Source: Hansschlegelia beijingensis (GTDB taxonomy: Bacteria; Pseudomonadota; Alphaproteobacteria; Rhizobiales; Methylopilaceae). Taken from it: DNA of 64,000 nucleotides. Where the stretch lies: positions 372,001-436,000 of the forward strand of contig NZ_JACIDR010000003.1 in NCBI RefSeq assembly GCF_014196425.1. The letters run 5' to 3'. Shown piece by piece: positions 1-64,000 of the stretch. The notes under the pieces were generated by a model. The model had not been told where the DNA came from, did not search any database, and was given only the letters and a program-made list of their open reading frames with translations. Both the position numbers and the translations under genes were made by a program. The stretch's first letter is position 1. Each line of letters begins with the position of its first letter.

Positions 1-2151
<2,151 letters not shown>

Positions 2152-2331
2152 GGCCCGAATATAGGCAGGAACCGGCCGAACGCGAGCCTCCCGGCGCAGC
2201 CTTCCGCGCAGGCCGGCGCCCCCCGCCCTTGGTCCGGCTTCCGCCCGTCCGCGGCCGGCGCCTAAACTCACGGTTGAGTTCCAGCGGCGCGGCCGCCCGG
2301 CTTCCGCCCCTGGAGGATGAAGGGGAACGCG

Positions 2332-3072
2332 ATGCCCTACGATCTCACCCGGCGCATGGTCGCCGAGTTCTTCGGCACGGCCTGGCTGGTGTTCGGCGGC
2401 TGCGGCGCGGCGGTGCTGTCCGCCGCGTTCCCGGATCTCGGCATCGGCTTCCTCGGCGTGGCCTTCGCCTTCGGCCTCACCGTGCTGTCGATGGCCTACG
2501 CGGTCGGCCACATCTCCGGCGGCCATTTCAACCCGGCCGTGACGCTCGGCCTGTGGGCCGCCGGCCGCTGCGCCAACCGCCATGTCGGCCCCTATGTGGC
2601 GGCCCAGATCGTCGGCGCCGTCGCGGGCGCCGCCGCGCTCTACCTGATCGCCTCCGGCAAGGCCGGCTTCGTCCCCGCCGGCTTCGCCTCCAACGGCTAT
2701 GGCGACCTCAGCCCCGGCAAGTACGGCCTCGGCGCCTGCTTCGTCACGGAGGTGCTGGCGACCTTCTTCTTCCTGTTCATCATCCTCGGCGCGACCTCGA
2801 AGGGCGCCGCCACCGGCTTCGCCGGCATCCCGATCGGCCTCGCCCTGACGCTGATCCACCTGATCACCATCCCGGTCACCAACACCTCGGTGAACCCCGC
2901 CCGCTCCACCGGCCCGGCGCTGTTCGCCGAGGGCGCCTATTTCGGACAGCTCTGGCTGTTCTGGCTCGCCCCGCTCGCCGGCGCCGTCGCCGCCGGCTTC
3001 CTGGCGCGCTGGCTCTACGAAGCGGGCGGCATCGACGAGACCACGGTGGTGGAGGAGCGAAGGGTGGGGTGA
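2332..3072 (+). CDS. aqpZ: Aquaporin Z
   Basis: Inner-membrane water channel of the MIP family, 246 residues. Both pore signatures are present: FNPAVTL (NPA at 67-69) and VNPARST (NPA at 188-190, followed by the selectivity-filter Arg191). Six hydrophobic helices are evident. An upstream in-frame ATG exists at 2317, but its GGAGG lies directly against the codon. The ATG at 2332 has AGGGGA six bases upstream and gives the usual AqpZ N-terminus ([16 protein letters not shown]), so it is preferred. Transcribed alone, divergent from uvrB across ~180 bp. Confidence 0.95.
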
Positions 3073-3339
3073 GGGGGAGGGCTTGGTTGCTGCTGGACGC
3101 CGGCTAGTTGTTATCAGTGTCATGCATTGGCTCATCCCACGCGCCATTCCTCCGCACCACTCGGAGGCCGCTTGATCCTCTAAGCAAGCTGCAGGACTAG
3201 TTTCTCTCCGTGAATTCGCTAGGGCTTGTTCAGAGTTAAAAAGCCATTCTCGGGGTATTCTATAGTGTCGCCCCCACGAGATGATCGTCTATCATGATGC
3301 GGTTCAGAACGAGCCTCATCGTAGCCGGATGGAGACCTT

Positions 3340-4866
3340 ATGACGAACCTAGCGATCATTCTGGCGATATCCCATTATTCAGGCGGGCTAACTGCGCTTC
3401 CAGCATGCCAAAACGACGAAGCTGTTTTTAAGAGACTTGTCGAATCAACAGGTAAATTCGACGATATTATCGTGCTAGATGGCTCCGCTCGAAGTCTGGA
3501 CGTGAAAAATAAACTTGCGAAGGCTATAGCCGGCCACCAAAAGTCCGACGTAGATACGGTTCTATTCTATTACACCGGTCACGGAAGTTTTGACGGAGAA
3601 GAATTTAACTATCTGTTTACTGATTACGACCCCAAGAGAACCAAGCAGACCTCTCTGCGGAATAGCGAGCTAGATGAGATGGTCCGTAGCATTGAGCCAA
3701 ATCTCTATGTAAAAGTCGTTGACGCTTGCCAGTCCGGGATTCCTTATATCAAGGATTCGACTGATATATCAGAGTACCTCAAATCTAAAGAAAAGAGATT
3801 TAAAAGTCTTTATTTTCTTTTTTCGTCGCAAATAGATCAATCCTCTTGGCAGGACACAAGAATCAGCGACTTCACGCGGGAGCTTATATTGGCCCTCGAC
3901 CGGCCTGTCGGCACCGGGATACGGTACAGCGATATTATGGATGCGCTAAGCGACGCATTCTCAGCAAACCAGAGGCAGCGTCCATTTTTTGTAAGCCAAG
4001 CGGGATTCACGGAGATATTTTGTGAAATTAACGAAGATGTGTACCGCATAGTCGACGAGATTAAGAGTGGGGCTGATCTTGAGGCAAGCGTAAGTGGAGG
4101 CGGGGATAAGAAAAGCGCTCTGATGCAGGCCATCAAGAAGCTGTCAGAAGGCTTTGTTGAGAAGGAGGAGGCGCTAGGGATTGTTGAGTCGATGCCGCGC
4201 GACTTCGCAGAGGTCAAGATCGAAAAGGATCTAGATGAGTTCTTTGATGTCTCAGTTTCAGAGGTTTTCGAAAAATCTCCGCCGAACGCCAACCTGATAG
4301 CGTCTTGGTTGGAAAAGCAGGGTATGAACAGAGAGTATTTTACGGACATAATATCCAGAACGGAAGAAATTAAGACGAGAGTTCCTCGTGATCCGATGGC
4401 TCATCTCTACAAGAGCGCTACTGGGTCTATGGGGTATGTCAGGGGGGACGATGAGTTCGTGACAGTAACAAAGGAGCGTAGAGTCATTACGGATTATAAG
4501 AGACGTGTTGAGCTCCCGTTTAATTATCTAGAGATCACTCTGATTCCGTTGTACCCTGGAATGGTTCAGTATGAATGTACTGTTGTTCCGTTTGTTTCTA
4601 GGAGAGCGCTCCGATTATTCTGGGGATTCCGGTCGTTCCAGTTTGTTGATTGGGATGCTCAGCGGCCGAACGGAGGCGTCGAGTATTTCACAGATGAAGT
4701 CGCTCTCCGCGTGGAACCTGACCGCGCAGCTTTGCAACAGAGGATCATCGCCGAATTTTCGAACTTCGTATCAGCAAAGCTCTCGGAGCTGACGGAGGCC
4801 GTGCTTCCGCCCGAAAGCCAGGCGGGGCCGCAAGCGGGTAAGGACACAAGGGCGCGCAAGGACTAG
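3340..4866 (+). CDS. Caspase-like (peptidase C14) protein in a low-GC insertion
   Basis: 508 residues. The N-terminal ~230 residues look like a caspase-family cysteine protease. The start MTNLAIILAISHYSG is followed by the catalytic His in YYTGHGSF (His81) and the catalytic Cys in VVDACQSG (Cys130), each after a beta-strand as in metacaspases and bacterial C14 proteins. The rest (about 240-508) matches no family I recognise. It has no membrane segment or signal peptide and a charged, partly helical middle section. Base composition is far more AT-rich than the neighbours from about 3.1 kb to 4.79 kb; the last ~25 codons return to high GC. The stop codon lies in the terminus of the adjacent repeat. 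It is a lone gene with no partner operon. Related bacterial C14 proteins are often abortive-infection effectors; that role here is inference. Confidence 0.8.
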   Translation: MTNLAIILAISHYSGGLTALPACQNDEAVFKRLVESTGKFDDIIVLDGSARSLDVKNKLAKAIAGHQKSDVDTVLFYYTGHGSFDGEEFNYLFTDYDPKRTKQTSLRNSELDEMVRSIEPNLYVKVVDACQSGIPYIKDSTDISEYLKSKEKRFKSLYFLFSSQIDQSSWQDTRISDFTRELILALDRPVGTGIRYSDIMDALSDAFSANQRQRPFFVSQAGFTEIFCEINEDVYRIVDEIKSGADLEASVSGGGDKKSALMQAIKKLSEGFVEKEEALGIVESMPRDFAEVKIEKDLDEFFDVSVSEVFEKSPPNANLIASWLEKQGMNREYFTDIISRTEEIKTRVPRDPMAHLYKSATGSMGYVRGDDEFVTVTKERRVITDYKRRVELPFNYLEITLIPLYPGMVQYECTVVPFVSRRALRLFWGFRSFQFVDWDAQRPNGGVEYFTDEVALRVEPDRAALQQRIIAEFSNFVSAKLSELTEAVLPPESQAGPQAGKDTRARKD

Positions 4867-4867
4867 G

Positions 4868-5340
4868 AAAAAATACCTTGACATCCCGCCCCCTCTATGC
4901 TCTCCTCTCATCACCTTCTCCCGCGCGGGAGGCGTGTCCGGACCGGCCGGCCATGTGGGGGAGGGGCGGCGCCTGCGGCGGGGATGACCGGATGTCCTCC
5001 GTCCCGGGACGGTCGGCACTGCGGCGGGTTGGGAGATGCGAGCGCCGAAAGGCGCGTCCGGTTCCCTTCTGCGACGACGCCGCCCCGCATTACGACGGGG
5101 ACGCGCTTGAGGCGCGGATGGCGCGGAACGCGCGAGGTTCTGGGCGGCCCCAAAGGCTTCCGCAGAACCCCTGCGCTTCGGGTTCCCGGCCGGCTTCGGC
5201 CAGGACCGTTCCAAGCCGGCAGGCGGTCCGCAGCGATCGTTAAGACGTCGCGCGCGGAGCGCCGGGCGGCCGGTTATCCGAACTACGGAACGAGCGGCGG
5301 CCCGACGCTCCGCGCCTTCCCGCTGTTTGACCAGGATTGG
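4868..5340 (-). repeat. Repeat family 1, copy A (terminus faces the caspase-like gene)
   Basis: Read on the minus strand it begins TCAAACAGCGGGAAGGCGCG and continues through GTCGTAATGCGGGGCGG and CCGCCGCAGGCGCCGC. It then has GGCCGGCCGGTCCGGACACG and ends GGGATGTCAAGGTATTTTTT. The same ordered blocks recur at 32221-32735 and 61991-62432, with a truncated copy at 33308-33441. Open frames through it are not conserved between copies because of indels, so I treat it as non-coding. It fills most of the gap between the caspase-like gene and the next gene. Confidence 0.75.
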
Positions 5341-5387
5341 ACGAGACCAAGCCGCGCCAGCGGCCGATGACGCGCGCCCGCGCTCTT

Positions 5388-5653
5388 CTCCCTCCCTCGC
5401 AGAGGGGAGGGTGGACGGGCGAAGCCCGGCCGGGTGGGGTGGGCTCAGAAGGAATCGCGCGAAACCTCGCCCGTCATGCCCGGCGCAGCCGGGTATCCAC
5501 GACTTGGCGGCGGTCCGCAGGCGAGGGAAGTCGTGGATGCCCGCAAGCGGGCATGACGGGCGCTGGGCGCTGCGCCCGAAGACCCCACCCGACCCCTCGC
5601 TGGCGCGAGGGGCCACCCTCCCCACCGCTTCGCGGCGAGGAGGGAGAGGGGCG
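5388..5653. repeat. Repeat family 2: compound nested palindrome, copy 1
   Basis: About 265 bp built as nested inverted repeats. Outer arms are CCCTCCCTCGC/GAGGGTGG against CCACCCTCC/GAGGAGGGAG. Middle arms are GCCGGGTGGGGT against ACCCCACCCGAC. The core is GTCATGCCCGG...TATCCACGACTT against AAGTCGTGGATGCCCGC...GGGCATGAC. A second full copy is at 43676-43932, and the core alone is at 32048-32146. No gene is seen here. Confidence 0.75.
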
Positions 5654-5731
5654 GCGGCGTTAAGGGGGGCGGGCGCCAATTCGTGAGACGGGGCGGATCG
5701 GGCGGAACCTCGCCTGCGCCGGCCCGTTACT

Positions 5732-7720
5732 GTGCCGGGCGAGGGAACACGCGGCGTGCAGCAATTGGTGGCGGAGCGGATTCGCAGGCCCGGCGAGGGT
5801 CCGCTGGTGGTGGCGGCGTGGTCGATCGTCGGCGCCGCGGTGGTGGGCGCGCTTTACATCGGGCGCGATCTGCTGATCCCGATCGCGCTCGCGCTGCTGC
5901 TGAGCTTCGTGCTGTCGCCGCTGGTCAGCCTCGCCAAGCGCGTGCGGATCCCGCGCAGCATCGCCGTGGTGGCGCTGGTCCTCATGGCGTTCGGGGTGAT
6001 CGTCGGCCTCGGCGCGGTGCTGGCCGGGCAGGTGGCGCAGCTCGCGGGCGATCTCCCGAAATACCAGTCGACGATGCGCGCCAAGGTGCAGTCGGTCGGC
6101 GAGATGATGGGCGGCGGCGCGACCCTCGACCGCGCCGCGGACCTGCTGCAGGACCTCGGCGAGGAGCTCGACCGGCCGAAGTCGTCCGGGCAGACCTTTC
6201 CGACGGACGGCCGCCCGGGCTCCGGCAAGCCGCAGGACCCCGTGCCGGTGCAGGTCCGGCAGCCGCCGCCGACGGCGGTCGAAAACATGCGGGCGGTGAT
6301 CGAGCCGCTGATCCATCCGCTGGCCACCACCGGCGTGATGATCATCTTCGTGATCTTCATTCTGCTGCAGCGCGAGGACATCCGGAACCGCTTCATGCGG
6401 CTCGCCGGCTCGCAGGACATCCAGCGCACCACGGCGGCGCTCGACGACGCGGCGCGGAGGCTGTCGCGGCTGCTGCTCACCCAGCTCGCGCTGAACTCCG
6501 CCTTCGGGCTGGTGATCGGCTTCGGGCTGGCGGCGATCGGGGTGCCGAGCGCGGCGCTGTGGGGCATCATGGCCGCGGTGCTGCGTTTCGTGCCCTATAT
6601 CGGCGCGATCATCGGGGCGCTGCTCCCGATGGCGCTCGCGGCCGCGGTCGATCCGGGCTGGAGCAGCTTCCTGCTCACTGCGGCGTTCTTCGCGGTCACC
6701 GAGTTCACGCTCGCCCATCTGATCGAGCCGATGGCGTTCGGCCGCAGCACCGGGCTTTCGCCGGTCGCCGTGGTGGTGTCGGCGACCTTCTGGACGGCGC
6801 TGTGGGGGCCGATCGGGTTGGTGCTCTCCACGCCGCTGACGATCTGCCTGGTGGTGCTGGGGCGGCACGTGCCGAGCCTGTCCTTCCTCGACACGCTGCT
6901 CGGCGACCGGCCGGCGCTCAGCCCGCCGGAGATCTTCTACCAGCGCATGCTCGCGCGCGACCCGATCGAGGCTTCCGAGAAGGCGCGCGAGGTGCTGCAG
7001 GAGCGCTCGCTCTCGGCCTATTACGAGGAGGTGGCGCTGCCCGGCCTGCTGCTCGCCCAGCGCGACGCCGAGCGCGGCGCGCTGCAGGCCGAGCGGCTCG
7101 AGGCGCTGCGCTCATCGGTGTCGGAGCTGATCGAGGATCTCGATTCCTTCGACGACACGGATCCCAAGGACGGCGAGGAGACCCTCGACCCGGAGGCGAT
7201 CGACGCCATCGAGCATGTCGAGACCGACGCAAGCGCGGCGGATCTCACGCCAGGCCCGCAGAGCGCGCCGCGGCCCGACCCGGCGTTCCGGGTGCGCTGC
7301 GTCGGCGCGCGCACGCCCGTCGAGGGCGCGGCGGCCGAGATCATGGCGCAGCTGCTCAACAAGCACGGTCTCGCGCCGCAGCTCGAGGACGACGACTTCC
7401 TGCTGACCAGCGGCGTGGTGGAGATGGAGGCCGCGGGCCCCTCGATCGTGTGCGTGGCGTTCCTGGACGCCGAGGAGGCCCATGTCCGGCTCGTCGTGCG
7501 GCGCGTGCGCCGGCGGCTGCCGAGCGCCTATGTGGTCGCGGCCTGCTGGACCTCCGACGAGCGCGAGCTGCCGGCGGACGACATTCGCCAGGCCGCCCGC
7601 GCGGACGCGGTGGCGCTCAGCCTGCGCGGCGTGGTCGAGCGCTGCCTCGACGAGGCGCGCCGCCGCTCCGAGACCAGGGCCGCCGCGACCCAGGAGGAGC
7701 GCACCGCCGTCTCGGCCTGA
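5732..7720 (+). CDS. AI-2E family transporter with long C-terminal cytoplasmic region
   Basis: 662 residues from the GTG at 5732; in-frame GTGs at 5756 and 5768 are alternative starts. Residues ~25-370 are the polytopic AI-2E/PerM exporter domain (PF01594), with paired N-terminal helices, a soluble loop and a C-terminal helix bundle including the [20 protein letters not shown] segment. Residues ~385-660 form an extra soluble part with the conserved stretch [18 protein letters not shown]. After an acidic linker comes a Rossmann-like half resembling B12-binding folds but without a DxHxxG motif. The substrate is unknown; the family name does not establish AI-2 export here. The gene follows the repeat block, so its promoter must lie within or just after the repeats. 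Confidence 0.85.
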
Positions 7721-7767
7721 CGCCGCGCCCCGGGGCGCCTATATGGGAGCCGGACACGGAGGCCGCG

Positions 7768-8172
<405 letters not shown>

Positions 8173-8184
8173 GGACGGGGCGGC

Positions 8185-9402
8185 TCAGTCGGTCGCGCCG
8201 CCCACATAGCTGACGCGGTAGATCGCGCCGTTGTGGTCGTCGGAGACCAGCAGCGAGCCGTCCCGCATCACCTCGACGTCGACGGGGCGGCCGACATACT
8301 CGTTGTCCTCGACGAAGCCGGTGAGGAACGGCTCGACCCAGACGACCTCCCGCCGGTCGTTGAGGAAGGCGACCGCCACGTCGGCGTATTTCTGCGACCG
8401 GTTCCACGGCCCGTGGCGCGCGATGAAGATCGCGTCCCGGTATTTTTCGGGGAACATGCCGCCCGTGTAGAACCGCATTCCGAGCGGCGCGGCGTGCGGC
8501 CCGAGCAGCGCGGCGGGGCTGACGAACTCGCCGCAGCTGCGGCCCTGGCCGAACTCGGGGTCGGTCATCAGGCCCGAATGGCAATAGGGGAAGCCGAAAT
8601 CCTGCCCCGCCCGGGTGACGTGGTTGAGCTCGTCGAGCGGCATGTCGTCGGAAATCCAGTCGCGCTGATTGTCGGTGAACCAGAGGTCGCCGGAGCGCGG
8701 ATCGAAATCGAAGCCGACCGAGTTCCGGACGCCCCTGGCGACCGTCTCGACATTGGAGCCGTCGAGATCCATGCGGAAGATGCGGGCGTGGCGCGGGTCC
8801 GGCTCGCACACATTGCAGGGCGCCCCCACCGGCACGTAGAGCTTGCCGTCCGGCCCGATCTTCAGAAACTTCCAGCCATGCGGGCTTTCGCCGGGGAACT
8901 TGTCATAGACGACGACCGGCTTCGGAGGCGCGTCAAGCCGGTCCTCGACGCCGTCATAGCGCAGGATCTCCTTGGCGTTCGCGACATAGAGCGCGCCGTT
9001 TCTGAACTCGATGCCGTTCGGCAGCGTCATGCCGGAGACGACGGTCTTCACCTCGCGTCGGCCGCCCTTGTCGACCACGGCGTAGACCTTGTTGGCGACG
9101 AACAGCGAGGACACGAACAGCGTGTCCCGCTCGCCCAGGCGCATCATGCGCGCGTCGAGGATGTCGCTCGCATAGGTCTCGACCTTGAACCCGGGCGGAA
9201 CCCGAAGCTTGGCGGTCGGCAGCGCCTCGGCCGGCGTCGGCACCGGAAAGGCCGAGACCGGCGCGAGCTTGAAGCCCTGGCGTCCCTTGGGCCCGCCGAG
9301 GGACCAGAACTCCTCCGTCTTCTCGGCGGCTGCCGCCGCCCCGCAGGTCAGCGCGACCAGCGCCAGCGTCAGGCGCAGCGCGTTCCGTCGCTGATATCGC
9401 AT
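8185..9402 (-). CDS. Sorbosone dehydrogenase-like secreted PQQ-type beta-propeller protein
   Basis: 405 residues. The N-terminal signal peptide (MRYQRRNALRLTLALVAL...AAAAA/E) points to the periplasm. The remainder is a six-bladed propeller of the soluble PQQ sugar dehydrogenase / L-sorbosone dehydrogenase family, with NGIEF, ESPHGW, RNSVGFDFDP, LWFTDN, HGPWNRS and RPVDVEVM...LVSDDHNG strands. Paired Cys in PCNVCEP are typical of the sorbosone branch. The start was chosen at ATG 9402, with GGAGA upstream, over a longer ORF lacking a plausible N-terminus. The substrate cannot be read from sequence. Divergent from the deacetylase gene across 143 bp. Confidence 0.85.
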   Translation of the reverse strand: MRYQRRNALRLTLALVALTCGAAAAAEKTEEFWSLGGPKGRQGFKLAPVSAFPVPTPAEALPTAKLRVPPGFKVETYASDILDARMMRLGERDTLFVSSLFVANKVYAVVDKGGRREVKTVVSGMTLPNGIEFRNGALYVANAKEILRYDGVEDRLDAPPKPVVVYDKFPGESPHGWKFLKIGPDGKLYVPVGAPCNVCEPDPRHARIFRMDLDGSNVETVARGVRNSVGFDFDPRSGDLWFTDNQRDWISDDMPLDELNHVTRAGQDFGFPYCHSGLMTDPEFGQGRSCGEFVSPAALLGPHAAPLGMRFYTGGMFPEKYRDAIFIARHGPWNRSQKYADVAVAFLNDRREVVWVEPFLTGFVEDNEYVGRPVDVEVMRDGSLLVSDDHNGAIYRVSYVGGATD

Positions 9403-9545
9403 GCAGTCTCCATGGCCGCTTCCCGGAGCGGCTCGGGCCAAAGCTAGGCGCGCCGGAGCCGCCCGCCAAGACGCCGTCTGGCGCGCCCTTGTTTCGCCGG
9501 AAAGCACGCGCTTTTCGTGCCGCGGAAGCAACGGCCGGAGCGACG

Positions 9546-10475
9546 ATGGCGGGACGTCTGGCGACACTTGCGGGCGCGGCGCTGCTCCTGGGCGCAGCAC
9601 CGGCGCGGGCGGTCGAGTTCGAGCCGCGGCTCACGATCGCGTCCCCGGACCCCGCCGTCCGGGAGGTGGCTCTCACCTTCGACGCCTGCTCCGGCGCCGT
9701 CGACCGCCGCATCCTGGACGCGCTGCTCGAGACGCGGGCCAAGGCGACGATCTTCGTCACGCAACGGTGGATCCGTCGGAACCCGGAGGCGCTTGCGACC
9801 CTCAAGGCGCACCCGGATCAGTTCGAGATCGAGAACCACGGCGCCCGCCATGTGCCGATCGTGACGGACGCGCGCAGCGTCTTCGGTCTAGCGGCCGCGG
9901 GCACGATCCAGGCTGTGCGGGCGGAGATCGGCGAGGGCGCGGCGGCGGTGGAGACCGCGACCGGCGCCCGCCCGAGGTGGTTCCGCGGCGCCACCGCGCG
10001 CTACAGCCGTGACGCGCTGGATGAGATTTCCGCGGAGGGATTCCGCGTCGCCGGGTTCTCGCTGAACGGCGACATGGGCGCTTCGCTGCCCGCCGCCGTC
10101 GCCGAGCGCCGCATTGCGGCCGCCCGATCGGGCGATGTCGTGATCGCGCACATCAATCAGCCGGCCCGCAGCTCGGGCGAGGGGGTCGCCGGCGCCATCC
10201 GCGCGCTCGCGGCGGCGGGCGTCAGGTTCGTGCGTCTTGAGGATGCGGCGATGAAGAGCGAGGACGGCCGCCCGATCCTACCGCCCAAGCGCGAAATCGA
10301 TCACGAGCTTCGCGTTGAGCGCCACGATGACCAGGGCGACAAGCCCGGCGGTGGCGGACATCCAGCGGGGAGCCACGAACTCTCCCATCTTGGCGCGGCT
10401 GGCGGTGAACCAGACCAGCGGAATGACCGCGAAGGGCAGCTGCAGACTCAGCACGACCTGGCTCAGCACAAGTAG
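9546..10475 (+). CDS. Secreted polysaccharide deacetylase, running into mntH antisense
   Basis: CE4/NodB-type carbohydrate esterase that removes N- or O-acetyl groups from an envelope or extracellular polysaccharide. ATG 9546 has GGAG upstream and begins a signal peptide ([22 protein letters not shown]). NodB motifs follow: [10 protein letters not shown] (metal-binding Asp), ENHGARHVP (the usual H-S/T-x-x-H replaced by H-G-A-R-H), and RPRWFRG. The expected fold ends near [10 protein letters not shown] at about 10250. The frame then continues ~70 codons into sequence antisense to mntH before a stop, and that tail has no family similarity. Confidence 0.82.
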
Positions 10476-11654
10476 CTGCGCCGTCCCGCTCTCGCCGTAG
10501 AACATCGTGACGCCGATCGCCGGGACGATGGCGATGGCGCGCGTGATCAGGCGGCGCAGCCAGGGCGAGAGCCGGATGCGCAGGAAACCTTCCATCACCA
10601 CCTGGCCGGAAAGCGTGGCGGTCACGGTGGAGTTCAGTCCGCAGCAGAGCAGGGCGACGCCGAAAGCGGTGGCGGCCAAACTGCCGCCGAGAAGCGGCCC
10701 GAGCAGAGTGTGGGCCTCACCGAGTTCGGCGACCTCGCCATGGCCGCTGTCATGAAAGGCGGCGGCCGCAAGCACGAGGATCGAGGCGTTCACCACGAAG
10801 GCGAACACGAGCGCGATCGTCGAATCCGTGACCGCATAGCGGATCGCCTCACGCTTGCCGGCCGCGTCGCGGCCATAGGCGCGGGTCTGCACCACCGAGG
10901 AGTGCAGGTAGAGATTGTGAGGCATGACGGTCGCGCCGACGATGCCGAGCGCGATGTAGAGCATCTCCGGGTTGGTCACGAGCTCCGTGGTCGGCGCGAG
11001 GCCGCGGATCACCGCGCCAAGATCGGGATGCGCCATCGCAAGCTGGATCGCGAAACAGCCGGCGATGACCATCAACAGGCCGATCACGAAAGCCTCGACC
11101 CAGCGAAAGCCCACCCGCTGAAGCCCGAGCACGAGAACGACGTCGAGCGCGGTCAGGATCACGCCGATCTCCAGCGGGATGCCGAACACGAGGGTGAGCC
11201 CGATGGCGGTGCCGATCACCTCGGCGAGGTCGGTGGCGCAGATCGCGGCCTCGGCCAGCATCCAGAGCGGGAAGGACACCGCCTTGGGAAATGCGTCCCG
11301 GCACGCCTGCGCCAGATCCCGTCCGGTCGCCACGCCGAGGCGGGCGCACAGCGCCTGCAGGAGCATCGCCATCAGGCTCGAGAGCGCCACGACGGCCATC
11401 AGCGCGTAGCCGAACTTGGAGCCGCCGGCGAGGGAGGTCGCCCAGTTGCCCGGATCCATGTAGCCGACGGCGACCAGATACCCGGGACCCACGAAGGCCA
11501 GCATCCGCCGAAGCGGGCTGCGGCCGCGCACCGACACGGAGGCGTTCACTTCCGCGAGCGAGGCGCTCCCCGGCGCTCCTCGCCAACCTGAGAAGGGTGT
11601 CGAACGCGCGGGCTCCCCCACGTCAGTCAAAGTCTCGGCTTCGCCTGTCTGCAT
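10278..11654 (-). CDS. mntH: Nramp-family divalent metal/proton symporter MntH
   Basis: 458-residue inner-membrane Mn2+ (and Fe2+) importer of the Nramp family with about eleven helices. The metal-site motif DPGN appears in [11 protein letters not shown] and the second metal-site motif in [11 protein letters not shown]. The first ~45 residues are a soluble tail, so a later start is possible. The 3' end overlaps the convergent deacetylase reading frame by 198 bp. A manganese-responsive regulator site would be expected upstream; a weak dyad is listed separately. Confidence 0.93.
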
Positions 11655-11690
11655 CGGGTTCCTGGCGCCAGCGCCTGATGGTCTGCCAGC

Positions 11691-11710
11691 TGCAAGTAGG
11701 TCGCAACTGC
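11691..11710 (-). promoter_or_regulatory. Weak dyad upstream of mntH, possible Mur/Fur-type operator
   Basis: TGCAAGTAGGTCGCAACTGC lies 36-56 bp upstream of the mntH start. It is an imperfect inverted repeat with the GCA...TGC ends and internal GCAA typical of rhizobial manganese-responsive (Mur) operators. Symmetry is poor (about half of positions), so this is a suggestion from position and base pattern only. Confidence 0.22.
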
Positions 11711-11851
11711 GTCGCCCGCCATGCGGCCGTGACGAGTCCGCACCCTGCGCGTCGCCCTTGTCACATGTGCCCCCGCGTGCAACGTCCTCCCGTCGCGGAA
11801 CGTTCGCGGTCGCGAAATGGTCCGCTCAACGCTGCGGGAGATGCGGCTGCG

Positions 11852-14542
<2,691 letters not shown>

Positions 14543-14699
14543 GGCCGGGTTCGCTGCCTCGAGTAGAGCGCTTGATGGAACCGCGGCCGGTCGACGTTAG
14601 TTTCTGTCCGGATCGGCGGAGGCTCGCATCCGTCGGCGCTCGGGTGCGTAACGTGGCTCTTGCCTGCTGCGTAGCCTGATCCTCACTTCAGGAGCGCCA

Positions 14700-15968
14700 A
14701 TGAGGCCGACAGTCGCCCGCAAGCAGGATCTCCGCTCGAACCTCGCCGAACGATTCCGCGAGGTTCGGGCGCACAGCCGCCGTCTGGCGCAGCCACTGTC
14801 CGACGCCGACGCGACGGCGCAGTCGATGCCGGACGCCAGCCCCGCCAAGTGGCATCTCGCGCACACCACCTGGTTCTTCGAGACCATGGTGCTGAAGCCG
14901 AACGCCGCCGGCTATCAGCTCTTCGACCCGACCTTCAATTTCCTGTTCAACTCCTACTACGAGACCATCGGAGAGCGTCATCCGCGGCCGATGCGGGGGC
15001 TGCTGACCCGGCCGTCGCTCGAGCGGATCATGGACTTCCGGGCCCATGTCGATCAGGCGATGGAGACGCTGCTCGGCGCCGATCTGGGGCCTGAGGTCGC
15101 AGCGTTGATCGAGCTCGGCTGTCACCACGAGCAACAGCATCAGGAGCTTCTGCTCACCGACATTCTTCACCTGTTCGCCCAGAACCCGACACGGCCCGCC
15201 TACCGCGATCCCGAGCCGGTCGCGGTGGCGCCGACGCCGGGAGAAACCGGCTGGGCGACGTTCGATGGAGGGATCTTCGAGATCGGCCATGACGGCTCGG
15301 GGTTCGCGTTCGACTGCGAAGGTCCGCGGCACCAGGTACTGCTGCAGCCGTTCAGGATCGCGGATCGGCTCGTCACCAATGGCGAGTGGATCTCGTTCAT
15401 GGCGGATGGCGGCTACCGAAAGCCGCTGCTGTGGCTCGCCGACGGTTGGGCGCAGATCCTCGCGCATCGCTGGGAGGCGCCGCTCTACTGGGAGCAGCGG
15501 GACGGCGAGTGGTGGACGATGACGTTGCGCGGCATGCAGCCTGTAGATCCAACGGCGCCGGTCGCTCATGTCAGCTATTTCGAGGCCGACGCCTTCGCCA
15601 GCTGGGCCGGCAAGCGGCTGCCGACGGAAGCGGAGTGGGAGCGCGCCTCCGCCGGCCTGCCGACCGCGGGCAACTTCGCCGGAAGCGGTCGGCTGCGGCC
15701 AAAGCCCGCTGGGACCGAGGGCGGCCTGAAGCAGATGTTCGGCGACGTGTGGGAATGGACGCGGAGCCCCTTCACGCCTTACCCGGGCTTCCGGCCGGCG
15801 GAAGGCGCGGTCGGCGAGTATAACGGCAAGTTCATGTGCGGTCAGTTCGTGCTGCGCGGCGGCTCCTGCGCGACGCCCGAGGGCCATACCCGCGCCACCT
15901 ACCGGAACTTCTTCCAGCCCGATAAGCGATGGCAGTTCTCAGGGCTTCGCCTCGCCGAGGACGCCTGA
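14700..15968 (+). CDS. egtB: Ergothioneine synthase EgtB (hercynine sulfoxide-forming iron enzyme)
   Basis: Non-haem iron enzyme joining hercynine with a thiol donor (cysteine or gamma-glutamylcysteine) and O2. 422 residues. The N-terminal DinB-like domain carries the iron ligands: His52 in KWHLAHTTWFFE, and His143/His147 in HHEQQHQELLL. The C-terminal formylglycine-enzyme-like domain contains RLPTEAEWERA, GDVWEWTRSPF and RGGSCATPEGH. Its stop overlaps the egtD start (TGATG), so the two are translationally coupled and form a minimal two-gene pathway. No egtA, egtC or egtE is adjacent. Confidence 0.95.
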   Translation: MRPTVARKQDLRSNLAERFREVRAHSRRLAQPLSDADATAQSMPDASPAKWHLAHTTWFFETMVLKPNAAGYQLFDPTFNFLFNSYYETIGERHPRPMRGLLTRPSLERIMDFRAHVDQAMETLLGADLGPEVAALIELGCHHEQQHQELLLTDILHLFAQNPTRPAYRDPEPVAVAPTPGETGWATFDGGIFEIGHDGSGFAFDCEGPRHQVLLQPFRIADRLVTNGEWISFMADGGYRKPLLWLADGWAQILAHRWEAPLYWEQRDGEWWTMTLRGMQPVDPTAPVAHVSYFEADAFASWAGKRLPTEAEWERASAGLPTAGNFAGSGRLRPKPAGTEGGLKQMFGDVWEWTRSPFTPYPGFRPAEGAVGEYNGKFMCGQFVLRGGSCATPEGHTRATYRNFFQPDKRWQFSGLRLAEDA

Positions 15969-16918
15969 TGCTTGAAAAAGTGAACCTGCATTCGCGTCAG
16001 CACGAGCAGTTTCGCGCCGACGTCATCGAGGGCCTGAGCGCATCCCGGAAGACGCTGCCTTGCCGCTGGCTGTATGACGACCGGGGCTCGGAGCTGTTCG
16101 AGCAGATCACGAAGCTGCCGGAGTATTATCCCACCCGGACCGAGACCGGCATCCTCAAGGCGCGCGCCGAGGAGATTGCCGCCTTCTGCGGCGAGCGCGC
16201 CGTGGTGATCGAGTACGGCGCCGGAGCCGGCGTGAAGACGGAGATCCTCCTCGGGGCCCTCACCAATCCGGCGCTTTACGTGCCGTTGGACATCGCCGGG
16301 GATTTCCTCGCCGCCTCGGCGGCCCGCATCGAGCGACGCTTTCCGTATCTCGAGATCCGCCCCCTGGTGGCGGATTTCACGGACGATTTCGAGCTTCCCG
16401 CAGACCTGCCGAAGCTCCCTCCGCGGGTCGGCTTCTTCCCGGGATCGACGATCGGCAACCTTGCGCCGCCCGACGCCGCAGATTTTCTGCGCCGCGTCCG
16501 TGGCCATGTCGGCGAGGACGGGCGAGCGGTGGTCGGCGTCGATCTCAAGAAGGAACTCAGCGTTCTGCTCCGCGCCTACGACGACGATGCGGGGGTCACG
16601 GCCGAGTTCAACAAGAACCTGTTGCGCAGGATCAACCGGGAGCTCGACGGAACCTTCGATCTCGAGGGCTTCGCCCACGAGGCGCGGTGGAACGCCCGGA
16701 ACTCCGCCGTCGAGATGCATCTCGTCAGCCTGAAGCGGCAATCTGCGACCGCCTGCGGGCGTCGCTTCTCGTTCGCCCTCGGCGAGACGATCCACACCGA
16801 GAACTCGCGCAAATACTCGCTCGAGGCGTTCCGCCGTCTGGCCGAGCGGGCGGGCTGGCGCGTGGAGCAGGTCTGGACCGATCCTGATCGGCTGTTCGCC
16901 GTGCTCGGCCTCTGTTGA
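15968..16918 (+). CDS. egtD: L-histidine N-alpha-methyltransferase EgtD
   Basis: SAM-dependent enzyme that trimethylates histidine to hercynine, the first step of ergothioneine synthesis. 316 residues, close to the family norm. Conserved segments include LPCRWLYDDRGSELFEQITKLPEYYPTR (position ~22-50), the SAM site VIEYGAGAGVKTEILL, VGFFPGSTIGNL and GVDLKKE. The start at 15968 is fixed by the overlap with the egtB stop; a longer upstream reading would overlap egtB. Confidence 0.95.
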   Translation: MLEKVNLHSRQHEQFRADVIEGLSASRKTLPCRWLYDDRGSELFEQITKLPEYYPTRTETGILKARAEEIAAFCGERAVVIEYGAGAGVKTEILLGALTNPALYVPLDIAGDFLAASAARIERRFPYLEIRPLVADFTDDFELPADLPKLPPRVGFFPGSTIGNLAPPDAADFLRRVRGHVGEDGRAVVGVDLKKELSVLLRAYDDDAGVTAEFNKNLLRRINRELDGTFDLEGFAHEARWNARNSAVEMHLVSLKRQSATACGRRFSFALGETIHTENSRKYSLEAFRRLAERAGWRVEQVWTDPDRLFAVLGLC

Positions 16919-17016
16919 CCGTAGTCCGAAGGAAGAGGTGACGGCGGCGGAGCGGCGTGGCAAACCCGCCGCCGCAGAAGAAGAAGCGTTTTCAAGCGCG
17001 TCTCGGAGGATGTTGG

Positions 17017-17391
17017 ATGCGTAAGGAAATTCTCGCGATCGCCGCGGCGGCGCTGTTCGGGACGACGGCGGCGTTCGCGCAGGGGACCTCGCCTGCGACG
17101 CCGGGCCAGCCGCCGGTGGACGACACCTACCTCGCCCAGTGCACCCCGCAGGCCACCAAGGAGTTCTGCGGTTGCATCGTCTCCGTGGCGGATCTTCAGA
17201 TCAAGGATCCGACCGAGCGGATGATCTTCTACGCTTACACGGTGGGCGAGTTCGACAAGGCGCGCGAGCAGCGCGCCGTCCTTCCCGCCGAGCAGAACAT
17301 GAAGTTCAACGCCGTGCTGCAGCGGGCGGAGGCTATGGTGCATGACCGGTGCGACAAGCTCCGTCCGCAGAAGGACGCTGCGCCGAAATAG
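17017..17391 (+). CDS. Small exported protein, unknown function
   Basis: 124 residues with a clear signal peptide (MRKEILAIAAAALFGTTAAFA/Q), so probably periplasmic. The mature part has four Cys (in QCTPQATKEFCGCIV and HDRCDK) that could form two disulfides. Start chosen at ATG 17017, with GGAGGA six bases upstream, over a frame open from 16957. I do not recognise the family. It sits alone between egtD and meaB, ~100 bp after egtD, and could be part of the same transcript. Confidence 0.75.
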   Translation: MRKEILAIAAAALFGTTAAFAQGTSPATPGQPPVDDTYLAQCTPQATKEFCGCIVSVADLQIKDPTERMIFYAYTVGEFDKAREQRAVLPAEQNMKFNAVLQRAEAMVHDRCDKLRPQKDAAPK

Positions 17392-17464
17392 CGCGATGAA
17401 TGTCGACGCGCCGTCTCGCGCGACATGCGAGACCGCGCCGTAGCGTATCCATCTCGGGACGACA

Positions 17465-18415
17465 TTGACCGGCGGCGACTTCCCCGATCTCCCCAGCTTG
17501 CGCGCAGGCGGCAAGCCGGCGCTCGCCCGCGCGCTTGCGCGGCTGGAGCGCGCCGCCGGCACGGCTGAGGCCGCGCGCCTGCTGGACGCGGCGGACGCGG
17601 AGCCAAAAGGCGAGGTGCTGGGTCTCACCGGCCCGCCTGGCGTGGGCAAGTCGACCCTCACCGGCGCGCTTGTCCGCATGTTTCGCGACAGGGGGTTGAC
17701 GGTCGGCGTGATCGCCGTGGATCCCTCTTCGATGCGCTCAGGCGGCGCGTTGCTGGGAGACCGGGCGCGAATACCGTCCGACCCCGAAGACGGCGGATTG
17801 TTCATCCGCTCCTTCGCGGCGCGCGACCGGCTGGGAGGGCTGTCGGACCTCGCATTCGGCGCTGTCGTGCTCATGAGGGCGCTGTTCGACCGGGTGGTCG
17901 TCGAGACGGTCGGGGTCGGGCAGTCAGAGGCGGACGTCGCTCTCGTGGGCGACACGATCCTGCTGGCGGTGCAGCCGGCCTCGGGCGACGCGCTGCAGTT
18001 CATCAAGGCCGGCGTGATGGAGTTGCCGGACGTGGTCGCCGTGACGAAGGCCGATATCGGCCCGGCGGCGCGCCGGGCGCGGGACGAGCTTGAAAGCGCA
18101 CTCACGCTTGCGAGCCCGAACGATGCCCGTTGGACGCCGCCCGTTGCGCTGATCTCCTCGCAGACGGGCGAGGGGCTCGACGCTCTCGCAGGCCATCTGT
18201 CAGCCCATTCGGCCTTCCTGCAGACAGATGGACGCCTGGAGCAGCGGCGTCGCGCCCAGGCCGAAGCCCGTATTGTGGCCGCCCTCAGGAGCCGCTTCGG
18301 AACGGAAGGCGTGCGGGCCGCCCTGGGGGGCCTTCTCGGCTCGGAGGGAGGGCAATTCGGGCGCGAGGCCGCCGCCGCGAGGCTCCTCCTGGAGCGCCTC
18401 CATGCCGTCCGCTAA
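17465..18415 (+). CDS. meaB: MeaB/ArgK-type G3E GTPase, methylmalonyl-CoA mutase chaperone
   Basis: P-loop GTPase that gates adenosylcobalamin loading and protects B12-dependent acyl-CoA mutases. 316 residues from TTG 17465. Walker A is GPPGVGKS (residues 56-63). Switch-region residues are in IAVDPSS and ETVGVGQSE, and VTKADIG is the guanine-specificity motif. No mutase gene is nearby, so it presumably serves mcm or ethylmalonyl-CoA mutase genes elsewhere. The TTG start gives the family-length protein; no better ATG lies upstream. Confidence 0.9.
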   Translation: MTGGDFPDLPSLRAGGKPALARALARLERAAGTAEAARLLDAADAEPKGEVLGLTGPPGVGKSTLTGALVRMFRDRGLTVGVIAVDPSSMRSGGALLGDRARIPSDPEDGGLFIRSFAARDRLGGLSDLAFGAVVLMRALFDRVVVETVGVGQSEADVALVGDTILLAVQPASGDALQFIKAGVMELPDVVAVTKADIGPAARRARDELESALTLASPNDARWTPPVALISSQTGEGLDALAGHLSAHSAFLQTDGRLEQRRRAQAEARIVAALRSRFGTEGVRAALGGLLGSEGGQFGREAAAARLLLERLHAVR

Positions 18416-18535
18416 GTCGCTCAATCGTCGCCGTTAACCGCTCCTCAAGGTTAAGGACTGATAACTTCCTCGAAGCGGTGAAGCGGTCGCGCGGCTCTGA
18501 AGTGAGGCGGCGCCGGTCGTTCGGGGAGTGGCGTC

Positions 18536-19933
18536 ATGCGGGGACGTGGACCGGGACTTGTGGCCCCGCCTCGCTCAGCTCGTCCCAAGAGGCGCGGCCT
18601 GCGCATCGTCCTTGCGGCGCTCCTCATCCCCGTCGCCACGACCTCGATCGCGCGCCAGGACGCGCTCAGCCTTCTGCCGGGCTCCGGAGAACAGGGCGAA
18701 CTGGGCGGCGGTCATTACCTCGCAGCCGTGACGCGCCCGATGGAGCTTGTGTCGCTCGAGGCGGCCGATCTGTTCGGGTCGGGCCGGGGCCCCCTGGTCG
18801 CCCCTGATCCGTTTGTCGGCGGCGAGAGCCTGCGCGTTCTGGATCTCCCGGAGCCGCCTCCGGTCGCCGGCTCCAAGAGCGAGCTGCCCGCGCCATTCGT
18901 CGACAGGACCGTGAAGGGCGACAGGCAGTTGGTGCGCGCCCCGGCGCTCGCGGAGACGGCCGCAGCGGAGCCGCGCGATCCGGCGTTTGAAGCGCTCGCA
19001 TCGGCGCATACGCTGCTTCGTCCGGGCCTGACCGGGCTGAACGCCGTGCCTCAGATCGGCGATGTCGCGCCCCCCGCCACCAGCTCCGACCGGGCCGTCG
19101 CCTCGGCTGCGATCAAGGGGTCCTCGGGCCCGGCGACGCCGAAGGCGCGAGCGTCTTCTCCGGGCGCGGTGCAGGGCGAGCAGGCGGTCGCCGAGGCGGG
19201 ATTGACCAGCATCCCGATGGTGCCTCGCGAGGCCGGGCTGAACCATGACGGCTCGACCCCTTCCGTGGCCAGCCTCGCCGGCGGGGCGCTGCCGCACACC
19301 ACAACCCCTGCAGGCGAGGCGCCGCTCGCCGTCGCGGCGCTGCCGGTGACGCCGCTCGCGGGCCGCGTGCTCGGCGACGATCTCCGCAGCCGACGCGTCG
19401 CTCTCACGGCCAGCGAACGCGCGACGGCGGAGGGCGAAACGATGGCGTCCCGCGGCGACGTCAGCGGCGCCATCGAAACCCGCGTCTCGCACCGCGTCTA
19501 CATTCCGGCGGCGCAGCTCGCCAAAGCTCAGCAATGCCTGGCCGAAGCCGTCTACTTCGAGGCGCGCGGGGAGCCGATCAAGGGCCAGTATGCGGTCGCG
19601 CAGGTCGTGCTGAACCGCGTCCGCTCCGGCTATTATCCCTCGGATGTCTGCGGCGTCGTCTACCAGAACAAGCACCGGCGGAACGCCTGCCAGTTCTCCT
19701 TCGCCTGCGATCGCATTCCTGATCGCGTCAACAACCTCCACTCTTGGCGGATCGCCGTGCGGGTGGCGCGCGACGTCACGGAGAACGGCGCCTGGCTGCC
19801 GGAGGTCGGGGACTCCACGCACTACCACGCGACCTATGTGCGGCCGAACTGGATCCGTGACATGGTCAAGGAAGACAAGATCGGTCGCCACATCTTCTAC
19901 CGCGTCCGCTGGCGCGCGCCGCTCGACGCTTGA
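18536..19933 (+). CDS. SleB-like cell wall hydrolase
   Basis: 465 residues. An N-terminal basic region and hydrophobic helix (about residues 20-42) act as a signal or anchor. A long Ala/Pro/Gly-rich low-complexity linker follows to ~residue 320. The C-terminal domain is hydrolase_2 (SleB, PF07486): [49 protein letters not shown] and [10 protein letters not shown]. The conserved Glu in YFEARGE is the likely catalytic acid. Expected to cleave peptidoglycan during growth or division. It precedes the P1 peptidase by 21 bp in the same direction. Confidence 0.88.
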
Positions 19934-19954
19934 TGATCTAAAGACTTTGCGCCC

Positions 19955-20977
19955 ATGCAGCTGTCCGCAGGCCCGCGTAACCTGATCACCGACGTCGCCG
20001 GCGTCAGCGTCGGCCATGCGCAGGACCCGATTCTCGCGTCGGGCGTGACGGCGATCGTGTTCGACGCGCCCGCGACCGCATCGGTCGACGTCCGGGGAGG
20101 GGGGCCGGGCGTACGCGAAACGGAGCTGCTCGCGCCGGAACGGACGGTCTCCGCCATCGACGCGCTTTGTCTCTCCGGAGGCTCCGCCTTCGGACTGGAC
20201 GCCGCCGCCGGCGTCATGGCCGCGCTCGCCGAGCAGGGCCGCGGCTTCGCCGTCGGGCCGGCGCGCGTTCCGATCGTCCCGGCTGCGATCCTGTTCGACC
20301 TGCTCAATGGCGGCGACAAGAACTGGGGCCGATATCCGCCCTATCGCGAGCTCGGCTTCGACGCGGTCCGCTCCGCGGGTCAGGACTTCGCGCTCGGCAG
20401 CGTCGGCGCGGGGCTCGGCGCTCAGACCGCAACCCTGAAAGGTGGGCTGGGCTCGGCCTCGGCGGTCATGCAGACGACGGGGATAACCATCGGCGCTCTC
20501 GCGGCGGTCAATGCGCTCGGCTCCGCGACCGTCGGAGACGGTCCCCATTTCTGGGCCGCTCCGTTCGAGCTCGAAGACGAGTTCGGCGGCCTCGGGCCCG
20601 CAAACCGGATCCCGCCGGACGCCTGGTTCGCGCCTCAGAAGCCGGTCCCGGGGGCGCACACGACGCTGGCGCTGGTGGCGACGGACGCGAGCCTCACCAA
20701 GGCCGAGGCCAAGGCGCTGGCGAGCGTCGCCAATGACGGTCTCGCGCGCGCTCTCTTGCCCTGCCACACGCCGCTCGACGGCGACATCGTATTCGCAGTC
20801 TCGACCGGCCAGCGGCAGATCGGCGACGATCGCACTACGACCCTGGCGGCGCTTGGGCACGTCGCCGCCTTGACCCTGTCTCGAGCGGTGGCGAGAGCGG
20901 TCTATGAGGCGGAAGAGCTTCCTTTCGCCGGAGCGCTGCCCTCCTGGAAAGCGAAGTTCGGAGCCCGCGCGGGTTAA
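19955..20977 (+). CDS. P1 family (DmpA/S58-like) peptidase
   Basis: 340 residues. It opens with the family signature GPRNLITDVAGVSVGHAQD and contains LSGGSAFGLDAAAGVM and RIPIVPAAILFDLLNGGDK-like segments, then DGDIVFAVSTG. It belongs to the self-processing Ntn-type P1 hydrolases (DmpA aminopeptidase, NylC). The nucleophile is probably in the TTT stretch of GDDRTTTLAAL near residue 296, but the usual N-S/N-T cleavage pair is not obvious. The substrate is unknown. It follows the wall hydrolase closely and may share its transcript. Confidence 0.85.
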   Translation: MQLSAGPRNLITDVAGVSVGHAQDPILASGVTAIVFDAPATASVDVRGGGPGVRETELLAPERTVSAIDALCLSGGSAFGLDAAAGVMAALAEQGRGFAVGPARVPIVPAAILFDLLNGGDKNWGRYPPYRELGFDAVRSAGQDFALGSVGAGLGAQTATLKGGLGSASAVMQTTGITIGALAAVNALGSATVGDGPHFWAAPFELEDEFGGLGPANRIPPDAWFAPQKPVPGAHTTLALVATDASLTKAEAKALASVANDGLARALLPCHTPLDGDIVFAVSTGQRQIGDDRTTTLAALGHVAALTLSRAVARAVYEAEELPFAGALPSWKAKFGARAG

Positions 20978-21184
20978 GGCGGAGGCGGCCCGCGGCCGCT
21001 CTCTGTGCTGTAGCGGGACGGGCGCGCGCAGCCCGCCACGGTGGGATCGCCCCCAAAAGGCGCAGGACGCAAAAACGATTAGCGGCTTTTTGTGTTGCGT
21101 GTAGCATCGACGGCGTCGGCTGCGGCCGGCGCGGATGCGACGCTTGTCGGGGGCGCCGTGAGATCCAGCGGGCTGGGGGAGCTC

Positions 21185-21388
21185 GTGGCCTATTATCGCC
21201 TGTATTTTTTGAGTGCTGACGGTCGCATATCCGATGTCGTCGAGCTGCACTGCGACACCGACCAGGACGCCTTGGCCGAAGCCGAGAGCAGGCGCGAGGG
21301 CCGCCCGACGGAGCTCTGGAACGAGCAGCGGTTCGTGGCGCTGCTCGGGCAACCGACCGCATCGCCGCCCGCCGATGTGAGCCGCTGA
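21185..21388 (+). CDS. Small conserved-looking protein, unknown
   Basis: 67 residues from GTG 21185 (GGGGGAGCT just upstream). It reads VAYYRLYFLSADGRISDVVELHCDTD..., an acidic protein with an alternating beta pattern. Similar short proteins of the form YRLYFL...DG.I......LDC.DD..A are common in Rhizobiales but have no known role. A longer frame from 21092 lacks a ribosome site. The ~200 bp upstream contain an AT-rich imperfect hairpin near 21070-21105. Confidence 0.6.
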   Translation: MAYYRLYFLSADGRISDVVELHCDTDQDALAEAESRREGRPTELWNEQRFVALLGQPTASPPADVSR

Positions 21389-21511
21389 CGCTTTAGGTCG
21401 CAGCTCCCGCCAAACCCGTCACGGAAGCCACAAAGTCGCCGCCTCCGCACGATTCAGTAACCATCCGGCGCTTCAATCAAGGCTGTCGGGGGCGCGGTGC
21501 AAGGGCGGGAA

Positions 21512-22372
21512 ATGGGCGTGGATCTGTTCGCGGGGCTCGCCAACACGACGCTGCCGCGGCTCGATAGGGCGCCCAAGGTTCTGGTGTTCGATTCAGGGCT
21601 CGGCGGCCTCACCGTGCTGGGCGCCCTGACCGCAGCACTGCCCTCCGCGGACTATGTGTACGCCGCCGACGACGCCGCTTTCCCGTATGGCGGGCTGAGC
21701 GACGAGGCGCTCGTGGCCCGGGTCCTGCGCGTGATCGACAGGCTGATCCAGCGCGAGAGGCCGGACCTCGTGGTGGTCGCCTGCAATACGGCCTCCACGC
21801 TGGCGCTGCCTGCTTTGCGCGCCCGCTTCGACCTGCCATTCGTCGGCACTGTGCCGGCGATCAAGCCAGCCGTGGCTGCGACGCGCTCGGGAGTCGTGGC
21901 GGTGCTGGCCACCCCGGGCACGGTCCGCCGCGAGCACACGCGCGCGATGATCGACGCCTTCGCGGACGGCGCGCAGGTCGTTCTGGTGGGAGCCCCGAAT
22001 CTGGCGGCCTTCGCGGAGGCGGAACTGCGCGGCGCGCCCGTGGACGACGCGACCCTGGCCGCGGAGATCGGCCCGTGCTTCGTCGAGTCCGCCGGCCGCC
22101 GGACGGACTCGGTGGCTCTCGCCTGCACGCATTTTCCGCTGCTGACCGGACGTTTCAGGCGGCTCGCTCCCTGGCCGGTCGACTGGATCGACCCCGCGCC
22201 CGCCGTAGCGCGCCGTGTGGTGGCCTTGGTCGGCCGCTCGCCGTCGCCGCGACCGGGCGCTCCGATGCGCGCGCTCTTCACCTCCGAGCGTCCTCTGCCG
22301 AGCGCGCTCGAAGCCGCGCTCGAAAGCCGCGGGCTGACGGCGATCGAGCGGGAGCCGCTTCCCCTCGATTGA
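21512..22372 (+). CDS. murI: Glutamate racemase MurI
   Basis: Makes D-glutamate for peptidoglycan. 286 residues from ATG 21512 (an in-frame GTG at 21497 is possible). Family motifs are LVFDSGLGGLTVL, AFPYGGLSD, the first catalytic Cys91 in VACNTAST, and the second, Cys205, in ALACTHFPLL. Cytosolic. Followed after 84 bp by a GNAT gene in the same direction. Confidence 0.95.
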   Translation: MGVDLFAGLANTTLPRLDRAPKVLVFDSGLGGLTVLGALTAALPSADYVYAADDAAFPYGGLSDEALVARVLRVIDRLIQRERPDLVVVACNTASTLALPALRARFDLPFVGTVPAIKPAVAATRSGVVAVLATPGTVRREHTRAMIDAFADGAQVVLVGAPNLAAFAEAELRGAPVDDATLAAEIGPCFVESAGRRTDSVALACTHFPLLTGRFRRLAPWPVDWIDPAPAVARRVVALVGRSPSPRPGAPMRALFTSERPLPSALEAALESRGLTAIEREPLPLD

Positions 22373-22456
22373 CCGCTTCTCGTCTTCGCGCCGTCATGAA
22401 ACGCTGGTCGAATGCGCCGCTGCATGGCGCTCGCCGTCTGACCGATCGGAACCGCA

Positions 22457-22993
22457 ATGCTGGGCCGCCTCTATCCGACCATTCTCGAGATCGACGGGCT
22501 TCTGGCTGACGTTCCGCATGACGGCTACGCCGACGCGGTGGCCGCGCTGCTGCAAGATCCGCCGGCCGTCGTGACGCTCGGCGGCGCTCGTTCCGGGGAG
22601 AGCGCGACGAGCCTGATCGCCCGTGCGCGGGCGCACTGGCGGGAGGCGGGCTTCGGCCTCTGGTTCTTGCGGGACATGCGCGACGGCGGCTTCGCCGGCT
22701 GGGGCGGCCTGCGCCGGCGTGAACTCGCCGGCGGGCGCGTGGTGGAGTTCGCCTATGCGCTCGCCCCCAGGCTGCGATGCAAGGGCAACGCCGTGCGGCT
22801 CGGCCAGGCGGCGCTCCGGCTGGGCTTCGACAGCCTCGGCCTTCGGGAGATCGTCGCGGTCACGACAGCCGAGAACCAGCACGCGCTGGGCGTGACCGAG
22901 CGGCTCGGCTTCGAATACGCCGAAACGGTTGATAGGCCGGACGGCCGCGACCTCATCTACCGCCGAACGGCGGCCGCGCACGCGGCCGCCTGA
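22457..22993 (+). CDS. GNAT-family N-acetyltransferase
   Basis: 178 residues. A RimJ/RimL-like GNAT fold: substrate strands in FGLWFLRDMRDGGFAGWGGLRR, the acetyl-CoA site region APRLRCKGNAVRLGQAAL (less canonical than R-x-x-G-x-G/A), and the closing ENQHALGVTERLGFEYAETV. Such proteins acetylate ribosomal proteins, tRNA-linked or small-molecule amines; the substrate is not predictable. Convergent with metH at only 9 bp, leaving no room for a separate terminator. Confidence 0.85.
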   Translation: MLGRLYPTILEIDGLLADVPHDGYADAVAALLQDPPAVVTLGGARSGESATSLIARARAHWREAGFGLWFLRDMRDGGFAGWGGLRRRELAGGRVVEFAYALAPRLRCKGNAVRLGQAALRLGFDSLGLREIVAVTTAENQHALGVTERLGFEYAETVDRPDGRDLIYRRTAAAHAAA

Positions 22994-23002
22994 GGGCGCT
23001 GC

Positions 23003-25681
<2,679 letters not shown>

Positions 25682-25755
25682 GAGGCGTCCGTTCCGTGGA
25701 AAGTTGACGACGAGGCGCAGCGCGCGGGAGGCCGGCCGGCCTCCCGCAATCGGAT

Positions 25756-26814
25756 TCAGGCGGCGGTCAGCTCGAAGGGCTCGAGGCCGGACAGCCGCAT
25801 CTTCGGCGGGATCTCCGGAATCTTCCGCGGGGCCTTGCCCTTCACCGCCTCGGCGATCGCCGCGATATGCGCCGGCGTCGTCCCGCAGCAGCCGCCGACG
25901 ATGTTGACCAGGCCGGACGAGGCGAACTCGCCGACCAGCTCGCCCATCGCCTCCGGGCTCTCGTCATAGAGGCCGAATTCATTGGGGAGGCCCGCATTCG
26001 GGTAGGCGCAGATCAGCGTGTCGGCCACGCGGCTGAGTTCGGCGATGTGGCCGCGCATTTCCTTCGCGCCGAGGGCGCAGTTCAGGCCGATCGAGAGCGG
26101 GCGCGCATGATTGAGCGCGTTCCAGAAGGCCGCGGGAGTCTGGCCCGACAGCGTGCGGCCGGAGAGATCCGTGATGGTTCCGGAGATCATCACCGGCACG
26201 CGGACGCCGCGGTCGGCGAAGATCTCCTCAATCGCGAAGATCGCAGCCTTGGCGTTGAGCGTGTCGAAGATGGTCTCGACCAGCAGTATGTCGGCCCCGC
26301 CGTCGAGCAGGCCGCGGGCGGCTTCGCCATAGGCTTCGGCCAGCTGGTCGAAGGTGACGGCGCGGAAGCCGGGATTGTTGACGTCCGGCGAGATCGAAGC
26401 CGTGCGGTTGGTCGGGCCGAGCGTCCCGGCGACGAAGCGGGGGCGGCCATCTTCCTTCTCGGCGATGTCGGCGGCCTGCCGCGCGAGCCGGGCGCCTTCG
26501 ACGTTCAGCTCGTAGGCCAGTTCCTCCATGCCGTAGTCGGCTTGGGCGATCGTGGTCGACGAGAAGGTGTTGGTCTCCACGATGTCCGCCCCTGCGCGGA
26601 AGTACTGTAGGTGGATGTCGCGGATGACGTCGGGCTGCGTCAGGATCAGAAGGTCGTTGTTGCCCTTGAGATCCCGCTTCCAGTCCGCGAACCGCTCGGC
26701 GCGGAAGTCCTCTTCGCTGAACTTGTGGCGCTGGATCATGGTGCCCATCGCGCCGTCCAGCACCAGGATGCGTTCGGCGGCGAGCTTGCGGATTTTGGCT
26801 TCGGTGTCGCTCAT
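25756..26814 (-). CDS. Homocysteine S-methyltransferase module of methionine synthase (separate gene)
   Basis: 352 residues equal to the N-terminal zinc-dependent homocysteine-binding domain of MetH. It shows [33 protein letters not shown], the first zinc Cys in [11 protein letters not shown] and the Cys pair in [12 protein letters not shown]. Ends with an ordinary stop, and 74 bp separate it from the gene encoding the remaining MetH domains. Methionine synthase is therefore supplied as two polypeptides. Good AAGGAGGG ribosome site upstream of the ATG at 26814. Confidence 0.93.
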
Positions 26815-26860
26815 GGCGGCCCTCCTTTCGAGGGAAGTTCAGGCTGTGTCGCGCGGCGCT

Positions 26861-27778
26861 TCAGGCTGCGGCGGCAGGCTTCGCAGTGGCTTCCCGCGCG
26901 GGCCTCAGGCCCAGCAGGTGGCAGATCGCGTAGACCAGGTCAGCCTTGTTCATCGTGTAGAAATGGAAGTCCGTGACCCCATGATCGACGAGGTCGAGCA
27001 CCTGTTCGGCCGCGACCGAGGCGGCGATGAGCTGGCGAGTGGGCGCATCGTCTTCAAGGCCTTCGAAGCGCGCCGCGAACCAGTCCGGGATGCTCGCGCC
27101 CGCCCTCGTGGCGAAACTGGCGGTCTGCCTGAAGTTCGAGACCGGCACGATGCCGGGCACGATCGGGATGTGGATGCCGCGCGCCCGCGCCTTGTCGACA
27201 TAGCGCAGATAATGCGCGTTATCGAAGAAGAACTGGGTGATCGCCCGGTTCGCGCCGGCGTCGACCTTGGCCTTCAGCACATCGAAGTCGGCCTCCTCGC
27301 TGGGGCTCTCCGGATGCCTTTCCGGATAGGCGGAGACGGAAAGCTCGATCTCCGGCGCGCGCGAGCGGATGCCCGAGACAAGCTCCGCGGTCGAGCCATA
27401 GCCGCCCGGATGCGGCTCGAACTTGGCGCCGACGCCGCCGGCGGGATCTCCGCGCAGGGCCACGATGTGGCGGACGCCAGCCTCACGATAGCTGTCGACG
27501 ACGGCGTCCACCTCCTCGCGCGTCGCCGAGACACAGGTGAGATGCGCCGCAGGCGGGATGTCGGTCTCCTTGACCATCCGCGCCACCGTGGCGTGGGTCC
27601 GCTCGCGGGTCGAGCCGCCGGCGCCATAGGTCACGGACATGAAGTTCGGCTGCAGCGGCGCGAGGCGCTGCACCGCCCGCCAGAGCGAATCTTCCATCTC
27701 CGGCGTCTTCGGGGGGAAGAACTCGAAGGAGACGCGGATCGGCCGGCGGCCGGAGCGGGACAGGCGCTTGTTCGGCAT
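26861..27778 (-). CDS. metF: 5,10-methylenetetrahydrofolate reductase
   Basis: FAD enzyme supplying methyltetrahydrofolate to MetH. 305 residues, the family length. Motifs are VSFEFFPPKTPEME (with the catalytic Glu), FMSVTYGAGGSTRERT, AHLTCV, HIVALRGDPAGG, SVSAYPERHPES and ITQFFFDN. The start ATG overlaps the regulator's stop (TGATG), so the two are translationally coupled. Confidence 0.96.
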   Translation of the reverse strand: MPNKRLSRSGRRPIRVSFEFFPPKTPEMEDSLWRAVQRLAPLQPNFMSVTYGAGGSTRERTHATVARMVKETDIPPAAHLTCVSATREEVDAVVDSYREAGVRHIVALRGDPAGGVGAKFEPHPGGYGSTAELVSGIRSRAPEIELSVSAYPERHPESPSEEADFDVLKAKVDAGANRAITQFFFDNAHYLRYVDKARARGIHIPIVPGIVPVSNFRQTASFATRAGASIPDWFAARFEGLEDDAPTRQLIAASVAAEQVLDLVDHGVTDFHFYTMNKADLVYAICHLLGLRPAREATAKPAAAA

Positions 27779-28800
27779 CAGGCGACCTCCAGGCTCGAGG
27801 GAGGGAAGGCGTCGGAGACGACGCGTGGATCGCGCGCCAGCCAGAGCGACACCGTGAGCTTGTCAGAAGCCTGATCGGGAGGAGGCAGGCTGCGCTGACT
27901 TACGAGATCAAGCCCCGCGCTCGACAGCCACGCTGCGATCGTCTCGGGCGCGAAGCCAAGCCGGCGATGCGCGTGGGTCTCGCGCAAGGCCTCAATGCCG
28001 TGCGGCGCAAAATCCACGATCAGCAGGCGACCGCCGGGGCGGAGCGTGCGCGCCGCCTCCCGAATGGCGCGCGCGCCGTCATCAAGAAAGTGCAGCACCT
28101 GGTGCACGACGACGAGGTCGAAGGAATTGGCCGGGACCGGCAGGGCGAACAGGTCGCCCTGTCGGACCTGGGCGTTCGAGACGCCGGCGCGCAGCAGATT
28201 GGCCCGCGCGAGCGCGAGCATCTCGCGGTTCGAGTCGATCCCGACCGCCCGGCCGACGCGCGGGCTGAGGAGCTCGAGCATGCGGCCGGTGCCGGTGCCG
28301 AGATCGAGCGCCGTCTCGATGCGGCCTTCGCCGATCGCCTCCAGAATCGCGCGCTCGACGGCGGCCTCCGCGACCTGAAGGCTGCGAACCTCGTTCCAGC
28401 GCGTCGCGTTGGCGCTGAAGTACCGGGCGGCGGCTTCGTTGCGCGCCGTGCGGACCTCTGCGAGACGCTGACGGTCCCGCACCAGGGCGGGATCGGAGGC
28501 GTCCAGGATCGACAGCGCGGCGCGCAGCGCGGAGCCGCCATGAGGCGGTTCGGCCAGGCCGAAGAACGCCCAGGCGCCTTCCCGGTGGCGCTCCACCAGT
28601 CCGGCGTCCACCAGGAGCTTCAGGTGGCGCGAGATGCGCGGCTGGCTCTGGCCGAGGATGTCGGTCAGATCGGAAACCGTGAGCTCGCCCTCGGCGAGCA
28701 GCGCCAGGATGCGCAGCCGCGTCGGCTCCCCGGCGGCGCGCAGCGCGGCGAGCGCGGCGTCCAGGCTCAGAGGGTCCGATCTGGGGGCGGAAAAAGACAT
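27778..28800 (-). CDS. ArsR-type regulator fused to SAM-dependent methyltransferase (SahR-like)
   Basis: 340 residues. The N-terminal winged helix (about 15-90) has the helix-turn-helix LTVSDLTDILGQSQPRISRHLKLL. The C-terminal class I methyltransferase domain has the SAM loop ALDLGTGTGRMLELL, IDSNREMLALAR and FDLVVVHQVLHF. In proteobacteria this fusion heads methionine-cycle operons and is thought to sense S-adenosylhomocysteine or SAM. Cysteine metal sites of true ArsR proteins are absent. The start at 28800 is preferred to TTG 28836 because the promoter and operator occupy that region. First gene of the operon with metF and the two metH genes. Confidence 0.88.
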   Translation of the reverse strand: MSFSAPRSDPLSLDAALAALRAAGEPTRLRILALLAEGELTVSDLTDILGQSQPRISRHLKLLVDAGLVERHREGAWAFFGLAEPPHGGSALRAALSILDASDPALVRDRQRLAEVRTARNEAAARYFSANATRWNEVRSLQVAEAAVERAILEAIGEGRIETALDLGTGTGRMLELLSPRVGRAVGIDSNREMLALARANLLRAGVSNAQVRQGDLFALPVPANSFDLVVVHQVLHFLDDGARAIREAARTLRPGGRLLIVDFAPHGIEALRETHAHRRLGFAPETIAAWLSSAGLDLVSQRSLPPPDQASDKLTVSLWLARDPRVVSDAFPPSSLEVA

Positions 28801-28836
28801 AAAGATGTCTTTATATGGTTTGACACGGAGGCGCAA
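28797..28836 (-). promoter_or_regulatory. Promoter and palindromic operator of the met operon; transcript looks leaderless
   Basis: On the minus strand, a -35-like TTGCGC (28836-28831) is followed by 17 bases and a -10 TATAAA (28813-28808). The expected start point is about the A of the regulator's ATG (28800). A near-palindrome, ATATAAAGAC/ATCTTTATGT (28816-28797, 8 of 10 pairs match), covers the -10 box and the start codon. No Shine-Dalgarno sequence precedes the ATG. The layout suits autorepression by the ArsR-type protein. Confidence 0.6.
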
Positions 28837-28857
28837 CGGAGATCGGCGCCGGGAGCT

Positions 28858-29448
28858 CTAATAGATCCACTGCTCCGGCAGCCGCACGCGCACCTCCGAG
28901 CCGGGGACGACATGGCCCGCGCGCTCGACCGACGCCACGAGGCCCCTCAGCCTGCGCGCCGCCTTTGGAAACGTCAGTTCGTCGCCGGGCCGCTCCGTCC
29001 GGCGGCTTACCGCGCGGCCCGCATGCCGGCAGGGGACGTTCTGCGCCTCCACGACGAGGGCGGCGCCGCCGGCGAAGAACAGGCGGGTCCCGGCCGGCAG
29101 GAACGACAGGCGCGGGAGGCCGCAGAGCAGCAGATTGGCGCCGATCCAGCCCGCCTCGATCGGCCCCACGCCCATCGCGCGCCCGATCTCCTCGAGCTCC
29201 TCGGCCGACACGATCGAGATCTGACGGCCGGACCGGATCTCCTCCCCGCGCGGATACCACGGCTCGCGGCCGCTGGCCCGCCGGGTGAAGCCGGCGTGGC
29301 GGTCGCCCGGCAGGCCCTCGAGCCGCAGATCCAGCGCATCGACCGGCGCGGTCTCGAAGCTGTCGCGGTCGGCGCCCGCCAGCACAGCGACGAGCTCCGC
29401 CCGCAGCGTGCGCGCCGGCGTGATGGCGAGCGGGCCCTGTTCCACCAC
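28858..29448 (-). CDS. MOSC domain protein
   Basis: 196 residues, a MOSC (molybdenum cofactor sulfurase C-terminal) domain with LRLEGLPGDRHAG near the start and the conserved Cys in VEAQNVPCRHAGRAV. Stand-alone bacterial MOSC proteins are proposed to handle sulfur or Moco-dependent reductions (compare YiiM, YcbX); the substrate is unknown. Third gene of the ettA-tam-MOSC run, 6 bp after the methyltransferase gene. The divergent structure ends here: the next promoter (28797-28836) serves the met operon on the same strand. Confidence 0.88.
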   Translation of the reverse strand: MVEQGPLAITPARTLRAELVAVLAGADRDSFETAPVDALDLRLEGLPGDRHAGFTRRASGREPWYPRGEEIRSGRQISIVSAEELEEIGRAMGVGPIEAGWIGANLLLCGLPRLSFLPAGTRLFFAGGAALVVEAQNVPCRHAGRAVSRRTERPGDELTFPKAARRLRGLVASVERAGHVVPGSEVRVRLPEQWIY

Positions 29449-29454
29449 GAAAGC

Positions 29455-30228
29455 CTAGCGCCGGATCGCGACGATGAAGACGCGCGGGAAGCGCAGCAGC
29501 ACCTTGCCGTTCGCCCGCTCCGGATAGAACGCCCGCAGGCGCTCCGTGTATATCTTCAGGAAGCGCTCGCGCTCCTCCCCGTCGAGCGGATCGAGATAAG
29601 GCCGCAGCCCCGTCGCCCGGCACCAGTCCGCGATCGCCTCGGCGCCGTCGAGCGGGTGCACATAGGTCGTCCGCCAGACGTCGACGGCGGCGGCGTCGGG
29701 CGCCAGCAGGTCGTGATAGCCCTCGGCCGAAAGGATCCGGGTCCGGGCCCCGCCGGCGTTGGCGATGCGCGCCGCCCAGGCGGGATCGCGCGCGGCCTCC
29801 GCCATGGCGACGTGCGACGGCTCCGACAGATTGTCCGGCATCTGGATCGCGAGCGCGCCGCCGGGCGCGAGGCTGCGGATGAGCCGCGGGAACAGCGTCT
29901 CATGATCCGGCAGCCACTGCAGCACGGCGTTGGCGAAGATCAGGTCCGGCGGCGCCTCCGGCGTCCAGTCCGCGACGTCGGCCTCGACGAAGCGCGCGGC
30001 CGGCAGGCGCTCCGCCGCGGCCGCCAGCATGTCGGGGGAGGAGTCGATCCCGACGATCTCGGCCTCGGGAAACCGGGCCGCGAGCAGTTCGGTCGAGTTG
30101 CCCGGACCGCAGCCGAGATCAACCACGAGCCCGGGGCGCTCGACCGGCACGCGCGCCAGCAGATCGGCGGCCGGGCGCGTGCGCTCGTTTTCGAAGCGGA
30201 GGTAGGTCGATGCCGACCAGTCCTCCAT
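29455..30228 (-). CDS. tam: Trans-aconitate 2-methyltransferase-like SAM enzyme
   Basis: 257 residues. Matches the Tam family: [20 protein letters not shown] start, SAM motif [50 protein letters not shown]. Tam methylates trans-aconitate, a by-product that inhibits aconitase. Start chosen at ATG 30228; a longer frame would overlap ettA. 7 bp downstream of ettA, so co-transcribed. Confidence 0.88.
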
Positions 30229-30235
30229 CACCGGT

Positions 30236-31888
30236 TCACCGGGCGAACTGGCGGTACTTAAGACGCTTGGGTTCGACCGCGTCCGGGCCGAGGCGGCGCT
30301 TCTTGTCTTCCTCGTAATCCTGGAAGTTGCCCTCGAACCACTCGACATGGCTGTCGCCCTCGAAGGCCAGCATGTGGGTGGCGATGCGGTCGAGGAACAT
30401 GCGGTCATGGCTGATGATCACGGCGCAGCCCGCATAGTCCTCGAGCGCCTCCTCGAGCGCCCGCAGCGTGTCGATGTCGAGATCGTTGGTCGGCTCGTCG
30501 AGCAGCAGGACGTTGGCGCCCGACTTCAGCATCTTGGCGAGATGCACGCGGTTGCGCTCGCCGCCCGAGAGGTCGCCGACCTTCTTCTGCTGGGCCGCGC
30601 CCTTGAAGTTGAAGGCCCCCACATAGGCGCGGGAGTTAACCTCGCGCTTGCCGAGATGGATCACGTCGGTGCCGCCGGAGATCTCCTCCCAGACGTTCTT
30701 GCTGGGGTCGAGGGAGTCGCGGCTCTGGTCGACATAGCCGAGATGCACCGTCTCGCCGATCTTGATCGTGCCGCTGTCGGGCTTGTCCTGGCCGGTGATC
30801 ATGCGGAACAGCGTCGTCTTGCCGGCGCCGTTCGGGCCGATGACGCCGACGATGCCGCCGGGCGGCAGCCGGAACGACAGGTCGTCGATCAGCAGCTTGT
30901 CGCCGAAACCCTTCGACAGGTGCTCGAACTCGACCACCGTGTTGCCGAGCCGCTCGGCGATCGGGATGACGATCTGCGCGGTGGTCGGGCCGGCCTCGGA
31001 GGCCTTGGCGACGAGCTCGTCATAGCGCTGGATGCGGGCCTTGTTCTTGGCCTGGCGCGCCTTCGGGCTGTTGCCCATCCACTCCTGCTCGCGCTTGAGG
31101 GTGCGCTGCAGGGCCTCCTCGACGCGGCCTTCCTGCTCCATCCGCTTCTGCTTCTGCACAAGCCACGAGGAGTAGTTGCCCTCGTAGGGAATGCCGCGGC
31201 CGCGGTCGATCTCGAGGATCCAGCCGGTGACGTTGTCGAGGAAGTAGCGGTCGTGGGTGACGATCAGGATCGCGCCCTTGTAGTTCCGCAGGTGGTTTTC
31301 GAGCCAGTTCACCGTCTCGGCGTCGAGATGGTTGGTGGGCTCGTCGAGCAGCAGCAGGTCGGGCTCCGACAGCAGCAGCTTGCAGAGCGCCACGCGGCGC
31401 TTCTCGCCGCCCGACAGCTTCTCGACGTTCCAGTCGTCCGGCGGGCAGCCGAGCGCCTCCATGGCGAGGTCGACCTTGGAGTCGAGGTCCCACAGGCCGA
31501 GCGCCTCGATGCGGTCCTGCAGCTCCGTCATCTCGTCGGCGGTCTCGTCGGAGTAGTTCATGGCGAGCTCGTTGTAGCGCTCGAGGATCGCGGTCTTCTC
31601 CGCGACGCCGTCCATGACGTTCTCCCGCACCGTCTTGTTCGGGTCGAGCTGCGGCTCCTGCGCCAGATAACCGATCTTGGCGCCCTTCGCGGCCCAGGCC
31701 TCGCCGGTGTACTCCTTGTCGATCCCCGCCATGATCTTGAGCAGGGTCGACTTGCCGGCGCCGTTCACGCCCAGGATGCCGATCTTGGCGTCCGGGTAGA
31801 AGCTGAGGTGGATGTTGTCGAGCGTCTTCTTGGGCCCGAAGGCCTTGGAGACGCCGGCCATGTGGTAGATGAATTCGCGCTGGGCCAT
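30236..31888 (-). CDS. ettA: Energy-dependent translational throttle protein EttA (ABC-F)
   Basis: Ribosome-bound ABC-F ATPase that gates the first peptide bond according to ADP/ATP ratio. 550 residues with two nucleotide-binding domains: Walker [10 protein letters not shown] and GPNGAGKTT, signatures LSGGEKRRV and LSGGERNRV, and Walker [13 protein letters not shown] and [12 protein letters not shown]. The EttA arm and linker ([14 protein letters not shown]) are present, and the protein ends KYRQFAR. No membrane domains. Start at ATG 31888 ([10 protein letters not shown]), matching the family. Confidence 0.96.
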
Positions 31889-32220
31889 GGGCTGGAAGAG
31901 CTCGCCTGGAAGTGCTCGCGCAAGCGCCGGTGGGCGCCGCGGCCGGATGTCGGAAGGGTCGCGCGCCTTGTAGCGCGCCCGGCCCGCGAGCGGCAAGGGC
32001 GGCGGGCGCCGCCCGGGCGGCGCAGGGCAGGGGGCGCGAACAACAAGCCGTCATGCCCGCGCCTTCCCGGGCGCCCACGACTTGGGAGCGGGCGCCGCCG
32101 TGGAAGCGAAGTCGTGGACGCCGGGCCTCGCGGCCGGGCATGACGGTCTCCGCTTCGGGCCCCCGGTTCGCCAGCGCGCGCGGAGGCGCCGCGCGAGGCG
32201 GTTGGATCATCACCCAGAAA
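31889..32220. other. Gene-free stretch between ettA and the repeat-flanked island
   Basis: High-GC non-coding sequence. It contains the ettA upstream region and the core palindrome of repeat family 2 (32048-32146, listed separately). A short spacer ending TTGGATCATCACCCAGAAA leads directly into repeat family 1 copy B. No convincing gene is visible on either strand. Confidence 0.6.
32048..32146. repeat. Core palindrome of repeat family 2, copy 2
   Basis: CCGTCATGCCCGCGCC...CCCACGACTT pairs with AAGTCGTGGACGCCGGG...GGGCATGACGG. It is the same core as at 5470-5560 and 43757-43850, without the outer CCCTCC/GGAGGG arms. As in copy 1, it sits just outside a family 1 repeat on the side away from the cargo. 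Confidence 0.75.
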
Positions 32221-32735
32221 TCAAACAGCGCAGGGAAGGCGCGGAACGCCGGGCCACCTGTCATGCCGTAGTTCAGCGGCGAACCGGTCGCCCGGCGTCC
32301 CGCGCGGCGGCGATTTGGCGACGGATGCGGAACCGCGCTCCGGTCGCGGGCGGCCCGTTCTCCCTTGCGGGGTCGGTCCCTTTGCGGGTTTTGGGCTCCG
32401 CGGCGTCCCTTGCGGGCCGCCGCCTCGCCCAAAACCCATCCCGCGCCTTAAGGCGCTCGACGGCGCGGCCCCGTCCTAGTGCGGGGCGGGCGGTCATCGC
32501 CCCGAAAGCCCAGGCGCGGACGCCTGGCCTGCCGAGGCCCGCAGCCGACGTCCCGGGACGGAAAGCTCCGGTGCTCCCCGCCGCAGGCGCCGCTCCTCCC
32601 CCGCATGGCCGGCCGGTCCGGACACGCCTCCCCGCACGGGGAAGGACGAGGGGAGTGGAGCATGGAAGGGGAGGGATGTCAAGGAATTTATTCTTAGACG
32701 CGACGCCAGCTAAGGACCGGGTCCGTTTCTGACCC
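32221..32735 (+). repeat. Repeat family 1, copy B (terminus faces the Kiwa island)
   Basis: Begins TCAAACAGCGCAGGGAAGGC and runs through GCGGGGTCGGTCCCTTTGCGG, CCGCGCCTTAAGGCGCTCGA, GTCCTAGTGCGGGGCGGGCG, CCGCCGCAGGCGCC and GGCCGGTCCGGACACGCCTC. It ends GGGATGTCAAGGAATTTATTC, followed by GTCCGTTTCTGACCC, which copy C also has. Long open frames through it are shadows. Confidence 0.78.
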
Positions 32736-32846
32736 TAATCGGAGGTTCGGCACGGGCGCTTAAGGCAGGACGGCCGGAATGACGCCCGCCATCCACGGCG
32801 GGATCGCCGGCGCCGGTTGAGGCTTCGCTCGAGGGGGGAGGCCAGG

Positions 32847-32969
32847 CTATTTATTCTTGGCTTGATCGTGATGCCATTTGATAGCGAAGAACATCCCGGT
32901 TGCGAGCACAATGAGTTTGAGGGGAAAGAACACTATCGGGAACCAATCCCACGCGCTCGAGAATTCCAT
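32847..32969 (-). CDS. 40-residue single-span membrane peptide
   Basis: ATG 32969 to TAG 32847 encodes MEFSSAWDWFPIVFFPLKLI followed by VLATGMFFAIKWHHDQAKNK. It has an aromatic N-terminus, one hydrophobic helix of about 20 residues, and a basic, hydrophilic cytoplasm-type tail. The composition is too well organised for chance. The sequence is less GC-rich than its surroundings. No strong ribosome site is seen, and the function is unknown. It lies between the two family 1 repeats upstream of Kiwa, on the opposite strand to Kiwa, with its 3' end towards copy B. Confidence 0.6.
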   Translation of the reverse strand: MEFSSAWDWFPIVFFPLKLIVLATGMFFAIKWHHDQAKNK

Positions 32970-33307
32970 TGTATTGTTCAACGCTTTATAAGTGACGGGG
33001 TCGGCGCTTTTTAGCTTCGGAAGCGTCGTTTACGCGACGTGCTCTCAGGTCGCAATCAGCGGATCTGGATCCCTGAACCCGACGGTGGCGCCGCCGCCTT
33101 CGCCCGGGCGCCTCGAAGATCTCTCCGCACTGCGACAGGAGGTCCATACACCCTTTGAATTTGTATGGCTATCAACTGCGCGCACACCTGCCCTGCTGAT
33201 CGCCGCAAGCCTCGGCATGGCCAAATTGCTTGAGGTCCCAAGCGCTTCGCAAGGCCGTACATTATCACGAATTGTCAGATGGAGACCGGCTCAAGCCGGT
33301 GGCTAGC
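32970..33307. other. Gene-free stretch inside the island
   Basis: Mixed-composition sequence with open frames on both strands (for example 32992-33306 plus and 33056-33268 minus), but none has a ribosome site or recognisable motif. It may be decayed mobile or gene remnants. It holds the upstream region of the small membrane peptide gene. Confidence 0.4.
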
Positions 33308-33441
33308 GTCGCATGGCCGGCCGGTCCGGACACGCCTCCCCGCCCGGGGAAGGACGAAGGGAGTGGAGCACGAAGGGGAGGGATGGCAAGGAATTTGCTC
33401 TTATAAGAACGGCAGTGAAAGGGCGCGTCCGTTTCTGATCC
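33308..33441 (+). repeat. Repeat family 1, truncated copy C (terminus faces kwaA)
   Basis: Only the last ~135 bp of the element. It starts at GCATGGCCGGCCGGTCCGGA and runs to GGCAAGGAATTTGCTCTTAT and GTCCGTTTCTGATCC. It is near-identical to 32603-32735 and in the same orientation, about 710 bp downstream of copy B. Confidence 0.78.
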
Positions 33442-33859
33442 AAAGCTGTCATTGACGAGACCAGTTTCCGCACGCGCCTAACTGTCCCTCGGCGCTGGTC
33501 AAGTAAGCGTCGGCGTCACTTCCGTCCGACTCCGCCTGACGAGGGAGACGGGAAGAGAATCTGTCTCGGCGAGCCCGGTGTCCTCGCAACCGCCGCCATC
33601 TCGGACAGCGAATGGCAAGTGAATTGCTGGTCCAGTCCGTCGGCAACGGCGTTTTCGCCAGCTTGACGCCATCTGATCGCATCGCTGCGCGCAGTCCGGC
33701 TGACGTCGCCTCTCGTCCCGTGAGGGAATTGAGCTTCGAGCTTCGTCCACGAGCGCCCTTGAACAAATAAGGAACATTGAAACGGGCCAGCGTTTGAGAC
33801 AAAGTGAGCACCACGACGGAAGCGCGAGGCGTTTCACCGGATTGAGAAGCAGTGGGCGC
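33442..33859. other. Upstream region of Kiwa, no clear gene
   Basis: About 420 bp between repeat copy C and kwaA. A 52-codon open frame (33612-33770) and antisense frames are present, without recognisable family features. The kwaA promoter should lie here, but I cannot point to a convincing -35/-10 pair. Confidence 0.4.
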
Positions 33860-34459
33860 ATGCCGGTCAGGCTCTGGGCTGCCATCGTTGTCTTCATCGG
33901 CTCGTACCTGCCGCTCGGCCTAATCCTCCTTGTGCAGGACGTCGATCTTACCAGTAGGAATTTCCTGTGCTGCGTTGAGCAGGGTGGGTTTCTGCCCAGT
34001 TGCCTCGCGCCGCTGAAGCATCCGGTCGTCGCCCTTGGATTCGTCGCCGTTTCGGCGATCTGCTTCGCGCTGACGGCCGGTTTTCTTTCCAAATGCAGAA
34101 CGAAGGCCAAGACATCTATCGTCATCCGTGAAGCAGTCTACAAGCCGAATGATATGATAAGCTACGTATTTCCGTATTTGGTCACGTTTATGACTGTCAC
34201 CTTTGACGATATTCCTAGAATTCTTGGTTTCACGATTTTCATGGTCTGGCTGTTTGTTATCACATACAAGGCTGGGCGGATATTTGTGAACCCCCTCCTG
34301 ATCGTATTTGATTGGCGGCTCTACGAAGTAACCTACTCTTTTGCTGGGGATGAGCAGCGTTTTTCGAGCTTGGCACTTGCCAAGGCGGGTAACGTCGCTG
34401 AAGGCTCGTGGCTCAGCATGCAGGTCGAAGATCTGCTGATCATTCGGGCGGTGGAGTGA
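33860..34459 (+). CDS. kwaA: KwaA, membrane subunit of Kiwa anti-phage system
   Basis: 199 residues with four predicted membrane helices (about 6-26, 52-75, 100-120, 124-144). A soluble C-terminal part follows, starting FVNPLLIVFDWRLYEVTYSF, which resembles the conserved NPLL...Y.LYEV segment of KwaA. In the known Kiwa system KwaA is the inner-membrane partner linked to infection sensing. Start set at ATG 33860, just before the first helix. Ten bases separate it from kwaB. The family was assigned mainly by size, topology, that motif and the adjacent DUF4868 gene. GC is lower than the genome average. Confidence 0.82.
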   Translation: MPVRLWAAIVVFIGSYLPLGLILLVQDVDLTSRNFLCCVEQGGFLPSCLAPLKHPVVALGFVAVSAICFALTAGFLSKCRTKAKTSIVIREAVYKPNDMISYVFPYLVTFMTVTFDDIPRILGFTIFMVWLFVITYKAGRIFVNPLLIVFDWRLYEVTYSFAGDEQRFSSLALAKAGNVAEGSWLSMQVEDLLIIRAVE

Positions 34460-34469
34460 GGCTCGAGAC

Positions 34470-35393
34470 ATGCCAGATCTGGCGAAGCTGAAGGCGTTCG
34501 ACATCGATGGCGCCAGCCTGTCGCTTTGGGTGTTCAAGAAGAGGGTCCCCAAAGGCGCGGCACCGATCTACACCGGCCGTTGGGCCGAAATCGGCGATGA
34601 CCTGACCACGGAGATAAAGCGGGTTACGGCCACCTCGATCGCACGGATCGAGGAGGTCATCGAATATTCCCATCTGGCCCAGAACCACGAGACCAGCGTC
34701 CTAACGATTTCCACCGCCGAGACGCATGCGGGCCTGCTCAAGGACAAGGCCGCGGCGCAGCAGGAAAACAAGCGTGTCCGCAACTCCGCCGACCTCGAAA
34801 ACATTGAGTTCTACGCCTTTCGCTTCGTCAAGGACGAGACGGTTCTCTACGCCATCCGGAAGGCCGATCAGAGTTGGAAGACCAGGAAGCGGCGCGACAT
34901 AGTCTCAGTAGTATTGCAGAATCACGAGTTGGTCCTTGATAGAACGCCGAGCTTCAATATTTCGAAGGCCGTTGATTTCTTCGTCTATGACGAAGCGATT
35001 TTCATCGCGGCTAAGCAGAATTTCGAGTCAGTGCTGGCCTACAAGGCCGGTCATCAGGACGACTTCGTTGAGATGCAGGCGGAGGATGCGTTCAAGGGTG
35101 CGTTCGTCGATCTTGAGGAGATCGTCAAGTTCGTCGGCGACAACAAGATCCAGCTGAGACGGATTTCAGCGATTCGTCAGAAGGGCCACTACAAAGACCG
35201 GGTGTTTATGGATAATCTGCGGCGTCTTTACAAAGAAAATGGATTGAACATTGTGTTCGACGGCTCGGGTAAGATTGTTCCGTCAGAGGAGACCTGCAGG
35301 GACATCTTCCAAGCTTTGCTGGACCACAGGCTAGGCTCGGATTTCTCCAGAAGGAAGTACGACGTCCCCGACACCTCGTCGGTCACGGTCTGA
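34470..35393 (+). CDS. kwaB: KwaB, DUF4868 subunit of Kiwa anti-phage system
   Basis: 307 residues, the usual KwaB length. The C-terminal half carries DUF4868 hallmarks: KAVDFFVYDEAIFIAAKQNFE, DDFVEMQAEDAFKGAFVDLE, FVGDNKIQLRRISAIRQKGHY and NGLNIVFDGSGKIVPSEET. It closes DHRLGSDF...YDVPDTSSV. In studied Kiwa systems KwaB is the cytoplasmic DNA-associated effector that works with KwaA at the membrane. Second gene of the pair, same strand, probably one transcript. Confidence 0.88.
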   Translation: MPDLAKLKAFDIDGASLSLWVFKKRVPKGAAPIYTGRWAEIGDDLTTEIKRVTATSIARIEEVIEYSHLAQNHETSVLTISTAETHAGLLKDKAAAQQENKRVRNSADLENIEFYAFRFVKDETVLYAIRKADQSWKTRKRRDIVSVVLQNHELVLDRTPSFNISKAVDFFVYDEAIFIAAKQNFESVLAYKAGHQDDFVEMQAEDAFKGAFVDLEEIVKFVGDNKIQLRRISAIRQKGHYKDRVFMDNLRRLYKENGLNIVFDGSGKIVPSEETCRDIFQALLDHRLGSDFSRRKYDVPDTSSVTV

Positions 35394-36061
35394 CTGCGCG
35401 TTACAGGGTTAAGCGCGGGCACCGTTGCCCTCATGATATCGAAGGTGCGAACTTCCAAATTCCTTCGTGGCTACGAGTGCGGCCCGGTGTAGGGGTACTT
35501 TCAGAAGCCTCTACGACGCTAGGTCTTAGCGGCGCCAATCGGCTCCGGCGGCCGGCACTAGATGATCCGAAGAGGCGGTTCGAAGTGGATTGGAATTCAA
35601 ACATCATCCGGTAGTGTATACACGGTACTGACCGTCTGACGCCTCGCTTCCGTCCTCGAGAGCCGCGAAAGCGCAGCGCGGCCCACTCCGCCCGTACTAA
35701 CCCTCAGCGCGTCTTGAGATATCGCGAGCCGGCGCGGAACGCCGGGATAGAGAGTCGCCACACTGAAAAGGCCGTCGCCTCTCATGAGCCCGGCTCCCGT
35801 CTCGCCGGGCGATCCCGACCTTCCCGATCGCGCGCGTGCGGACTGGCCCAGGCCGCTGACACGCGCCATGATCGCGTCGCCAGCCGTGGCCTGGGCCGAA
35901 AGCGACGCGGTCTCGCGTGGGGCGTCCAGCCGTTCATCCGCCGCTGTGGCGGGTCGCTCGAAACTGAACGGCCACGGATTGTTCGCGCTACGGTCGGTCT
36001 GATGACGGCGCGCCGAACCGCGCTGACGCAGTGAGCGCCCCAATCTCTGGAGTATCGGAGC
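35394..36061. other. Right border of the Kiwa island, no intact gene
   Basis: About 670 bp. The first ~200 bp are mid-GC and carry nothing recognisable. From ~35640 composition returns to the chromosomal level. A fragment duplicating the 3' end of the nearby serine hydrolase gene lies at 35704-35757 (separate entry). Longer open frames on both strands between 35700 and 36060 have shadow-like composition. Confidence 0.5.
35704..35757 (-). pseudogene. Remnant duplicate of the serine hydrolase C-terminus
   Basis: Reads LSIPAFRAGSRYLKTR then TGA. The intact hydrolase downstream ends TSLPAFRAVSQYLKSR and stop. Twelve of the sixteen residues match, in the same orientation, ~750 bp away and with the DUF4260 gene between. 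No further homology is visible upstream, so only a scrap remains. Confidence 0.5.
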
Positions 36062-36445
36062 ATGACAGAGGGCTATGTGCAGGGCGCGCCGCGCTCGCTT
36101 CTCAGGTTGGAAGGCGCGGCGCTGCTGCTGTTCGCGCTCGTGGGCTACTGGTGGTCCGGGCAGCCGTGGTGGCTGCTGGCGGCTCTGGTTCTCGTTCCGG
36201 ACCTCAGCATGCTGGGATACCTGGCAGGCCCGAAGGTCGGCGCCGCGCTCTACAACGCGGCCCACAGCACGACAGCGCCGCTCGTGCTCCTGAGCGGTTC
36301 GGCCCTTCTGGACGACCGCATGACGCTGGGCCTGGCGCTGATCTGGCTGGCCCATATCGGGTTCGATCGAGCCTTGGGCTACGGTCTGAAATATGTCAGC
36401 GGCTTCGGTGACACTCACCTCGGACCCCTCGGGGGGAGGTTGTAA
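36062..36445 (+). CDS. DUF4260 family membrane protein
   Basis: 127 residues with three to four hydrophobic segments and the DUF4260 pattern: LLRLEGAALLLFALVGYW, LVPDLSMLGYLAGPKVGAAL, YNAAHST, and WLAHIGFDRALGYGLKY near the end. Function unknown. Convergent with the serine hydrolase at 15 bp. Start ATG 36062 is preceded by GGAG. Confidence 0.88.
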   Translation: MTEGYVQGAPRSLLRLEGAALLLFALVGYWWSGQPWWLLAALVLVPDLSMLGYLAGPKVGAALYNAAHSTTAPLVLLSGSALLDDRMTLGLALIWLAHIGFDRALGYGLKYVSGFGDTHLGPLGGRL

Positions 36446-36460
36446 GCGGGAGGGCGTCCC

Positions 36461-37801
36461 TCACCGCGACTTCAGGTATTGCGAGACGGCGCGGAAGGCC
36501 GGGAGCGAGGTGGGGTCGATCAGCGGGTTCTGCGCCTTCGGGAAGGAGGCGAAGCGCACCAGGACCATCTCGGCGGAGGGGTCCACATAGATCGTCTGGC
36601 CGTGGACGCCGCGGGCGGCGATGACGCCCTCGTCGCCGGGATAGAGCCACCACATGCTGGAGTAGCGTCCGCCGACCAGCGCCGGATAGCTTTCGCCGAA
36701 CTTCGCCGGATCGCCTCCGGCGCGGATCTTCTTCACGACCTCGGCCGGAAACAGCCGCTTTCCGTCGATCACGCCTTCGTTCAGCATGAGGAGGCCGAGG
36801 CGGCCGAGATCGCGCAGGCCCGCCGAGAGGCCGCCTCCGGCGTAGGGCGTGCCCTTGCCGTCGACGGTCATATAGGCGTCCTGCTCGGCGCCCATCGGCC
36901 GCCACAGCCGCTCCGAGGCGAGCGCGGTCACCGACTTGCCCGAGACGCGGGAGATGATCCAGCCGAGCATGTCGGAGTTGACGGTGCGGTAGTGGAAGGC
37001 GTCGCCGTGCCGGCCCTCCGGCTTCACCTGCTGGAGATACTCCCAGTAGCCGTCGGGGCCGGCATAGCCCGCGGGCTTCGGGAGCGGGCTGGCGGCGGCC
37101 GAATAGGTCCAGATGTCGGCGTTGGGGTCGGCGTAATCCTCCGAGTAGCGCAGGCCCGTGGTCATATCCATCACCTGCCGCACCGTCGCGGAGCCGAAGG
37201 CGCTGTCCCTGACCTCGGGGACGATGGCGGAGACCGGCGCGGCGTCGTCGAGCTTGCCCTCGACCACCAGGATCTCGGCCAGAAGCCCGGTCAGCGACTT
37301 GGTCATCGACATCGCGGCGTGCTTGCCGTCCGGCTGCAGGCAGCCGAAGTAGCGCTCGTAGATCACGCGGCCCTTGTGAAGGATGAGAACGCCGTCGGTG
37401 TAGTTGGCGTAGAGCGACTGCTCCCAGCTCATCGGCGCGTGGGCGCCGAGCGGCGTGAAGGTCAGGGCGTCGATGGCGTCCCGCAGGTCGCCGAATTCGT
37501 AAGGAGGCGGATAGGCCAGCGGGACCGGCGCGCCGAGGCCGCGGCTGATCTCCTCCGTCGGAAGAAACTCGCGCAGGTGGCAGACCGACCAGCGCAGCTT
37601 CGGAAACGAGAAATAGACCGAGTCCGGCTGCGTGATGATCTTGTCCTTCGGCGGCGGAAAACCCTCCATCCACCCCATCACGCGGGGGTCGGACTCCTGA
37701 GCGGACAGCGGGGCCGCGTCGGCGACCGCGCCGTTGGATGATCCGAGCGTCATGACGAGGCTCGCGGCGAGGGTCGCCGCCCTAAAAGTTGACGACGGCA
37801 T
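36461..37801 (-). CDS. Secreted class C beta-lactamase-fold serine hydrolase
   Basis: 446 residues with an N-terminal signal region. The catalytic SxxK is in AAMSMTKSLTG, the Tyr motif is probably RYSED or YRTVNSDMLGW (Y-x-N class: YRTVN), and the C-terminal HGQTIYVDP replaces KTG with HGQ. This branch contains esterases and peptidases more often than true beta-lactamases. It overlaps the upstream barrel gene by 20 bp, so the two are co-transcribed. The ATG at 37801 is needed for the signal peptide. Confidence 0.85.
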   Translation of the reverse strand: MPSSTFRAATLAASLVMTLGSSNGAVADAAPLSAQESDPRVMGWMEGFPPPKDKIITQPDSVYFSFPKLRWSVCHLREFLPTEEISRGLGAPVPLAYPPPYEFGDLRDAIDALTFTPLGAHAPMSWEQSLYANYTDGVLILHKGRVIYERYFGCLQPDGKHAAMSMTKSLTGLLAEILVVEGKLDDAAPVSAIVPEVRDSAFGSATVRQVMDMTTGLRYSEDYADPNADIWTYSAAASPLPKPAGYAGPDGYWEYLQQVKPEGRHGDAFHYRTVNSDMLGWIISRVSGKSVTALASERLWRPMGAEQDAYMTVDGKGTPYAGGGLSAGLRDLGRLGLLMLNEGVIDGKRLFPAEVVKKIRAGGDPAKFGESYPALVGGRYSSMWWLYPGDEGVIAARGVHGQTIYVDPSAEMVLVRFASFPKAQNPLIDPTSLPAFRAVSQYLKSR

Positions 37802-39242
37802 TGACGAAGCCTCCGACCCAATTGGGCGTTCTCCCGTCGGCGACGCCCCGGATGCCTTTGCCCGGGACGGACATGCTGACGCCGGCTGTCAGAAACGTGT
37901 TCGGATTGATCGTGCGTCCGTATTCGAGGAACACGTCGTCCGAGAGGTGGTGCTCCGTCACCCCCGAGATCAAGTAGGCTGCGCCCCCGAAGTTCAATAG
38001 GCGGGTCGCCTGTCCGAACTGGATTGGGCTGCCGAGTTCGTTGGCCAGGATGCGCGCATAGCGCAGCGTGACCGTGTCGCGCTCGGTGGGCTGCACGCGC
38101 AGCGACACCTCATGCGCGCGGATGTTCGAGTTGATGAAGACGAGCGACGACTTCGATCCCGTGGCCCACGCGCCGGGCGAGCCCTCGTAATACAGCGGAT
38201 CGAAGCGTTCGAGGCGCGACGTCTTGGGATCGTCTCCGGAGAAGGTCTGGAACGAGTAGGTCAGGACGGTGGGCCAGGGCAGGCCGCTGAAGGCGTAGCC
38301 GACCTGAACGCGCCCGCCCCAGGCTTCCAGGTCGACCCTCCTGTTCCACTCATAGGCGAAGTCTCCGGTCAGGAACCAGTTCCGGAAGGCGCCGCTGAAC
38401 GGGTTCGTCCTGGCGTAGAGATTGAGCGCGTTGGTTCCGTCGCGTCCGCGGGGCAGGAGGGTCGGCGGCCCGACGCCGCCGCGAGGCGCCTTCACATAGG
38501 GCGAGTCCGAGTGGAGCACGTTGATGTAGGAGAGGCCGAGGAACCCGCCGGCGGCGGCGTCATATCGGAGATCCCCGCCAGCGAGCTTGTTGTGGCCGTC
38601 GTTCGAGGGCAGCTCGTTTGGCTGGAGGAAGAAGGGCGTCGCCGTGAACCCGTCCTCGTAGACATGCGCGAACGCGGCGCGCTTCCAGGCCTTCCTCGGC
38701 CCGAACTTCAGAGCGCCTCTCTCGAAGCCGCTCGAGCCGCCGTTCGCGATCAGCATGCCGCTGCCGAGCTTCAGCTCGCGCGAACCCAGAGACAGGTCGA
38801 GCCCCGTCGCCTCGGCGGACCCGACCCGGTACCCGAGATACGCCTCCTCGAGGGTGATCCGCCCCGTGTCGCTCCAGTCGAAAGCGTCCGTCCCGGCCGT
38901 GTAGGAGCCGACGGAGGACAGCTTTCCGTAGAAGGTCGACCGGCCGAAGGGAGTCCATTCGAAACTCAGGCCCGGTTCGACATAGCCCTCGAGCCAGTGG
39001 GAGACCGGATCGAAATCAGACTGAGGCGAGGTCGTCGCCGCGAGGTTCCAGTACAGGTTGCGCTCGCTCACGGCGTTCAGTCCCAGCTGAAGATGCCAGC
39101 GCAGCTTCAAGCCGTTTTCGTCGTAGAGCAGCGTCTGGTCCGGCTGCTGCGCGTTTGCGACCTCGGCGGCGTTGGCCGTCGCGAACGCCAGCAGCAGTGC
39201 GCAGGCTGGGCGATATGCGTGGATGGCGCCCTCCCGTCGCAT
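37782..39242 (-). CDS. Outer-membrane beta-barrel, alginate-export-like porin
   Basis: 486 residues from ATG 39242, with a signal peptide ending near ANAAEVANA. The mature part alternates polar and aromatic residues in strand-sized blocks throughout and ends in Phe (FVNAVVNF), as outer-membrane barrels do. The pattern (LKLRWHLQLGLN..., GSRELKLGSGMLIANGG) resembles alginate-export/AlgE-type barrels, but the substrate is unknown. First gene of a two-gene unit with the serine hydrolase. Longer upstream frames lack a signal peptide. Confidence 0.7.
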   Translation of the reverse strand: MRREGAIHAYRPACALLLAFATANAAEVANAQQPDQTLLYDENGLKLRWHLQLGLNAVSERNLYWNLAATTSPQSDFDPVSHWLEGYVEPGLSFEWTPFGRSTFYGKLSSVGSYTAGTDAFDWSDTGRITLEEAYLGYRVGSAEATGLDLSLGSRELKLGSGMLIANGGSSGFERGALKFGPRKAWKRAAFAHVYEDGFTATPFFLQPNELPSNDGHNKLAGGDLRYDAAAGGFLGLSYINVLHSDSPYVKAPRGGVGPPTLLPRGRDGTNALNLYARTNPFSGAFRNWFLTGDFAYEWNRRVDLEAWGGRVQVGYAFSGLPWPTVLTYSFQTFSGDDPKTSRLERFDPLYYEGSPGAWATGSKSSLVFINSNIRAHEVSLRVQPTERDTVTLRYARILANELGSPIQFGQATRLLNFGGAAYLISGVTEHHLSDDVFLEYGRTINPNTFLTAGVSMSVPGKGIRGVADGRTPNWVGGFVNAVVNF

Positions 39243-39430
39243 GCCAAGCCCATCACACTGACCGCGGCGCGGCGGGCGCGCAACCACGGCGTGCGTCGCG
39301 CAGGTCGGTCCCGCGCTTTCCCGCCAATGGCGGACGGATCACGTGCAATCGTGACCGTGGGCTCTTGGTTTCGAGAAACGGCGCCTAACTGGAGAAGGTC
39401 GGTGTTCGTCCATCTGCCAGCGAGTGCATA

Positions 39431-40360
39431 ATGTCTGAAATCCGCGGCGCGATCCCTGGTTCCACGAGCGCCGACGACCGCATGCGGCTCGCGCTGGACG
39501 TCCTGCCGGTCGCGGTCTCCTGGTGCCGGCTCGGGGACGGCCGCGTCGAGTTCGTCAACCGCGCCTTCACGCGGATGTTCGGGCTGGCGCTGGCGGACTG
39601 CAGGGACGTCTTCGACGTGGTTTCGAGGACCTTCGCGGACCCGGGCGCGGCCGAGCGCCATCTCGCGCAGGCGATCAAGGACATCTCCTCGCCGCACGAA
39701 AGACGCGTCGACATTCCGGAGGAGGAGCTGCTGTGCCGCCGCCAGGACGGCGCGCAGTTCCATGCTGCCTTCAGCGTCTCCCTCATCCCGGAAGCCGGCA
39801 TGTGCCTGGCCGTGTTCGTCGACATCACCGAGCGCAAGAAGCGGGAGCGGACGCTGCTCACGCTGGCCGAGCGCGATCCGCTTACGGGCCTCAAGAACCG
39901 GCGCTCCATCGAGGACGCGCTGAGCGCGGCCGTGCACGACACCTTCGGCCTGCTGGTGCTCGACCTCGACGGCTTCAAGCAGATCAACGACAATTTCGGC
40001 CATTCCGTTGGCGACGACGTGCTGAAGGAGTTCGCCCGACGCCTCTCGCGGCATTTCCGGGAGAGCGACGTGGTCGGACGACTGGGGGGCGACGAGTTCG
40101 CCGTGCTGCTGTTGCCGGCGATGTCCACGCAGGACGCGGACCGCATGATCAAGCGCCTGTACGACGCGCTCGAGGAGCCGTTCCTGCTGGGCGAGGCGAC
40201 GGTGCAGGTCGCCTTCAGCGCCGGCTATGCGGTCCACCCGCACGACGCGTCGTCGCTGATCCAGCTCTTCCGGGTCGCCGACGCGCGCATGTACGAGGCG
40301 AAGAGGGACCGGCGCCTCGCTGCGGCGCGGGGCGCTCCGACGCCCTTCGGCGCGCCCTGA
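39431..40360 (+). CDS. PAS-GGDEF diguanylate cyclase
   Basis: 309 residues. An N-terminal PAS sensor (about 20-135, VEFVNRAFTRMFGL ... FVDITERKKRE) is followed by a GGDEF domain (140-300). It keeps DPLTGLKNRR, LDLDGFKQINDNFGH and an intact active site GGDEF (219-223). The product-inhibition I-site RESD lies at 210-213, so it should make c-di-GMP under feedback control. Soluble, with no membrane segments. Divergent from the barrel operon and convergent with btuB. Confidence 0.92.
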   Translation: MSEIRGAIPGSTSADDRMRLALDVLPVAVSWCRLGDGRVEFVNRAFTRMFGLALADCRDVFDVVSRTFADPGAAERHLAQAIKDISSPHERRVDIPEEELLCRRQDGAQFHAAFSVSLIPEAGMCLAVFVDITERKKRERTLLTLAERDPLTGLKNRRSIEDALSAAVHDTFGLLVLDLDGFKQINDNFGHSVGDDVLKEFARRLSRHFRESDVVGRLGGDEFAVLLLPAMSTQDADRMIKRLYDALEEPFLLGEATVQVAFSAGYAVHPHDASSLIQLFRVADARMYEAKRDRRLAAARGAPTPFGAP

Positions 40361-40367
40361 CGGGACG

Positions 40368-40385
40368 CCCGGCGCGGACGCCGGG
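40368..40385. terminator. Hairpin between convergent dgc and btuB genes
   Basis: CCCGGCG-CGGA-CGCCGGG, a perfect 7-bp GC stem with a tetraloop, centred in the 31-bp gap between two converging genes. No T-run follows on either strand, so it may be a bidirectional terminator of the GC-hairpin type or a 3'-end stabiliser. Confidence 0.45.
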
Positions 40386-40391
40386 TCTGCC

Positions 40392-42416
40392 TCAGAACGA
40401 GACCTTCACCCCGCCATAGGCGGCGCGGCCGGTCGAGGCGTAGGTGCGCGCCTCCTCGTAGCGCCTGTCGAGCAGGTTCTCGATCCGCCCGTAGAGCTCG
40501 GCGTTGTCGGTCACCTTGTAGGACGCCGCCATGTTGACCAGCGTGTAGGCCTTCAGGGGCGCGGTGGTGCGGGCGTAGGTGACCGCGTCGTAGATGAACT
40601 CCCGCTGACGGCCGTTGTAGACGACGCCCAGGTTCACGTTCGCCCGGCCGTCGAGGAAGGCGTAGTTGGCGTTGAGGCTCCCGACATGGCGCGGCCGGTG
40701 CACCAGCGTCGCGCCGGTCGCGTCCTCGCCGTCGTTGAAGGTGTAGGCGGCGCGCAGCGTCAGCCCATCGATGGGCCTGACGGTCAGGCCGAGTTCGACG
40801 CCGTCGATCCTGGACGCGCCGGCGAGGTTGATCGCCCGGCTGACGAAGCCGCCCGGGTCGCTCGGGTCGGCGATGGTCTCGCTGGAGATCAGGTCGCGGA
40901 CGCGCTGCTTGAAATAGGTGGCGTCGACGACGATCCGGTCGCTCCACAGCGGCTGGTCGAAGCCGATGTCCCAGCCTTCGCCGCGCTCGGGCTTGAGGCC
41001 CTCGTTCGGGACGTAGTCGCCGGAGTAGCCGAACAGCTCGAAGGCGGTCGGGTTCTTTACGCCGGTGCCCCACGAGGCGCGCAGCTTGGTCCTCGTGTGA
41101 TCGAACGTGTAGGCGCTCGCGACCCGGTAGGTGGTCGCCTCGTCGAACCGGTCGTTGAAGTCCTGCCGGATGCTGCCGGTGACGAAGAACCGTTCGAGGA
41201 AGCCGATCTGGTACTGGCCGACGAGCCCCGACGTGTCGAGGTGCTTGCGCAGCGGGTTCGGCGCGTCGGCCGGGAACGGGAAGGCGGTGTAGCTCTTCAC
41301 CGCGTCGCGCGTATGGTCGGCGCCGAAGGTCACGACGTGGCTCGTCGGCAGCGCGCCGGCCGCGTCGAACCGGATGTTGGTCTGGTAGTCGAACCGCGTC
41401 ATCTCGCCGAGCGTGGCGTAGGTCTTGAGGTCGCTCCCGTCGAAGCTGCGCCGGTCCTGCCGCGTGTAGGACATGCCGAGCACATGGTCCCACGCGCCCT
41501 CGAGCAGGGTCGCCCTGGCCTGCGCGCGGCCGAAGAACTGCTTGCCCTTCTCGGTGTCGCGGCTGTCGACCGCGGCCGCCACAGGATATCCGTCCGAAGC
41601 CGCGCCAAAGTTGTCCCGGTCGGCGTCGAACGCGGTGTAGCGGGCGACGCCCGTGAATTCGAGGTTATCGGTCGGCCGCACCGAGACCTTGGCGAGCCCG
41701 GTGCCGCTCCGGTAGCCGTCGCGGTCGAGCGAGCCGGTCGGCGCATAGGCGTCGAAGCGCCGCGCGCTGGAGATCCCGCGCGTTCGGAAGCCCTGGCCGG
41801 CGATCAGGTAGTCGTAGGCCTGCGTCCCGCCAGAAACCGAGGCCGTGCCGGTCGCCGTGCCGAAGGAGCCGCCCTCGATGCTGGCGCGCAGCCGCGTCGG
41901 GCCGGGCTCGCCCCTGCGGGTCACGATGTTGACGACGCCGCCGATCGCGTCCGAGCCGTAGAGCGCGCTCTGGGGGCCGCGCAACACGTCGATGCGCTCG
42001 ACCTCGAGGTTGAGCAGGTTGGCGAAGTCGAACTCCGCGCCGGCGCCCGGGTCGTTCATCCGGATCCCGTCGATGAGGACGAGCGTCTGGTTGGCTTCGG
42101 CGCCCCGAATGCGGACCGCCGTCGCGGCGCCGATCGGCCCGGTCCGGTTGACCGCCACGCCCGGCAGCTCGCGCAGAGCGTCGGAGACGACGCGGATCTG
42201 CTGTTGCTCGAGCTCCTTGCGGGAGATCGACGAGACCGCGCTGCCGATCGCGGCCTGCGGGCCTTCGATCCGGTTCGCGGTGACGGAAATCTCCTCGAGC
42301 TCGGCTGCGCCGTCGGAAGCCTCGGCCTGCGCGGCCGCGGAGGAGATCTGCGCTGCGGAAAGGGCCAGGGACGCTGCGAGAGCCGCGCATCGTGAACGGC
42401 AGGGAAGGCTGGACAT
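40392..42416 (-). CDS. btuB: TonB-dependent vitamin B12 receptor BtuB
   Basis: 674 residues. The signal peptide is followed by the TonB-box-like EEISVTANR. The plug domain has RVVSDALRELPGVAV, VRIRGAEANQTLVLIDGIRMND, and RIDVLRGPQSALYGSDAIGGVVNIVTR. A 22-strand barrel ends AYGGVKVSF with terminal Phe. Imports cobalamins across the outer membrane for MetH and the MeaB-dependent mutase. Preceded by a cobalamin riboswitch. Start set at ATG 42416, just before the signal peptide; earlier codons would reach towards the riboswitch. Confidence 0.93.
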   Translation of the reverse strand: MSSLPCRSRCAALAASLALSAAQISSAAAQAEASDGAAELEEISVTANRIEGPQAAIGSAVSSISRKELEQQQIRVVSDALRELPGVAVNRTGPIGAATAVRIRGAEANQTLVLIDGIRMNDPGAGAEFDFANLLNLEVERIDVLRGPQSALYGSDAIGGVVNIVTRRGEPGPTRLRASIEGGSFGTATGTASVSGGTQAYDYLIAGQGFRTRGISSARRFDAYAPTGSLDRDGYRSGTGLAKVSVRPTDNLEFTGVARYTAFDADRDNFGAASDGYPVAAAVDSRDTEKGKQFFGRAQARATLLEGAWDHVLGMSYTRQDRRSFDGSDLKTYATLGEMTRFDYQTNIRFDAAGALPTSHVVTFGADHTRDAVKSYTAFPFPADAPNPLRKHLDTSGLVGQYQIGFLERFFVTGSIRQDFNDRFDEATTYRVASAYTFDHTRTKLRASWGTGVKNPTAFELFGYSGDYVPNEGLKPERGEGWDIGFDQPLWSDRIVVDATYFKQRVRDLISSETIADPSDPGGFVSRAINLAGASRIDGVELGLTVRPIDGLTLRAAYTFNDGEDATGATLVHRPRHVGSLNANYAFLDGRANVNLGVVYNGRQREFIYDAVTYARTTAPLKAYTLVNMAASYKVTDNAELYGRIENLLDRRYEEARTYASTGRAAYGGVKVSF

Positions 42417-42535
42417 CAAGACCCCGGGCGGGACGGGTGGCACGTCACCGCGAACCGGAGGTCTCACCGCAGACGCCTCTCATGCGCCCGCGGTTCGCCC
42501 ACCATCGGTGCACCCCGCCCGATGCGTTCGCGTGT

Positions 42536-42716
42536 GACCACACGAATGACGGCAGGTCTCCTGGCTTGCGGGTCGTAGCTCGCTCCGTCGCCTTCCCAGA
42601 CCGCGTGGGTCCAGTGGCCGATGACGAAGTCACTCGCCGCTCACAGTAGCGGGGGCTGCCGCGGCATGAGGTCCGAAAACCATCACCGCGTTCCCTTTTG
42701 ATCCCCGGGGGGAACC
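42536..42716 (-). ncRNA. Cobalamin riboswitch upstream of btuB
   Basis: On the minus strand the leader shows the conserved order of the class: GGTGATGGTTTTCGGACCTCATG, then GCAGCCCCCGCTACTGTGA, GGCCACTG, GGGAAGG and AAGCCAGGAGACCTGCCG near the 3' end. The last is the hallmark B12-box element. It lies ~120 bases before the btuB ATG, so adenosylcobalamin would repress the receptor. CcdA is divergent on the other side. Confidence 0.92.
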
Positions 42717-42932
42717 GTCGCGGCGGACGCTATGGCGGGACTGTGGCGGGAGTCAATGCGACAAGCTCGTGAGCCGGGAGCGTGGCGCGTGACCCGGCCG
42801 TCCCGGGCGCTTGGCCGCGCGCCTGAGGGGCTCAGCCTCATCACGTCCCGTTGCGCCGCCTTCCATCGCCGCGCGCGCCGCGCTAAGCCGCCCGCGCGCG
42901 CCGCGTCATCAGCCCGGCGCGAGGAGCGGCGC

Positions 42933-43667
42933 ATGGTGTCCAACGTCACGCTGCCGGCGGTCTTCGGCGCCGGCGCCCTGAGCTTTCTCAGCCCCTGCGT
43001 GCTGCCGCTGGTGCCGCCCTATCTGTGCTACCTCGCCGGCGCCACGCTCGAGGACCTGATCGGCGGCGACGCGCCGCGCCGGGCGGTCGCCCGCACGCTC
43101 GGGGCCGCGCTGCTGTTCGTGGCGGGCTTCTCGACCGTGTTCGTCGCGCTCGGCGCGACCGCCTCGGCGGTCGGCGGGCTGCTGTTGCAAAACGCCCCGC
43201 TGCTGGCGACGCTTGCGGGCCTCGCGATCATCGTGATGGGGCTGCACTTCCTCGGCGCCTTCCGCATCCCGTTGCTGATGCGCGACACGCGGATGCAGGT
43301 GGACAAGCCGGTGGGGCTCTGGGGCGCCTATGTGATGGGGCTCGCCTTCGCGTTCGGCTGGACGCCCTGCATCGGTCCCGTGCTGGCGGCGGTGCTGGCG
43401 GTCGCGGCCTCGGAGGCGACGGTGGCCAAGGGCGCGGGGCTGCTCGCGGTCTACGCCGCGGGCCTCGGCCTGCCCTTCGTGATCGCCGCGCTCGCCATGA
43501 AGCCGTTCGTCGCCTTCCTGAAGCGCTTCCGCAGCCACCTCGGCACGGTCGAGAAGGTCATGGGCGGCCTGCTGGTGCTGACCGGGATCGCCTTCCTCAC
43601 CGGCTGGACCACGACGGCCTCGTTCTGGCTGCTGGAGACGTTTCCGGGCCTGGCGACGCTCGGGTAG
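42933..43667 (+). CDS. ccdA: CcdA-type thiol-disulfide transmembrane protein
   Basis: 244 residues with six membrane helices. The first redox Cys is in LSFLSPCVLPLVPPYL and the second in FGWTPCIGPVLAAV. CcdA passes reducing electrons from cytosolic thioredoxin to periplasmic thioredoxin-like proteins for cytochrome c maturation or MsrP-type repair. Start ATG 42933 follows GAGGAG. No CcmG or other maturation gene is adjacent. The repeat at 43676 begins 9 bp after the stop. Confidence 0.92.
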   Translation: MVSNVTLPAVFGAGALSFLSPCVLPLVPPYLCYLAGATLEDLIGGDAPRRAVARTLGAALLFVAGFSTVFVALGATASAVGGLLLQNAPLLATLAGLAIIVMGLHFLGAFRIPLLMRDTRMQVDKPVGLWGAYVMGLAFAFGWTPCIGPVLAAVLAVAASEATVAKGAGLLAVYAAGLGLPFVIAALAMKPFVAFLKRFRSHLGTVEKVMGGLLVLTGIAFLTGWTTTASFWLLETFPGLATLG

Positions 43668-43675
43668 CGCTCGTT

Positions 43676-43932
43676 TCCCTCCCTCGCGAGACGGGAGGGT
43701 GGGGGGCGAAGCCCGGCCGGGCGGGGATGGTCTCGGAAGGACCCGCGCGAACCTCCGCGTCATGCCCGCGCCTTCGCGCGGGTATCCACGACTTGTCTCG
43801 CACCTGGTGAGAAGGAAGTCGTGGATGCCCGCAAGCGGGCATGACGGGCTGAGCCCCATGCCCAAGACCCCACCCGACCTCGGCCTGTCCGCCGAGGCCA
43901 CCCTCCCCACGGCTTCGCCGCGAGGAGGGAGC
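43676..43932. repeat. Repeat family 2: compound nested palindrome, copy 3
   Basis: Same order and orientation as 5388-5653. CCCTCCCTCGC...GGGAGGGTGG and GGCGAAGCCCGGCCGGG come first. The core GTCATGCCCGCGCC...GTATCCACGACTT / AAGTCGTGGATGCCCGC...GGGCATGAC follows, then AAGACCCCACCCGACC, CCACCCTCCCC and CGCGAGGAGGGAG. It separates two convergent genes (ccdA and livJ) and could fold as a long hairpin ending both transcripts. The ~80 bp after it hold no gene. Confidence 0.78.
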
Positions 43933-44015
43933 GAGGTGTGCCCAGGACGAGCGATCGGCCCCCGCTGGCGCGAGGGCCGGCCTCCCCGCCGTCTCCGGGC
44001 GAGGAGGCCGAAGGC

Positions 44016-45116
44016 TCACATCTGGCTGTAGCCGCCGTCCTTGAACTCGTAGAACACGAAGCCCGCGATGGTCGGGTCGCCCTTGTCGTCGAACTTCAGG
44101 TCGCCGATCACGGTCTTGAAGTTTTGCTTGTTCATCTCGGCGGCGACGGCCTCGCCTTCGGTCGACTTGGCCGCGTTGGCGGCCGCCGCCCAGATCTGCA
44201 TGGCGGCGTAGCTGTAGAGCGTGAAGCCTTCCGGGCTGATCTTCTTGTCCTTGAACTTCTGGACGATCTCGGCGGCCGCCGGCGACTTGGTCTGGTCCGG
44301 CGGGAAGGTGAACATGGTGCCTTCGCCGCCCTTGCCGGTGATGCCGAGGAACTCCATGCTCTGAAGCGCGTCGCCGCCCAGCAGCTTGGCCTGCAGGCCC
44401 TGGTCGCGCATCTGGCGCACGATCAGGCCGGCCTGCTGGTAGTATCCGCCGAAGTAGACCGCGTCGACATTGGCCTGCTTCAGCTTCGACACCAGCGCCG
44501 AGTAGTCCTTCTCGCCGGGCGTGATCGCCTCATACATGACTTCCTTGCCGCCGCCGTCGCGGAAGGTCTTGAGCGTCTCGTCGGCGAGACCCTTGCCGTA
44601 GGACGACTTGTCGTGGACGATCGCGACCTTCTTGTCCTTGAAGTTGTCGAGCAGATACTTGCCGCCGATGGCGCCCTGCTGGTCGTCGCGGCCGCAGACG
44701 CGGTAGATGGTCGGGCCGGGGCGCTTGTCGGTGAAGGCCGGGTTGGTGGAGGCCGGCGAGATCTCGATGATGCCTTCCTCGGCGTAGACCGACGAGGCCG
44801 GGATCGACGAGCCCGAGCAGTAATGGCCGATCACCACCTTGGCGCCTTCGGAGACCAGCTGGTTCGCGACGTTGACGGCCTGCTTGGGATCGCAGGCGTC
44901 GTCGCCGACCTTGACCACCAGCTTCTCGCCATTGACCCCGCCGGCCGCGTTGATGTCGGCCACCGCCTGCTCGGCGCCGTTGCGGATCTGGGCGCCGAAG
45001 ACGGCGTTCTCGCCCGTGATGGGCGCCCCGATGCCGACCACGATGTCCGCATAGGCCGGCGCGGCGAGCGCGACGGCGAGGCCGAGGCCCATGGCTGTTC
45101 CGAGATGTCGCTTCAT
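44016..45116 (-). CDS. livJ: Branched-chain amino-acid ABC transporter, periplasmic binding protein
   Basis: 366 residues with a signal peptide (MKRHLGTAMGLGLAVALAAPAYA). The mature sequence starts DIVVGIGAPITGENAVFGAQ. It is a type I periplasmic binding protein with VGDDACDPKQAVNVANQL (Cys pair with IGHYCSGSSIPAS), ISPASTNPAFTD and FVFYEFKDGGYSQM at the end. LivJ/LivK family, specific for Leu/Ile/Val or related compounds. Lies downstream of the permease and ATPase genes, after the DUF6867 gene. Confidence 0.93.
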   Translation of the reverse strand: MKRHLGTAMGLGLAVALAAPAYADIVVGIGAPITGENAVFGAQIRNGAEQAVADINAAGGVNGEKLVVKVGDDACDPKQAVNVANQLVSEGAKVVIGHYCSGSSIPASSVYAEEGIIEISPASTNPAFTDKRPGPTIYRVCGRDDQQGAIGGKYLLDNFKDKKVAIVHDKSSYGKGLADETLKTFRDGGGKEVMYEAITPGEKDYSALVSKLKQANVDAVYFGGYYQQAGLIVRQMRDQGLQAKLLGGDALQSMEFLGITGKGGEGTMFTFPPDQTKSPAAAEIVQKFKDKKISPEGFTLYSYAAMQIWAAAANAAKSTEGEAVAAEMNKQNFKTVIGDLKFDDKGDPTIAGFVFYEFKDGGYSQM

Positions 45117-45177
45117 GCCGAGAGTCCCCTTCGATAGCGCTGCCTGGAGCCATTGTTGGCGCGTCGCGCCGCGTCTG

Positions 45178-45534
45178 TCACGCCGCTCCTCCGCGGTCGC
45201 GGCGCCGCCAGCCGAACGGGCCGGCGCGCTCGTAGAGCCAGCGATACTGGCGCGCCATGCGGCCGGCGAGCGTCACGCGATGGCCCGCGAGCGCGAGCGC
45301 GATCAGGATCACGAGGTCGACGACGAAATAATGAAGCGTCAGCAGGCTGCCGCTGAACAGCGCGTAGTGGATGAAGCGCACGGCGGCGGCGAGCGGGACC
45401 ATCCACAGCGCCGCCTTCCAGGCCGGCTCCCAGGAGCGCGCCAGCGCGCGCCCGGCGAGCCACGCCGCGCCGCCGCCGAGCACGACGGTGACGAAGCCGA
45501 ACTCGGCGAGCGAGATCTCCCAGATCAGGCCCAT
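45178..45534 (-). CDS. DUF6867 small membrane protein of the LIV transporter locus
   Basis: 118 residues with three hydrophobic segments (about 8-28, 40-58, 66-86) and a basic tail ARQYRWLYERAGPFGWRRRDR. This family is regularly found between livF and the binding-protein gene in Hyphomicrobiales. Its role is unknown. 22 bp downstream of livF and same strand, so part of the operon. Confidence 0.8.
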   Translation of the reverse strand: MGLIWEISLAEFGFVTVVLGGGAAWLAGRALARSWEPAWKAALWMVPLAAAVRFIHYALFSGSLLTLHYFVVDLVILIALALAGHRVTLAGRMARQYRWLYERAGPFGWRRRDRGGAA

Positions 45535-45556
45535 CGCGCGTCTCCGCCGGGCGCGC

Positions 45557-46275
<719 letters not shown>

Positions 46276-46279
<4 letters not shown>

Positions 46280-47160
46280 GCCCCGCTCTCCTCGGCGATG
46301 CGCTCGATCTCCTGCTCGACCTTCGCGACCTCCTCGTCCTCCACGCCCAGATAGGCGGCGATCACCTTCGGGTCCTCGCGCACGGCCGCGGGCGAGCCGT
46401 CCGAGATCTTCTTGCCGTAGTCCAGAACCACCACGTGATCGGAGATCTCCATCACCACGCTCATGTCGTGCTCGATCAGCAGCACCGCGACGCCCTCGTT
46501 GCGGATCGAGCGCAGCAGCGTGTTCAGCTCGGCGCTTTCGCGCGGGTTGAGGCCGGCCGCCGGCTCGTCGAGGCACAGCAGAACCGGATCGGTGCACATC
46601 GCGCGCGCGATCTCGAGGCGGCGCTGGTCGCCATAGGGCAGGTCGGCGGCCGCGTCGTCGGCGCGATCGATGAGGCCGATGCGCTCCAGCCAGGCGGTCG
46701 CCTTGTCGATCGCCGCGCGCTCGGCGCGGCCATAGCTGGCGAAGCCCAGAACGCCCAGCAGGGTGAAGCCCGACGCCCGCATCAGCGGCCCGTGCTGCGC
46801 CACCAGCAGGTTCTCGAGCAGCGTCATGCCGCCGAACAGGCGGATGTTCTGGAAGGTCCGGGCGACGCCCGCGGCGCGCGAGATCTCGTGGTCGCGCAGC
46901 CGCTCCAGCAGCCAGCTCTCGTCCTCGGCCCTGCGCAGCGTCAGCCGGCCCACGGTCGGCTTGTAGAAGCCGGTGATGCAGTTGAAGACGGTGGTCTTGC
47001 CGGCGCCGTTGGGCCCGATCAGCGCGGTGATCTCGTCGCGCCGCACGTCGAAGGACACGTCGTCGACCGCCACCAGGCCGCCGAACCGCATGGTGAGATG
47101 CTCGACCCGCAGCAGGACCTCGGGCGGCAGTTCGGGCGCGTCGAGCGGCCTCACCGTCAT
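46276..47160 (-). CDS. livG: Branched-chain amino-acid ABC transporter ATPase LivG
   Basis: 294 residues. Walker [10 protein letters not shown], LivG-specific [26 protein letters not shown], Walker [14 protein letters not shown], and [15 protein letters not shown]. The signature motif region is [16 protein letters not shown], the normal LivG variant of LSGGQ. It is somewhat longer than average at the C-terminus (acidic [15 protein letters not shown] tail). The ATG overlaps the livM stop (ATGA). Confidence 0.94.
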
Positions 47161-48467
47161 CCATGTCCCTCCTGCACGAGGGAGCCGGCGATCGCCTTCT
47201 TCTCCTTGAGGAACACCGAAGGCGTGCGCGAGGAGACGAGGCCGCGCGGCCGCCACACCATGATTCCGACCATGACGGCGCCGAACACGATCATCCGGTA
47301 GTCCTTGAACTCGCGGAACAGCTCGAAGCCGCCGATCATCGCCACGGCGGCGATCGCGACGCCGATCTGCGAGCCCATGCCGCCGAGCACCACGATCGCC
47401 AGGATCATCGCGCTCTCCATGAACACGAAGCTTTCGGGGCTGATGAAGCCCTGCCGGGTGGCGAAGAATGAGCCCGCGAAGCCGGCGAACATGGCCCCCA
47501 GCGCGAACGCGGTGAGCTTCGTGTTGACCGTGTTGACCCCGAGCGACCGGCACGCGATCTCGTCCTCGCGCAACGCCTCCCAGGCCCGGCCGATCGGCAG
47601 GCGGCGAAGCCGGATTGTCACGAAATTGGTGATCAGCGCCAGCGCCAGGATCAGGTAGTAGAGAAAGATGATCCGGTGCAGGGGCGAGAATTTCAGCCCG
47701 AATGTCGCCGCGAAGCCATCGGGCCCGGGCGTGAAGTCGAGCCCGAAGAAGCTCGGCCGGGGGATGCCGCCGATGCCGTTCGGGCCGCCGGTGAACCAGT
47801 ACCAGTTGAGCAGGACGATCCGGATGATCTCGCCGAAAGCCAGCGTCACGATCGCCAGATAGTCGCCGCGCAGCCGCAGCACCGGGAAGCCGAGCAGCAC
47901 GCCCCAGAACGCCGCGAGAATGCCGGCGAGCGGCAGGCACACCCAGAACGACAGGCCGAAATGCTGGGCGAGCAGCGCGTAGGAATAGGCGCCGACCGCG
48001 TAGAAGGCGACGTAGCCGAGGTCCAGAAGGCCCGCGAGGCCGACCACGATGTTGAGGCCCCAGCCCAGCATCACATAGGTCAGCACCAGGATCGCGAGAT
48101 CGACCGTGTAGCGCTCGACGCCCGGCAGGAAGGGCAGCGCGACCGCCAGCGCGACCGCGACGGGGGCGAACCAGCGGCCGAGCCGGGCGAGCGTCGCCTC
48201 GACGCGCGGCGGGATCTGGGTCCGGGTCCGGCCCGCGTCGGGCCGCCAGATCGTCAGGTTGAGCGCGAGCCGCCCCAGGAAGACCAGGCCGACCGCGATC
48301 GCGACCCGCTCCCAGTGCGGCTCGAGCCTCAGCCCGTTGGGGCCCTGGACGGTGACCAGCCCCATCATCGGCGCCGCGAGCCCCAGCGCGATCAGCGCCG
48401 TGATGAACGCGTTCCGCAGCGCCGCCATGAAGGGCGAGGACGGATGAGCCGGCGCGTGATCCGCCAC
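47157..48467 (-). CDS. livM: Branched-chain amino-acid ABC transporter permease LivM
   Basis: 436 residues from GTG 48467, with about ten membrane helices. The LivM core is [51 protein letters not shown], and the ATPase-coupling loop [19 protein letters not shown]. The N-terminal ~100 residues form the extra helices typical of the long LivM form. 8 bp downstream of livH. Confidence 0.94.
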
Positions 48468-48475
48468 GAGCCGCC

Positions 48476-49393
<918 letters not shown>

Positions 49394-49710
49394 CGGGTTC
49401 CTTCGCGTTGCCGACTTCGCTTCCGCGCCCCGACTCAGGGGCGGCGCCCCTTCCGTGGGCGAGCACGGTTGGTGTGCAGTCTTAGCAAGCGTCGCGGTCG
49501 GCCACAACGCGCCGGGCGTGGTTCGCGCACGTTCGACCACGGGAAAAATTGGAACGCCGGGCTGCGCTTTCCGCCGGTCGCGCGGGCGCTATCTTGTCCT
49601 GTTTTCCCGCGCGCCCGCGCCCGCCTCGCCGAGGACGCCGCGGGCCCGGCGTTTTGCGTGCGTGTAGAGGATGACGGGGCGAGAGCCGCCCATCGGGGAT
49701 CAGGCCGCGT
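49394..49710. other. Intergenic region with the livH promoter side
   Basis: 317 bp between divergent livH and the beta-lactamase-like gene. High GC with one AT-rich patch (GGGAAAAATTGGAACG, about 49540). No small gene, riboswitch or convincing hairpin seen. Promoters for both directions must be here. Confidence 0.4.
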
Positions 49711-50565
49711 ATGACGGCGACGTTTGAGAATCAGCAGGGCCAGGGGAGAACGGACATAGGGGGTTTCCGGCGAGCCGGCAAAGTATCCTGGGCCGCCGCG
49801 GGCCTCGTGCTCGCCGCGGTCCCGCTGGCGCGCGCGCAGACGCCCGATCTGCAGGCGGCCTTCTCCAAGGCCTTCGCCGGGGTCGAGGCGTGCATCGCGA
49901 TTCGCGACGTCGCGGCCGGGACCGCGCCGGCGAGTTCCGGAGAGCCGACCTGCGAGCGCCGCCTTCCGCCTTGCGCGACCTTCGACATACCCGCGAGCGT
50001 CATCGCGCTCGACCGCGGCGTCGTTCCGGACGCCGGCGCGCGGGTGAAGCGCAATCCGCCGATCGAGGGCGATCCGCCCGACGGCGTCAGCCTGCGCGAC
50101 GCGTTCCGCAACGGTGCGGCCTGGGTCTATGAGGAGGTGTCGCGCCGGATCGGCTCCGACGCCTTCGCCAAGGCCCTTGCGGCGATGCGCTACGGAAACG
50201 CCGATTCGGGCGGGCCCGTGGAGCGGCTCGGTCGTGGCGACCGGCCGGACGGGCTCGCGCTCAACCCGGTCGAACAGGTCGAGTTCCTCGCGCGACTCAA
50301 GCGCGGCGAACTGCCGACTTCGGCGGAGTCGCAGGCCCGGACGGTCGAGATCGTGCCGACGGAGCGCTGGGGCGAGGCCACGGTGGCGATCAAGAGCGGC
50401 GCCTGCGACGGCGCGGCCTGGTCCGTCGGCTGGGTCGAGCGCGACGGACGCAGCACGGTCTTCGCGGCGCTTGAAAGCGGCGGGGAGGGCATGTCCGCGG
50501 ACGACGCGGTGAAGCGGGCGAAGCGGTTCATCGTCGAGGCGGGGCTCGCGCCGCCGCCGCCGTAA
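49711..50565 (+). CDS. Class D beta-lactamase-like exported protein lacking catalytic residues
   Basis: 284 residues with a signal peptide (about 20-42). The order of motifs follows OXA-type enzymes, but the key residues differ. The STFK box is ATFD (89-92, in PPCATFDIPASVIALDRGVV), so both the nucleophilic Ser and the carboxylated Lys are missing. The SxV box reads GAA (135-137, GAAWVYEEVSRRIG). YGN is kept (161-163), as is NPVEQVEFLARL. The KTG box is KSG (228-230). It is therefore probably not a beta-lactamase. It may bind peptidoglycan or be a sensor- or regulator-like paralog. Stands alone, divergent from the LIV operon. Confidence 0.75.
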   Translation: MTATFENQQGQGRTDIGGFRRAGKVSWAAAGLVLAAVPLARAQTPDLQAAFSKAFAGVEACIAIRDVAAGTAPASSGEPTCERRLPPCATFDIPASVIALDRGVVPDAGARVKRNPPIEGDPPDGVSLRDAFRNGAAWVYEEVSRRIGSDAFAKALAAMRYGNADSGGPVERLGRGDRPDGLALNPVEQVEFLARLKRGELPTSAESQARTVEIVPTERWGEATVAIKSGACDGAAWSVGWVERDGRSTVFAALESGGEGMSADDAVKRAKRFIVEAGLAPPPP

Positions 50566-50636
50566 GGCGGCCGCAGCCCGTCATTGTGCGGACGCGCGCG
50601 GCGGCCTATCTCGGGCTCTGCACCCGGAGGGCGCCC

Positions 50637-50945
50637 ATGGATCTACTGTCGACCGCTGAAGAGTGGGCTCGCGAAGGGCGCTCCGTCGCGCTCGCCACCG
50701 TGGTGGAGACCTGGGGATCGGCGCCGCGGCCGGTCGGCAGCCATCTGCTGATCGACGCCGACGGCGAGTTCCAGGGCTCGGTCTCCGGCGGCTGCGTCGA
50801 AAGCGCGGTCGTCAGCGAAGCCGCCGAGGTGATCGCCTCCGGAGAGCCCCGGCTGCTCGAGTTCGGGGTCGCGGACGAGACCGCCTGGCGCGTCGGGCTG
50901 TCGTGCGGCGGCCGCATCAGGGTTTTCGTCGAGAAGCTGGCATGA
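50637..50945 (+). CDS. XdhC/CoxI N-terminal domain protein
   Basis: 102 residues: LATVVETWGSAPRPVGSHLL, GSVSGGCVESAVVSEA and GLSCGGRIRVFVEKL. This is the first half of XdhC, the accessory protein that inserts sulfurated molybdenum cofactor into xanthine dehydrogenase-type enzymes. The second half is a separate gene overlapping by 4 bp (ATGA). Start ATG 50637 follows CGGAGG. Confidence 0.85.
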   Translation: MDLLSTAEEWAREGRSVALATVVETWGSAPRPVGSHLLIDADGEFQGSVSGGCVESAVVSEAAEVIASGEPRLLEFGVADETAWRVGLSCGGRIRVFVEKLA

Positions 50946-51628
50946 AGCTCGATCTGCTCGCCGCGCTCAACGCCGCGCGGGCGGCCCGGCGTCCGGCGGT
51001 CGTCGTGACCGCGCTCGACAGCGGCGAGCAGCGGCTCGTGCTGGAGCCTGCGCAGGATCCGCTGGCCGCCGAGATCGGCCGCGCGCTGGCGTCCGGCCGC
51101 AGCGGCGTCGTCGAGGACGCGGCAGGGCGCTCCGTGTTCCTCAACGTCCACGTCCCGCCGCCGCGCCTCGTCCTCACGGGCGCCGTGCACATCGCGCAGA
51201 CGCTGGGGCCGCTGGCGACCGCGCTCGGCTATCAGGTCGCGGTGGTCGATCCCCGGACCGCCTTCGCCACGCCCGAGCGCTTTCCGGACGTCGAACTGCG
51301 GCCCGAGTGGCCGGACGTCGCGCTGCCGGAGCTTGCGCTCGACCCGTTCACCGCCTTCGCAGCCCTCAGCCACGATCCCAAGATCGACGATCCGGCTCTC
51401 GCGCGGGCGCTTGAGAGCGGCTGCTTCTATGTCGGCGCGCTCGGCTCCCGCCGCACCCATGCGGCGCGGCTCGACCGGCTGAAGGCGCAGGGCGTCCCGG
51501 ACGCCGCGCTGCAGCGGATCCGCGCGCCGATCGGGCTTCCCATCGGGGCCTCCTCGCCGGCCGAGATCGCGGTTTCGATCATGGCGGAGATCACCGCCGT
51601 GCTGCGCCGCGCGGAGCTCGCCTCGTGA
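50942..51628 (+). CDS. XdhC Rossmann-domain protein
   Basis: 228 residues corresponding to the C-terminal part of XdhC/CoxF. RLVLTGAVHIAQTLGPLA, YQVAVVDPRTAFATPERFP, LSHDPKIDDPALARALESG and FYVGALGSRRTHAARLDRL are family landmarks. It works with the preceding small protein, and both overlaps (4 bp each side) suggest fixed-ratio translation. The target molybdoenzyme genes are not in the window. Confidence 0.88.
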   Translation: MKLDLLAALNAARAARRPAVVVTALDSGEQRLVLEPAQDPLAAEIGRALASGRSGVVEDAAGRSVFLNVHVPPPRLVLTGAVHIAQTLGPLATALGYQVAVVDPRTAFATPERFPDVELRPEWPDVALPELALDPFTAFAALSHDPKIDDPALARALESGCFYVGALGSRRTHAARLDRLKAQGVPDAALQRIRAPIGLPIGASSPAEIAVSIMAEITAVLRRAELAS

Positions 51629-53235
51629 AGTTCGGTCCCGTGAGCGTGTCGCGGGCGCAGGGCTGCGTGGCCGCGCACGCCATCCGGCTCCCGGGCTATG
51701 TGCTCAGGAAGGGCGCGCGGATCACGGCGGCCGACGTGACCGCGCTCGAGCAGGGCGGGGTGCGCGAGGTCGTGGTCGCAGAGATGGCTGCGGACGACGT
51801 CGCCGAGGACGCCGCCGCCCAGCGCGTCGCGGCCGCTCTGCTCGGACCGGGCCTGCGCGCCGACCCGGCGTTCACCGGGCGCGCCAATATCTTCGCCGAC
51901 AGGGCCGGCCTGCTGCTGGTCGATCGCGCGGGCGTCGACGCGCTCAACGACATCGACGAGGCGGTGACGCTCGCGACGCTCGACGAGCATGCGCTGGTCC
52001 CCCAGGGCGCCATGGCCGCGACAGTGAAGATCATCCCGTTCGCGGCGCCGGAGGATCTCGTCGCCCGCGCCGAGGCGCTCGCCCGCGCGCGCGGGCCGCT
52101 GGTGCGTCTGGCGCCGTTCGAGGTCAGGCGCGTCGCCGCCATATCGACGCTGCTGCCGGGGCTCGAGCCCAAGGTGGTCGAGAAGACCATGACGGTGCTG
52201 CAGCGCAGGCTCGCGGCGGCCGGGGCGAAGCTGGTGGCCGAACGCCGGGTTCCGCATGACGAGCGCAGCCTCGTCCGCAGCCTGCGCGAGCTGGCGCTGG
52301 AAAGGCCCGAGATCATCATCGTGTTCGGCGCCTCGGCGATCACCGACCGGCGCGACGTCATCCCGGCGGCGCTGGAGGCGGCGGGCGGCGAGATCCGCCG
52401 GCTGGGAATGCCGGTCGATCCGGGCAATCTGCTGCTGCTCGGCGACCTTGCGGGCGTCCCGGTGCTGGGCGCGCCGGGCTGCGCGCGCAGCCCCAGGGAG
52501 AACGGTTTCGACTGGGTGCTCAACCGGCTGCTCGCGAAGCTTCCGCTCAGTGGCCGCGACATCAGCCGGATGGGCGTCGGAGGATTGCTGATGGAGATAC
52601 CGGCCCGCCCGCAACCCCGCCAGGAGCGCGACCTGCCGCGCGCCCCGAGCGTCGCCGCGGTGGTCCTGGCCGCCGGCCGCTCGACCCGCATGGGCGGGCC
52701 GAACAAGCTGCTGGAGACCGTGCAGGGGCGGCCGCTCGTGCGGCATGCGGTCGAGGCGGCGCTCGCCGCCGGGCTGGGGGAGGTCCTGGTGGTGACCGGC
52801 CATCAGAGGGCGGCCGTCGAGGCGGCGTTGTCCGGGCTGCCGGTCCGCTTCGTGCCGAACCCGAGCTTCGCCGAGGGACTCTCGACCTCCTTGCGCGCCG
52901 GGCTGGAGGCGCTTCCCGCGAAGGCCGACGGGGCGCTGGTGCTGCTCGGCGACATGCCGCTGGTGAAGCCGGCGCTGCTCGCCCGTCTGGTGGCGGCGTT
53001 CGATCCGGCCGGCGGCGCGCATGTCGTGGCGCCTGTCCGCGACGGCCGGCGCGGCAATCCGGTGCTGTGGGGGCGACGCTTCTTCCCGGCCCTCTGCGCG
53101 ATCGAGGGCGACGCCGGCGGACGCCATCTGCTGGCGGAACAGACCGAGACGGCGCGCGAGGTCGAGGCGGATGACGGCGCGCTGATCGACGTCGACACGC
53201 CGGAGGCGCTGGCCGCGATCCGCGCGCTCGGCTGA
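51625..53235 (+). CDS. Molybdopterin-binding domain fused to MobA/MocA-like nucleotidyltransferase
   Basis: 536 residues from GTG 51625, overlapping the previous stop. The first ~330 residues are a MoeA/MoCF-like molybdopterin-binding protein (IIIVFGASAITDRRDVIPAAL, GMPVDPGNLLLLGDL). Residues ~345-536 are a MobA-like NTP transferase with AAVVLAAGRSTRMGGPNKLLE, LVLLGDMPLVKPALL and HVVAPVRDGRRGNPVLW. The fusion probably cytidylylates molybdopterin (MCD cofactor) for the same enzymes served by XdhC. Confidence 0.9.
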   Translation: MKFGPVSVSRAQGCVAAHAIRLPGYVLRKGARITAADVTALEQGGVREVVVAEMAADDVAEDAAAQRVAAALLGPGLRADPAFTGRANIFADRAGLLLVDRAGVDALNDIDEAVTLATLDEHALVPQGAMAATVKIIPFAAPEDLVARAEALARARGPLVRLAPFEVRRVAAISTLLPGLEPKVVEKTMTVLQRRLAAAGAKLVAERRVPHDERSLVRSLRELALERPEIIIVFGASAITDRRDVIPAALEAAGGEIRRLGMPVDPGNLLLLGDLAGVPVLGAPGCARSPRENGFDWVLNRLLAKLPLSGRDISRMGVGGLLMEIPARPQPRQERDLPRAPSVAAVVLAAGRSTRMGGPNKLLETVQGRPLVRHAVEAALAAGLGEVLVVTGHQRAAVEAALSGLPVRFVPNPSFAEGLSTSLRAGLEALPAKADGALVLLGDMPLVKPALLARLVAAFDPAGGAHVVAPVRDGRRGNPVLWGRRFFPALCAIEGDAGGRHLLAEQTETAREVEADDGALIDVDTPEALAAIRALG

Positions 53236-53247
53236 GGCCGCGGCGGC

Positions 53248-53718
53248 TCAGGGCCGCTCGAAGGTCGCCGGCAGCGGGTGCAGATGCTCGATCGCGACGT
53301 CCGCGTCCGCGGCCTCGACGCGCTCGGCGATCATCAGCCGGTGGCAGTGCTCGGGCTCGCGCTCGAAGCACAGCAGGCAGAGCCGCTTGCCCGTCCGGAT
53401 CAGCTGCTCGAGCGCCGTCAGCTCGTCCCGGGCGGCCTCGGTCTGGAGATGGGCTTCGTAGATGCGGCGCATCTCGTCGTGCCGCCCGGAGCGCGCGGCC
53501 GCCCGCCCGTCGGCCGGGGTTCCGAGCGCCCGCATGTGCAGGTAGCCGACGCCGCGCTCCGCGAGCCCCGCCGCAAGCGCCCGCTTCGAGAAGCCGGGGC
53601 GGCGGGAGTTCGCCACCGCGCGCACGTCGACCAGCGTCTCGACGCCGGCGTTCGCCAGCGCGTCGGCCAGCGCGTTGGGCGTGGCGCCCTCATATCCGAT
53701 GGTGAAGAGACGGCTCAT
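53248..53718 (-). CDS. DUF488 family protein
   Basis: 156 residues. FTIGYEGATPNALADAL, LVDVRAVANSRRPGFSK, YLHMRALGTP and the terminal Cys/His box LCLLCFEREPEHCHRLMIAE are diagnostic of DUF488. Function is unknown, possibly nucleic-acid or metal related. Overlaps the upstream small secreted-protein gene by 4 bp. Confidence 0.9.
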   Translation of the reverse strand: MSRLFTIGYEGATPNALADALANAGVETLVDVRAVANSRRPGFSKRALAAGLAERGVGYLHMRALGTPADGRAAARSGRHDEMRRIYEAHLQTEAARDELTALEQLIRTGKRLCLLCFEREPEHCHRLMIAERVEAADADVAIEHLHPLPATFERP

Positions 53719-54230
53719 CTGATCCTGCAGGCCCAGATCTTCTGCACCCGGGCGCCGAAGCGGACGGCCGGGTAGCCCTCGTAGAATCCCGGGATCACGA
53801 ACGCGCCTTCGCCCGATGGCGGCACGAGCCCCGCGCCGGTGAACCCGACGTCGTTGAGGTCAAGGTTCTGGGCCGACACCTCGATCTTCGTCAACACGCG
53901 GTCGGCAAACGGGTTTCTGGCGTCCCAGATGAACACGTTGGACTGCACGTAGAAGGACGGGCTCGCGGCCCTGACCTTGCGCAGGTCCTCGAGCGACAGC
54001 TGCTCGGCGGGGCAACTCGCGGACTTCTCCAAGAGCCCGTCGCGCTGCAGCGCGGCGCGGGCCCCGTCCTCGCAGGTCCGGCGGCACGCGAGCGCGGCGT
54101 CCTTGATCTCGATGTCGCTGGCGGTGGCGCTGATCCGGCCGTTGAGGCAGTCGCGCAGACAGCTCTGCGCCGCCGCGAGGTCGGGCGCGGCCGCGATCGC
54201 CAACGCCAGTATCAGTCGTTTCGCGATCAT
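53715..54230 (-). CDS. Small exported cysteine-containing protein, unknown
   Basis: 171 residues with signal peptide MIAKRLILALAIAAAPDLAAA. The mature N-terminus has a twin Cys-x3-Cys layout (SCLRDCLNG ... ACRRTCEDG) followed by a single Cys in KSASCPAEQ and one near the end. I do not recognise the family. Translationally coupled to the DUF488 gene, though one product is exported and the other is not. Confidence 0.7.
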   Translation of the reverse strand: MIAKRLILALAIAAAPDLAAAQSCLRDCLNGRISATASDIEIKDAALACRRTCEDGARAALQRDGLLEKSASCPAEQLSLEDLRKVRAASPSFYVQSNVFIWDARNPFADRVLTKIEVSAQNLDLNDVGFTGAGLVPPSGEGAFVIPGFYEGYPAVRFGARVQKIWACRIR

Positions 54231-54465
54231 CCGGCTGCGCTCGCGTCAGGGCCGCCGGTGCGGCGGGCGTCCTGCCATACGCACGAGAGCCCGGGACGGA
54301 TCCGTCCGGCGGCTCGGGTCGCTGGCAGCAGCTGCCCGCGCATGCTGCTAAAGCACTGAAATCACAAGGCTATTACCCGCTTTTCGATTGTCATGAAAGT
54401 GAGTCGCAGAACACACTGACGTTGCGGCGCTTCGGCAACCGCGCCGCGAGGCGATGGAGCATGCG

Positions 54466-54771
54466 ATGAGCGAGCGTGAGTTCCCCAAGTCGAGCGTCCA
54501 GCGGGCGAGTGCGGATTTCGAACTTCAGATGCAGGGTTACGGGCTGATCACCGCGGAGATCCTCTACCGCATGCCCGATCACCCCAAGCTGCTGCAGTCC
54601 TTCCTCTGGCAGGACTACGACCATTCCCCCGAGTTTCCGGTCCTGCGGCGCTTTCTGGACTGGTGGCGAAAGGAGCTCGAGGGCGTCCTGCACTCGGTCA
54701 GGGTGGCGCACAAGGCGCTCATCGGTCCGGCGGACTTCCAGCCGGTGAGGGCCGAGTTCCGCCTGAACTGA
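54466..54771 (+). CDS. usg: Usg family protein
   Basis: 101 residues, the conserved alphaproteobacterial Usg protein: LQMQGYGLITAEILYRMPDH, LQSFLWQDYDHSPEFP, and FLDWWRKELEGVLHSVRVAH. Historic naming links it to tryptophan genes, but its role is not established. ATG 54466 has GGAG upstream, preferred over ATG 54454. Its 3' end overlaps the convergent GH3 gene by 53 bp. Confidence 0.9.
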   Translation: MSEREFPKSSVQRASADFELQMQGYGLITAEILYRMPDHPKLLQSFLWQDYDHSPEFPVLRRFLDWWRKELEGVLHSVRVAHKALIGPADFQPVRAEFRLN

Positions 54772-56995
54772 GCTCAGCGTCCCTCAACGGCCTGTAGTCG
54801 AAGACGGCCGTGCGCACGTCGGCGGCGTCGGGGCCGGTCATCACCTCGACCGGCCCGGCCGTCGCGGCGAAGCGATCGTCCGAGAGCCAGTACGCGAAGT
54901 CCTCGGCGCGGATCGAGAACGTGACCGTCCTGCTCTCTCCAGGCGCGAGCGCGACCCGCTGGTGGCCGCGGAGCTGGCGCAACGGCGGGGCCACGCGCGC
55001 CACGCGCGGCCGAAGATAGAGTTGAGCCACGGTCTCGCCGGCCCGGGCGCCTGTGTTCGTCACCTCGACCTGCGCCGTCACGGTCTCGCCGTCGCGCAGC
55101 ACGTCGCGGTCGAGCCGCGGGGCGCCGAACGAGAAGCTCGTGTAGCCGAGCCCGAAGCCGAACGGGTAAAGCGGCTCGTGGCTCTCGTCGCCATAGCCTG
55201 CGGTGTAGGGCTCGGGCGGCAGCGTGGCGGGGCGGCCGGTCGGCCTCTGCTCGTGATGGATCGGGACCTGCCCGACCGTCCGCGGGAACGTCATCGGCAG
55301 GCGCCCGGTGGGGGAGACTTCGCCCATGATCAGCCGGGCGAGCGCGAGACCGCCCATGCTGCCGGGCTGCCAGGCGTAGAGAATCGCGGGGGCCTGCGCG
55401 GCAAGCTCAGTCAGGACGAGCGGCCGGCCTGCGAACACCACCGCGACGGCGGGCTTGCCGAGCGCCAGCACGGCCCTGGCGAGCTTCGCCTGGTCGCCCG
55501 GCAGATCGAGCGAAGCGCGGCTTGCGCCTTCTCCGGACTGGTTGAACCGCTCGCCGAGCGCGAGCACCACCGCGTCGGCGCCGTGCGCGGCCTCGACTGC
55601 GGCGGCGATGTCGGCGTCCGAGGACGCTTCGGCCGCGCCGCCGGCGGCGAACGAAAGCTGGACGGCGTCGCCCAGGACCTGCGCGAGGCCCTGCCGAAGC
55701 GTGACCGTCTCCGAGGGTTCTCCGCGGCCGGCCCACGGCCCGAGCGTGTCGGCCGGCGAGTCGCCGATCGGCCCGATCAGGGCGACCTTGCGGACGTCCC
55801 GCCGGAAGGGCAGGACGCCGCCGTCATTCTTCAGCAGGACGGCTGATTTCTCCGCGAGCTCCTGCGCGACCGCCCGATGCTCCGGACGGAACAGGGTCGC
55901 TTCCGCGCGGCCGGGCCGGGCGCCGCGCGACGGATCATCGAACAGGCCGAGCGCTTCCTTGAGCCGGAGCACGCGCCGAACGGCCGCGTCGAGCGCGTTC
56001 TCGGGCACGACGCCCGCGCGGACAAGGTCCGGCAGGCTTCTGACGAACGCCTTCGACTGCATGTCGACATCGGCGCCCGCCGCGAACGCCTGGGCGGCCG
56101 CGTCCTCGGCGTCCCGTGCGAAGCCATGGACGACCAGCTCCCTCACCGCGCTGAAGTCGCTGAGCGCCGGCCCCTCGAACCCCCATTCCCGCCTGAGCAC
56201 GTCGGTCAGCAGCCAGGCGTTGGCGACCGTCGGCAGGCCGTCCGGCGCGTTGAAGGCGGCCATCATGCAATGCGCGCCTGCCTCCACGGCGGCGTGGAAG
56301 GGCGGCAGGTAGGTCTCGCGCAGCCCGCGCCGGGAAAGATCGGGCGCCGTGTAGTCCCGCCCGCCCTCGACCGCCCCGTTGGCCCCGAGATGTTTTGCGC
56401 AGGCGGCCGTCGCATCGGGCGCCGCGAGATCGTCGCCCTCCAGTCCCTTCACCCGCGCTTCCGCGATGCGCGCGGCGAGCCATGGCGACTCCCCCGGCCC
56501 CTCGACGGCGCGGCCCCAGCGTGCGTCGCGCGTCACGTCGAGCATCGGCGCGAAGATCACGTTGACGCCGTCCGCCGCCGCCTCCGTCGCGGTGACCCGT
56601 TCGGCCCGGCGGATCAGCTCCATGTCCCAGCTCGCCGCCTGGCCAAGGGGCGTCGGGAAGATCGTCCGGTAGCCGTGGATGGCGTCGAACGCCAGGAGCA
56701 GCGGCACGCCGAGGCGGCTGCGGCCGGCCGCCTCCTGCGCCGCCCGCGCGGCGTCGGCGCCGTGGACGTTGAACAGGCTTCCCACACGGCCCGCGGCGAT
56801 CTCGTCGCGCACCTCGGCGGCCTTCGGGTCGTCCTCCGGAAGGGCCGAGATCATGTTGAGCTGCCCGGCCTTCTCCTCGAGCGTCATCCGCCCCAGCAGC
56901 TCCTCTGCCCGGTCCGACCCTGACGGCGCTGCGCTCGCAGGCGCGACCGCCAGGAGGGCGCACAGGGTCAGCCACGCGGGACGGAAGACGATCAT
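54719..56995 (-). CDS. bglX: Periplasmic GH3 beta-glucosidase (BglX-like)
   Basis: 758 residues. Signal peptide (MIVFRPAWLTLCALLAVAPASA), GH3 barrel (RMTLEEKAGQLNMI, LLLAFDAIHGYRTIFP, ACAKHLGANGA), nucleophile Asp280 in GPALSDFSAVRELV. GH3 C-terminal domain (LLKNDGGVLPF) with conserved AWQPGSMGG. Fibronectin III-like domain at the end (VTNTGARAGETVAQLYL). Hydrolyses beta-glucosides in the periplasm. ATG 56995 chosen for the signal peptide. Confidence 0.92.
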   Translation of the reverse strand: MIVFRPAWLTLCALLAVAPASAAPSGSDRAEELLGRMTLEEKAGQLNMISALPEDDPKAAEVRDEIAAGRVGSLFNVHGADAARAAQEAAGRSRLGVPLLLAFDAIHGYRTIFPTPLGQAASWDMELIRRAERVTATEAAADGVNVIFAPMLDVTRDARWGRAVEGPGESPWLAARIAEARVKGLEGDDLAAPDATAACAKHLGANGAVEGGRDYTAPDLSRRGLRETYLPPFHAAVEAGAHCMMAAFNAPDGLPTVANAWLLTDVLRREWGFEGPALSDFSAVRELVVHGFARDAEDAAAQAFAAGADVDMQSKAFVRSLPDLVRAGVVPENALDAAVRRVLRLKEALGLFDDPSRGARPGRAEATLFRPEHRAVAQELAEKSAVLLKNDGGVLPFRRDVRKVALIGPIGDSPADTLGPWAGRGEPSETVTLRQGLAQVLGDAVQLSFAAGGAAEASSDADIAAAVEAAHGADAVVLALGERFNQSGEGASRASLDLPGDQAKLARAVLALGKPAVAVVFAGRPLVLTELAAQAPAILYAWQPGSMGGLALARLIMGEVSPTGRLPMTFPRTVGQVPIHHEQRPTGRPATLPPEPYTAGYGDESHEPLYPFGFGLGYTSFSFGAPRLDRDVLRDGETVTAQVEVTNTGARAGETVAQLYLRPRVARVAPPLRQLRGHQRVALAPGESRTVTFSIRAEDFAYWLSDDRFAATAGPVEVMTGPDAADVRTAVFDYRPLRDAELSSGGTRPSPAGSPPDR

Positions 56996-57135
56996 GATCG
57001 GCGGCTCTTGAGACGCGGAGGCAGGGCGACGCGGCCATCTAGGGCGAGACGGCGGGAGGGCAGCCTTCACGTTCACGTTGCGCGCGGCGAGCCGGAGCGG
57101 TAACGCGCTGAGAGGCCTGACCGGGAGCCCTTCAG

Positions 57136-58047
57136 ATGACGTCCGCGCGACCCAGCATCGGTTTCCTTGGCATAGGCCTGATGGGCGCGCCGATGGCGCG
57201 GCGCCTGCTGGGCGCCGGCTTCGAGGTGGTGGCCTGGAGCCGCACGGCCGACAAGGCGCGGGCGCTGGCGCAGGACGGCGCGCGCGCCGCAAGCTCGGCG
57301 GCCGAGGCCGCGGCGGCCTGCGACGTGCTGATCGCCATGCTGGCCGACGGACCCGCGGTCGCCGACACGCTGTTCGGGGCCGGGGGCGCGGCAGCGGCGC
57401 TGAAGCCCGGCGGCCTCGTGATCGACATGAGCTCGATTCCGCCGTCGCTCGCCCGTGACCACGCCGCGCGCCTCGCGGGGCAGGGCGTCGCCCATCTCGA
57501 CGCGCCGGTGTCGGGCGGCACGAGGGGCGCGGCGGCCGGCGCGCTGGCGATCATGGTCGGCGGCGATCCCGAGGCGTTCGAGCGGGCCCGGCTGGTTTTC
57601 GCGCCGCTCGGCCGCGCGATCCGCGTCGGCCCGGCCGGCGCCGGGCAGCTCGCCAAGCTCGCCAACCAGGTGATCGTCGGCGTGACGATCGGCGCGGTCT
57701 CGGAGGCGCTGCTGCTGGCCGCCGCCGGCGGCGCCGATCCGGCCGCCGTGCGCGAGGCGATCCGCGGCGGTTTCGCGGAGAGCCGCATCCTCGAGGAGCA
57801 CGGCCGGCGCATGCTCGAGCGCGACTTCCGGCCGGGCGGCATGGTCGGCACCCAGATCAAGGATCTCGACACCGCGCTCGCCGCCGCCGCGGAGGCCGGC
57901 GTGACGCTGCCGCTGTCGCAGGACGTCCGCGACCGCTTCGTCGAGCTGCGCGACAGGTTGGGCGCCGGCGGCTACGATCACTCGGCGCTGCTGCTGCAGC
58001 TCGAGGCGATGGCGGGCGCCCGGCTGACCGACATCGCGCCCGGCTGA
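57136..58047 (+). CDS. Beta-hydroxyacid dehydrogenase (GarR/3-hydroxyisobutyrate type)
   Basis: 303 residues. NAD(P) site IGFLGIGLMGAPMARRLLGAG, substrate-binding signature LDAPVSGGTRGAAAGALAIMVGG, and catalytic Lys in GQLAKLANQVIVGVTIGAVSEAL. The family includes tartronate-semialdehyde reductase and 3-hydroxyisobutyrate dehydrogenase. The sequence does not settle which substrate is used. Divergent from bglX. Confidence 0.92.
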   Translation: MTSARPSIGFLGIGLMGAPMARRLLGAGFEVVAWSRTADKARALAQDGARAASSAAEAAAACDVLIAMLADGPAVADTLFGAGGAAAALKPGGLVIDMSSIPPSLARDHAARLAGQGVAHLDAPVSGGTRGAAAGALAIMVGGDPEAFERARLVFAPLGRAIRVGPAGAGQLAKLANQVIVGVTIGAVSEALLLAAAGGADPAAVREAIRGGFAESRILEEHGRRMLERDFRPGGMVGTQIKDLDTALAAAAEAGVTLPLSQDVRDRFVELRDRLGAGGYDHSALLLQLEAMAGARLTDIAPG

Positions 58048-58098
58048 CCCGGCGCCCCGCCTCCTTCCGTCCGCTACCGTCCCTCCACCGGTGCTCCG

Positions 58099-58455
58099 AT
58101 GCCGAACCTGTCGCCTGCGCTCGCGCCGCTCGTGCTTCTGCTGTGCTCGAACGTCTTCATGACGTTCGCCTGGTACGGCCACCTCAAGTTCAAGGCTGCG
58201 CCGCTGTGGGCGGCGATCCTGGTCAGCTGGGGCATCGCGCTGATCGAATACTGCTTCGCCGTGCCGGCGAACCGGATCGGCAGCGCGGTCTATTCGGGCG
58301 CCGAGCTCAAGGCGATGCAGGAGGTGATCACGCTCAGCGTGTTCGCGGTGTTCTCCGTCGTCTATCTGGGCGAGCGGCTGACGGTGAACCACGTCGTCGG
58401 CTTCGCGCTCATCGCGGCCGGGGCCTTCTTCGTCTTCAAGGGCCCGCTGCGCTGA
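58099..58455 (+). CDS. DMT family (DUF486) membrane protein
   Basis: 118 residues with four helices. LLCSNVFMTFAWYGHLKFK, WGIALIEYCFAVPANRIG, LKAMQEVITLSVFAVFSVVYLGE and FALIAAGAFFVFKGP match DUF486, a half-size DMT-type family thought to pair in the membrane. Function unknown. 51 bp after the dehydrogenase, same strand. Confidence 0.9.
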   Translation: MPNLSPALAPLVLLLCSNVFMTFAWYGHLKFKAAPLWAAILVSWGIALIEYCFAVPANRIGSAVYSGAELKAMQEVITLSVFAVFSVVYLGERLTVNHVVGFALIAAGAFFVFKGPLR

Positions 58456-59733
<1,278 letters not shown>

Positions 59734-59803
59734 CGCGGTCGAACGAAACCCGCGCCTGAAGCGTTCGGTCATCGCGGGGACGACACCCGGGAGACCCACG
59801 ACC

Positions 59804-60334
59804 ATGCACGCACTGATCAGGGCCGGCCTCGTCGCGGCCGGCTGCCTCGCAGCCGGCGCGGCGCTCGCGGCCGACGCCAGCCACCCGTCCGTCACGATCT
59901 CCAAGCAGCCGCGCTACTACCAGCCGGTGTCGGGCTACCAGACCGGCACGCTGACCTGCGAGACGCCGGGCACGATCGGCTATGTGGTCGGCTCGCGGCG
60001 CGAGCTGTCCTGCATCTACCGGCCGAGCGCCGGCCGCAACGCGGTCGACCTCTATGTCGGCCACATCAACAAGGTCGGCGTGGACGTCGGCGCCACCGGG
60101 CCGGGCGTGCTCGCCTGGGCGGTGCTGGCGCATTCCAAGGACCTCGGGCCGGGCGATCTGGCCGGCAAGTATCTGGGCGCCTCGGCGAGCGCCACGGCGC
60201 TGATCGGCGTCGGCGCGAACGTCCTGGTCGGCGGCTCGGACACCACCGTCTCGCTGCAGCCGATCAGCCTCGAGGGCAGCACCGGCATCGCGGTCGCGGC
60301 CGGCCTGTCGTCGCTGACGCTCGATCCGATCTGA
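59804..60334 (+). CDS. DUF992 exported protein
   Basis: 176 residues. Signal peptide ends near AAGAALA. The mature region has TGTLTCETPGTIGYVVGSRRELSCIYRP, the DUF992 core with two Cys, and a glycine-rich end VGVGANVLVGGSDTTVSLQPISL. Periplasmic or outer-membrane-associated, unknown function, typical of Rhizobiales. Confidence 0.92.
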   Translation: MHALIRAGLVAAGCLAAGAALAADASHPSVTISKQPRYYQPVSGYQTGTLTCETPGTIGYVVGSRRELSCIYRPSAGRNAVDLYVGHINKVGVDVGATGPGVLAWAVLAHSKDLGPGDLAGKYLGASASATALIGVGANVLVGGSDTTVSLQPISLEGSTGIAVAAGLSSLTLDPI

Positions 60335-60442
60335 CGCCGCCCGCGCTCGCGGGCTCGTGAAGACGCGCTGCGGCCGGAGGCGTAACCTCCGGCCGTCGTC
60401 GTTCGTAGATCGTCGCAGCGTATGCCTGCCGCGGAGACCATC

Positions 60443-61432
60443 ATGCTCATCCGACGCGTTCCGTCCTGGGCGATCCCCGAATCCGGGGCGACGCCCGAGC
60501 ATGTCTGGCTGAACCGCCGCAGCTTCATCGCGGCGGCTGGCCTCGCCGGCGCGGCGCTTGCGGCCTCGCCCGCGAGCGCGTTCTTCGGCTTCGGCGAGAA
60601 GAAGGCCGCAGCCCCCCAGCCGCCGGACCCCTCCGCCGGGCTCTACCCGGTGAAGCGCAACCCGGCCTATGTGCTCGACCGGCCGGTGACGCCGGAAGCC
60701 TACAATCTCGGCTACAACAACTATTACGAGTTCAACACCTCGAAGAGCGTCGCCGAGGACGCCGCCGCGCTGCCGATCCGGCCCTGGACCATCAAGGTCG
60801 GCGGCATGGTCGAGAAGCCGTTCGAGGTCGGCATCGACGACCTGCTGAAGAAGCTGCCGCCCGAAGAGCGGCTCTACCGGCACCGCTGCGTCGAGGCGTG
60901 GTCGATGGCGCTGCCCTGGTCGGGCATCCCGCTCAAGGACTTCGTCGCGATGGCGAGGCCGCTCGGCTCGGCCAAATACGTGGTGATGAAGACCTTCCTC
61001 AACCCCGACGTCGCGCCCGGCCAGGCGAGCCCGCTGTTCGACTGGCCCTACACCGAGGGGCTGACCATGGCGGAGGCCACCAACGACCTCGCCTTTCTGG
61101 CCACCGGCGCCTATGGCAAGCCGCTCGCCCGCCAGATGGGCGCGCCGATCCGCCTCGCCGTGCCGTGGAAATACGGCTTCAAGTCCGTCAAGGGCATCGT
61201 CAGCTTCGACTTCACCGACAAGCGCCCCAAGACGCTGTGGGCGGTCGCCGGCCCCGGCGAATACGGTTTTTGGGCCAATGTGAACCCGGAGGTGCCGCAC
61301 CCGCGCTGGAGCCAGGCCAGCGAGCGCGTGCTCGGCACCAACGAGCGGCGGCCGACCCTCCTGTTCAACGGCTACGCCGAACAGGTCGCCGGGCTCTACA
61401 AATGGCTCGGCAACGAAGAGCTGTACCGCTGA
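60443..61432 (+). CDS. msrP: Protein-methionine-sulfoxide reductase, molybdopterin subunit MsrP
   Basis: 329 residues. Twin-arginine signal NRRSFIAAAGLAGAALAASP (RR at 25-26). Molybdenum-ligand Cys149 in YRHRCVEAWSM. Family segments are PVTPEAYNLGYNNYYEF, VPWKYGFKSVKGIV and YGFWANVNPEVPHPRWSQA. Repairs oxidised periplasmic methionine. The usual haem partner msrQ is not adjacent. ATG 60443 follows GCGGAGACC. Confidence 0.95.
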   Translation: MLIRRVPSWAIPESGATPEHVWLNRRSFIAAAGLAGAALAASPASAFFGFGEKKAAAPQPPDPSAGLYPVKRNPAYVLDRPVTPEAYNLGYNNYYEFNTSKSVAEDAAALPIRPWTIKVGGMVEKPFEVGIDDLLKKLPPEERLYRHRCVEAWSMALPWSGIPLKDFVAMARPLGSAKYVVMKTFLNPDVAPGQASPLFDWPYTEGLTMAEATNDLAFLATGAYGKPLARQMGAPIRLAVPWKYGFKSVKGIVSFDFTDKRPKTLWAVAGPGEYGFWANVNPEVPHPRWSQASERVLGTNERRPTLLFNGYAEQVAGLYKWLGNEELYR

Positions 61433-61677
61433 GCCCTGCGCCGCGCCGCGCTCTTGCGGCCCCGTCGCGGAACTGCGGCGGGCGGCGGCGGGGCCTCCGC
61501 CTCGCCTGACCTCACGCCCTCCCGCAGGCTGCGGCCGAGCGCGTCGAAATCCACCCGGTCGCGCTGCTCGGCGAGGCACGCGCAGCCGAGATCGCCCTGG
61601 CAGCGGCCGGCCCTCCGGCAGCCGGCCGACAGGCAGGCGCGCCACAGCTCATAGGCGTCCGAGAGCTTCTTGCGCAC
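61396..61677 (-). CDS. Cys-rich small protein, possibly 3' half of a frameshifted gene
   Basis: From GTG 61677, the 93-residue frame reads VRKKLSDAYELWRACLSAGC then RRAGRCQGDLGCACL. This resembles a Cys-rich motif seen in small Rhizobiales proteins of unknown role. The sequence upstream stays open in this frame with poor composition. A neighbouring frame has a plausible start at 61901 (MALVPQSVWPRKAAYVAARR...), so a one-base shift may have split one gene. The 3' end overlaps msrP by 37 bp. Confidence 0.4.
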   Translation of the reverse strand: MRKKLSDAYELWRACLSAGCRRAGRCQGDLGCACLAEQRDRVDFDALGRSLREGVRSGEAEAPPPPAAVPRRGRKSAARRRAQRYSSSLPSHL

Positions 61678-61990
61678 CGCGAGCCCTTCCGGCGGCGGCG
61701 CCGGCAGGCCCCTCCGGCGCGCAGGCCCCGCGGGCGGGCAGGCGCGGGCGCGCAAGGGGCGGGCGCGGCGCGGCCATAGGCGGGCGGCCCGCGCTCCTCC
61801 TCCGGCGGCGAAGGCGGCACGGCGGGCGCGGCCGGCTGGGCTCGCCGCGCGGCCACATAGGCGGCCTTTCGCGGCCAGACGGATTGCGGAACGAGCGCCA
61901 CCGGGACCTCCTTCTGAAAACGGCGCGGGCGCGCGCACGAGCGTCGGCGTCTCCCGCGGGGCGAGGCCGCGCGTGAGCCGGATGGGGAGG

Positions 61991-62432
61991 CGCAGGGCGC
62001 CGGGCCACCGCATCTGACATTTCAATGCCGGTCGCCCGGCGCCCCACGCGCGGCGGTTTCGCGACGGCCGGGGGGATCGCGCTCCGGTCGCGGGCGGCCC
62101 GCAGCCCCTTGCGGGGTCGGTCCCTTTGCGGCCCCGGACCGGGGCTCCCGAAGAAGCCCGAACCCGAAAGGCCATCCCGCGCCTTAAGGCGCTCGAAGGC
62201 GCGGCCCCGTCCTAGTGCGGGGCGGGCGATCGCGTCTCGACCGGACGAGGGAAGAAAAACCTCAGCCGGAGAGCCCAGGCCGACGTCCCGAGCCGCGAAG
62301 GTCCGGCCTCCGCGCCGCAGGCGCCGCCCTCACATCCCGCGCGAACGGCCGGTCCGGACGCGCCTCCCCGCGGGAGAAGGTCCTTTGAACATGCACGGGG
62401 GGAGGGGAGGTGTCAAGGAAAAAAAACCTATA
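61991..62432 (+). repeat. Repeat family 1, copy D (terminus faces the STAND-like gene)
   Basis: Begins CGCAGGGCGCCGGGCCACCG. It shares GCGGGGTCGGTCCCTTTGCGG, CCGCGCCTTAAGGCGCTCGA, GTCCTAGTGCGGGGCGGGCG, CCGCAGGCGCCGCC and GGCCGGTCCGGACGCGCCTC with copy B. It ends GGGGAGGTGTCAAGGAAAAA. The low-GC cargo begins immediately after. No gene within. Confidence 0.78.
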
Positions 62433-62470
62433 GCTCCTTCGATTTCCCACGGGCCTCGCAACCTGCCTTA

Positions 62471-64000
62471 TCAGTGCTCTGCGGATGAATTGCCTTGCTC
62501 TCGGAAATAGTCAGACTCCTCCATGCTCCTAAGAACGCCGTTTACTGCCTTGGCGCCAGGAGCATCTTTCCGTAGTTCACGCTTAGCTTGTATCAGTGCA
62601 ATTAACCGTTTTAGGTCTTGCCTTTCTCTTAGAGAGTTCACGCCTGTCTGGAGTTGATCGAAAGTGACGAAGAGCATGGCTCTCATATAGAAGCTATTCC
62701 GGTTTGTGTCAGTTATAACGGACTCGGCTATTCGTGGCCAATCATTTGCTTTCGACCGTAATATAAGCGCGTATTTCAAGAGGAGCGAAAATCCCACATC
62801 TTTTCCATCCTCGACGATTTTCTTGAACGCCTCCGAAAGTTTTCTAGTGCCAATGTCATCTATTGCTTTCGAGGTGATGGTATTCGGGGTCGCGCACACG
62901 ACCTCGTAAATACGTTCATCTATCCCAACGCTTTCTTCAAAGTTCATTTCATTTAAGAAAGCGATTCCGTTCCAAGCAAATATACGACTAGTCGCAATTA
63001 CCGGAGAGAAGAAAAGCGCTATCTGGAATACCGCTTCATAGCTCTCAAGCACACACTCAACCGCAGTTCGTTTTGCGTGCCCTGAGACGTAGCTGCTATT
63101 TACCAGAGCGTCAATCAGCGCACGCTGCATTCGTGCGAGAGCCTGCTTCATCCGGTCAAACCGCCGAATGACAACAGTTTGGTCATGAGTTCGTCTCTCA
63201 GACAGCAAAGATCGCTTTACGTTATCAATTTCGGAGGCGGAAGTGGGGCCGGCTTCTATCGCTCGATTTATTGGATCCCAAAGCGCTCTCTCCTCCGACG
63301 TATTAATCGGCCACTGAAAATCGAGAAGGGGATCAAACCGCTCATCGAAATAACGATCTTTAAATTCATCGAGAGATGATCTGAGCTTGTGTGTTAGATC
63401 AACTATTAGCTCTGTGCTATCTACGCTCGTTCCGGAAATTACATCAACAAGCCCATCTGTATCCATATGAGAATCGGACCGCAAAAAGTCTGCGAGCAAA
63501 GCAGGGCGATCTGAAACATGGCGACCGAGAAAATAACTGTAGAACAGCCGATACCTAAATCCGTACGTAGATTCGACACTACATAATATCTTTGAATCAA
63601 GGAGCTCAGTTAAGATGGCTAAAGAATCGAACTGAATTAGTGCCTCATTCATCCATTCTTCACAGAATGCCGACCACTCAGCTTTGGTGAACAGTGACTT
63701 CTGCTGAGAAAACAAACGGAATACAAACGACCCGACAAGGTCTATCTTATTCCGCGAGTTGAATGAATCGATATAGTCATTACTTGGACGCGTTAGCACC
63801 TGCTGTATGTATCTCTCCATAATTTGGACTCTATTTAAGGGCTGGAAATCACCTTCCTTGTACAATATCGTTATGTACATTATCACGTTCGTGGGCGTGA
63901 GAGGGATGCAGAGACTTAGCAGGTCTGAGTAGACGCGATCAACCACGGATGAGATGATGTTGCTGTCGCTCGTCTCAAACACCGACGCTGTTAGCGTGCG
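62471..64000 (-). CDS. C-terminal part of a probable STAND/NACHT-type protein (5' part beyond window)
   Basis: At least 509 residues, open to the right edge; an internal GTG at 63982 is not the true start. The first visible ~150 residues (LTPTNVIMYITILYKEGDFQ, PLNRVQIMERYIQQVLTRP, then FVFRLFSQQKSLFTKAEWSAF and YGFRYRLFYSYFLGRHVSD) look like the winged-helix/four-helix segment after the NTPase of NACHT-type STAND proteins. The remainder is all-helical without clear repeats. Strikingly AT-rich compared with the genome. Its 3' end lies 39 bp from repeat copy D. A defence role is inference; no Walker motifs are in view. Confidence 0.5.
   Translation of the reverse strand, partial: RTLTASVFETSDSNIISSVVDRVYSDLLSLCIPLTPTNVIMYITILYKEGDFQPLNRVQIMERYIQQVLTRPSNDYIDSFNSRNKIDLVGSFVFRLFSQQKSLFTKAEWSAFCEEWMNEALIQFDSLAILTELLDSKILCSVESTYGFRYRLFYSYFLGRHVSDRPALLADFLRSDSHMDTDGLVDVISGTSVDSTELIVDLTHKLRSSLDEFKDRYFDERFDPLLDFQWPINTSEERALWDPINRAIEAGPTSASEIDNVKRSLLSERRTHDQTVVIRRFDRMKQALARMQRALIDALVNSSYVSGHAKRTAVECVLESYEAVFQIALFFSPVIATSRIFAWNGIAFLNEMNFEESVGIDERIYEVVCATPNTITSKAIDDIGTRKLSEAFKKIVEDGKDVGFSLLLKYALILRSKANDWPRIAESVITDTNRNSFYMRAMLFVTFDQLQTGVNSLRERQDLKRLIALIQAKRELRKDAPGAKAVNGVLRSMEESDYFREQGNSSAEH

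Follow-up and report, generated by a model that had tools for sequence, protein, structure and literature searches.

The window, that is, the whole 64-kb stretch of Hansschlegelia beijingensis DNA analysed here, contains three full copies and one truncated copy of a dispersed repeat; strands are given as those of the RNA described below, opposite to the naming in the original prediction. Copy 1 lies at 4863..5320 (+; nhmmer 264 bits, and alignment), copy 2 at 32234..32697 (-; nhmmer 340 bits), and copy 4 at 61985..62432 (-; nhmmer 333 bits). Copy 3 (33310..33405, -; nhmmer 54.7 bits, model positions 2-96) comprises the promoter end only, and its similarity to copy 2 extends upstream to ~33441 as a direct repeat with the copy 2 flank. 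The four copies first proposed were thus all recovered by profile search, with their blocks aligning in the same order. They had been said to end in TCAAGG, which is true of three, truncated copy 3 reading GCAAGG. This end had also been said to face low-GC DNA. The low-GC genes concerned are a caspase-like gene (3340..4866, +; Pfam Peptidase_C14 3.3e-14; GC 0.48), which had no PADLOC match at 1e-5, kwaA (33794..34459, +; PADLOC KwaA 1.4e-57), kwaB (34470..35393, +; PADLOC KwaB 3.2e-117), and an nSTAND NTPase gene that runs past the window end (62471..64000, -; nSTAND_NTPase4 1.1e-6; PADLOC PDC-S60 3.5e-7). The statement stands, but needs qualifying at 32 kb, where full copy 2 is not directly beside Kiwa: the order there is full copy 2, ~0.6 kb of intermediate GC, truncated copy 3, then Kiwa. 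Beyond the other end of the repeat, high-GC genes were found as anticipated, namely an ABC ATPase (30236..31996), a molybdopterin oxidoreductase (60422..61432), and an AI-2E family transporter (5732..7720, +; Pfam 4.8e-40; 13/18 family genomes), the downstream gene of what we call locus B. The upstream gene of locus B, U2 (2142..3107, +), has similar DNA in the same place in G001, G005, G007, and G008.

The repeat had been described as non-coding and as bordering the cargo. It is not only a border, since it carries a promoter and a covarying structured RNA. As judged from sequence conservation, the TCAAGG end is a predicted promoter firing away from the cargo. In copy 1, the -35 box TTGACA lies at 4878..4883 (+), at the TCAAGG end, and the -10 hexamer, whose last T is conserved, at 4901..4906 (+), 17 nt past the -35 box. 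Among 35 diverse copies, 28 have TTGACA as -35 and 34 have the T closing the -10 after a 17-nt spacer; both copies of G131 read TTGACA-N17-CTATAT. From the 35 diverse copies, RNAalifold derived 60 pairs, of which 23 show double-sided changes. A recount of 58 of these pairs found 96.6% of cells paired (at most 54.9% in slid controls), with double changes in 22 pairs and 179 cells, and none of 500 shuffled controls scored as high on any of five covariation measures. The fold of one copy taken singly was hardly above that of shuffled sequence (z -1.36). G-U cells outnumbered A-C cells in the fold (237 vs 17), which fixes the RNA strand as the promoter-first one. No Rfam 15 covariance model gave a gathering-level match on the element, either in the window or at six loci of other genera, E-value settings yielded sub-threshold, unrelated matches only, and no description of this RNA was found in the open-licence literature searched. 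The repeat thus appears to be a structured, non-coding RNA gene of about 400-515 nt, present in multiple copies and apparently undescribed. As a large structured RNA outside any Rfam family, it is of interest separately from what it adjoins. Dispersed repeats of the RIME/REP kind are likewise intergenic, multicopy, and mixed with palindromes, but the present element differs from them in that its promoter has fixed spacing and its RNA fold shows compensatory changes.

The element was present in 13/13 genomes searched within the genus, and also in other families, including Methylobacterium; several families of the order carry the RNA. In the genus of G131, it was patchy (15/41 genomes, under stricter filters). 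Genomes hold from 1 to about 30 copies, and G006 shows a recent burst. In a tree of the elements, genome labels changed 16 times, as against 32.3 times when shuffled, so that copies within one genome resemble each other. A phage or plasmid origin of the element was rejected: blastn of phages and plasmids with an own-genome copy gave no match, nor did viral contigs searched with an exact 30-base pattern from the element, and in the plasmid collection a G032 copy had no match and a G131 copy a single one, at 96%, to a record of Methylobacterium bullatum.

For each of the 79 copies whose flanks could both be read, we listed what adjoins the two ends, scoring low-GC DNA within 2 kb. Such DNA lay on the promoter side only at 36 copies, on the other side only at 1, on both at 2, and on neither at 40. 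The proposed low-GC enrichment at the TCAAGG end is thus borne out (36:1), as is the notion of a repeat-marked hotspot, here with a fixed polarity. It had also been argued that TCAAGG ends lying beside ordinary genes would speak against the association; this is in part the case, 41/79 copies having no low-GC DNA on the promoter side, among them almost all of the 15 recent G006 copies. The 79 copies do not represent independent cases, since 15 belong to one flank-linked group around the locus that we call A and 5 to locus B. Taking one copy per locus (51 loci), the median ratio was 17:1 in favour of the promoter side (p=1.4e-4), and 20 new loci of another genus gave 7:0 in the same direction. 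Counted as ORFs, low-GC genes made up 50/164 on the promoter side vs 1/151 on the other, and 33/114 vs 7/105 in a second set. The A/T box is dispensable, L174, L178, L187, and L193 having cargo with no box upstream of the -35.

A passive origin of this pattern had to be weighed, in which cargo and RNA genes simply settle in the same insertion-tolerant spaces of the core genome, with a constraint downstream producing the asymmetry. We consider it quite unlikely. Across 464 kb of this contig there are 7 islands with GC<0.57, 4 of which adjoin the promoter end of an element; 4/5 elements thus have an island at that end where random placement expects 0.10 of 5, indicating that the association is not due to chance. 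Controls within 700 bp of an island were 0/9 for palindromic repeat clusters away from elements and 2/8 for tRNAs. Shared gaps also fit poorly with the recurrence of the polarity in new loci of another genus. At cargo-free copies, the gap to the next core gene was alike on the two sides (186 and 201 bp, p=0.39), and at cargo-bearing copies neighbour orientation was even (20/38, 19/38), although these figures, like the next, rest on heuristic ORF calls. On the other hand, at cargo-free copies the downstream neighbour faced the element with its 5' end more often (29/41) than the upstream neighbour did (16/45; Fisher p=0.0013), and the downstream side may thus be under some constraint. This uneven strand and the non-independence of the copies both raised the weight that we give to a passive origin, yet the 12/41 downstream sides that are free would still predict more than one case. 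Given the similar gaps and the even orientation with cargo, gap or neighbour constraint was judged insufficient as the sole cause of the polarity.

The cargo includes Kiwa-, Lamassu-, RT-, and Thoeris-like genes, together with several ORFs that match nothing. With PADLOC at 1e-5, the 50 promoter-side low-GC ORFs gave 129 family matches vs 14 on the other side, these figures being families rather than ORFs and the other-side control being 96 of 151 ORFs, not GC-matched; the predicted enrichment of defence genes at the TCAAGG end holds in these terms. At the level of sequence, low-GC and often defence-type cargo is found almost only on the promoter side. Many defence genes are toxic when misexpressed. 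The RNA might be functionally tied to its cargo, regulating, restraining, or insulating acquired defence genes or shielding the gene beyond, with selection keeping cargo in place after unbiased insertion. Such a tie would agree with a polarity that tracks the RNA gene and does without the A/T box, with cargo that often matches defence genes, and with an RNA found in several families. We nevertheless hold it to be rather unlikely: the strand of the cargo relative to the RNA is mixed, no common feature was noticed among cargo genes, 41/79 copies have no promoter-side cargo, and in G003, G007, and G008 cargo persists although no RNA gene was detectable.

Turnover was followed at two loci. At locus A, unrelated, mostly low-GC DNA of about 1-4 kb starts directly past the ETF-QO stop codon in 12/12 genomes of the genus having the gene, and the three cargos found there in the close relatives G001, G007, and G008 have no mutual DNA similarity. 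At locus B, G000, G001, G005, G007, G008, and G011 have cargo next to shared upstream genes. Comparison of the assemblies thus shows the cargo differing among close species at one locus while both flanks persist. Cargo without the repeat in relatives, which the original prediction had named as evidence against itself, does occur in places: no element was detectable beside the cargo of locus A in G003 and of locus B in G007 and G008. The G003 case, and the fact that at locus A in G001, G004, G007, and G008 gene Z stands between cargo and element so that the two do not adjoin, both count in favour of the passive sharing of gaps.

These observations bear on mobility. A non-autonomous element moving single defence genes had been suggested, and this reading finds no support, since cargo swaps at fixed loci, occurs without the element at orthologous positions, and is not generally flanked by target duplications. 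Indeed, terminal inverted repeats and a target duplication round the cargo, as expected of a non-autonomous transposon or MITE, were found at L085 only, where an IS1595-type transposon with a transposase gene and a low-GC passenger sits within the A/T box between 8-bp duplications. L085 is thus comparable to passenger-carrying transposons of the IS1595/ISXO2 kind (Pfam DDE_Tnp_IS1595), but no other tested copy has the 8-bp duplication. ISXO2-type end remnants were rejected as a general explanation, the commonest 8-mers shared among proximal flanks being those of the palindromic repeats and the A/T box. The motif AAAGTG recurs in only three flanks (L108, L176, and L182).

A different kind of mobility would be a one-ended unit made of cargo plus RNA gene, with a fixed RNA end that a trans-acting recombinase recognises and perhaps guides, and with a sloppy far end. 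The CAAG/CTTG beside the cargo may resemble IS91/ISCR-like one-ended transposition, which is marked by conserved ori/ter ends and a Y1 transposase. One end is conserved and the far one is not: no far end shared among cargos was found, and scans for target duplications or att repeats around the cargo, made with a position matrix, local alignment, and the 8-bp box, had hits only at L085, in tandem or split copies, and as weak look-alikes at L083 and L028. The 1 to about 30 copies per genome with the G006 burst and the patchiness in the genus of G131 would suit such a unit, and recombination appears to have produced both L027, a split copy, and the half copy at 33.3 kb. L083 has a weak promoter-end look-alike 0.7 kb upstream (matrix score 18.4, true copies scoring at least 20.3). 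We still regard this unit as unlikely, because element positions are common to several species while cargo changes, cargo and element are found apart, the matrix scan detected no second promoter end at the cargo far side except in tandem or split copies, at L085, and as weak look-alikes at L083 and L028, and the sole mobility gene of the cargo, among the Pfam matches listed, is one IS1595 transposase.

We tentatively favour, at a little short of an even chance, that the repeat is a multicopy structured non-coding RNA gene with a polar hotspot of gene acquisition in the DNA upstream of its promoter. Foreign DNA would enter in or near the stretch upstream of the promoter by transposition or illegitimate recombination; transposition was seen as an entry route once, as the IS1595-type insertion. 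Transcription of the RNA could keep the DNA upstream open and negatively supercoiled. Homologous recombination between the upstream core gene and either the RNA gene or conserved sequence further on would then replace or remove cargo, and the likeness of copies within a genome suggests a possible role of the RNA gene as a common recombination arm. The polarity is not explained by homologous recombination alone, and the RNA gene may act in cis as a boundary. In a bolder and rather doubtful version, the RNA family, dispersed across the order, would be a polar landing pad in cis, with incoming DNA steered 5' of the gene either by its transcription or by an effect of the RNA on the DNA upstream of it; if so, the cell would keep several marked, safe slots for the quick, integrase-free exchange of single defence genes. 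Under the favoured hotspot reading, a searchable RNA model together with its orientation would provide a landmark predicting the positions of small defence genes in this order, so that undescribed low-GC genes beside the element become candidate anti-phage genes. As the polarity follows one 400-nt element, the acquisition of cargo by integrase-less hotspots also becomes testable.

The nearest known case is that of cDHS1 and cDHS2, the core defence hotspots beside tRNA/tmRNA genes in Pseudomonas aeruginosa (PMC10250203). In the parts of that report considered, they share with the loci described here fixed core flanks, defence cargo of high turnover, an ncRNA gene in the flank (there proline tRNA and ssrA), and the lack of a single mobile-element class (PMC10250203). 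Indeed, the same core flanks with differing cargo were found at loci A and B. The combination of a tRNA/tmRNA landmark and an integrase was not seen here: the 64-kb window has no tRNA/tmRNA, and the cargo no integrase among the Pfam matches listed. The latter result also bears on a possible comparison with integron cassettes, which are defined by attC sites and IntI. As far as that account goes, each of its hotspots has one tRNA or tmRNA, whereas here one Rfam-less RNA family marks many loci per genome, and cDHS1 regions span 1-224 kb with various mobile elements, whereas cargo here is about 1-4 kb (locus A) and lies on the promoter side of the RNA (PMC10250203). Hotspots of horizontal transfer poor in mobile elements, which swap genes through recombination at their core flanks, resemble the present loci in having cargo swapped between conserved flanks and few integrases; a common polar non-coding landmark, present here, is not described in the sections of that work consulted (PMC5635113). 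Separately, one tRNA gene was found in L187.

All four repeat copies of the original prediction were found in the window, at 4868-5340, 32221-32735, 33308-33441 and 61991-62432. All four turn the end predicted to read TCAAGG towards low-GC DNA, but the truncated third copy, which covers model positions 2-96 only and is separated from the full copy at 32 kb by ~0.6 kb of intermediate-GC DNA, reads GCAAGG. Beside them in the window, the cargo consists of a caspase-like gene, the kwaA/kwaB pair and an nSTAND gene. The palindromic repeats predicted outside the elements were present as well (GTCATGCCC/GGGCATGAC, 5475-5560 and 32050-32140). Incidentally, the window holds a cobalamin riboswitch at 42534-42734 on the minus strand (Rfam, 125.7 bits).

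The element occupies eight loci of its own genome: contig 3 at 161, 377, 404/405 and 434 kb, contig 6 at 66 kb, contig 2 at 468 and 215 kb, and contig 7 at 114-117 kb, where a 2.6-kb insert splits it. In this last copy (L027:6146-8933), the only one seen with cargo inside the element, the insert lies between model positions 71 and 339 and carries a 567-aa ORF. The element was found in 13/13 genomes of the genus, 16/18 of the family and, under stricter filters, 22/249 genomes and 9/111 genera sampled from the order. In other families, it occurred in 15/41 genomes of the genus of G131 (stricter filters) and 3/5 of that of G032. An exact-pattern search also matched Hansschlegelia quercus, H. zhihuaiae and a Methylopila MAG. 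Matches per genome ranged from 1 to 30; contigs often stop at the element in the draft assemblies G004, G005, G014 and G016, so copy numbers in drafts are likely too low. One genome, G006, contains near-identical copies from a recent burst (L070-L080 and L117-L120), which have upstream mosaic palindromic repeats in common (11 aligned). For a tree, 12 burst copies were dropped from the 58 full ones. The remaining 46 elements grouped by genome and not by locus (16 label changes versus 32.3 when shuffled; 0/200 as low), which fits homogenisation or within-genome spread.

On the RNA strand, opposite to the one originally named, most copies begin with an A/T-rich TAGGAA-N-TTCC-type box, and TTGACA comes next. 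Among 35 diverse copies, the -35 was TTGACA in 28, and a T-ending hexamer followed a 17-nt spacer in 34. Both G131 copies read TTGACA-N17-CTATAT, and one of them matches a Methylobacterium bullatum record at 96% identity. Past the promoter, the fold consists of a long-range helix that closes it, several hairpins and a strong hairpin at the end; full copies measure 397-514 bp. The RNAalifold consensus contained 60 pairs, 23 with double-sided changes. In a recount of 58 of these pairs, 96.6% of cells were paired and 22 pairs (179 cells) had changes on both sides; 0/500 shuffles matched on any of five measures, bearing in mind that relatedness alone can put sequences above shuffles. Sliding the structure gave at most 54.9% paired, a control that favours the structure because it came from the same alignment. 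G-U cells outnumbered A-C cells 237 to 17, in agreement with the prediction from the promoter-first strand. The single-copy fold was only slightly more stable than that of shuffled sequence (z -1.36), and no Rfam family matched. Judged from these sequence features, the repeat is a predicted RNA gene.

Taking low GC as an indicator of foreign DNA, we scored each flank by its lowest 500-bp GC between 20 and 2020 bp out, values below 0.57 counting as low. Without the G006 burst and without five copies that were partial or duplicate, 89 copies entered the set, and both flanks were readable in 79. Low GC was found on the promoter side only in 36, on the other side only in 1, on both in 2 and on neither in 40 (exact paired test, p=5.5e-10); the 15 burst copies had almost no low-GC flanks. 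Since copies are not independent, we linked them across genomes by flank matches of at least 300 bp into 51 loci, including one group of 15 copies centred on locus A, the site after the ETF-QO gene, and one of 5 corresponding to locus B, the window site with the caspase-like gene. Over 2000 draws of a single copy from each locus, the median ratio was 17 (13-21) to 1, for which p=1.4e-4. A further 25 loci came from two genera already in the first set. After skipping 5 at contig ends and scoring stretches of ~1.46 kb on the upstream and ~1.2 kb on the downstream side, 7/20 were low on the promoter side only and 0/20 on the other side only (p=0.016); three of the 20 (L299, L305 and L306) have no recognisable TTGAC start, and L306 (0.56) counts among the seven. 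Low-GC ORFs likewise numbered 50/164 on the promoter side versus 1/151, and 33/114 versus 7/105 in a second set. On the own contig (464 kb), an island lay at the promoter end of 4/5 elements against 0.10 expected. Islands were near 2/8 tRNAs and, of 11 palindromic repeat clusters in the 464 kb, near 0/9 of those away from elements.

A possibility was that the bias reflects constraint on the downstream side. By heuristic ORF calls, cargo-free copies lay 186 bp from the nearest core gene upstream versus 201 bp from the nearest one downstream (p=0.39), and neighbours of cargo-bearing copies were evenly oriented (20/38 and 19/38). By the same calls, the neighbour's 5' end pointed towards cargo-free elements in 29/41 cases downstream versus 16/45 upstream (p=0.0013), so a downstream constraint may account for part of the bias.

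As to the content of the cargo, PADLOC models of 129 families (families, not ORFs, counted) matched at 1e-5 among the 50 low-GC promoter-side ORFs, those listed including LmuA/B/C, KwaA/B, HEC-03A/B, PDC-M55A, NsnB and RT; 14 families matched on the other side (96 of 151 ORFs scanned), a control that is not GC-matched. Single scans gave ThsA (Thoeris) in L108 and PDC-S60 for the window STAND gene. At 1e-5, PADLOC gave no match for the caspase gene or the genes of L107, L110 and L098. Pfam domains in cargo included MazG_C, Nmad2, ABC-3C components, SocA_Panacea, SIR2_2, HSDR_N, RiboL-PSP HEPN and DpnII-MboI, with SIR2 plus STAND (G014) and DUF5677 (G017) in another genus of the family, and HD-CE plus a HATPase domain (G131) and C5 methylase plus HEPN (G032) in other families. 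The own genome has at locus A (L025:5091-8030) a four-gene low-GC cluster with MazG C-terminal and uracil-DNA-glycosylase-like domains, which may be a defence operon not yet described.

The original prediction had considered a non-autonomous element moving single defence genes. The ETF-QO gene (Pfam) precedes locus A in 12/13 genus genomes, and in 12/12 its stop codon is immediately followed by unrelated DNA, mostly of low GC. Three cargos lacking DNA similarity occupy the interval from ETF-QO to a convergent gene, Z, in G001, G007 and G008, which are close relatives; similarity returns within 5 bp of the predicted Z end, and the element comes after Z. Z also precedes the element in G004, and the own genome (G000) has the order cargo, element, Z. 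G003 has cargo and no element within the 12 kb examined. At locus B, G000, G001 and G005 have both, G003 and G004 the element without cargo, and G007 and G008 cargo without a detectable element, similarity to G001 resuming directly past its truncated element. Cargo and element are thus separable and not one unit, which argues against such a mover. In G011, locus B is divided between two contigs (L273, L276), its sides each having a partial element nearby, as if rearranged through recombination between copies.

In L085:1755-3890 (G012), an IS1595/ISXO2-like transposon with inverted ends lies inside the A/T box, is flanked by an 8-bp target duplication, AATTAATT, and carries a 206-aa low-GC passenger gene without Pfam match. 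This was the one clear case of the target duplications proposed as a check; no other tested copy had a box duplication with matching borders, the 12 copies with a deviant -35 lying outside that test. No common motif was seen at ten distal junctions of locus A, and cargo was present in L174, L178, L187 and L193 with no A/T box upstream of the -35. Given the single duplication, the lack of a junction motif and the cargo without a box, we adopt the reading of a polar hotspot upstream of a putatively transcribed RNA gene. We infer both the entry step and the cause of polarity: the hotspot would be filled through occasional transposition or illegitimate insertion, and its cargo reshuffled via recombination between flanks.

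In the relevant passages of PMC10250203, the P. aeruginosa defence hotspots cDHS1 and cDHS2 adjoin a proline tRNA and ssrA, so that an ncRNA gene beside a defence hotspot is already known; the authors suggest arrival via diverse mobile elements and exchange via recombination. Passages of PMC5635113 likewise describe hotspots that contain few mobile elements and are exchanged via core flanks. As far as we searched the open-licence literature, the new features are the RNA family, its occurrence at many loci of a single genome, the small size of the cargo and a polarity towards the 5' side that recurs across genera. Incidentally, we noticed in L083 (G012) a weak promoter-end look-alike 0.7 kb upstream of the element, near low-GC DNA, with a matrix score of 18.4 versus at least 20.3 in true copies.
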